Source: Stramenopiles sp. TOSAG23-6 (lineage: Eukaryota > Sar). From it: 43,508 bases of DNA. The notes beneath the pieces were generated by a model. The model was not told the DNA's origin. It was given only the letters and a program-made list of their open reading frames with translations, and ran no database searches. Below are positions 1-43,508 of this stretch, one piece after another. The stretch lies in the NCBI GenBank assembly GCA_900128565.1, contig LT635931.1, forward strand, positions 1 through 43,508. Reading direction: 5' to 3'. The position numbers and the translations under genes were made by a program. Numbering within the stretch: position 1 is the stretch's first letter; every line of letters starts with the position of its first letter.

Positions 1-81
1 AAAAATATTTCAAAAAAAAATCGTTAGGTACAAAATTTCGTACGAAAAATAAATTAAAAATTGAAAAAAAATAAAACATAC
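1..81 (-). repeat. Introner-like GT-AT intron, partial (kinase gene)
   Basis: On the minus strand the exon ends ...GTAT and the intron starts GTATGTTTTA. The TTCGTACGAA palindrome and TACCTAACGA follow. The 3' end lies outside the window. Same family as the other 15 introns. Confidence 0.8.
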
Positions 82-1177
82 ATACTTGGAGTGACCCTGT
101 TTTGTTTTGTGCTTTATTAAGTACATCATCAACTTTAACCTCATTATTAGTCGATGTGGGAGGGTGTGGGGGTAATTTCGACAAATTGTTATGAAATTTC
201 ACAACAGTAGTTTGCGGGACGCCGGCAAAACATTTTTCATATGTTTTATCAAGAAGATATGCCGCACATTCTCGAACAGCGCCTTTGCCAATACCAATAC
301 CACTCTTCATTCCCATACCTAAATTATCATAATCAATAGTTTTCATATCTAAATCATTTAAATCGTGAAAGAATAAATCACTCATTGAATTACTTGTAAA
401 TGTTGATTTCATATCTGTATATTTTTTAGATTTACTTGATGTAGTGGCATATATCGATTCTTCATTTGATATTTCATTTCGAGAATCCCGAGGTAAATAT
501 GATTTTGGGTTATTTTTAGCATATGGTTCTTCATCAGTTGGCTTAAAGACTGCAGCGATGCGACGCCCAGGACTACGCATAAAATATGCACCACCAGAAC
601 ATATTGAGTCTACAGGCGTCGGCGATAATCCAGATTGAAGACCAGCGATAACACTTGATATAAGAGAATTTCCATAATTGAAATACTTTTCTTCAAATAT
701 TTCTTTAGAAGAATTTTTACTTTCTTGGACATGTTTCCGAGGCGTCTCTTCATAATTATCCCAAAATTCAGAGTACGGTGACAATGTTCTCTCATTGTGA
801 AGTCTCTTTGGTGATGGGTGAATGACTTCAACGGAGCTGTTTGTATGTAAATTCAAACGATGACGCTTTTGCCCCATCCCTCCCCCATGTATTGCTTGAT
901 TATCTTTATTAACTCTATAACAGAATATTCTATCAGAAAAAGTAGCTGTCGTATACTCTGTCTTCACTCTGCTATCTGGGTGACTAGGCGTATATTTTTC
1001 ACCTATTTTTTGTTTATTTTGATCTTCTTCAGAGCTTTTAGTTTCTCCTTTTGTTCCCGATTTGTCAGCACACTCCACACACCCGCTTGTATCATCAGTC
1101 ATATTGGCTATTGTTAATTTTGCTAGACGTTGTTGTAATTGCTTAGCCTGGTCTACATGGGATATCGTAATAGACAT
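82..1177 (-). CDS. PI3/PI4-kinase-family lipid kinase (PI4K type II/gamma-like), first exon, partial
   Basis: Reading down from the ATG at 1177, an open frame of 365 codons continues to the intron donor at 81. The C-terminal half shows the start of a phosphatidylinositol 3/4-kinase catalytic domain: GGAYFM, then the ATP-binding lysine region VAVFKP-like (AAVFKPTDEEPYAKNNP), then GIGKGAVRECAAYLLDK and FAGVPQTTVVKF, in the order seen in plant-type PI4K-gamma and type II PI4-kinases. The first 180 residues are polar and low-complexity. Lipid phosphorylation at membranes is inferred from the family. The catalytic and activation loops must lie beyond position 1, so activity cannot be judged. The start is the first ATG in frame, about 420 bp from the retrotransposon edge. 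A PI3/4-kinase-like protein kinase is an alternative. Confidence 0.8.
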
Positions 1178-1594
1178 TTTCTCCACAAATCCACAACACC
1201 GTACTTGTAATTTGTAACTGGCAAGTTCTTCGTCGCAAAGTCAGTCGACCCCTGCCAATTTCTTTCGAAAGAATTAGTATCAAACTAAAGCTGAGAGAAT
1301 TATTCGTACAAAAACAACACGAAGATGAACACCAAAATGCGCTTCCGCGCTAGCCGGCAAGGCAAACCGGTATTTGTTACTGACAAAACAAAAGTAAGTT
1401 CACAGTTGTAATATCTTTCGAAATGTCAAAAAAGACCGACCGGTTGTTCATTCCCGATATTTTCTTTTTCTTACGTATCAAAATTTGGTACAGATCCTTG
1501 GAAAGAACTCTCTTCAAATTTTGGTACAGATCCTTGAGGCCACTTGAGGTGACCGGGTAACTTCTCTGTGGTGTAACCGTTTTCAAAGAACTTT
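1178..1594. other. Intergenic region upstream of the kinase gene
   Basis: No gene is seen. It holds the presumed kinase promoter. A roughly 20-bp direct repeat (TTGGTACAGATCCTTG with flanks) occurs at about 1479-1500 and 1514-1536. The last five bases (ACTTT) are the left target duplication of the retrotransposon. Confidence 0.6.
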
Positions 1595-1969
1595 TAGTAA
1601 AATACCGTTAGATTTCTTACGAAATCTGATATTAAATTGGATTGAAATTGGTTAAAAGAGACTAGTAACCGATTAGTAAAAATAGGATCAGTAAATAATT
1701 ACCTCTGGTAGAGTGTACGTATTATGGCCAGTAATACGTATAGTTAACCAGAGTGAACAAAATAAATTGAACTTGTAATCAAATATAGATCTTTTATTGA
1801 AAACTAAAGTTAAGAGACAAAGCGCACAACAGAAACAGAAACAGCAAGACAAAGAGACAAATAAAGAGCACGAGGTACCCTAAGGTAACTGGCTTTAACT
1901 CTGACTCTAATTGCTTACTTCTTGCGCAAACCTGTCTTAAATATCACAAAATACCGTTGTATTTTGCCT
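1595..1969 (-). repeat. 3' LTR of the copia element
   Basis: 375 bp, apparently identical to 10784-11158. On the minus strand it begins AGGCAA and ends TTACTA, not TG...CA. AAAATACCGTT occurs near both ends. Confidence 0.93.
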
Positions 1970-1976
1970 CTCCTCC
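1970..1976 (-). promoter_or_regulatory. Polypurine tract of the copia element
   Basis: The minus strand reads GTGGAGGAG directly against the 3' LTR start (AGGCAA), the expected place for the plus-strand primer of reverse transcription. Confidence 0.7.
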
Positions 1977-2734
1977 ACATGTTGTAAAACATGCTCTCTG
2001 GATTTCTAAAGATTAAATGATGATTAACAAAACAATTCTTGAATATAAATAAATTAAAACGAAAATATTTTTCTACAATTTTTGATATGAGAAATTTTGA
2101 AGCAGGATTGTTCCCTCATTCGAAAGTGAGGGAACATTCCTGTTCCAATTGGTAAATCAGAGATTCTGAATTTCTGAAATTCTGATTCATCAAAATTCTT
2201 CGATAACACGAAATCATTCCCAATCATAAATCGCGCGCGAATGATGGATCCATCAAAACATCAAAGACATTTAAAGGTCTTCGATCATGAATACTATTCA
2301 TTCGCTAAATTCTTCGTTTTGTAAAGTGAAACTTCTCGGAATATGATATGTCAGCCGCTAAGCACAGTACCACGTGGGAAAGCCACGAAAGGTACTGCGC
2401 TTATGCTACATTCTTTCCTCAACGTCGTAACACTATGGATAAACTCAGGATTCGTTTGGTCAACCAGAATATCGCTATGACAAAGAGACTTGGTCAAACA
2501 TCTTTTAGGTCCCATTCCTTAGGGAATCGGTCCACTGTTAAAAGTGGAAGTGAGTCGAGTTCGAGATTGATCTAACCTCATACGGGTACGTGCTTCCCAT
2601 GGCACAATGACAACGACAGTGACCCTGTTCGGAGTCCCTGTATTGGGGTTAGTACACGATCAAGATACTTCACTGGCCTAAATTGATTGTATAACCAATA
2701 ATCTGTCTGCGATTATGGATAACATACCCCGCGC

Positions 2735-5700
2735 TTACGCGAAGTCCATGAAGAACTTACGTAATCTTTCAAAGGTTACTTTATCCAAAGGTTTGGTAAA
2801 GAAGTCTCCAATGTTGTCTTTCGATTCGACACGCATAACATCAACAACGTTATGTTTGACAGCCTCACGTAAGAACGCAACGCGAACACCAATGTGTCGA
2901 GCAGCACGATGATTACACTCACGTGCAGCATTCAACAAAGCAGCCATATTATCTTCATAAACCGGCACAGGAGCATGCATTTCGCCTGTAAGATCATGAT
3001 ATACATCACGAGCCCACATGGCATCACGCGCTCCTTCAGTAAGAGCATACAATTCGCTTTCAAAGGAAGAAAGACATACGACAGCTGTTCTTCGAGACAT
3101 CCATTTTACAAGAGAACCAAACATAAAGACAGCACCACCCATGACAGATTTATACTTCTTCGGATTTACGTCACCAGCAAAGTTCGCGTCAACATAAATT
3201 TCGACGTAGATACCTTTTGTACCTATGTACAACCGAACACCACCATCGAACGGACGAACCTTTTCACATTTGCGTCCATAAATCAACCCAAGTTTAGCTG
3301 TACGCTTCAAATAACCAAGAACTAGCTTTAACGCAGCTATATGATAACTCGTTTGAGCCACCAAATGCTGTTGCAACGCCAGCGTTGCATATGCAATATC
3401 AGGACGTACGGTATTACTTAACCAGGTAAGTTTACCAACAGCTTCACGAAATGGAATACAAAACGAATTATCTTGAACGTCATTCTCTTTGTCAAACTTA
3501 TTCAAACGTACATTAGGTAAATGCGGAAGATCAGATTCCTTGAGTTTACCATTCATGCGTTTTTCAAAGTCGGTTATCATCTTATTGATGAAATTTTCTT
3601 GGGATAAGATCCAAGATCCATCTTCACATGTACGAATAGTGATTCCAAGAAACATGTTCGCTTCTTCACCATATGCAACTGTAGACGTGAATTTGCTTCC
3701 AAACGCTCTTACATGTTCTTTAGCTATATTCGAATCTTTCTTATCAAATAAAACGATAACATCGTCAACGTAAATAGCACAAAACAACACAGCACCGTTC
3801 TGAGTGAGTTTATAGATACATGGATCTGATTTAGTTGGTACCCAACCTCGAGACATTAACCATTCGGAGAGCATTTTGTGCCATAGCATGCTACTTTGCT
3901 TACAACCATAACAGCTCTTTAGCAACTTATAAGACCAGTGTGACGCATTGAACTCTTTGTTATTCAGTACGTCAAGATACTCAGGATTATCTTTTGCTAA
4001 TTCTTTTAGAACTTCAACGCCGGTACCACGAGGTATCTTTACATTGAGTTGTATGTCCATTTCAGGGAGAAGAAAAGCTTGAGATACATCCTCCATAAGC
4101 TTAGATAGATTATTGTACGCTCCAAATGCAAATAATGCGCGGAGTGATGCAAATCTAGATACTGGACTAAATGTTTCCTTATAGTCAAGATCAATACGCT
4201 GAAGATTACCCAAGATGGTAAGGCGAGCTTTAAACTGCTCTATCGAAGAATCATCTTTAAACTTTGTCTTATAGACCCATTTTGTGCCTAAAAGACGTTT
4301 GTACGATTCCGGGTGATAGTCCAGTTTGAATACACCGTTATATCCCATGCCTTTTTGCTCATCATCTTTAGCGACAGACCAATACTGTCTTTCAATGTCG
4401 GGCATATGGTTGAAATCTCTTTCAAATACAGGAGTCACGTGCTGCCTTAAATCTACTTTGGAATAGTCAAGGAATTTACGCTTTTGAGTGTCTTCATATT
4501 TAATACCATTTTGTTCAGGAGCTTGCTGCAAATGTAATTGGTATACTTCAGATATAGACGCATCTATTGTATCCAATAAATCATCATTAGGTGATTTGTT
4601 AAATACGGAATAAGCCATGAATAAATGATTAATTTCATCACTTTCTGTTGTATATGAAGCATTAGCAGAGAAGAAGGCTTCAATGGACGTATCTTTAAGA
4701 TGGTAATCTGCAAGAAGGCTCAGGTTGGATTCCAGAAGTTTCTTCTCACGAATTCTTTTACTACGTCTGCATCGATTACTTTCAGAATTGGCAAAACGAG
4801 GACTACGACGACAAGGTTGTATAGTTTCAGATTCATCTGCATCTGATTCTATAGTTTCAACTTCAGAAATATCGTCGTTAGATACGTTAGAGTTATCGTC
4901 AGAAATATCGCCATTAGAGGTATTGTTTGATTGAACATTGACTCCTCCAGAATCGATATTGACTCCTCCAGATTCAGCATTCTCTCCTCCACATGTTGAT
5001 GGATCAATATGATTTACATGCTGAGAGACGGAATTAGAATCCAACTCATTCGAAATTGCATCGGATAATGCTTTTGAAACAGGATACGTAACATCCATAG
5101 CCTTTATTACATCATGAGGAACTTGAGGAAACGTTCCTGTGCGACGCATTAAGTCGATTTGATCTAACAAGATTCGCTGATCCACGTTAGGATGCTTACG
5201 ACTCAAAAGATCCAATAAAAGTTTTGCCGCTTTATCTTCTGCCATTTTAGTAGCATGATATACGGGAGATCGAACTTCGTCGCGAAACTCAGGAGAAGCA
5301 CCTTCACGAGCTTTAATCCGACGCGATTCGATATCTGGTCGGGGTTGCAAAGAACCAAGCTGAACATTTGGGTGACGTTCACGACGAAGTTGTCCAATGG
5401 AGTGCTTAGCTAAATGCCTTCGCACCCACTTTTGGATTATTACCGACGACTTCAATAGCTTTTCAAATGAATGATCAAATGATATTATTGCCATATCTGT
5501 CGTTGAGGTTTTTGGTTTCGTACTACCGTCTGTATAGATGGGTTTATAATACGAGATTTTTGGTTTTAAACCAGACGGATGTTTTACGATACCATCTGAT
5601 TTATTGTACGGGTTAGTGTACGGTTCAATCAGTGATCGAATTTCTAAGGAGTCCGCCGGGTGCATTTTGGTAGATGGAGACTTAAAACCGTTTAGGTGAC

Positions 5701-8700
5701 CATCCAAAATACTCTGGGCACGATTACCATTGCAGATACCAGTCTGTATATCAATATCAGAATAACGCTGCGATTCGAGGACTGCTTTAGCTGCAGGAGA
5801 TAATCTTTGGACATACCCAGGTTCCTTTTCAAATGGAATCAAAGGGTAATTATGCTTCGAGTTGTGGATTGCATCGTTAGGAAGCANCACAAATCCAAGT
5901 TTTTCTCCAGTATTGGTTATCTCGCCACAGGGCTGAAAGGGAAGAAGTTTGAACTGAGAAGACATATATATCGGTTCTGAATCGATTGAATATATCGGCG
6001 AAATGTGTATGGTCTTCAGCAAACAACGACGCTGAAAGTTATAACACAGGAAACTTATGCCATCCTGGATCGGGCGAAGTATGAAAACTTCTTCACCAGT
6101 TGTGTGCAACTTATTGATACCAGGCGTAATAGCACTATATTCACTTTCTGTTAAATCATCTCTTGACGTTCCATTTGGTAGGATCTTTGCTTTTGGCGTA
6201 ATATGGGCAATTGCAATTGTACCAGCTGGGACCATTTGACGCGCGATTATTGAAGGCTTTGGAGGATGTCCATATGCCAATGCATATGCTGAATTACCGC
6301 TTGAATCAATAGGAAAGATATTATGATCATCTCTCGCTTTAAGTAGTATTTCAGGTGCTAAATTCAACGGAATATCTTTATCTAAACATTGAACACGCAC
6401 AGATTTGAATGACACTCCAATAGAATTTTCGACAGGACCTTGGCCAGAACTATTGTAAGGACCATTATCCAGCAGCGCGACACCTTTAGAATGACACTTA
6501 CTCCGGTTCGAGTGTTTCAAACCCTCTTTACAGGAGTCGAAACAGATGAACTTTGGGGGAATTTTTCTGCCGAAACGATTCATATTTATCATGATTGTTT
6601 CGTCTATTACCCGCTGCGTACAAACTTCAGCTTCATGCTTAGATTTCATAAGATAAATGAACCAATATTTCGTTGCAGGACACACGGCATGAAACGAGTA
6701 TATTTCGCCACGTAAACTCGGGACTCGAAAAGGTCCAGCAAGATCACAATAGATGCCAAATACACCAAGGATGATCTCTGAGATTAGTTTCGAATTATAT
6801 AAGGTACGGTTAAACGAATTATGAACACGCGATTTCTTTGCACTTTTGCCTTTACCACATGCATTACACACAAAAGATAACATATCTTCTTTTGAAAACT
6901 TATATTTCTTGATACCAAAGTTTTCGTATGCACCTGAATTTTGCAAGCGCAGAAACTTTTCAACACCAGGATGACCAAGCTGCTTATGAGCCAATGCTGC
7001 CTGTTCGCTTTTCGTCATAACGGACTTCTTTCTGTCTGTTAATGGCAAACCGGATCTACGCATTTTGTCGCCTTTCATAAATTGATCAGAAGGATTTATC
7101 TTCTTTGATTTCATGAAACGAGATGACATAACTGGATAAGCTTCAAGCAAATGTTCATTATCATCATTGACAAGATCCAAAATAATAGTTTCAAACAAGT
7201 ATACTGCTACATCTTCTGGTGACGCATCACATTTTACTTCATTTATTGGAACTACATCTGGGATATCTTTTCTACACAAACGAACTTTTGATGTTTCATC
7301 AAGCAAATTGATTTCATCATTCAGAATATATATTCCACGTTTGGGGCAAGCTTTACCAATAATTACAGAATCTTCAATACTCGAAGCTGCTTTTGGCATT
7401 ACTGATAAATATTCATCAACAACGAATTTGCAGTCGAGTTGCTCTCTTATTCTATTTGCAGACAGCAGAAATAGTTTTGAAGGAAGTTCTGGTGAATACA
7501 GAACATCATTGTATCCATGTACCGTTTTGCCAATCAATTTGATTGGGACCGGCACATTTGATATGCCCAGTACTGCTGGGGGTCCACCAGATCTTATCCA
7601 ACATGGGTCGGAAGGTTTAGGAGGACGGAGCGATGATTCAATGAAAAGCTCACGATTACCAGTAATACTCTCAGCCGCACAAGTGTCAAATAGAACTTTC
7701 GGTGGAGCATCTGGTTGCACCTGATATATCTCAATAATTCTTGAAATATCATATAATTGGGCGCTAAAGGTATTGATGAAATTCCCTGATGCATAGTACA
7801 TGAAATTCTCCGCAAGCTTTTGAATCTTTTCATCAGAAACTGACGAAGTTGGAGGATCCGTGACAATCATCTTTGCTGTACCATCATTAAAATCTGCCGC
7901 AAAGGCTACAGATTTATGAGCTATTGGCTTGTTCCCTGTACGAGGACATGCCAAAGTTTCTCTAATTTCCTTGTACGATGGGAATGAAACACACAAGAAA
8001 GGACATTTGTCCTTTCCATATGGACAACGAATTTGCTCAACACAAAATGGACATTTGTCCCCTTTATTCTTCTTCTCCTCCCAATCTGGATTGAGACGAT
8101 TCAGAATGCACATGGAAGTTAAATGATGCTTTTGACCGCAAATATCGCATTTATTGCTTGATTTGACATTAGGGCAATCTCTTGGAGATTTATTTTTATG
8201 CGTTTTACCACAACGATAGCACTCACCATTTTTCAACGGAACTGTGATTTCACGAAGGACTTTGATAAACTTTGACGTATTTTCAACATTGTTACCACGT
8301 CTAAGTTCATTCGAACGATGAGTCGCAAGTGTATTATTATTCTTTGAATTGGAGTTCTTCTTAGAAGATCCAGACTTAGAATTTTGCATGTCTTTTACCT
8401 GTTTGCTGAGAGAACCAATTTGAGCTTTATAGGCTTCAATTTGTTCACTCGCAGGATTTGGAGCATACAATGGAAGACGACTTGCAATCGCTTTTCCAAA
8501 CATCGATGACATTGTGTCAGATGACCAGGAGTTATATTTCCTAGAAATAACCTGGATTTCATGAATTACGTACGAAAGATGCATCAATGGAAATTGACGC
8601 TTGACCATACAGGAATCTTCGTAGTCACTTTGCTTCAACGCTAAGATGACGGGAAGAATTCGTGGCGCAGTTATACCATTGAGGTATGCAATCATTATTA

Positions 8701-10483
8701 CGGATGCTGGAGTATTTCCTGGAAGGGAAAAATTCAACAGTGGACGAGCTGGTTTTGATTCCAGTGAGTCCAAGTTGATACAATCCAATTCACGATCAGG
8801 TGCATCTGGATTCATTATATTAAGATATAAAGAATAAGATCTACCTGATGCAACCCGACTCATAATGATCGCAAATAATTCAGCACTTGGGGTTTTATCC
8901 ATTTCAACAGAAGGCATAATCTTTTCTGTGACCAAATATGGAATACGATTTCTGAGAAACTCATGCGCATGGTGAGGTATGGGGGATGTATATCCCTTTA
9001 CCTCTGACTCATCAACTTGTAGAAAGGCTGCAGCTAGTTGTTTCCGAATAGTTCCAGGACCACAAGATACACGTCTGGCATTATCAAGATAAACTTTCTT
9101 GGTATCACCATTCGCAGTGGAAAAATTTACAGGTAGATGAAGGCTGTTCGTTAGTTGATCTTTCTTAATCAGCCTATCTAGATTTAGTAATTTATCATAG
9201 TCTACTTTTTGTAAATGACCACTAGCGAAAAACAAATCCAATTCATCACAGAGACGTTTATACCTCTGAGCTTGGCAAGTTAGACGTTCATTAGAGTACA
9301 AATCGAGAAATCTTGTCGTATATCGCAACAAAGATTCTTTATCTTTCTGTTTGATTTGAGTTAATCTTGTTAAAGATTTCGAGTGAGCAAAACCGCATTG
9401 CTGTTCTGCCCAGTTGAGAATTGTCGTCAAGATTTCATATGGCGACATCTTCTGTTGGATTGCTGGATCAATCGGCTTGAAGATTCTTTTCTCAATACTT
9501 GCTTCTATGCGTTCCGGGCATCTTAGCANATTTATTAACGCTTTTACAACCGTTCTCTGATGGTTATAATTCTGAGTATATTCGTCAGAAATACGAACCA
9601 GAGATTTAATTTGATTTCTGCGTGCAGAAACCATTTGTGCGTTTGTGACATAGTAGTTGTACGCTTTAAGTGCGTCATTATACTTGTCATATGTGTCATC
9701 TGAATTATTATCTTCTCCAGGAGACGGAATTTGACCTGAGGTACCACCCGACGTTGAGACATCAGCTGAATTATTAACGTCATTCAATGAACTAGTATTA
9801 TCATTTGTTTGACGATCCTCTTTATAATTAGGGTCTATTTTCTTTGCCTTGAGAATTCGCTTGTCCAATCTTTTAATATTTTTCTTTAAAACAATTTGTT
9901 GGTTTTCATATTTGGTAATCGATAAACCTAGATTAGAGAATTCATCCTTCAACAAAGAGATACGATGAGCAAGCCTCTCAATTTCTTGAATTTGAACTGG
10001 AGTACGAACTGCAGCAAGAATTTGAGATAACTTCTTATGTTCATTCTCAGCATCCTGTCCAGCTGTTTTAACGGCTTCCTGTTGGAAATTGAACGACGTT
10101 ATTTCGTCATTTAACTCCTCTATCTTATCTTCAATATCGTCCTTCTTTTGTGTAAGACTGATGATATATATACGAGATTCTTTAATTTCTCGAATTTTCT
10201 CAAACGCTTTTGGATACATGATTTCCTTCGGCTCTTGGACAGGCGTGACTTCTTGAATTTGTGTGTCACGTAACTGTTGAAGATCTTTTGAAAATTGCAT
10301 CTTGTCAGGGTGATCCAGTAATCTTTCTGTGTCATCAAGTAAATCTAAAGGATTAGATAACTTTGTGGCACGATTAGATTTAATTGACAATTTGGCTGCG
10401 GAAGTACGAATACCTCGTAGCCATGGGACTGAATCAGCAGGTCTGACTAAACGTACTATATTAGATTCTCCTCCTTTAGTCAT
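2735..10483 (-). CDS. Copia gag-pol polyprotein (2,582 aa)
   Basis: One uninterrupted frame. Residues about 90-250 are coiled-coil gag. Near 750-790 are a zinc knuckle (CYRCGKTHKNKSPRDC) and a second Cys/His cluster (CDICGQKHHLTSMC). The protease motif near 930 reads FDTCA where D-S/T-G is normal. Integrase has an HKQLGH plus CNACGK zinc site near 1,165-1,205, then D (CDLAGP), D (CFDSCKEG) and E (GPVENS). RT near 2,080-2,280 contains YVDDVIV at about 3760-3775. RNase H has YVDANFAGD and ends near TKPL. Two ambiguous bases (5887, 9529) put X in the protein but no frame break. The gag-pol fusion with no shift is normal for copia; 2,582 aa is much longer than the usual roughly 1,400. Confidence 0.95.
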   Translation of the reverse strand: MTKGGESNIVRLVRPADSVPWLRGIRTSAAKLSIKSNRATKLSNPLDLLDDTERLLDHPDKMQFSKDLQQLRDTQIQEVTPVQEPKEIMYPKAFEKIREIKESRIYIISLTQKKDDIEDKIEELNDEITSFNFQQEAVKTAGQDAENEHKKLSQILAAVRTPVQIQEIERLAHRISLLKDEFSNLGLSITKYENQQIVLKKNIKRLDKRILKAKKIDPNYKEDRQTNDNTSSLNDVNNSADVSTSGGTSGQIPSPGEDNNSDDTYDKYNDALKAYNYYVTNAQMVSARRNQIKSLVRISDEYTQNYNHQRTVVKALINXLRCPERIEASIEKRIFKPIDPAIQQKMSPYEILTTILNWAEQQCGFAHSKSLTRLTQIKQKDKESLLRYTTRFLDLYSNERLTCQAQRYKRLCDELDLFFASGHLQKVDYDKLLNLDRLIKKDQLTNSLHLPVNFSTANGDTKKVYLDNARRVSCGPGTIRKQLAAAFLQVDESEVKGYTSPIPHHAHEFLRNRIPYLVTEKIMPSVEMDKTPSAELFAIIMSRVASGRSYSLYLNIMNPDAPDRELDCINLDSLESKPARPLLNFSLPGNTPASVIMIAYLNGITAPRILPVILALKQSDYEDSCMVKRQFPLMHLSYVIHEIQVISRKYNSWSSDTMSSMFGKAIASRLPLYAPNPASEQIEAYKAQIGSLSKQVKDMQNSKSGSSKKNSNSKNNNTLATHRSNELRRGNNVENTSKFIKVLREITVPLKNGECYRCGKTHKNKSPRDCPNVKSSNKCDICGQKHHLTSMCILNRLNPDWEEKKNKGDKCPFCVEQIRCPYGKDKCPFLCVSFPSYKEIRETLACPRTGNKPIAHKSVAFAADFNDGTAKMIVTDPPTSSVSDEKIQKLAENFMYYASGNFINTFSAQLYDISRIIEIYQVQPDAPPKVLFDTCAAESITGNRELFIESSLRPPKPSDPCWIRSGGPPAVLGISNVPVPIKLIGKTVHGYNDVLYSPELPSKLFLLSANRIREQLDCKFVVDEYLSVMPKAASSIEDSVIIGKACPKRGIYILNDEINLLDETSKVRLCRKDIPDVVPINEVKCDASPEDVAVYLFETIILDLVNDDNEHLLEAYPVMSSRFMKSKKINPSDQFMKGDKMRRSGLPLTDRKKSVMTKSEQAALAHKQLGHPGVEKFLRLQNSGAYENFGIKKYKFSKEDMLSFVCNACGKGKSAKKSRVHNSFNRTLYNSKLISEIILGVFGIYCDLAGPFRVPSLRGEIYSFHAVCPATKYWFIYLMKSKHEAEVCTQRVIDETIMINMNRFGRKIPPKFICFDSCKEGLKHSNRSKCHSKGVALLDNGPYNSSGQGPVENSIGVSFKSVRVQCLDKDIPLNLAPEILLKARDDHNIFPIDSSGNSAYALAYGHPPKPSIIARQMVPAGTIAIAHITPKAKILPNGTSRDDLTESEYSAITPGINKLHTTGEEVFILRPIQDGISFLCYNFQRRCLLKTIHISPIYSIDSEPIYMSSQFKLLPFQPCGEITNTGEKLGFVXLPNDAIHNSKHNYPLIPFEKEPGYVQRLSPAAKAVLESQRYSDIDIQTGICNGNRAQSILDGHLNGFKSPSTKMHPADSLEIRSLIEPYTNPYNKSDGIVKHPSGLKPKISYYKPIYTDGSTKPKTSTTDMAIISFDHSFEKLLKSSVIIQKWVRRHLAKHSIGQLRRERHPNVQLGSLQPRPDIESRRIKAREGASPEFRDEVRSPVYHATKMAEDKAAKLLLDLLSRKHPNVDQRILLDQIDLMRRTGTFPQVPHDVIKAMDVTYPVSKALSDAISNELDSNSVSQHVNHIDPSTCGGENAESGGVNIDSGGVNVQSNNTSNGDISDDNSNVSNDDISEVETIESDADESETIQPCRRSPRFANSESNRCRRSKRIREKKLLESNLSLLADYHLKDTSIEAFFSANASYTTESDEINHLFMAYSVFNKSPNDDLLDTIDASISEVYQLHLQQAPEQNGIKYEDTQKRKFLDYSKVDLRQHVTPVFERDFNHMPDIERQYWSVAKDDEQKGMGYNGVFKLDYHPESYKRLLGTKWVYKTKFKDDSSIEQFKARLTILGNLQRIDLDYKETFSPVSRFASLRALFAFGAYNNLSKLMEDVSQAFLLPEMDIQLNVKIPRGTGVEVLKELAKDNPEYLDVLNNKEFNASHWSYKLLKSCYGCKQSSMLWHKMLSEWLMSRGWVPTKSDPCIYKLTQNGAVLFCAIYVDDVIVLFDKKDSNIAKEHVRAFGSKFTSTVAYGEEANMFLGITIRTCEDGSWILSQENFINKMITDFEKRMNGKLKESDLPHLPNVRLNKFDKENDVQDNSFCIPFREAVGKLTWLSNTVRPDIAYATLALQQHLVAQTSYHIAALKLVLGYLKRTAKLGLIYGRKCEKVRPFDGGVRLYIGTKGIYVEIYVDANFAGDVNPKKYKSVMGGAVFMFGSLVKWMSRRTAVVCLSSFESELYALTEGARDAMWARDVYHDLTGEMHAPVPVYEDNMAALLNAARECNHRAARHIGVRVAFLREAVKHNVVDVMRVESKDNIGDFFTKPLDKVTFERLRKFFMDFA

Positions 10484-10761
10484 GATTGGCTAAATGGTTA
10501 TGAAGGAGTAAATATTATAGGAAAAACTGTCTCTCAGGAGTTCCTGGTATACAGCTGATGAGAATAGACTCCTAAAAATGGAGATTATCCTCTTAGAACA
10601 AAACTTTGGTGTTTTCGTCAAAACACAAAGTTAATGCCGAAATCCGTGAAAGTAAAGTCACGGAAACGATACGTTTAAAAACGACAGTTACAGAAAATTA
10701 ACAGACCAGTAAGCTAGAATGTTAAGATTAGTCTACTATTATCAATGCACAATGAATGAAA

Positions 10762-10783
10762 GGGTAGAGACCGACTGTTAATC
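10762..10783 (-). promoter_or_regulatory. Probable primer-binding site matching a tRNA-Asn anticodon arm
   Basis: The RNA-sense (minus) strand directly after the 5' LTR reads GATTAACAGTCGG. Its complement, CCGACTGTTAATC, is the anticodon arm of tRNA-Asn(GUU), with loop CTGTTAA and anticodon GTT. Priming from an internal tRNA fragment is known for Drosophila copia (initiator tRNA-Met). The match beyond the anticodon arm is poor, so the primer identity is inferred. Confidence 0.5.
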
Positions 10784-11158
10784 TAGTAAAATACCGTTAG
10801 ATTTCTTACGAAATCTGATATTAAATTGGATTGAAATTGGTTAAAAGAGACTAGTAACCGATTAGTAAAAATAGGATCAGTAAATAATTACCTCTGGTAG
10901 AGTGTACGTATTATGGCCAGTAATACGTATAGTTAACCAGAGTGAACAAAATAAATTGAACTTGTAATCAAATATAGATCTTTTATTGAAAACTAAAGTT
11001 AAGAGACAAAGCGCACAACAGAAACAGAAACAGCAAGACAAAGAGACAAATAAAGAGCACGAGGTACCCTAAGGTAACTGGCTTTAACTCTGACTCTAAT
11101 TGCTTACTTCTTGCGCAAACCTGTCTTAAATATCACAAAATACCGTTGTATTTTGCCT
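10784..11158 (-). repeat. 5' LTR of the copia element
   Basis: 375 bp, apparently identical to 1595-1969. Transcription of the element should start within it on the minus strand. The right copy of the ACTTT target duplication follows at 11159-11163. Confidence 0.93.
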
Positions 11159-11186
11159 ACTTTACTAGATCTTTTAAGGCTGGAGT

Positions 11187-11222
11187 CATTCACTGATTCA
11201 TTCACTGATTCTTTCACTGGTT
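11187..11222 (+). repeat. 12-bp tandem repeat, three copies, just before a start codon
   Basis: CATTCACTGATT occurs twice exactly and once diverged (CTTTCACTGGTT), ending 10 bp before the ATG at 11233. It is probably in the 5' UTR or core promoter of the ankyrin/EF-hand gene. Confidence 0.75.
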
Positions 11223-11232
11223 CTCGCCTAAA

Positions 11233-13715
11233 ATGGATAGTAATGGCGGCGTGGATGAAGAAGGAGACGTAGTCGATACAATTGAAACAAACCCAGAAAT
11301 TTCTGAAGAAGAAAGTGTACAGAATAAAAATAGTAAGGAAAGGATTGATAGTGAGGTTGATTTCATTGTTAACAATATGGAGTTCGAAGATGCAACGCAG
11401 GAGTTTGACGATACAAATGAGAAAGAAAAAATCCTTTCAGGTATTCGTGATGGTATATTCAAAGCCATTGAGGAATTAAATATGTCGGATCTTGTACAAT
11501 TAACAAATCAAGCCAGAGAGCGAGGAGATGAGGTAATTAATATGGGAGATGAAATTGGTGATACTTCACTTCACCGCGCCGCTGGTTCTGGTTCACTTGA
11601 TATGATTTGTTTTCTTGTATCAGCTGGAGCGGATATGGGTGCCACAAATGCAAATGATGACACACCGCTTCATTATGCTTGCATGTTTGTTCCAGCTGAA
11701 GACGATCAAATGGTTGAACATTTTATGATGGTTGAAGCAATGTTCGCTGCTGGCGCAGCTTCTTATTGGGATTCTAAAAACAAAGAAGGCGAGACTCCAC
11801 AGTCATATGCCACAGACGCATTCCCTCCGAATCTTTATGAGAAGTTAGTCGCCAAGTCTCAAGAACATGCATTTATTGTTACGTATCATGAAGATTGTAT
11901 GCTTAAAGCAAAAAAAAATGTATGTTTTTTTTTTTTCAAATTCGATTTTTTTTTCGTACGAAATTTTGTACCTAACGACTTTTTTTTGAAATATTTTTCC
12001 AAAATACATGGCTTCTCTGGAAGGAAAACTAAAAGATAATTCAGCTTTGCCTTTACCAACAACTGAAAGCAATGCGAAGTTTAATAAGCCAAGGACAATA
12101 GGTCGGTTGCAGTGGCTAAGACGTCAATTAAAGAATTTATATATTACACCAGCTGCATGTATGTTTTATTTTTTTTCAATTTCGAATTTACTTTTCATAC
12201 GAAAATTTGTACCTAACGATATTTTTTTTGAAATATTTTTCCAAAGTACATTATTCAGCGCAATGGATGCAAATAAAGATGGTATGATTTCTTTGCCAGA
12301 GTTTGTGTCTGGCTTGGCAGAGGTTGGAATTTGTGTCAATGATTTCCAGTCTAAGCAACTCTTTATGTACATTTTCATTTTCAATTTCAATTTTTGTTTC
12401 TTCATAGTTTTTTATTTTTCGTGGATAATTTTGTACCGAACAAAAAAAGAAATTTTATCTAAAAATTGTTTTCGCTAATGTTTTGTAACTCAAAAAAAAA
12501 TATTCTTCACAATAAAGTATGATCGACCCGGATCGTGACTCAAAGATTAGTTGGACTGAACTTGAATCCTGTTTATCTCAAAATGTTGAAGAAGATGGTG
12601 CTCGAGAGTTGTTGGCAGATGAATTAGAGAAGAAACAAATTGCAGGTGTAGATGTTGAAGAGGAAGAATTAAAGACAAATTATATGGAAATGCTACATTT
12701 AAATGAAAAGGACCCAGAAGAGGTTGAAGAGAGGCGCGATATACAAAGATCTTCAGCTGTATTTCAAGAGATAAAAGCAGCTATTGAGCAAAACAAAACT
12801 CTTTTTGGTCGACAACTTCGAAGTGGAAAAGATCTTTTTGAGAGTATGGATCAAGATGGTGATGGGCATCTTACATATGAAGAGTTTACGAATGGTTTGA
12901 AACAAATGAATCTAGGTTTGAGCGATGAACAAATAAAGGAAGTAATTAATCAACTTGATGTAGACAAAGATGGTGAAATTGAATTTGAAGAGTTGTTTGA
13001 GGTACTTCAAATAGATGAAGATGATTTTAATCCTGTAAAACAAACTGAAAAACGTATTTTGGAAGTAAAAAAAAAAGTTCAAGAACAGGAGAAAGCCATC
13101 ACTCATTTGTGTGGATCTTTTGCGTTCAACAAAAGTGCGCGCGTAATAGCTTCACATATCGAGAAAAGAAAGAAATTAGAAATTCGAATGACTCGACAGA
13201 GAGCCCGGATTCGTCGTAAGTTTGAAAATCGACGTAGTCAAAGACGCAGTAAATGGTCACAGGTGTTGTCTCGATCTCCATATGGCGTTGATCAACATGC
13301 GGAACATAAGATTATAATGAATGCAAATAAAGAAAGAAATCGGTTAGAAGCAAGATTAAAAAAACGCCGCGAAAAAAAGCGTCTGAAATGTCTCGGTAAA
13401 CTCATTGTTGAAACATTGACAAATGCCGACCAATTAGGCGAAGTTCGAAGGGAAAGTCGCGAATTAGCTTTAGAAGAATCTCGTTTAAAGGCAATGGTAG
13501 ACCTAGAAAAAGCTCGAAGGAGAGGAATGAATAGTAAATACTACCGAGAAAAATTAAGTAGACAAGAAATTCGAGCTCGCATTCAAAGTAAAGAAGCTCA
13601 AAATAACGCTGATAGTCCAGAGATGTTGCTGAAGAATATTAACTTTAACCCCAGTGAAGAGAAGTTATCTGATGAAAATCCTATTACATTCATCGAAAGA
13701 AGTAATGAAGAATAG
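11233..13715 (+). CDS. Ankyrin-repeat and four-EF-hand calcium-binding protein
   Basis: Four exons (11233-11919, 12010-12158, 12252-12366, 12521-13715) encode about 714 residues. Exon 1 carries an acidic N-terminus and two to three ankyrin repeats (GDTSLHRAAGSGSLDMICFL; DDTPLHYAC). Splicing of introns 2 and 3 rebuilds EF-hand loops DANKDGMISLPEF and DPDRDSKISWTEL; two more canonical loops follow (DQDGDGHLTYEEF, DVDKDGEIEFEEL). The last 200 residues are a highly basic helical tail. A Ca2+-responsive adaptor is inferred. The exon 1/exon 2 join is one base out of frame with the GT-AT rule; an A8 run at 11911-11918 could be one base too long. The retrotransposon ends about 70 bp upstream and may affect expression. 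Confidence 0.85.
11920..12009 (+). repeat. Introner-like GT-AT intron 1 of the ankyrin/EF-hand gene
   Basis: AAT|GTATG ... AATACAT|GGC, 90 bp. It contains TTCGTACGAA and TACCTAACGA. Removal by the family rule leaves the frame one base off; see the A8 run directly before it. It has no in-frame stop when read through. Confidence 0.75.
12159..12251 (+). repeat. Introner-like GT-AT intron 2 of the ankyrin/EF-hand gene
   Basis: CAT|GTATG ... AGTACAT|TAT, 93 bp, with TACCTAACGA. GT-AT removal joins GCA-T to TA-TTC and rebuilds the helix before the DANKDG EF-hand loop. Using the nearby AG gives a wrong frame. Confidence 0.85.
12367..12520 (+). repeat. Introner-like GT-AT intron 3 of the ankyrin/EF-hand gene
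   Basis: TAT|GTACA ... AAAGTAT|GAT, 154 bp, the longest and most diverged member (branch-like site ACCGAAC). GT-AT gives ...LFMIDPDRD. An AG three bases earlier (12516-12517) would also keep the frame and add one Ile. Confidence 0.75.
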
Positions 13716-13813
13716 TATCCAAAAAAGTAAAAATAAATATCTAGAATTCATTTTATTTATATTATTATTTCTATACAAATATTTCTATACCACCCTTACT
13801 TAATAATTTACAA

Positions 13814-15072
13814 TTATCCATACCATCCATTGAATGTATTATTTTGAACAATACTGTTTTGCTGCCTTTTGATATTATATGAAGGGTCATCAGTTTTCAG
13901 TTCATATCGGCATAGTGGACAGGTATTTGTTTTATTTAACCATTTCATAATACAACCCGAATGATATATGTGATAGCATGGTAGTCTAGTACATTCTTTA
14001 TCTATAAAATCATCTTGACAAATGTTTTGTACATAAATATTTTTTTTTGTACAATTTTTTTTGTTAAGTACAAAATTTTCATAGAAAAAAAATGTAAGGT
14101 AAAAAACAAATTTAATTTTGAAAAACGTACATTGGACACATCACTTTTTCTTCTTTATTTCGTGTTATGTTGACTGAAATATTAATACTAGTATTAATAT
14201 TAGTTGTAGTACTATTTTTAGGTGCATTTATATCAATTAGGTCTACAGACTCTACACATTTTGTTTCTTGGCATGCTGCGACATTAGGGTTAGGGTTTGA
14301 CAGTAATTTTTGAAGTCTTTTTGAAGCATCTTTTTGAATCATTAAAGCAGGTATTGATGTAGAGGCATTATTTGAATTAGTCATTATATAAGGCCAAACA
14401 GTTTGATTTTGTCCAACAACAACACCAATCGCACCATGTATTGTGAAAAAATATTTTTTTGTAGTAAAATGTTTTTGTTAGGTACAAATTTTGGTACGAA
14501 AAAAAAAAAGTAAAAAAAAATTGAAAACGTACATAACTTTGTAAACGTATAATTTTTTCAACAAATGAACAACCCCCCCTTTCAACGAAAGCTATTACAC
14601 CTCTAATGGTAGAACTATTGATTAATTCAGTTGCAGCATTGAAAGGATTCGCCATAACTATTTTGGGGTATTGTGTTTTACCCAGTGGCCAATCAGGACC
14701 AAACCGAGCAGCTAAACAAGAAATTTCACCAACGATACCTGAAACACTCAGAGATAGCTGTTGCAACCACGGAGATTTTTTATCAACTATAGACCGTTCT
14801 AAAGATGCACACACAGATTTGGACGCTGCGGGTCGGCTGCTAAAGTGATGAAACTCCTCTGTAAAATTCCGGAAAAAATCTAAATCATCTACTGAAGCTG
14901 TTGCTGTACTGTTGGAGACTTCACTATCTCCAGGAAGGACCACCGACAAGTCAGCTCCACAAATTTCACACACTGGGTCACTTGCATAATATCGAACAGA
15001 CTCAAGACAATCTCCACACCATCGAAAATTTGAATTTCTTCTTGCGGGTGGTAAAGGAGGATTTGGTATCAT
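13814..15072 (-). CDS. PA-domain RING-H2 E3 ubiquitin ligase
   Basis: Three exons (14533-15072, 14131-14435, 13814-14021) give 350 residues. The N-terminus has a zinc-ribbon-like pair (CGDC ... CEIC), similar in place to RNF126-type ligases. A protease-associated domain spans roughly 110-215 (FVERGGCSFVEK ... GAIGVVVGQ), its core rebuilt by removing intron 1. Removing intron 2 rebuilds the first RING pair CPIC; the rest is CTRLPCYHIYHSGC and CPLC, a complete C-terminal RING-H2. No transmembrane helix is obvious, unlike classical PA-TM-RING proteins. The start is the ATG at 15072, because upstream in-frame codons have no ATG. Ubiquitin transfer is inferred from the RING. Confidence 0.85.
14022..14130 (-). 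repeat. Introner-like GT-AT intron 2 of the PA-RING gene
   Basis: AAT|GTACG ... AAAACAT|TTG, 109 bp, branch-like ACTTAAC. GT-AT removal rebuilds CPIC of the RING finger exactly, so the metal-binding motif checks the boundary. Confidence 0.9.
14436..14532 (-). repeat. Introner-like GT-AT intron 1 of the PA-RING gene
   Basis: TAT|GTACG ... AATACAT|GGT, 97 bp, with a TCGTACCAAAA variant core and TACCTAAC. GT-AT removal gives LQSYGAIGVVVG, the normal PA-domain core. Confidence 0.9.
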
Positions 15073-15311
15073 AGTATCATAATATTTTAATATTGTTCTT
15101 GAATCTTGATCATGGAGTTGAAGTCGAAGTTTGGAGAAAAAAAAAATTATTAGAAAATTTGATGTCAATCGCAAAATTTTGACCGCAATAAAAATCGAAA
15201 AATAGAGAGTATACTAGCTACTATAGGGTTAGGGTTACTATCAGAAAATAAATTCCAAAAAAAAAAAAAATTTGATATTATATTATTGGACATATTATTG
15301 CAATAACTATT
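15073..15311. other. Intergenic region between the UCH and PA-RING genes
   Basis: 239 bp between two genes on the same strand. It contains TAGGGTTAGGGTTA (15225-15238), two telomere-type units, and an A-run. No gene seen. Confidence 0.6.
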
Positions 15312-16188
15312 TTATTTACTAGATGGTCCACCACAGAGAGCCATTACATTAAAATGAAGATTTTTAGGATCTCTCGACATAAAATCGTTTCGGATTATTT
15401 TCGCAGCATCTGAAAGTATGAATTTTGGAAAAATATTTGAAATGTTTTTTCGTTAGGTACAAAATTTCGTACGAAAAAATTCTTCGAATTTAAAAAAAAA
15501 AAAAAACATACATGTCACTGCATTTACCATGAGGAACTGGAAAATCCTGACATCCATCAAATTCTACAAGTATACCATTAATACAGACAAATACAATAAA
15601 ATGAGCATCCACTCTTTCATCTCTGTCAGGGGCTGCTGTTTGAGAAAGTGATTCGTCAGAGGCACTTTCTTCACTTACTTCATGAATTGGTTTTGCATCA
15701 GCCAACAATTGTCCTTTCTGTGAAGGCGACTCCTTCTGGTGCGAATCAATGAAATCATGTAATATTCCTGGAGCTAATTCGAAATTTGGATTATATAAAT
15801 GGTTATTAGAGAGTGCATGTACCATACCAATTGTACCACATGCATTTCCAAAACAAGACAGTTGTTTAACGAAGAAAGTTTTGCTTCCTAAAGTTTTATC
15901 AATGCTTGAGTTATTGCGATACTCAGATCGTCGAGGGCCACTAATATTCTTTGAAGGATACAATAAACACACAGCAACACAAGGTTTGGGCACCATACAG
16001 AGTAGCTCAGGATCTAGTCCGAAAACGTCAACCCACTCGAATGAAGATTGCATACCCATGCGAGTACAAAAGCTGTTTACTAAATCTGGATTGCTTTCAA
16101 GAGGAAGCCATCTCGGATTAGTGCTCTTCATATCATTATTTGAAGATTTGGCTGATGCAACTGCAATATTATCTTTATCACTCTCCAT
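15312..16188 (-). CDS. Ubiquitin C-terminal hydrolase, UCH (peptidase C12) family
   Basis: Two exons (15512-16188, 15312-15417), 260 residues, close to UCH-L3 length. Residues about 27-75 have WLPLESNP, FEWVDVFGLD and ELLCMVP. The catalytic Cys is in GNACGTIGMVHAL, the His in DAHFIVFV and the Asp in EFDG. Intron removal gives the C-terminal KIIRNDFMSRDPKNLHFNVMAL typical of the family. Between the oxyanion-hole Gln (VKQ) and the catalytic Cys there are two residues more than in human UCH-L1/L3. The crossover-loop region (about 160-200) is acidic and Ser-rich. It removes small adducts from ubiquitin C-termini (family knowledge). It is divergent from the GMP synthase gene. Confidence 0.93.
15418..15511 (-). 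repeat. Introner-like GT-AT intron of the UCH gene
   Basis: CAT|GTATG ... AATTCAT|ACT, 94 bp, with TTCGTACGAA and TACCTAACGA. GT-AT gives SDILSDAAKII in frame. The first AG (ACTTTCAG, 8 bp further on) gives a frameshift. Confidence 0.9.
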
Positions 16189-16354
16189 TATTCAGACGAT
16201 TCACTCTTTTTCAGGAAAATATTCATATGATTTCTTCTGGTCAAAAACAGTCAAAAATCGACTCGATTTTTGTCCAAATCCGCAAACAAACTCGATTTTG
16301 GGGAAATCTCGATTGCCCGCAATAGTTCTTCTTTTTAGCAAAGTTTTTTCTATA
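16189..16354. promoter_or_regulatory. Shared divergent promoter region, UCH / GMP synthase
   Basis: 166 bp separate the two start codons on opposite strands, so both promoters must lie here. ATTCAGACGATTCACTC (16190-16206) resembles initiator-type sequence, but no element is certain. Confidence 0.45.
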
Positions 16355-18677
16355 ATGTCATGCAAAGAGGGAATTGAAAAACTTGTAATTCTTGACGCCG
16401 GTGCACAGTATGCCAAGGTAATTGATCGACGTGTTCGCGAACTTGCTGTGCATTCCACAATCTTGCCTCTGGAAACTCCAGCTGACAAGTTGAAAGCTGA
16501 TGGATACAAAGCAATTATTATTTCTGGTGGACCAGAGAGCGTGTACGCAGAAAATGCCCCTAAATACGACCCTGGGCTGTTTGAATTGGGTATACCAATA
16601 TTCGGTATATGTTATGGAATGCAATTATTAAATAAGGTCCATGGAGGTTCTGTATTAAAAAAAAGTGAACGGGAAGATGGTGTTTTCAAAATACACACCA
16701 CTGGAAAATCTTTACTATTTGATAGTTTAGATGTAACTCAGACAGTATTGCTTACGCATGGTGACTCGGTATCAATGGTTGCTCCAGGTTTTCGTTGTGT
16801 GGGGAAATCGTCCAGCGGGATTGTGTCTGCTATAGACTCTTTTGAAAAAAAAATGTATGGCGTTCAATTTCACCCGGAAGTAGATTTGACTGTTCATGGC
16901 AAAGAAATGTTTTCTAATTTTTTATTCAAAGTTGCTGGATTTTCAGGTAATTTCACAATGGTTTCTAGAAAAGATGCAGCAATAAAATTAATCAGAGAAA
17001 CTGTAGGTGATGCCTCTGTTCTAACTCTTGTGAGTGGAGGTGTTGATTCTACAGTTTGTACCGCTTTGCTTCGTGAAGCTTTACCACACGAAAAAATATT
17101 TGCATTACATTTAGATTCTGGATTTATGCGGAAAAATGAAAGTTCTAATGTAAAACTGGCATTGGAAGCAATAGGCGTTAATTTAAAGGTGGTTGATGCT
17201 ACTGAAACATTTGCTAATGCTACAACTGAAATTCGAGGAAAGAAAACGAAACGTCTCTGTGAAACCATGTACGTTTTCAAAATTTCAAAATCAAATTTTT
17301 TTTTTTTCGTACCAAAATTTGTACCTAACAAAAAAAATCAAATTTTTGATTTTTTTTCACAATACATTGACCCGGAAGCAAAACGTAAAATTATTGGTGA
17401 TACTTTTATGACAATTAGTGATGTGGAAGCACGAAGATTTGGTTTAGACCCTAAAAAATGTTTTCTAGCACAAGGAACATTACGTCCAGACTTAATCGAA
17501 TCTGCGTCGAAAATTGCTTCTGGTTCTGGAAATGCACATTGCATTAAAACGCATCACAATGACACACAGTTGGTACGTGCTCTTCGCGAGCAAGGTAGAA
17601 TTATTGAGCCACTAAAAGATTATCATAAGGATGAGGTAAGAGCTTTGGGAATGGATTTAGGTTTATCTGAGTCTTTAGTATGGCGTCAACCTTTCCCTGG
17701 CCCTGTACGTTTTTCGTAATGAATTTCAAGTATATGTTTTTGTTTTTATACAAAATTTTATACCTAACAAAAAAAATGTACTAAAAAAAAAATATATTTT
17801 TTCATAGAACATGGACTAGCTATTAGAATAATTTGTGCCGATAAACCCTTCCTTCCTGCTATTCAAGACGATACCAATGGTCCTATAAAGATTGCAAAAA
17901 AGTTGCAGAAAGTTGTGGAAACTGTCTGTTCTCGTTTTAGCACAAGTCAAACATTTACTGGTAATAATGTATATTTTATTTTTTTCAATTTCGAATTTCG
18001 AATTTATTTTTTTTCGTACGAAATTTTATACCTAACAAATTTTATGAAAAAAAATATTTTTCACAATACATACAGAAAATAAAATAAAGAGACAAAAGAC
18101 ATTGCCATCATCTGTTACCGATGTTCAAGCGATTCTATTACCTTGTAGATCTGTTGGGGTTCAAGGAGATTGTCGTTCCTATAAGTCACTTTGTGCTCTC
18201 AGTTGGTCTGGTAAGAGTTCAATTAATTGGAAACTTTTACTTGAAATTGCAAGAGAAATTCCTAAATTGATACACCATGTAAACCGAGTAGTTTTTCTAT
18301 TTGGAGATTCAATGATGAATGGGGTGTCTTCAACAATAACTCCAACACGTCTGGAAGAACCTGTTATTAATATGCTTCGTGAGGCAGATGCAATCGTGAA
18401 TGAGTTGCTATTGAAGCACAAACTGACAAGAAAATTAAGTCAAGTGCCAGTCATTTTATTTCCAGCGGATTTTGGGCTCCCAGGTAAAAGAAGTATTGCC
18501 ATTCGAACATTTATTACTAGAGATTTTATGACTGGGTTGCCAGCGCAGCCAGGAAAAGACATTCAGATTGCTATTATTGAAGAAATGGCTCGTCGAATAT
18601 TGACTGAGGTTGAAGGCATTGGTCGTGTAACCTATGATCTTACTTCAAAACCTCCCGCAACAACAGAGTGGGAATAA
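16355..18677 (+). CDS. guaA: GMP synthase (glutamine-hydrolysing)
   Basis: Four exons (16355-17268, 17368-17704, 17813-17968, 18072-18677) join in frame to 670 residues, close to human GMPS and longer than the roughly 525-residue bacterial enzymes. The N-terminal class I glutamine amidotransferase has GGPESVY, the nucleophile Cys in GICYGMQLL and the His/Glu in VQFHPEVD. The ATP-pyrophosphatase domain has the SGGVDST P-loop, and WRQPFPGPGLAIRII is rebuilt by removing intron 2. It converts XMP, ATP and glutamine to GMP in the cytosol. The start ATG is just before SCKEGIEKLVILDAGAQYAKVIDR. Gene symbol by bacterial homology (GMPS in animals). Confidence 0.96.
17269..17367 (+). repeat. Introner-like GT-AT intron 1 of GMP synthase
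   Basis: CAT|GTACG ... AATACAT|TGA, 99 bp, with TACCTAAC. GT-AT joins ...RLCET to IDPEAKRKIIG as in other GMP synthases. Read through, it adds 33 codons without a stop. Confidence 0.9.
17705..17812 (+). repeat. Introner-like GT-AT intron 2 of GMP synthase
   Basis: CCT|GTACG ... AGAACAT|GGA, 108 bp, with TACCTAAC. The invariant FPGPGLAIR fixes both boundaries: the exon ends CCT and resumes GGA. The exon lacks the usual AT, so AT-AC borders are excluded. Confidence 0.92.
17969..18071 (+). repeat. Introner-like GT-AT intron 3 of GMP synthase
   Basis: AAT|GTATA ... AATACAT|ACA, 103 bp, with TTCGTACGAA and TACCTAAC. GT-AT keeps the frame (TGNN-TENK). Confidence 0.88.
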
Positions 18678-18830
18678 CTATAATAAAAATGCACATTATT
18701 TTGAAAAATTACAATTATTTACTATTCTATAAGTAGCTATACTCTGATATACAAGACATTTCTATCCATTCTCAGTCGTTTGAAATCGTCTTTTACAAGC
18801 GAGATAGCGTATTTTGAGATGTTCACTACT

Positions 18831-19106
18831 TCATTTATCTTCTTTTATGTCTGTGCTATTCTGGCTATTTGGCTTATATGTGTACGTTTTCATGTCCCAA
18901 TCAGGATCAGGACCAGCATCTCTACTACCAGAGTTCATATAAGGTCCTCGCATGACTTGTGAACCTGTCAGAGGTTTATCCATTCGGTTTAAACCAGAAC
19001 GACCTTGGCTCTCGTGATATTTTATTAAAAGAACAGGAAAAGAATATACAAAACCAATGAAACCACAAAGACCAGCTCCAACTAGTAAATTACGGTTACG
19101 ATACAT
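18831..19106 (-). CDS. Small single-pass membrane protein, unknown
   Basis: 91 residues with a clear ATG. RNRN is followed by one hydrophobic helix (residues about 7-29, LLVGAGLCGFIGFVYSFPVLL), then a polar tail with the conserved-looking motif TGSQVMRGPYMNSGSRDAGPD. The short basic start plus one helix resembles small mitochondrial inner-membrane assembly factors such as COA3, but similarity is limited to the helix and I do not assign it. No introner. It lies tail-to-tail with GMP synthase (153 bp between stops). Confidence 0.65.
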   Translation of the reverse strand: MYRNRNLLVGAGLCGFIGFVYSFPVLLIKYHESQGRSGLNRMDKPLTGSQVMRGPYMNSGSRDAGPDPDWDMKTYTYKPNSQNSTDIKEDK

Positions 19107-19502
19107 GCTAATGTGTATAGAAAATAAATATTCAATACTATTCTGTATTTATATGGAACACTTAGTAGTGTATACAAAAAGTGATAGTGTGTGCGCGTGG
19201 TGTAAATTCGGTCATAACAGAAAAAACATGTTAGAGTGTTATAGGGTTAGGGACTATAATATCCGTGGTCGAGTTTAGGTACAGAATTTGGTTGATAAAA
19301 AACACTACTATATAACAAAAAAATCCACAGACTCTACTTTTAATATTAAAATCTAATCTAAATAGTAGATGCACAAAATAATATACTTATTTAGACATGG
19401 TCGGCTATCACATAAACATTATTCCGTACTTAAATGGTACGGTGGACATAGTCAATGTAAATAACACGTTTTTCATATTCTCGCAAACACAAAATACAAA
19501 CT
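19107..19502. other. Intergenic region between the small membrane protein and eS8
   Basis: No gene or tRNA seen. Contains TAGGGTTAGGG (19243-19253) and AT-rich sequence. Confidence 0.5.
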
Positions 19503-20374
19503 TTACTTTTTGATCTTACGGAGGTAAAAAGCAAGTTCAGGTCCTTCAAGAATGTATCCATCAGCACGTCCAGACTGTCCTGGACGAGATGAGATGCAAG
19601 CCAAAAGGCGACCATTGTTGAATTGATCAGCAAGGTTTTCATCAATTTCACGAGTTTTGCAATTCTTTGCTTGACGTCTAAGAACCTTGTTAGATTTTTT
19701 CTTGTCGGCTTCATCCTCGCCCTGTAGTGTAAAATGAGTATAGTAGTGGTATTGATGGGGCCGACACCATCAATTTATCAATGAGTAAAACGAATCAAAA
19801 AACAAAAAGTAATAGTATTGAGGTGAAAAAGAGGGGGGGGATAATTAGTAGAACCAAGATAAGTGCTACAGTCGACTTTCAAGGGTTTGACTTGAAATGG
19901 CTGTACACGTAAAATATCATGATGTAACAAAATGATATACTAAAGCTCTAATATACAATACATTGGATAATTAATACGTACATCTTTCTTCTTAAGTCCA
20001 GCCTTTTTGTTGAGCTCGATCCCGTAGTGGGTTTTGTACCAACTTCTGTAAGGTGCACTGTCAACTTGGACGATGCAGTTCTTTACAAGAGTCTTGGTAC
20101 GGACAAGCTCATTGTTAGAAGCATTGTAGACAACATTGAGAATACGAGCTTTACGGGTGCAGACTTCGGATCCCCAGGAAAAGTTACCGGTCTCAAGACG
20201 AAGAGCACGGAATTTCTTGTTTCCACCACGGGTGCGGACAGTGTGAACACGCTTAGCACCAATACGAGTATTAGCAGCTGGGCGTCCAAGCTCAAACTTC
20301 CTCTTCTTTACATGAATAACACGTTTACCACCAGTGTTACGGCGTTTGTGGCGTGAGTCGCGAGAGATACCCAT
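19503..20374 (-). CDS. RPS8: 40S ribosomal protein eS8
   Basis: Two exons (19982-20374, 19503-19721) encode 203 residues that align end to end with human RPS8: [64 protein letters not shown] and the terminal [27 protein letters not shown]. It is a structural protein of the small ribosomal subunit. Codons are more GC-rich than in most neighbours, as expected for high expression. It carries the only ordinary GT-AG intron in the window. It is divergent from the ubiquitin-eL40 gene. Confidence 0.97.
19722..19981 (-). other. Canonical GT-AG spliceosomal intron of eS8
   Basis: GAT|GTACGTATTAAT ... TTTACACTACAG|GGC, 260 bp. It lacks the palindrome, the TACCTAAC box and the ACAT end of the introner family. 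Confidence 0.9.
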
Positions 20375-20993
<619 letters not shown>

Positions 20994-21697
20994 AGTTGTT
21001 GTTTACGATACGATACTTTCTTATGGTGCATGGCTTGGTTTCGCATTATATACGAATCTAACTAGATATTATAGGAATATATACGAACAAATAGGATGCT
21101 GAAGAGAAAAGAGACATAACTTTGAAGAAAACAGACTTCGTCTGTGATCATTTAAAGTTTTACTTGTGAAGCATAGACATGTTTTATGCCTCAATTTTCA
21201 TTGTTATATTTGTAAATTGGATCTACCGCACGTACCTGCGTGTGCAAAAAATAAATCTGAATAAGCCAAAAATATTTTTCTCTTATTTATTTCTCATTTA
21301 TTTCTTTACTTTTTTAATTTCTCTGAGATGAAACACGATGCACTAAAAATATCCTTGTCTGTACACAAAAAGACTTTCCAAACATGGTATTCTCATCACC
21401 GGATGCTCAAGAAAGTAGATTCAAGATCAACTGTTTTGTCATCTATGTTTTTAAGATACAAGTCATCAAGATTAGAATATTATTTTCAACCCTCAACTAT
21501 CAAGCTTGAATTTCGTACTACACGAAATTTCAAATTTGCAATTTTTGCAACGGTCATAAAAATTTGCGCGTCATTAAAAAAAATCTGAAGCAGTCATTGA
21601 TCATCGTCGAATTGAAATCTCGAATTTTTCTCTCTTCAGGATGCTATGTGGATTACTTTCTGATTAGATTACTTTAAAAGATTGTAAAAGATTGTCC
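20994..21697. other. Intergenic region after ubiquitin-eL40
   Basis: 704 bp without a convincing gene. It holds a small perfect hairpin ACAGAC-TTC-GTCTGT (21131-21145), probably in the 3' UTR, and a longer imperfect palindrome GAATTTCGT-ACTAC-ACGAAATTTC (21508-21531) that resembles the introner core. Confidence 0.5.
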
Positions 21698-22671
21698 ATG
21701 GAAGAAGACTTGGTTAGCCGGGATTTATTCAAAGTTGGAAAAAGTGCTATAGATTTATGTGCTTCCGTTGAACGTATTCAAAGAGGCCTTTTTCTTCCTT
21801 TCTGGAATCATGTCGCACGTGTTGTACTTCCTGTAAAAATTCGTGGTTTCCCCTCAAAATTTATTGCAGCTGAGCCAAACAATACAACAACTGGACATCC
21901 GGTGTATTTAATTGAGGGTTGTAGTCTAGTTGCAGTATTTTTATTGAAAGCTCGTGATCACCAGAGGCATTCACAATATACTTGTCCTATCGCTGGACCA
22001 ACTCAGCATGGATTTCGAGTGAAGTTTGATCCTGTCGGGGGGTTCTTGACATATCATAGTGATGATCCTCGTTTTGCAGAAAAACATATAGTCTTGTGTA
22101 TATTTCCACAAAATTATTGGCAAAGTGGAGACGTTGTATCTGAAATGCGTCGCTCTGGTATTAACTCCGCATCAAGTCCGAATTGGGGTACGTTTTCATC
22201 ATAAATTTATTTTTTTCATACCAAATCCAAAAAGGTTTTATACCTAACAAATTTCACTTTTTTGCAATATTTTCTCAAAACACATGTCCCATTCTAGATG
22301 ACTTTAGTGCTGTACAGGCGAGACTTCACCGTTTACAGGAGGAAGTTGTACCCTCTTTAAAATATTGGTTATTTCAACCTCATCAATTAACTCATGCTAT
22401 ACCTACACTTCTTACAAGCCGTATTCTTGTTGAAATTGAGAAAGCAGATGACTCAATTGCCCGTTCAGCCAATTGGGGCGTATTTAAAGCCATGGCGAAT
22501 AATTTTATAAAGGATTCTCTTAATTCTTCATCGCTGTCAGATAGTTCAGATAATGTTGAAAATTTTAATTCGAATGGTGATTCTAAACTTCCATCCCTTC
22601 AGAAAATCACAGGACACTACAATGCGATGTGTCAAAATATTTTTGAAGATTATAAAGAAAAATGCAAATAG
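21698..22671 (+). CDS. Protein of unknown function (291 aa)
   Basis: Two exons (21698-22187, 22286-22671). I do not recognise the family. The first 150 residues look globular, with an alternating hydrophobic pattern (VARVVLPVKIRGFP; PVYLIEGCSLVAVFLLKARD), Pro/Gly turns and no signal peptide. Residues 160-245 look helical (AVQARLHRLQEEVVPSLKYWLF), followed by a Ser/Asp/Asn-rich stretch and a short helical tail. NWG occurs at the splice junction and again at residue about 232. The upstream in-frame TTG is ignored in favour of the ATG at 21698. It is tail-to-tail with the TTL-like gene. Confidence 0.75.
22188..22285 (+). repeat. Introner-like intron of the unknown gene, with two possible 3' ends
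   Basis: GGG|GTACG ... AACACAT|GTC, 98 bp, with TACCTAAC. The exon side lacks the AT. An AG at 22296-22297 (CCCATTCTAG) would also stay in frame and drop four residues, so a GT-AG variant is possible here. Confidence 0.75.
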
Positions 22672-22802
22672 ACAACTACTTTTCATTTTTTTTTTAAATA
22701 ACGCCCAGCCCTACTTAATGAATAATAAAAATCTAAATTAATACAAGGATAATAAAAAAGCCAAATTAATTGTCAATAAAACTTTGATATTTTTATTTGT
22801 TG

Positions 22803-22894
22803 TTGTTACATAACCAAGTCGAGTACTCTTTTGTACAATGTTTTTATTTGTTTTTGTTACATAACCAAGTCGAGTACTCTTTTGTACAATGTTT
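22803..22894. repeat. 51-bp-period tandem duplication at the TTLL 3' end
   Basis: A roughly 41-bp sequence (TTACATAACCAAGTCGAGTA with flanks) occurs at 22803-22843 and 22854-22894. The upper copy is the last coding segment and the lower lies beyond the stop codon at 22844-22846. Confidence 0.85.
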
Positions 22895-24933
22895 AGGATC
22901 CCAAAGAATTTCAAAACCTCTCAGAAAAGGAATATATTGTGAAAAAATATTTTGTTTTGGTTTACAAAAATTCATTAGGTACAAAATTTTCTATAAAAAA
23001 AATTAAAATTTCAAAATTGAAAACGTACACACCAGATCTGGACATTCCGCTTGACTGCTTCATTTCCGCTGTTTCAATTTCTTTCCTTAATAAATCGTCG
23101 TCATCAATTGTATTAAAAACATCTTCTAATCCCTCTATATTCTCTTTTGTTTCCGAGTGTTGAGGCAAAGCTTCAACAATTTCGTCATTTTTATCTGTTA
23201 ATCCGTCTATATTCTCTTTTGTTTCCGAGTGTTGAGGCCAAGCTTCAACAATTTCGTCACTTTTATTTCTCAGAGCAATGGTTTGGTCAACTGTTAGATA
23301 TTTTGCAGCTGCTCTTGCCGCCTTAATAGCTATCCCAATATTACCATTACTACTATTCTGCAAGATATCCGAATCAAGTATTGGAGCTATTGGATCTATA
23401 GCACAATGTACTAAGTCTTCAGTCATATTGGGCATCAAATCAGCTGCAACAGCTGGTGATGAATTTACTTCAATTAATGATACTTGAAAATCAGGTTCGG
23501 CACTTACCATGAGATCAAATCCAAATAAATGAAAACTGGAATAGGACACAAATTCAGCATTTTCCATCATATTTCTTGCTGCAAGTAGTGTATGCACTAC
23601 AATAGCCTTAATTTGAGGATATATTTTTGTATAAAAACTATTTGTTTTGCCATGTGTAGCAATCATCCAATTATCAAAATCAGCCCACCACATTTCGTTT
23701 GTAGGTTCATGTATTGTGAAGAAATATTTCAAAAAAAAAATTTTAATTTGTTAGGTACGAAATTTCGTACGAAAACAAAATTAAATTAGAAATTCATATA
23801 AAACGTACATATTTTCCATATTCTGGATGTTCCTTTGCAATACAGTGATTTGATAAATGTGTAAAACGATCGTTCAAGTTATCTAAGTTATATGGTGTAG
23901 CAGCCGTTCGAAGTACACCTTCACGATAGAGACAAATTCTATAATCGCTTGTCAATAAAACCCATGCATTGTAAAATATATTTAAGTCTGAAATCAGTTA
24001 GGTACAAAATTTCGTACGAAACCAAAAACAAAAAAAATGAAATTGAAATTGAAATGAAGACACACATGCTCTAATGTCAAACTTTCTATTACCAACAACA
24101 GTCAACGGTCGTTCTAAATATTTTTGAACAACAAATCGGTCTTTTAAACCTCGTTCTGTTGAAGCTCTTAATAAGGCTATGATTTCAGAAATATCACTGG
24201 ATAAAACAATGTAAAGTGAAAAATATGTCGCGAAAAAATCGTTAGGTACAGAATGTACTATGAAAAATATAAAAATACAAAAATAAAACTGAAATGATTA
24301 ATGATTAATGAAAATGTACATGTCATCACCACAACCGCCGGCGCTAGGTTTCACAATCCAAATATTCTTTTTATCACTATTCTGGGATTCTATATTGAAT
24401 CTATCGCGTAAGTCTGATAACTCCTTTTCATTTGGATGCTCAGAATTATAAACTATAGCAAAAGGCATTATTTTTGATATATCATACCCTTCATCAAGAC
24501 AATAATCACGAAGTGTTATCGTTTGTTGAGCTTTATCACAAATTGTACGCCAGCCACGGCAAAAATTGACAAGCATTTTGGATCCCCCGTCACCATTACG
24601 TGATCGGACACCGCCTAATACTTTAAAATCGAATCCTTTTCCACACCAACCACCAATTAAAAGATCCAGTCCGCCAATGCATTCTTTATCCTCCTCTTCA
24701 CGCCAACCACCACGATCACGAAGATAAATTGCAACACTGCGATAGATTGATATCGTATGTTTGTACCAGTAATAAGGCCTTAATGATAGCTTCTTATCTA
24801 CCATTGCGGTAAGTGTTTCAGATTTTTTTACTCTTTCGGCGGCCTGCTTCTCAGAAATAGCTAACATGTGAGCTTTCCAATAGGCCATTTCCTCCTCTGG
24901 AGTCGAAAAGGTTGCAGGAATCTCTTTGTCCAT
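22844..24933 (-). CDS. Tubulin-tyrosine-ligase-like (TTLL) protein
   Basis: Five exons (24320-24933, 24066-24208, 23809-23963, 23029-23708, 22844-22931) join in frame to 559 residues. TTL/ATP-grasp motifs in order: NIWIVKPSAGGCGDD, FVVQKYLERPLT with RKFDIRAWVLLTSD, YLYREG-like CLYREGVLRTA, LTNHCIAKEHPEYGKY-like segment, and VSLIEVNSSPA. TTLL enzymes add Tyr, Glu or Gly to tubulin or other proteins, usually in cilia and microtubules; which one applies here is not clear. Residues about 470-525 contain a tandem repeat (DEIVEAWPQHSETKENIDGL / DEIVEALPQHSETKENIEGL). The extreme C-terminal coding end is duplicated in the 3' UTR. Confidence 0.9.
22932..23028 (-). repeat. Introner-like GT-AT intron 4 of the TTLL gene
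   Basis: TGT|GTACG ... AATATAT|TCC, 97 bp, branch-like ACCTAAT. GT-AT joins SRSGV to PFLRGFEILWDP in frame. The exon lacks the usual AT. Confidence 0.85.
23709..23808 (-). repeat. Introner-like GT-AT intron 3 of the TTLL gene
   Basis: TAT|GTACG ... AATACAT|GAA, 100 bp, with TTCGTACGAA and TACCTAAC. In-frame join PEYGKY-EPTNEMWW. Confidence 0.88.
23964..24065 (-). repeat. Introner-like GT-AT intron 2 of the TTLL gene
   Basis: CAT|GTGTG ... AATGCAT|GGG, 102 bp, with TTCGTACGAA and TACCTAAC. GT-AT rebuilds FDIRAWVLLTSD, a conserved TTL motif. Confidence 0.9.
24209..24319 (-). repeat. Introner-like GT-AT intron 1 of the TTLL gene
   Basis: CAT|GTACA ... TTTACAT|TGT, 111 bp, with TACCTAACGA. GT-AT joins GGCGDD to IVLSSDISEI in frame. 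Confidence 0.87.
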
Positions 24934-25370
24934 TGCTTTTTTTTCTTGACTACAATTACTGCAGTGTTATATCCTAACAGTGAAATTAAATACCTTTAAG
25001 GGTCAGTAAATTAATGGTGATGTCTTCAATAACTAGTGAATTATAAAATATATCCTTATAGTACAAGTATAAACCACTCACTGTAACGTTCAGGTCAACT
25101 CGAGAACGGACGTCCGTTTATTGGACCAACGGCATACCAAAACCCCCCCAAAACCCCTTAATGGTCCCAGGAAGTGTTAAATTTTTGTATAATTTTAAAA
25201 ATTCATTAAGTGCGCAAGAAGTGGACGTTTTAAGTATCTTGTGGTCCAGAGACATTAAATTATACAAAGTACAAACAACTAACTGTCAAACCACAAGACT
25301 ATCTAGTGCAAACGCGCTGTCCGCTTTCTAATGTCAAGCACCAAATATAAGATCTTACATCTCTTTTTCA
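24934..25370. other. Intergenic region between the TTLL and ATP-grasp-like genes
   Basis: 437 bp, no gene seen. It contains the left copy of a direct repeat (25092-25138) followed by C-runs in ACCCCCCCAAAACCCC. Confidence 0.55.
25092..25138. repeat. Direct repeat, left copy, flanking the ATP-grasp-like gene
   Basis: AGGTCAACTCGAGAACGG, then TCCGTTTATTG, then GGACCAACGGCATACC. The same blocks occur in the same order and orientation at 26724-26789. Confidence 0.8.
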
Positions 25371-26663
25371 TCATTTCTTGTTCTTGGCCCTGAGCATCTC
25401 AACAGCCTTGACACCCATGAGGTCAGTCAGCTGGCAGGCATCGTAGTAGTCTTCGTCAGAGATATCCGCGAGGGTCTTGGAGCCACCGCAAACGGCCTGG
25501 AACTTGGAGACACCGACGCATGAGCAGTTGAACTCACCGACAACGTACTCGGTCTTGCCCTTAGTGCCATCCTCAGCATCCTTGGGAATGTAATCGGCGG
25601 TCCAGAGGAGGGGCAGAGGCTCTCCAGTAAGGTCGAGGGCGTCCATCATGTGAGGCACATCCTTCTTGAGGTTAGCAAGCAAGCCTGCGTACTTGGCATC
25701 ACCTGGCTTATAGTAGGTGTAGGCAGAGTTGCCACCGACGGCGGAGAGACCACCCTCGGGCTTCTTGTGGATCATCATTTGGCAGGTGTCACCGACCATG
25801 AGGATACGGACCTCACCTTCGGAAATGCGGGGGAGGAGGCGCTGATCGACGAGCTGGGCGCCGGCTTCGCGGCCACCCTTGAGGTACTGACCGGGGAAGG
25901 TAGACTTCCACTCACCAGCATCGGGGTGGTCGGGGCCATCATTGCAGAAGGCAAGGAACTCCTTGACAGTGTGGTACTCAACGTGGTTGTCGTTCATCTC
26001 CATAAGCTTAAGCTTGTCGTCGTCCTCGAGCGAGGCCTCACCGAAGGTCTTGGAGTAGTCCTTGTCCTGGAGCCAGACGAGCCAGATACCTTCACCAGCG
26101 GAGCCACGGTTCTGCTTGATGACACGGGGCTGGAAAGCGCAGGTCTTCTTGAAGCCCTCAGCGAGGGACTCAGCATCGTAGTAAGCGAAGGTGTCAACGA
26201 GACCGCAGCCCATGTTGGCGATCTTGCAGAGAGCATACTTAGCTCCCATCTTGGTCTGCACATCAGGAGAGGACCAGACGAGGACACCCTGGGAGACTCT
26301 TTGTCTCATGGTGGCGTCGAAGCGAGCCTGAGTACCATCAGGGGTGCCCTGGGAAAGCTGACCTGGGTTGATACGGACGATGAGCGCATTGTACTTCTGG
26401 ATGGCGGCCTCGAATGCAGCGTGGTCGTTGGCGTCATAGAGGAGCATATCGCAGGAGGCACCAGCCTTGATGCAACCGTTCGCGATGGGGATGGAGTCAA
26501 TACGGTTACCATCGGGTCCCTTGTCGGTACCACCGTTGGGATGGCTGTTAACCTTGAACTGGACGACGGCACAAGCGAATGAGGGATTTTCGGGTTGGTC
26601 CATCAAAACATTGTGTCTCTTTTGCGAGGCGGCAGAGGCGCCTGAGGAAGCTGAGCAGCCCAT
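25371..26663 (-). CDS. ATP-grasp-like protein (possibly Cj0069/DUF6815 family), possibly N-myristoylated
   Basis: 430 residues, no intron. The N-terminus MGCSASSGASAA fits N-myristoylation at Gly2 and palmitoylation at Cys3, so membrane attachment is likely. The central part has RVIKQNRGSAGEGIWLVW, which looks like an ATP-grasp nucleotide-binding lysine and glycine loop; later parts include EVRILMVGDTCQMMIHKKP and a terminal EFNCSCVGVSKFQAV. I associate this with bacterial Cj0069-type ATP-grasp-like proteins from memory; a ligase reaction is plausible but the substrate is unknown. Codon choice is clearly GC-rich, like eS8 and ubiquitin-eL40 and unlike other neighbours, which suggests high expression or recent transfer. 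It sits between two copies of a short direct repeat. Confidence 0.75.
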   Translation of the reverse strand: MGCSASSGASAASQKRHNVLMDQPENPSFACAVVQFKVNSHPNGGTDKGPDGNRIDSIPIANGCIKAGASCDMLLYDANDHAAFEAAIQKYNALIVRINPGQLSQGTPDGTQARFDATMRQRVSQGVLVWSSPDVQTKMGAKYALCKIANMGCGLVDTFAYYDAESLAEGFKKTCAFQPRVIKQNRGSAGEGIWLVWLQDKDYSKTFGEASLEDDDKLKLMEMNDNHVEYHTVKEFLAFCNDGPDHPDAGEWKSTFPGQYLKGGREAGAQLVDQRLLPRISEGEVRILMVGDTCQMMIHKKPEGGLSAVGGNSAYTYYKPGDAKYAGLLANLKKDVPHMMDALDLTGEPLPLLWTADYIPKDAEDGTKGKTEYVVGEFNCSCVGVSKFQAVCGGSKTLADISDEDYYDACQLTDLMGVKAVEMLRAKNKK

Positions 26664-26723
26664 ATAGGATCTTTGATTTATGACGCGGTTTAAAATTAAT
26701 TACAAATTAATCAATCTCGGTCG

Positions 26724-26789
26724 AGGTCAACTCGAGAACGGTCACGGTATCACGGTCGTCCGTTTATTGCCATGGACCAACGGCATACC
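26724..26789. repeat. Direct repeat, right copy, flanking the ATP-grasp-like gene
   Basis: Same three blocks as 25092-25138, with short insertions (TCACGGTATCACGG; CCAT). It lies between the divergent starts at 26663 and 26838, so it may include promoter elements of either gene. Confidence 0.8.
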
Positions 26790-26837
26790 GTATAGATCAA
26801 GTTCGAACTTGACTTCGAGTTACCAGTCATCAATCAG

Positions 26838-28613
26838 ATGCCGCATTTAGCTGATACTTCGATCATTCCTGGTGATGATCAAAGTAAAGAGCTGAATGTG
26901 AATGAAATATCACATGGAAGTACTCAACTACCTGTGTTGAATTCTCATACCAACAGTGTAACAACAAATATGGGTCAAACAAACTGCGACGGACAAAATT
27001 TAATGTCCACTGTAAGTCCTTTGTTAGAATGTTCAACAACAGAAAATGTTGTAGATACAGCTCCCAATATGCGTACATCGCCGCCGTTGGTCATTAGTAC
27101 GGATATATCGAATCATTTAATAAGCGGTACATACGCAGATAATGTTACCAATTTGCGTGAACAAGAAACCTCAGTCGAAATTTCAACAAACCGAAATGAA
27201 CGACAAATAAGTGGATGGAAAGTTTACTGTCCACATATTTACACCCCTAGTCGAATATTTCTCGCATTTTGTAGCATCATATTTTTCATTATGATGGTAG
27301 TGTTGATATTGTTATTGTTTTTTAGAGTATCGGCTCTTTCTGCTCATAAGTTAAATACAGTCGAACAACTTCAGACAGTCGGCTATAATGAGACTCTAAG
27401 TCTCTATCGAAATTCACTAGCGGGTAAATTTACTGAAACATATACTGAAAGTATACATGGATGTGTGACAGATATAACATTTTCCGAAACGTATTGTGGA
27501 AAGTCGCAATTTTGGGTTCCAAGTGATAAAGACACACAAGAACAGACTTTGGGGGAAAGCGATACAGAAAACGAAGTGAAAAAAGTAATTCTTTGCACTT
27601 GGTTGGTGACATTTCCAACTAATAATAATGAACTTTTTTCAATATCGACTTTTATCAATGTTTCAAAGTATTCGTCTGGTCTAATTATGGTGTATGATGG
27701 CATCTATTCAAATGCAATAGCTCCGCCGTCACAATCGCTAATATTCTCAAGTGAACCCGGTAATGAATTTTCCTTTGATATTTACAGAAACACAACCATC
27801 GAAATTTTGTTTTCGTCCAACGATGATGGGAAGTATGATATTCCACAGTCGTGGCTTGGTCAAAACACTATAAAACCACACATATTTAATACTGAATGCA
27901 GTTTGACGTTTAGTCAGTTCATGTTTTGGGGGCTTGCTCTGGCGTGTAGTGTATTTCTTGCTTCATTTTGGTTGGCTAATTTTGCCTTTCCTTCTTTCAA
28001 AATATTTTGTGAAAACCGAAAAAGCATAAGACGATCTAAAATAATTGATAAAACTTGCCCAATACTAAAAATCACAGAATCTCAATTAACTTATAAAACA
28101 AATCCTACACAAACAAAAACAAATCTAACATCAGAAAGTAAATATGATTCAGGTGTAAAAGAATCGGAACCAAAACCAATTCTTAAAAGTTGCGTTAATA
28201 CTCTGAAAACTTCAATGAATAAACAAAACAGTAAGTCGCAAAGTCGAATTATCATCAAACCGTTAAAAGTATCAAAATACTTGAGACCAATAACACAGAA
28301 AATCAAAAGTCATAAATATCGGAAATCGGCGCGCGTTGTACCACTAACAAACTTAAGAAAAGCAAAGTTGAGGACAAGCTTGGGAGTGATTCCTTCATGT
28401 ATCATTTGTTTATCAGATTTTCTTCCTGGTACCTCCGTTAGATCTCTCCCTTGTGGGCATTATTTTCATGTTAACTGTATCGATCAGTGGTTGAATAAAG
28501 TAACAAAAGATACAAAGAAAAGTCCCGAGAAAAAACATATATCCATAAAATGCCCAATATGTAATTGTGATGTATCGAAAGGCAAACAAACAAACTGGGG
28601 ACTAAATCATTGA
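26838..28613 (+). CDS. Two-pass membrane RING-H2 E3 ubiquitin ligase
   Basis: 591 residues, one exon. Residues 1-138 are polar. Helix 1 spans about 139-164 ([20 protein letters not shown]) and helix 2 about 358-385 ([20 protein letters not shown]), enclosing a roughly 190-residue segment with Cys and N-glycosylation-type sites (NET, NVS, NTT), probably luminal. A basic linker (390-515) leads to a complete RING-H2: [13 protein letters not shown], then CPIC after a longer Lys-rich loop. An E2-dependent ubiquitin ligase of an internal or plasma membrane is inferred. Several ATGs exist; the first is used. It is divergent from the ATP-grasp-like gene and tail-to-tail with the next gene (128 bp). 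Confidence 0.85.
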
Positions 28614-28741
28614 ACTTGTTGTACATAAATATCTAATATAAAGAAATGCAAACAAAATATGGAAAATCGATATAAAAATAAAATATGGAACATTGAATAT
28701 AAATAAAAGATGTACTTATATCCAATTTTTTATATCTATTA

Positions 28742-29431
28742 TTAATTACTTCTTTTTTCATCAACAAGTGCTGGCAAAACACCGTTTCCTCCTCCAATAC
28801 TATCAAATATAGCATGAGGTGTAGAATCACCGGGTAATAATGCAGCAACAAACTCACAGGTTCCACTAGTTGGATCGCCTTGAACATACATTATACCTTC
28901 TCCTCTGGGACCATACATTTTGAAACGTAAGCGAATACGCTCTTCTTTAGGATTATCTACACAATATATACGCTCAGTGCGATATCCAGTGCGATCAAAA
29001 CCTATAGGAAATCCTAAGCCTCTCTCTACCTCTGGATGGCGGGCAATGCACTTCTGAGCGTGGAGACGGACCATTAGTTCAGGGTTATACTCGAAAAAAC
29101 TTAATATATATTCATGTATTGTCTCTGCCCCCCAAGCTACATATGCTGTAAATGTCAGAGTCAAAGCTATTGCGGTGGATACTACAACCCGACGAGTCGT
29201 TGACCACGGCTGAATTGCTTCTTCGCCACCAATAAGTTGAGCAAGTCGAGAACCTTGATGAGTCAAACCTGGGTGCACTTCGTTTTTTATGTTGGGATTC
29301 GTATTCGTTGAAAAACATTTTCTTGGACGACGACGAATACATGAAATGAAAGGTTTGGTAAAATAACGTTCTCCTAATGATATATGGTGAAATTGAGCAT
29401 GACTAATTAACAATCTGCTATGACGCAGCAT
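28742..29431 (-). CDS. Mitochondrial Tim21/Coa1-like inner-membrane protein
   Basis: 229 residues from the ATG at 29431 (an in-frame TTG two codons upstream is ignored). The N-terminus is rich in Arg/Ser/His and lacks acidic residues over about 40 residues, like a mitochondrial presequence. One helix (about 83-103, VVVSTAIALTLTFTAYVAW) is followed by a domain with LGFPIGFDR and RIRLRFKMYGPRGEGIMYVQGD, a pattern seen in Tim21 and Coa1 (PI ... GPRG.G..). Such proteins act in inner-membrane import or respiratory-complex assembly. Which of the two it is cannot be told by eye. Divergent from the methyltransferase (198 bp). Confidence 0.65.
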   Translation of the reverse strand: MLRHSRLLISHAQFHHISLGERYFTKPFISCIRRRPRKCFSTNTNPNIKNEVHPGLTHQGSRLAQLIGGEEAIQPWSTTRRVVVSTAIALTLTFTAYVAWGAETIHEYILSFFEYNPELMVRLHAQKCIARHPEVERGLGFPIGFDRTGYRTERIYCVDNPKEERIRLRFKMYGPRGEGIMYVQGDPTSGTCEFVAALLPGDSTPHAIFDSIGGGNGVLPALVDEKRSN

Positions 29432-29629
29432 AATCAATCTAATAGTGAGTAGAGTTGTTGTTGTCTAATTCAACACCAAAGCCTAAAGTTGCGTTTGCGT
29501 TTGCTGTTGTGACATTGCGATTGACACGTGGTGCGGCGCAAAAAACTTTTTTTCAAAAAAAAAAAATCCGAAAGATACGTCGTCTTTCTCGTCAATTATT
29601 TCAAAAACATTTTCTCTCTTCCGCCTACA

Positions 29630-30262
29630 ATGGATGCGAGCGTAGAACCACCTCCAGGGAAAATACACGAATATTTGGAGAAACGCTACTGGGAAAAACG
29701 CTTTGAGAAAGAAGAAAACTTTGAGTGGGTCTGTAGCTATAAGGAGGTTCAAAGTTATCTCTTAAGAGACCTCAAGGTAAACGACCGAATTCTAGTCGTT
29801 GGTTGTGGAAACTCAAATCTATCTGCCGAAATCTTTGATGCAGGGTTCCAAACTGTCGCAAGTGTTGACTTTTCTACAGGGGTGATTGACAAAATGCGAA
29901 AAAGATACAAGGATTCACATCCAAATCTCCAGTGGTCTGTTGCCGATGTATGCAATTTAAAGAATTTCAAAGATGGTAGGTTTGATGTAGTCATAGAAAA
30001 GTGCTTACTAGACACATTAACGACAAATGAAGGAAGCGTTTGGAATCCGAATAATCAAACGAAGTCAAGAATGAAAGAAGCACTCACAAGCATTGACCGA
30101 GTTCTCACAAATAAGGGTACATTAATATCAATTCACTTTCAGCAACCTCATTTTCGTAATGAATACTTGAAGTGTGATTCTTTTAGGTGGAGTGATAGAA
30201 TAAGTACATTTCCAATTGATTATGGTCTGGGCTACTTTTATACACTGTGTAGTAATAAATAA
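29630..30262 (+). CDS. Class I SAM-dependent methyltransferase, EEF1AKMT4/METTL13-like
   Basis: 210 residues, no intron. The N-terminal YLEKRYWEKRFEKEENFEWVCSYKEV is the typical lead of METTL13/EEF1AKMT4-type enzymes. Motif I is ILVVGCGNSNLSAEIFDAG, then VASVDFSTGVIDKM with the acidic residue that would hold the SAM ribose, and post-motif DVVIEKCLLDTL. Related human enzymes methylate lysines or the N-terminus of elongation factor eEF1A; the target here is inferred. The ATG at 29630 is chosen because upstream in-frame sequence is low-complexity and precedes any ATG. Confidence 0.85.
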   Translation: MDASVEPPPGKIHEYLEKRYWEKRFEKEENFEWVCSYKEVQSYLLRDLKVNDRILVVGCGNSNLSAEIFDAGFQTVASVDFSTGVIDKMRKRYKDSHPNLQWSVADVCNLKNFKDGRFDVVIEKCLLDTLTTNEGSVWNPNNQTKSRMKEALTSIDRVLTNKGTLISIHFQQPHFRNEYLKCDSFRWSDRISTFPIDYGLGYFYTLCSNK

Positions 30263-30631
30263 ATGTACAGTTGATTCAACCCTGTGCCGGTAAAACTATT
30301 TTTTTTTCTTACAAAAAATACTCACATTTTGAGATTACTTTAGCGGATTATTTCTTCAAAAGTGTATTTTCATATTTTGTCAATTTTCAATATGCTGAGA
30401 TTTTTGATTTGTAATTTCTGGGAGACGGACCAGACTGACCTATTTTCCATGTCGTATCCGCCAGGGGCGCAACATCGCATGCGAAAAGAAATGAAAATGG
30501 ACAAGCCACGGTTATAGTGATATGAAACATTTATTATTTCAATATAAGAGTGAAGGAATGACTTATAAAGATATACTCAATAACTGTTTAACATAACATT
30601 ATTTTCTCTTTTCCCAAGTCACATATCAACA
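30263..30631. other. Convergent intergenic region
   Basis: 369 bp between two 3' ends. A more GC-rich patch (about 30420-30515) stands out, but no tRNA fold or ORF is seen. Confidence 0.5.
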
Positions 30632-31996
30632 TCAATGATGACCCATTGAGTCACAGTAACTCATGGATTTATAATACAAATCAGCTAAATGAGCTAAAAA
30701 ACCATTGCCGTTATAATTGACATTTTCTCGGTATGCTAAAAACATGAATGCAATTTTGGGAAAACTGGTATAAAAACTCCCCGGGGTCATGTGCAAAGTC
30801 AGTTGAGAGAGAAGTAAAAAGGCATGTTCAATTTCTCCGGCATCGCATCCTTTCTCAATAACTTGTAACATTCTCTCAATCAATTGGGTGAGACTTTTTC
30901 GTGTCTCTGCCCTTGTGTTTTTGTTACCCTCAATCATGTCTACACCAGCTTCAACACCTTTCGCAATCGGTTTTCCAAATGGTAATACGGACATACCTTT
31001 TAGGAGAGACCCTACTCCTCGTGCACCGTTTTTCCAACTCACTTTTTTTTTCGCATTGCGTTCCTTCTTTGACTGAATTTCATCCGCAAAATTCATCACC
31101 ATGCGCCAGCTTTCTACTGTGATTGCAATGTTCGGGATATTATCTTCTTTGAGGGTGAAATCGCTCGAATTAACACCATACCAATGTCTGTACTCTTCTT
31201 CGCGCATTCTTTCCAAATCAGTAGCTTCTTCCAATCCTCTTGCTTTCTTCAATAGTTTTGCTTCAAGTCTTACTCTGAAAGCACTTTTCTGTTCGCCTTT
31301 AAGTTCTTCAAGTTCTTTCTTCCGAAGGGATTGAAAATTAAAGAGAAATGTAGCGAATCTAACCATGGATGGCTCGTACATGCCCTCAAATTCGCAAGCA
31401 TACTGTAATCCAGTTGAACGGATTATTCTTTCGTTTTCGTGAATCACATGATTTATTTTTGCAAAATTCCAGAAGTTCCGAAACTCCTCGCAGCCACTCA
31501 TTCGCAGCAGAATTTTTTTCATCTTTACGAGGTTTGAAGGAGCCTTTTCTTCGGCCGCGGCGAAAGAGATTTGCTTATCCTTCAATGCCTGGAAACACAT
31601 AGGCTTGGTTGAAAGTATTTCTGAATATTTATCAAACTGGTCAGAGTATAGATTCTTATCAGATTTCATGTTTAACATAGGATGGATATTCCCGCGTAAT
31701 TTTTGGCCTGGCAAAGAACTCCAACGCGGGGGAATTTTGCCCTGTTCCTGCATAATCTTTGCGCTTTCATCATATAAAGCTTTCTCTTTTGGGATCAGTT
31801 GCGAGAATTCTGGAGGAATTGCTGAAAAATGAGAATGGCACCGTTCAGCCACTTTGTTTTTAGCATCATCTGCTGCTTCAACAAATTTATGTTGAAAGAG
31901 CAAAGCTTCGCCACTGTCTTCGTTTTCAGCATCATCTGCTGCTTCAACAAATTTATGTTGAAAGAGCAACACAAGAATAAGCAATGTTTTCTTCAT
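30632..31996 (-). CDS. Secreted protein of unknown function with a duplicated N-terminus
   Basis: 454 residues, one exon. MKKTLLILVLLFQHKFVEAADD looks like a short signal peptide cleaved near VEA-AD. The next 22 residues repeat the segment (LLFQHKFVEAADDA again), so a second copy of the signal's tail and cleavage region follows the first. The mature part is Lys/Glu-rich and mostly helical (for example AKLLKKARGLEEATDLERMREEE), with a Gly-rich loop (GARGVGSLLKGMSVLPFGKPIAKG) near 340. No known domain is recognised. No introner. Confidence 0.75.
   Translation of the reverse strand: MKKTLLILVLLFQHKFVEAADDAENEDSGEALLFQHKFVEAADDAKNKVAERCHSHFSAIPPEFSQLIPKEKALYDESAKIMQEQGKIPPRWSSLPGQKLRGNIHPMLNMKSDKNLYSDQFDKYSEILSTKPMCFQALKDKQISFAAAEEKAPSNLVKMKKILLRMSGCEEFRNFWNFAKINHVIHENERIIRSTGLQYACEFEGMYEPSMVRFATFLFNFQSLRKKELEELKGEQKSAFRVRLEAKLLKKARGLEEATDLERMREEEYRHWYGVNSSDFTLKEDNIPNIAITVESWRMVMNFADEIQSKKERNAKKKVSWKNGARGVGSLLKGMSVLPFGKPIAKGVEAGVDMIEGNKNTRAETRKSLTQLIERMLQVIEKGCDAGEIEHAFLLLSQLTLHMTPGSFYTSFPKIAFMFLAYRENVNYNGNGFLAHLADLYYKSMSYCDSMGHH
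31862..31969. repeat. 66-bp-period tandem duplication in the signal-peptide region
   Basis: A 42-bp sequence (CTGCTTCAACAAATTTATG with flanks) occurs at 31862-31903 and 31928-31969, exactly 22 codons apart, so the frame is kept. Confidence 0.9.
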
Positions 31997-32484
31997 AATT
32001 CAATTGTCCACGCAATAAGATTTTATAATAGAGGGAAGGACGATGACAATTATAAAATAATATTAGTTTTGTCGTAGAAATGTTTGTGATTGTAAATGAT
32101 ACAAGTACGATCGAAAGCTAATAATTATAATACAGTAGTGTCGGTTCCTTCCTGTCTTTTTTTTTTTTTTTTTAACGGACATTTTTTGATACGCGCACAT
32201 GATAGAAAAATTTGAATTTCATCATCAAATACCACAAACCTGCTTATAATTTTTCAAACCGTCAACTGATAAAGAAAATATAGTATACCGACAAAAAGTG
32301 CACAATCTGACCGTTAGGTATCAGATTTTCTGCAACAATTAGTCAACTAACACAAATCAAAAGATTGTACTTGTAAAATAATGTATTATTATATCTCTCA
32401 TTTATTATTATATCTCTCATTTATTATTGATTTTGATAAATCATGGTAATGGAACTTAAAAATTACATGCATCTACTATTGAGA
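31997..32484. other. Intergenic region with simple repeats
   Basis: No gene seen. A T-run of about 17 lies at 32157-32173. A 19-bp unit TATTATTATATCTCTCATT is repeated twice at 32384-32421. Confidence 0.6.
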
Positions 32485-35400
32485 TCATTCTATTTTTGTA
32501 TTCATATTATTCTTCAGCTTTGCATTTTCATCTTCCAACTCTTTCAAAATATGTTTTAGTTCCTTTACACGCTTTGACTTTTTCATTTTATGTTTAAAGC
32601 TTTTCGAAGTATTTTGAAATGTCGACTTTGGTATCGTTTTTGTCTCTATATTGTTATCATAGTCAGTCGAAGATTTCATGCTACCTACAATGCGATTTAA
32701 TTCTGACTCCTGTTGAAAACCTGGTGGTGAGAAATTTGATGTACGATACTCTTCATGAATTTGCTCGTCAACTGATGGTGTTCCAAAGGGCAATGCTTTT
32801 GTATTATATCGTTTGACGGAAGTTGATCCGCTTTCCTTTTTCTCTGGGTGACTAATGCTCTGATTACTCACTTCGTTTTGTTCATTTTTCCAGACTATAA
32901 AATCATGCCAATTTACTTCTTTGGTATTTTGAGTAGATTTGGGCATTCCATTAATAATCTTGCTTCTTTGTTCATTTGTTAATTGTGCCTGGATTCTTCT
33001 GAGAGCTACCTGTAACTGATCACTTGAAATTAATCCAGTATTATCAGTATCTATAGCAAGAAAGAAATCCGAAATGGAATTAATCTTATGACCATTTAGA
33101 ATCATTCCTTTTTTTAAGGCAATTCGAATTACACGTAACAGCATTTTTCTTCCCAACTTGTCGCGATGTCGTATACGACTCTCTCTCGTTGAACTTCCAT
33201 GTTTTGTTTCTATCAATCTACTAGATGATTTCCGCAATTTTTCTTCTTTGCGAATCTTTCGATGGTTTTTCGATCCATTCATGTTATTCCTACCAATCTT
33301 GCGCCTTTTATTTTTCTTGCCTCTGTATAACAACGTATTTGGTAACTCAAACGTTTTTACTCCAGAAGCTTTGAAACCTTCAACTTCATCCTTTGAAAAC
33401 CCAAGCTCGTCTAATATGTTAGTGTACTCCGCAGAACCGATTTCAGAAATATAAGCTCTACTCCCACTCATGAGCTGTTTTGATTTTGATAGTATACCTG
33501 AGGCATTGTTTATATCGAATGCTGGGGTACCTCCAGCCAAGTCCTTGAGACGCCTACGCCGCATCTTTTCTACATGTTGCTTCTTTTTCTGACCAATTTC
33601 TTTTGCTTTAATCAACTCCTGCTCAGTTTTCCATCGACTGAGTTGATGTTTCAATTGTTTATCTGGAGACATTTTCGGATTGCGAAGATGTCCAGGGTGT
33701 TTTTGTTTCTTTGACATGGCACTCTTATTACGCTGAATTGGAATATGCTTTCGTTTCTTCACCAAAACTTGCTGCGTTCCAAAATGGTTTAGTCCTATAC
33801 TTGGAAGACTGGGTATGCCTTGCTTTTCATTATTTTTTCTTCTGATACGATCCTTTTGCTTGATCATCAAATTGACTCGTGCCTCGCGGGCCTTCTGTTG
33901 CTGATCTTCACCATATAATCGATTAACGAACCCGGGAATTGGCGAATCTGATTTAGCTTGTGCTAATGCTTCTTTGTGCTCTCTCTCTCTTTGGCGACGC
34001 TCTTGGTCCCTTCTGCGTTTTATTCCAAGCCGTTTCTGAAATTGCTTCCACTCCTCATCGCGCTGAATTCGGTCAGACTTTTGTTTTTCTAATCTTTCTA
34101 CTTCTCGTTTCGCTAAATTTCTTGGTGGGCCAATGACTGGGCCAGTGTGCAGTGATGTATGAGCATTTGAATGAAAATGTTTGACACCCTCAAATCCACC
34201 GGCTGCGCCGATTGATAATGTATCATCACTACTATAATCAACTCCTTCAATGGTATCGCTTTTCGCCAGTGCTTTGTCCATGAAATCGTTTTGAATATGA
34301 TCAATATTATAAGTATGTTTTTTTTCCTTCCTCCTACTAGAATACCCTCGCTGTAGTGCTTGAATCTTAACAGCAGACGAATTTCTATTTTGCTTTTGAT
34401 CGGATAATGTTGTTTTGCGTCTACTTGACCTTCCACGTTGTATTGCTTGTATTTTTGTAGCTGCTACAGATGTGTCCCTTGACAATTGAGGTGCTTTAAT
34501 TATTCCAGCAAGGATAGCAGCCTTCTCTGCCTTTTCCTTTCTAGCATTTTCCATTCGTTCAACGTGCGATTTTATATCCTTAGTAGCCTTTTCTCTATCT
34601 ATTGCTCGAGTCCTTGGTGATGTTCGATCTCCTTTCCATCCAAACTCATTAAATAAAACTCGCTGTAAACCATGCCAAGTAGTTTCCCAGATCCGATTTG
34701 TTTTCCCTAAACTTTGCATTAGTTCACTAAGAATTTTATCACTTGTGTGTATACCCATAGAAGATAAAACTTGTCGCATGCTTCTTTTGGTAACTCTATC
34801 AGAACGAAGTAAATTTTTGGTATTCCATAATAAACCTCGAGTGCGTGCTTTCTTCTGGAGCTCAAACCGCAAAAACCTCGCCGCCTCAACTGGTGGACGG
34901 CTACGCCATCCTGTCTTTCGCTCTGAGGTGTATGTCAAACTTGATTTCCTTCCTTTAACAACAGATGCTATCATGGGTGCAGCTTTTTCTTCCCGAGCAT
35001 ACCTCAGACGCGAGGCATGTCGAGAACGTGCCATATTTCCTCGGTGTACTGATTGTATTGTCCTTACTGCGGAATTCACTTTATTATCTATATTGCGAGT
35101 AATATCATTTGTACCTTTTCCGGCATCTTGCCATTCAATTCCATCTTCATCATCTTTATTATCGAAGAAAATATCATTACCACTTACATCAAAGGTACCC
35201 TCAGTATCATTTTCATTATCTCTCGGTGACAAATTTTGAGTAACATGAATCCCGCGAGGAGTTACATGTGGATTTGATCCTTTCAATTCCAACCGCCAAC
35301 GTTTGTCACTCGAAATACTTCGTACAAACTTGGAGCGTTGCATTGCTTGGATTTTAACTGCTGCAGAAGTTTCTTCGCTTCGTTTTCGACTGAAAATTAT

Positions 35401-38400
35401 CCGATCACGTCGACCACGAAAAATCGCTTGGACTTTAGATGAGGCTTGTTCATACATCAAGTCATCATACTTAGACATCTCAGATGATTGAACCACGTGG
35501 AAGCCTCGTGGAGTGACATGTGGATTCGCTCGCTTGAGCTCGGCACGCCAGCGTATATCTCTTTTACGACTACGTACATATCGCCCTCTTTGAATGGCTT
35601 GGATTTTTACAATTGCATTTGATTTTGATTCATCATTATCGTGTGTACCTCTTGTATCAAATGGGGATGCCTTTTCATTCTTGTTTTGTCGAAGAAACTG
35701 CACGCCAAATGGTCGCTTTGTGTTCTGAAGTTTACTTATTATACCATCATATCCAAAGTCTCGTACATCATCATTGCCTATACTAACAATACAATCACCA
35801 ACTTTGACACCTTGTTTCTGTGCCATTTCACCCTCAATAACTTCACCTACTACAACTCGGCCTTCGCCTTCTTCTTGTAGAGTGACTCCAAGAGAGCCCC
35901 TTTTCAACAAAACATTGTATACAAAATGATCACTTTTTGTACTGAATTTCGCGGCTGCTCCTTCATTCAAAGTTTCAGTTTCAGATACTAGACCACCATC
36001 CCTGGACCAAATCAAACTACGTGCACTTTGATCTAGGCGAAAACTACTATCACTTGCATCATCAAAATGTTCCTGGCGTTCTTGTTGTTGAAGTAATGCC
36101 TGCTTTGCAAGGTCCGATGTATTCATTGTCAACAAAGGTTTTGATTTTGAATCTTTTGCAGTAATAGAACCACCTGCCGTTTTCATTGCCTCTACAATAC
36201 TTACTCGTACATCGCCATCAAATCCAGCTTGTCGTAACTCAAGAATCATCTGTTTACCATTCATCATCATAGGCTGTCGCGAAATTATCCGAGAAATTGG
36301 CGTCTTTCGTCTCGACGTTGGACTTATAAATGGTCCCTTCATGCTTTCATCATCAAGCGGTTCATCTTCTCTAATTGACATTGGACGGGACTTATCACCA
36401 AAGTACGTACCCATAAAACGTCTTCTAGAAACAGCTAATCGTCCCTCTTCATCTCTTGGGATAATTTTTACATCCCATCCATCGGGATCCACCAATTTCC
36501 CTTTTGCTTTGTCGGGTACAAAAACCATTTCTCCTCCCGCCTCTGGCCCAAAGTCAATTACAAGTTCTGCAGTAGATACAAAAACAATAACACCAGAAAA
36601 TTTATAAGGAACATCCGGGAAAGCCGCTTGAAACTGAGAACCATATGCGACATCGACATCCATACCTGCCATTAATGCTACAACATCATCATCTGTGAGT
36701 CCGTCAGCTTCTGTGCTTTCTTGTCCCAATTTAGCAAGTCTATGTTGCCTACGACGTTCGTTCAATGGACTTTGTCCATCGAGCATATAAGATTCAACCG
36801 GCTTGATATCAGCATTATTGGATTTTTTTTCAAAATTGGCTTCTTCTTCCATAATTGGCCCCATTAAAACCATCTCTTTTCGAACCATTCGACCACGTTG
36901 TCTCGCTTGAATCCGTGTAGCCATTGAATAACGCTCTCGGGCACCAAGCGCACGCCGCCGTCCAGCAACACCTCGGTAACTTGCCTGGATCTTTATTGCC
37001 GCGTTTGTGTCATATTGAGATACTTTGCCTTTCACAAAGGGTACACTTCTGTCACAATTGCTTGTTTGAATTTGAATTCCAGCATTGTTGATTTTCTTAA
37101 TGAGTATCATTTCTCTACGAGCTTTCCATCCTCGAAAACGAGCTTGCACTACAGTTGCAGCTTTTCTATTTCCAGTGTGATACCGTCTTGTAGTGTGTGC
37201 ACGTGCTCGTGCTTGAATCTTTGTCGCTGCTGCAATTCGTCTGTCATAAGGCCTAGTAAAATTCTCGGGGAACCACCCGTATTGCCCAACTGGTGTTTCT
37301 CCCTCCCACCAACCATCATCTTGTCTCTGTACAACTCTCAATTCCATACCAGTCACAAGTGTCAATTCATCATCATCTTGAGCAACGTAATCATGTGTAA
37401 CTAAGACATAGTTATCATCTATAATTCCATTAGTTTCATTATCGCTTGTCTGAGTTGAATTTCTATAAATGCTTGCTCTGTAGGCTGATTGAATAATCAT
37501 TGCAGCCCATTCAGTTTGAAGACAACAGTAATTACCAGGAAATACACCAGATTTTTCTGAATTGCATTCTTTGCCATTCCACCAGCCATCCACGCCACGA
37601 TCAAATACACGCAATACCATTCCTCTGACGAGAGAAATTTCGTCGATATCTTGGGCTTCATAAGGAAACTTTGCAACAACTATATCAGTGCCCCTAAGAT
37701 TTGTTGTATTAAGTTTTTTATTAACAAGAGTTCTTCGTACTGAATAGCCGCGATGAGCTGCTTGGATAGTACTTGCTGCAGCAAATTGCCTTGATTTCTT
37801 GGAACGTACAATCCCACCACGAGAGCGAGCTTGTATGCGAGTCGCTGCATGTTCTTTTCGCGTGCACGTATAATTGCCGGGAAATATCCCGCGTTGTCGG
37901 CGGTCGGGAGTCTCACCTTCCCACCACCCATCGTTACCTCTATATAAAACACGTAATACCATGCCTTTAATAAGTGTAATTTCGTCATCTTCTACAGCAA
38001 TGTATGGATGCTTTACAACAACCCAGTCGTTGAGTGGAGCTTGAACTAAAAGATTTTGACTTCGTACAGCTTTCCCACGTAGTTGAGCCTGAATTTTTGT
38101 AGCTGCTTTGATTTTCACTTTGACACAATGTCGATGAGCTTTACCTCTTTGATGTGCTTGTAACTTTGTGGCAGCTTTGTGCTTCTGCATTGTCTTGCGG
38201 CGTTGAACTATGCCTCTTTGTTGTGCTTGTAACTTTGTGGCAGCTTTGTGCTTCTGTGTTGTCTTCAGTCGCTGAATTTTACCTCTTTGATATGCTTGCA
38301 ACTTTGTGGCAGCTTTGTGCTTCTGTATTGTCTTGCGGCGTTGAACTTTACCTCTTTGGTGTGCTTGTAACTTTGTGGCAACTTCATGTTTCTGTGCTGT

Positions 38401-41400
38401 TTTGTGTCGCTGAACTTTACCTCTTTGATATGCTTGTAACTTTGTGGCAGCTTTGTGCTTCTGTAGTGTCTTGCGGCGTTGAACTTTACCTCTTTGGTGT
38501 GCTTGTAACTTTGTGGCTGCATTGGCTTCTAATAAATGAAAGCAACATTTTCTCCACCACCGCTGAATAATTACTGTTGGGTTTCGTCCCCGAGAAAACG
38601 CCGTTACAGCCAATCGTCGTAATTCAACAAGATTCAGTGTTTGGAAAGTAATTTTCCTTGATTTCCCACTCGTTTTTGTAATCAAATTCAAAATATTTTT
38701 CCATTTCATCTTTGATAAATCATGATTATCTATTTTTGCTAGAAACATTCCAGGTCTGACTCCTTTGTTTTTATATATTTGGCGCAATCGCTTCACAATA
38801 ACACCTTGGCCATCACTATATGGGACTACAGCGAGACCTAAACTACCAGGATTTACCGTCACTGTAATTTCTTCTCTGGATTTGTTCACTGTATACCGAT
38901 TTGCATTCGTTGTATCATTATTTTCATCTTTTTGTTTTTCATCAAAGTCTTCATCAAAGTTGTTGATATATATATTGTTAATATACACCAAAAGAGTATT
39001 TCTAATAAACCGCTGAATAATTTTAGCTGCTTTGGCAGCACCTTGATCTAGTCCCATTGCTTCGAGTGTTGCTACTTGCATTGCTCTATCTGTCGGGTGG
39101 GATGAAAAATTTAGCTCTAATACATATGGCCATACTTTATGTAAACTTGCTTTTAAACCCCGTAGTATCTTGAGCACCGAGCGAAAGTTTTCTACAGAGA
39201 CATCATTGCCATTGATACTATTCAGATACATTCCTACTTCAACCCCATCAGCCTCAAGTTGTCCAGGAGAACCATCGGCCAATACAAACCCAGATATACG
39301 AACACCTACACCACCAAATCCACGTTGAAGTTGAATACCCAAGGGGGCTTCACTTGAAGTTATCGATACTTTAACATTCTTCTTTATGTGTTTTTCCCCA
39401 TCTGTACATAAAGTGTCTACATTACCCTCAACTGCACGCTCCCATACAAGTGTAACTTTTGCTTGATTATCCCCCAATTCCATTAATGGTAATAAACTTT
39501 GCATTGGTATTATAAGAGGTTTCTCACCAGAACTCCTTTCTTTTGGCAGTAAACAAGAAAATTCTGCGAGCATTCGTTGCTCAGTTTTGTTTGTTTTCTT
39601 ATTTACAACTTCATCAATTACACGCATTGTGAGTTCAGGATTCAGCAATGATCCAACCTTCAGCCAATGCGATTCAACAAATTCAAGTATGTCGCTTTTT
39701 GGTATTTTTTTGCTAACACATGATAGAGAACCACGTCCTGGGGTATTATTTGCAACTTTTGACAAACTCATTTTTTTGTTCCAATTTTGACCACGTTCGC
39801 CAACAGCTCCAAGAACAAAAGTTACAACATCAGAACCTTTCCTACGCTTTGTATTTGGCAGCCCTTTAATATTCATGATTAGCACACGTACTGACGTTGC
39901 AAGTTTTTGGGATGCGTTTCTTATTGATCTTTCGTAATCGTCAAAACTCTTATACCGCTTCATTCTATTATACCTGGTAAAGTTATCTTTCAAAGCTTTT
40001 TTCTCTCTAAATATCCGCTGCAATGTAGAAATTGCTCGATTTTGTCGACCTAAAGCAAATGCTTCCAAAGTAGCTAATTTCATTACCAATTCTGTTGGTC
40101 TGGTACAAAATGTAAGTTTTCTATGAAATTCTGTGTATCTTTGAAGAAATTTAGAAAGTTCGGAAAATTTCATATTCCCAACGTTAGCCTCAAAATCCCC
40201 AGTTTCATCGGTACCAGTCATATATGTGAGGTACGAACCAAGTGAACAACCCTGTCTTTCCAAAGGACCTGGTTTGCCATTTACAAGAACAAATGATGCA
40301 AGCCGCGCACCCAATCCCATAAAACCAGGCTGAAAGCGAACGCCCAGAGTCCCCGGATCAACTTTTAGAGTTAATGTACGTTCCCTTGGTTGATGGCTTT
40401 TTCTAATGGCAAGATTTGTAATACCATCTATTGTCACATTACGTTCCCACTCGAAAAATATAAGCCCAACTGTATTCATTTGTGAAGATATTAGAGGCAT
40501 CTGAATTGTCCCATCTGAACTGCGTTTATCTGGTATATCCATTGTTGCTTCACAAATTACATACCCAGACTTTACGTGCCTTACATCTACCAACTGTATT
40601 GTAAGCTCTGGGATTTTAATATTCGCCATGTTCAAATTAATGAGACCTTGGTTCCACACAGGTTTCTTCGACCACTTGATACCAGGCAATACTCCTACTC
40701 TAGAATACTGACTAATAGACTGCTCATTATTTCTTAATTCGGAAGCACTCTCTATTTTACTTTGCCACCTGTGGTCTTTTTCTCCAATTACTGCTCGTAA
40801 AACCAAGCTTTCAGATTTTCTCTCCCCTTTTTTAAACTTGGGAATTACAATTCCTGTAGCTTTTTTTATAGACAACATAAAATCACCACCAATCATAGAG
40901 GATAATAATGATACTCGACCACTCAGCAAGTCATCAGCACGCATACGAGCAAGTCTTTTGCGTAAAACACGTTTAATAAGATTACTTGCCGCATCCTCTC
41001 GTTTTTCTTGGAGGAATTTTAATGTACCTAATTGCATCGCCCGTTTACTAGGCCGGGTGCTAAATAAAAACGTACGCACTATCTGTGTTGAATCTTTCAA
41101 TATCTTTAAAACATCTGGGAATTCCATTGATGATATTTCTGTATCTCCATTAACTTTTAGCATATACATTCCCGGTAAAACTCCTTCAACTTCAAGTTTA
41201 CCTGGCTTTCCTTCTAATAAGAGAAATTGTGTAACCATAACACCCAAACCGGCAAATCCAGGGTCTAATCTACAACCCAAAGGTCCTGGTGGTACTGTGA
41301 CTTGAATCTTTCGAATTGGGGCAAATTTAGAAAGACTTGCTAAAGTTTTTTTTTTTGGCGAGGACACATGCAATCCAACAATCCTTTGCCATGATACTTT

Positions 41401-43508
41401 GACTTCACCTGTCCAATTTATATCTCCTACTCCTCGCCATCGAATATCAATAGATCCACCAGAGCTACGAGCATTTGCAACGCGCACTGTTGCTTCACAT
41501 TTTGTAATTTCATTACCATCTGTATCAATATCATATACACGCAATGAGACTTCTGGACGCCGCAATCGACTCAATGATAATTTCGCTGTTTCATTTGGCC
41601 ATGATGGTGACCAACTCTTTAGTATTTTAGATGTTTCTACCGCTTTGGAACATGGTAATGGTGTTGTAAACCCCTTTGTAGCTCGTGCCATTTTCTGTTC
41701 CCAGGGCTCGCCTTCTTCACCAGCAACAAAACGCACAAAAGTCATGCGATCATCCACATTATTAGGTCCATCAAGATTAGTTACTTCATTGATAGTCATA
41801 TGTATTGATGTCGTTTTTGATTGCTTCATTTGATTGCCACTTTCAACCTTTGTGATTATCGCATCTACTAAATTATCTGAACGAGTTTTGTTTAACATTG
41901 TTTGTTCACGCGAAGCAAATGCTCGTTTAAACATTTTGTATGCCTGTCGACGTCTTATGACATTCTGTATTATCGTTGCTGCATTTGTTTGAGAATTACC
42001 AAGTGATATGACAGAAATTGCATTTTTCAAAGCAATATCTGTGGGTCTACTAGAAAAAGTAATAATTCTACGCTGTTTTGCACTTGACGATACAATTCTT
42101 TTAATGTCTGAAAAAGGCAATTCATCAAGGCTATTTCCAGATATGAGCATAAATGAGTTTTCCTTTGAAAGTGTAGGGTCACATTTGATTGAAGTTATAT
42201 ACATCCCAGCTTCGACTCCTTGAGATTCTAATGGACCAGGCATTCCATTCGAATTAAGTGTAAATGAAGCAATTTTTGCCCCAATGCCACCAAAGCCTTG
42301 TTCCATTTCGCAAAATAAGGACCCAGGATTAACTTTAACAACTATTGTTCGTCGCCTTATGCGCCCTAATTCTTCAAGCGTTATTTTTTTATCTCCTTGA
42401 ATGAGAGGGCGTTCCCATGAAATTAGCAGCGAGCCAGCCATTTTACCTGCGAGCGTGGCCATGGGAATACTGACAATACCATTAGAAGTACGCGTATTTG
42501 CTACCTCGAGCACACCATGGCACAGAATCTTTTCTGATACATTATCAAATACATCTTCTACACCACGCTCAATTATACAAAAGGTAATTTCCGGATTAAC
42601 TAAACTATTAATAGTGATCCATTTGGAAGTACCCCATATTTGATTCGAAGCTTTTGGGCGAGTAGACCAAGATGCTTCATGAGTGTACATCGGAGAGTCT
42701 CTAATATGTGTGTTTTGTTTAGTTCCAAGTCTTTTATATTTAGTTTCCCAAGTTTCACCTATTTCTCCTGATCTTACTCTAATAAATATTTTACCCTTAG
42801 TTGACCTTTTTGGTGATGAAATCTCAACAGACTTCAAAGCAGTGATTTTTATATCTGAACCTAATACCATTGGTATGTGTGTTCTATTATCTCTACCACC
42901 GAGAGACACATCATGACTGTATTCTTTTGAATGCTGTTGTGCAAGCCATTTTCGTACCGATTTTTGCAGTATTTTACATGCGTTCTTGCGTCTATTTCCC
43001 TTCAAAATTTTCAACACTTCAACTTTTATAGCTGCTTCCGATGGTCGATTACTAAATGTTAGACACCTAGTTAATTTCTGTTTAACTTTGAGTATTAAAA
43101 TAACATCATCATACATGGCATCTCCAACATCGGTGTCATCAATATCTATGAGATACATGTATGGTGAAACAATATTTCAAAAAGTTGTTTTTTTTTGTTA
43201 AAATACAAAATTTTGTAGAAAACAAAATTTAGATGAAAATATCCATTGCAAAACGTACATGTTTGGAAGTATACCAGATTTTTCAAGTGGCCCTGGTCGA
43301 CCATCAACGAGTTTGAAATAAACAAGTCTTACACCAACTCCGCCAAACCCCGGAGCAAATGCAGCGCCAATTGGCCCAGGCTCGCAGACAACTTTAACTT
43401 TTTTACGATTTACCACTGATTTAATACGCGATTTTTGTGCTTGGCCCATCACCCGCTCCCAATGTATTTTAACAAGACCAGACTTTTGTTTTTGGTGCTG
43501 AGAGAGGA
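32485..43508 (-). CDS. Giant multidomain scaffold (C2-like/PDZ modules, IQ array, SH3, EF-hand), 5' end missing
   Basis: Exon 43259-43508 (open at the edge) joins exon 32485-43156; more than 3,630 residues are visible. The first third repeats a module: PDZ-like (PGFGGLGVRV...GMYL), a short IQ helix, then a C2-like domain ending in SWER. PDZ-like units lie near 43400-43050, 42355-42030, 41310-41030, 40380-40090, 39370-39070, 38870-38620 and 35935-35690. Seven tandem IQ motifs follow (38520-38038), then three SH3 domains (ALYDY-type, DGWWEGETP) near 38025-37865, 37690-37525 and 37415-37260, more IQ motifs, two copies of NPHVTPRG, EF-hand-like segments and a C-terminal coiled coil. It probably binds calmodulin and assembles membrane or cytoskeletal complexes. 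No known family has this order. Confidence 0.88.
38038..38520 (-). repeat. Coding minisatellite: seven 69-bp IQ-motif units
   Basis: Each unit encodes 23 residues of the type AATKLQAHQRGKVQRRKT. Units 1/3 (AHQRG..QRRKT) and 2/4 (AYQRG) alternate, so a 138-bp dimer was duplicated after the monomer. The last unit is the most diverged. Confidence 0.92.
43157..43258 (-). repeat. Introner-like GT-AT intron of the giant scaffold gene
   Basis: CAT|GTACG ... CATACAT|GTA, 102 bp, diverged core (branch-like ATTTTAAC). GT-AT rebuilds LPNMYLIDIDD, matching the GMYL motif of the other PDZ-like units. Confidence 0.85.

Follow-up and report, generated by a model that had tools for sequence, protein, structure and literature searches.

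A large introner family in a probable stramenopile, with a terminal AT that looks like a copy of the target site

Few features of spliceosomal introns are as constant as the AG at their 3′ end, and related short introns that end in AT, in a 43,508-nt stretch of protist DNA (contig LT635931.1; hereafter the window), raise the question of what fixes their 3′ border. An earlier note on this DNA had described them as introner-like elements with a new GT-AT splice site. The introner family is borne out, but AT as a signal is not: copies with other endings keep the reading frame (42/42, one misparsed), and the AT at the end appears to be one of the two copies of a target-site duplication 2 bp long rather than a splice-site signal of a new kind. 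The host, a single-celled protist, is likely to be marine and, going by the database label only, probably a MAST-3 stramenopile.

Seventy-two copies, all from outside the window, were used to build a nucleotide profile, which found 16 matches within the window at E<=0.001 (Table 1), as many as the related introns first described, while the same profile found none of at least 14 bits in 20 Markov-resampled windows (best 10.0). The motif TACCTAAC occurs 13 times in the window vs. 0.88 expected, one occurrence (at 32313) having no profile match. The genome search for further copies that the earlier note had called for was productive: the core TTCGTACGAANNNNNNTACCTAAC has 710 exact matches (369 + 341) in the 8.03-Mb assembly and the reversed pattern has 0, with near-duplicate contigs (C13/C14, C386/C387) inflating assembly counts slightly. 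From sampled loci, 84 unique copies were gathered, of which 78 were usable for the frame test; the ends of three were misplaced (later fixed or dropped), and because loci L009–L028 were picked for holding core matches, the 84 copies are uninformative on density. The copies are spread over several protein families, and similar intron sequence recurs in many unrelated genes. The presence of a large introner family in a single protist genome is supported by the hundreds of copies, together with sense direction, uniform codon phase, exact frame restoration, and target-site duplication.

Table 1. Introner copies in the window and one ordinary intron for comparison (^, exon junction or cut; gene names marked "presumed" are our assumption).
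Feature	Positions	Strand	Profile E	Junction or remark
Introner copy, cut by window edge	1..81	-	1.1e-11	
Introner	11920..12009	+	8.1e-16	AT^GTATG..AATACAT^
Introner upstream of DANKDG EF-hand loop	12159..12251	+	3e-15	ITPAA^LFSAMDANKDG
Diverged introner ending AAAGTAT	12367..12520	+	7.2e-06	Profile match 12367-12490; LF^MIDPDRDSKISW
Diverged introner in RING finger (presumed)	14022..14130	-	5e-04	CP^ICQDDF
Introner	14436..14532	-	7.1e-12	Joined frame open
Introner	15418..15511	-	3.8e-14	SD^ILSDAAKII
Introner 1 of GMP synthase	17269..17367	+	1.8e-10	CET^IDPEAKRKIIGDTF
Introner 2 of GMP synthase, diverged duplication CT/AT	17705..17812	+	5.2e-06	PFPGP^GLAIR
Introner 3 of GMP synthase	17969..18071	+	8.1e-11	In-frame GT-AG alternative
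Introner, diverged duplication GG/AT	22188..22285	+	4e-07	Downstream copy kept gives a stop
Introner, diverged duplication GT/AT	22932..23028	-	7.2e-10	
Introner in TTL-like gene (presumed)	23709..23808	-	3.7e-14	
Introner in TTL-like gene (presumed), donor GTGTG	23964..24065	-	3e-08	Profile match 23964-24053; KFDIRA^WVLL
Introner in TTL-like gene (presumed)	24209..24319	-	2e-06	Profile match 24198-24319
Diverged introner	43157..43258	-	1.9e-04	Joined frame open
Comparison: ordinary GT-AG intron, in ribosomal protein S8 gene (presumed)	19722..19981	-		260 nt; donor GTACGT; acceptor CACTACAG; joined frame open

Removal of the element plus 2 nt leaves an open frame in 71/78 sampled copies, compared with 22–25/78 when the cut is shifted by 1–2 nt, 33/73 for splicing at the first AG, 22/60 at the first YAG, and 36/73 at the nearest AG. 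Where an AG lies between the branch motif and the end (18 copies), the frame is open at the element end in 16 and at the AG in seven. Codon phases are evenly represented (24/24/22 among the 70 copies with one open frame). With regard to direction (82 copies, 75+75 nt), 58 are open in sense only, 15 in both directions, and 0 in antisense only; the remaining nine are open in neither, which counts against the model. The copies thus have the introner properties of insertion in coding sequence, in sense, with exact restoration of the frame.

Within the window, the GT...AT cut gives an open joined frame (60+60 nt) in 14 of the 15 complete copies, three of these having hand-placed 3′ ends (12367, 14130, and 24065). 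As a correction to the earlier note, copy 17969-18071 can also be read in frame as GT-AG. The motifs that it had cited (FPGPGLAIR, CPIC, DANKDG, and KFDIRAWVLL) were recovered with GT...AT junctions; for SDAAKII, the translation alone gives an in-frame exon, SD-IL-SDAAKII. Certain copies need individual qualification. Copy 11920..12009 is open over 60+60 nt and closed over 75+75 nt; for 12367..12520, with its hand-placed 3′ end, the letters also allow an in-frame cut at an AG 3 nt earlier, whereas at 15418..15511 cutting at the nearby TTTCAG would break the frame (also read from the letters). The 3′ end of 23964..24065 was set by hand, and for 24209..24319 the profile end (24198) gives no open frame, the end having been moved by eye to 24209, which yields DDIVLSSDISEII.

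Conserved motifs fix the exact removed length at junctions in GMP synthase, CHD, ATP synthase beta, and a FANCJ/DDX11-like helicase. Junctions are without gap for GMP synthase introner 1 relative to homologues, in the CHD1 chain, at two junctions of the FANCJ chain, and at a CPSase introner with a CT/CT duplication; the same holds for ATP synthase beta relative to P0121, the source contig of which may or may not be cDNA. PFPGPGL is intact in 119/120 of the GMP synthase matches listed, the exception being the deposited protein P0006, which has VQH inside PFPGP^GLAIR. P0006 also lacks four residues at introner 3, where it appears to use the in-frame GT-AG reading, and drops residues at introner 1. 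As this GMP synthase example suggests, imposing GT-AG borders on the gene models of this genome would misplace many junctions.

In the assembly, AT comes next after the commonest tail, TATTTTTCCAAAATAC, in 536/601 cases and other dinucleotides (AC, TT, AG, AA, GT, CT, GG, and TG) in 65/601; AG accounts for 12/601, unlike a U2-type AG acceptor. Among the 84 sampled copies, AT stands at the 3′ end in 67 and upstream in 60. The non-AT sample comprises 52 of the 65 main-tail places plus a few from earlier loci, with repeated sequences counted once and flanks that are short (often 35–60 nt). In 51 parsed rows the dinucleotide matches the one upstream in 23, against a shuffled mean of 5.1 and a maximum of 13 in 20,000, consistent with the 2-bp target-site duplication of a MITE. 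Thirteen loci with a 5′ end that was cut off or unplaceable (L044, L047, L051, L053, L054, L056, L057, L062, L072, L075, L087, L090, and L092) were excluded from a cleaned set, as was L048 for its short flank; L077 was retained though misparsed. In these 42 rows the same dinucleotide precedes the element in 23 (23/41 without L077), and although every row keeps the frame at +0, only 19–24/42 do so at shifts of 1–2. Across the 84 copies, locus-specific matching is found at -1 (p 0.018) and -2 (p 0.0015) and is absent from -3 to -7; matching at offsets -8 (p 0.002) and +3 (p 0.003) is as significant as at -2, which counts against the model. AT endings predominate chiefly because AT targets are preferred, but since upstream non-AT with downstream AT occurs in 14 of the 84 and the reverse in seven (four without the three misplaced ends), selection or mutation bias may also favor AT at the 3′ end to some degree.

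Where the duplication is AT/AT, cuts read as GT-AT, TG-CA, or AT-AC give the same mRNA, such that cDNA cannot settle the border; only copies with diverged duplications can decide it from cDNA. Diverged duplications include those at L027 (AG, TG, and GC upstream, AT downstream), L034 (CC/AT), and L063 (AT/AA). Diverged copies were judged by eye, in six of 43 cases, and all six (GMP synthase, window 22188, TBC, myosin, S1P-like, and SET-like) favor retention of the upstream copy. In GMP synthase copy 2, keeping the upstream dinucleotide gives PFPGP and keeping the downstream one PFPGH; in TBC the upstream duplication gives F and the downstream V; and in myosin keeping the downstream duplication closes the frames. 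The names SET-like and S1P-like are tentative, and a search of the PDB with the SET-like peptide returned no SET match. A kelch case (L015) seemed to speak for the upstream copy but was set aside, its borders being uncertain; a WD40-like one (L065) has S or A as alternatives and gives no choice between copies.

The donor end is strongly GT (G at +1 in 76/81, T at +2 in 78/81), with a few copies starting GC, GA, or AT instead. The CTAAC-like TACCTAAC precedes a T-rich tract and lies 32–56 nt from the end, although this motif was itself used to find copies. The first and last 25 nt form a mean of 5.58 pairs vs. 2.59 expected (78 copies, Markov shuffles), an excess that fits the short GTA...TAC end repeat plus runs of T and A, which are all that resembles terminal inverted repeats. 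A conserved end-to-end hairpin was considered and rejected: owing to a common C at -8, the +8/-8 positions pair in 34/81, and possible end pairing breaks there in 47/81, in contrast to the 8–20 nt inverted repeat joining the ends in Amoebophrya-type introners.

The DNA sequence itself shows the family, its orientation, the duplication, the removed length, and, in informative cases, retention of the upstream copy. From these properties it is quite likely that the introners are MITE-like, carry a donor and a branch motif of U2-like form, and are cut out 2 nt past their own tail, whichever two bases stand there. The elements (GTAYG...TATTTTTCCAAAATAC or ...TTTTCACAATAY) would be non-autonomous transposable introns that enter coding sequence, duplicating 2 bp of the target site and preferring AT, by means of an enzyme acting at the DNA level and supplied in trans. 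With a donor-like 5′ end (GTAYGT), the internal branch-like TACCTAAC, and a T-rich tract, they would be defined by the host U2-type spliceosome and removed from RNA, with exon ligation two nucleotides past the element tail. The intron would then be the element plus the downstream copy of the duplication, so that the original codons are restored whatever the target. Because the last two intron bases copy the target gene sequence, the usual AG end signal is apparently unneeded for removal; the unusual feature seems to be that the 3′ dinucleotide is not read. We advance more tentatively, as a possibility still somewhat in doubt, that this lineage of stramenopiles has a U2-type spliceosome which finishes the second step without reading that dinucleotide, the tail (CAAAATAC or CACAATAY) setting a cut two bases downstream for which any two bases suffice.

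A genuine GT-AT specificity of the host spliceosome, with AT recognized as the 3′ splice site, would account for the dominance of AT among both main-tail and sampled copies, in the latter above its upstream frequency (67/84 vs. 60/84). However, TT, AC, CT, GT, AA, AG, GG, and TG endings keep the frame, and 23 non-AT end dinucleotides repeat the target, which makes such specificity unlikely. The same variation of the border dinucleotide within a direct repeat, and the pairing of the ends above shuffles, could be taken to indicate RNA-level removal outside the spliceosome with the ends paired, as proposed for euglenid non-conventional introns; the strength of the donor- and branch-like motifs and the lack of conserved pairing render this improbable. 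The family could also comprise ordinary GT-AG introns, alike by common origin, with true borders at nearby AGs. Canonical introns do exist in the genome, and GMP synthase copies 2 and 3 have in-frame GT-AG borders that P0006 fits, but the low open-frame counts at AGs, the VQH within a motif otherwise intact among the matches listed, and the residues lost at introner 1 leave this reading very little credence.

U12-type introns have a short branch-to-end distance and the 5′ end ATATCCTT. An AT-AC intron of this type, starting with the upstream AT and ending in ...TAC, would give the same mRNA for AT/AT copies, and AT is indeed common upstream; nevertheless, diverged copies keep the upstream dinucleotide (P not H in GMP synthase, F not V in TBC, as well as 22188 and myosin), the branch motif is 32–56 nt from the end, and the 5′ end is unlike ATATCCTT, all of which make AT-AC borders highly improbable. 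Exact target restoration regardless of its letters, as seen here, is typical of transposase-type excision, and would be expected of DNA-level excision like that of ciliate internal eliminated sequences, with no splicing; yet such excision should be independent of the transcription strand, whereas no copy (0/82) is open in antisense only, and given the donor- and branch-like motifs we regard it as scarcely plausible. A TA duplication (Tc1-like) inside GTA...TAC was ruled out: it would make splicing remove codons, a loss of which the alignments for GMP synthase, CHD, and ATP synthase beta give no sign.

Searches for associated machinery returned no U1 or U2 RNA in the partial assembly (with uninformative controls), 0 matches there to the one transposase superfamily searched (DDE_Tnp_4, PF13359), 0 Rfam matches in the window plus eight loci, and 0 exact introner cores in IMG/VR.

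Direct and terminal inverted repeats have been reported for the introners of Micromonas and Aureococcus. These are short repeated introns like the present ones (named in the available part of PMC7789003). The closest kin are the introners of Amoebophrya, which, in the available part of their description, are likewise introns present as repeats, have non-canonical borders, show direct repeats that span the exon/intron boundary, and have spread in TE-like fashion in a protist host (Farhat et al., 2021; PMC7789003). The same portion gives inverted repeats of 8–20 nt, direct repeats of 3–5 nt, and 252 and 1954 families, with no clear dinucleotide pattern; U1 was not found there, as here, where the search had uninformative controls. 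In contrast to that account, there is here one family, with a 2-nt duplication that is mostly AT, a nearly fixed GTAYG donor end, and TACCTAAC; mainly the 3′ border is free, and there is no conserved long hairpin. In the survey of Gozashti et al. (2022; PMC9860276), introners are, in the part of the text available, also intron-making TEs, some with TSDs or TIRs, with splice sites partly derived from the TSD and insertion plus splicing mostly leaving mRNA length unchanged; their borders are GY/AG with varied 5′ sites, whereas the TSD-derived 3′ end here is mostly not AG, and 'GT-AT' has 0 occurrences in that text. Non-canonical introns of euglenids and diplonemids share short direct repeats at the borders and variable border letters, and a MITE origin has been proposed for them; in the excerpted account, secondary structures join their ends and the spliceosome is seemingly uninvolved, although an adapted diplonemid spliceosome is left possible in the discussion (PMC12621601). 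Compared with these, the donor and branch motifs here are strong.

If removal without a read 3′ dinucleotide is true, a transposon that duplicates 2 bp would be freed from the need for an AG target and could become a silent intron at nearly any position within a gene. Hundreds of introns with a target-determined 3′ end would separate first-step signals from AG, and the family would provide a natural dinucleotide series for testing the needs of the second step. A likely stramenopile would thereby join the dinoflagellate Amoebophrya as a host of non-canonical introners.

The 16 introns of the window that the earlier note assigned to one family do belong together: all 16 are matched (E ≤ 0.001) by a profile built from 72 copies outside the window, with 0 hits of at least 14 bits in 20 Markov-resampled windows. 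Further copies were recovered genome-wide, the exact core TTCGTACGAANNNNNNTACCTAAC being present 710 times in the 8.03-Mb, 408-contig assembly, in which the window is contig C389 (reversed control, 0) and a 37-base 5′ stretch having 147 matches (83 + 64) at up to three mismatches (control, 0). Borders were studied in 84 unique copies with both ends present, from the window and 20 loci picked for holding cores; length, base −3 and branch distance refer to the 81 copies left after dropping three with misplaced ends. The introners are 82–163 nt long (median 100), with nearest-neighbour identities of 0.60–0.95 (median 0.85). Composite or nested copies (table) look as if one introner had been inserted into, or duplicated within, another. 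Contigs C13/C14 and C386/C387 are near-identical, with the same introner copies at the same spacing; these could be allelic or strain duplicates, and a possible place for insertion polymorphism.

The reading frame can fix intron length only up to multiples of three; at several junctions, exact lengths come from homologues. In the GMP synthase gene (GMPS), removal restores FPGP|GLAIR without a gap at the junction against homologues, as had been claimed, and a second junction, CET|IDPEAKRKIIGDTF, is also gap-free; the motif PFPGPGL is intact in 119 of 120 GMPS hits among the matches listed. Gap-free junctions were likewise found in a CHD-type gene (DEM|GLGKT, against a CHD1 chain), a helicase gene (two junctions, aligned to a FANCJ chain), CPSase (GGPT|DTAFLF), and ATP synthase beta, where the junction lies within the F codon of WDKFDQQKRSKWTG and the comparison is with a 94%-identical protein. 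The previously noted motifs CP|IC, DANKDG, and FDIRA|WVLL, which we take to be RING, EF-hand, and TTL, respectively, are also restored, and there the borders are set by the motif.

The GMPS query also hit a deposited protein model (P0006; label eukprot GSMAST32.ASY1.ANO1.1688.1; 431/434 aligned residues identical), probably from the same species as the window; its label suggests that it came from the single-cell MAST-3 assemblies (3A, 3F) published by Seeleuthner et al. (2018; PMC5778133). The model has an extra VQH within PFPGP|GLAIR and lacks residues at introner 1 (seven) and introner 3 (four), the pattern expected of borders forced to GT-AG. Conserved motifs contradict it at two of the three introner junctions, the third being ambiguous; with its late start and skipped stretches away from these junctions, it is a poor gene model altogether.

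With the predicted cut placed before GTAYG and two nt past the tail TAC/TAT, and the frame scored over 75 + 75 nt, the joined frame is open in 69 of 78 copies (71 once two ends were corrected), compared with 22–25 when the cut is moved by 1–2 nt and 14 in antisense. Seventy copies have one open frame each, and their codon phases split 24, 24, and 22. By direction, 82 copies divide into sense only (58), both (15), antisense only (0), and neither (9), a dependence that argues for removal from RNA, not DNA. Cutting at an AG opens the frame in 33/73 copies if the first AG 10 nt or more beyond the branch A is used, in 22/60 with the first YAG, and in 36/73 with the nearest AG; where an AG lies between branch motif and end (18 copies), the frame is open at the element end in 16 and at that AG in 7.

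Across the 84 copies, upstream bases match intron-end bases above expectation at −1 (73, p = 0.018) and −2 (65, p = 0.0015), with no excess at −3 to −7; matching is just as strong at −8 (p = 0.002) and at +3 (p = 0.003). The commonest tail, TATTTTTCCAAAATAC, is followed by AT in 536 of 601 occurrences and by another dinucleotide in 65 (TT 16, AC 15, AG 12, AA 9, GT 7, CT 4, GG 1, TG 1). Fetching 52 of these non-AT places gave 51 parsed rows (including a few earlier loci, and some misparsed), in which upstream and end dinucleotides agree in 23; shuffling gave 5.1 on average and at most 13 across 20,000 shuffles. In a cleaned set of 42 rows with short flanks, which includes the misparsed locus L077, 23 match (TT 7, AC 5, CT 4, AA 3, GT 2, GG 1, AG 1), 13 have AT upstream and a single change downstream, and six, L077 among them, fit neither; over these short flanks the frame is open at the predicted border in 42/42 and at shifts of 1–2 nt in 19–24. 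These matches and kept frames argue that the element ends at TAC and that the next two bases, as read from the sequence, are a target-site duplication preferring AT. Removal seems independent of which two bases end the intron. The new GT-AT 3′ splice site of the earlier note is thus not supported as stated: AT is the commonest ending, but it would be the target copy, and non-AT copies keep their frame.

When the two duplication copies are equal, GT-AT, TG-CA, and AT-AC are indistinguishable, and diverged copies decide. Six of the 26 + 17 diverged copies examined could be judged, most of the others having no homologue or giving the same residue either way, and all six favour the upstream copy. 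In GMPS copy 2, P (CCT) is kept where the downstream copy would give H (CAT); at window 22188 the frame closes if the downstream copy is kept. A TBC-domain gene (AG end) keeps F, not V, and F is aligned in the TBC1D1 and TBC1D4 chains; in a myosin gene (AG) neither alternative has an open frame, and the predicted border gives VEYTVDGF (myosin I, VTYTVEGI). A site-1-protease-like peptide (AA; weak hit, E 0.26) keeps I, where the solved chain has V, and not K, and DMLNH (AG), presumably SET-like, keeps H, not Q; a structure-chain search with this peptide gave no SET hit. This puts the donor at GTAYG, with the acceptor lying two bases beyond TAC.

The window also contains a recent LTR-retrotransposon-like insertion, and a long open stretch whose 23-codon tandem repeats look IQ-motif-like.

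Coordinates of unusual introner copies and of other features (window, or locus elsewhere in the assembly)
Sequence	Position	Strand	Feature
L023	~9466-9600	minus	two branch-motif cores close together
L028	~4985-5100		two branch-motif cores close together
L028	~5483-5580		two branch-motif cores close together
L028	711-790	minus	telomere-like CCCTAACCCTAACCC in 5′ arm
L046, L061			donor GC, frame open
L028	4822		donor GC, frame open
L045, L059, L082			donor AT, frame open
L010	7728		donor GA, frame open
Window	1595-11157		LTR-retrotransposon-like; a pair of 374-bp direct repeats with 0 differences, ACTTT apparently flanking both sides; minus-strand open stretch of 2584 codons
Window	32488-43176	minus	open stretch of 3563 codons, meeting an introner
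Window	43157-43258		that introner
Window	38135-38530		69-bp tandem repeat, 5.8 copies, within the 3563-codon stretch

Genomic comparison establishes the repeated element, its duplication, its sense insertion, and the length removed; the major spliceosome is the likely agent of removal. The donor GTAYGT resembles the GTACGT donor of a canonical intron in an RPS8-like gene, and of four GTAAGT donors in an HSP60-like gene, one was traced to an AG acceptor. A branch-like TACCTAAC lies 32–56 nt (median 39) from the intron end, and base −3 is C or T in 81/81 copies, as the end model favours. The 3′ cut might be chosen by a Y-N-N rule or by reading of the A-rich tail. Intron ends pair above shuffles; this pairing is not conserved among copies, which leaves a structural clamp unsupported. 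Some copies have a donor other than GT (table), and the 5′ end may be tolerant too. The 2-bp duplication and GTA…TAC end repeat suggest that mobility could depend on a DNA transposon acting in trans; a search of the assembly for one transposase family, DDE_Tnp_4, found none.

Amoebophrya introners have variable borders and 3–5 nt direct repeats (Farhat et al., PMC7789003), and recruitment of splice sites from target-site duplications is described for introners (Gozashti et al., PMC9860276). The available portions of three MAST-3 genome papers make no mention of introners, with 'intron' occurring twice and 'splic' once in all, and 'MAST-3' with 'introner' returned 0 publications. No such introner family appeared by title or abstract start among the best matches listed, in a search with preprints and most subscription journals outside its scope. 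What would be new here is an introner family in which the target-site duplication itself serves as the 3′ splice border, and for which AG would not be needed.
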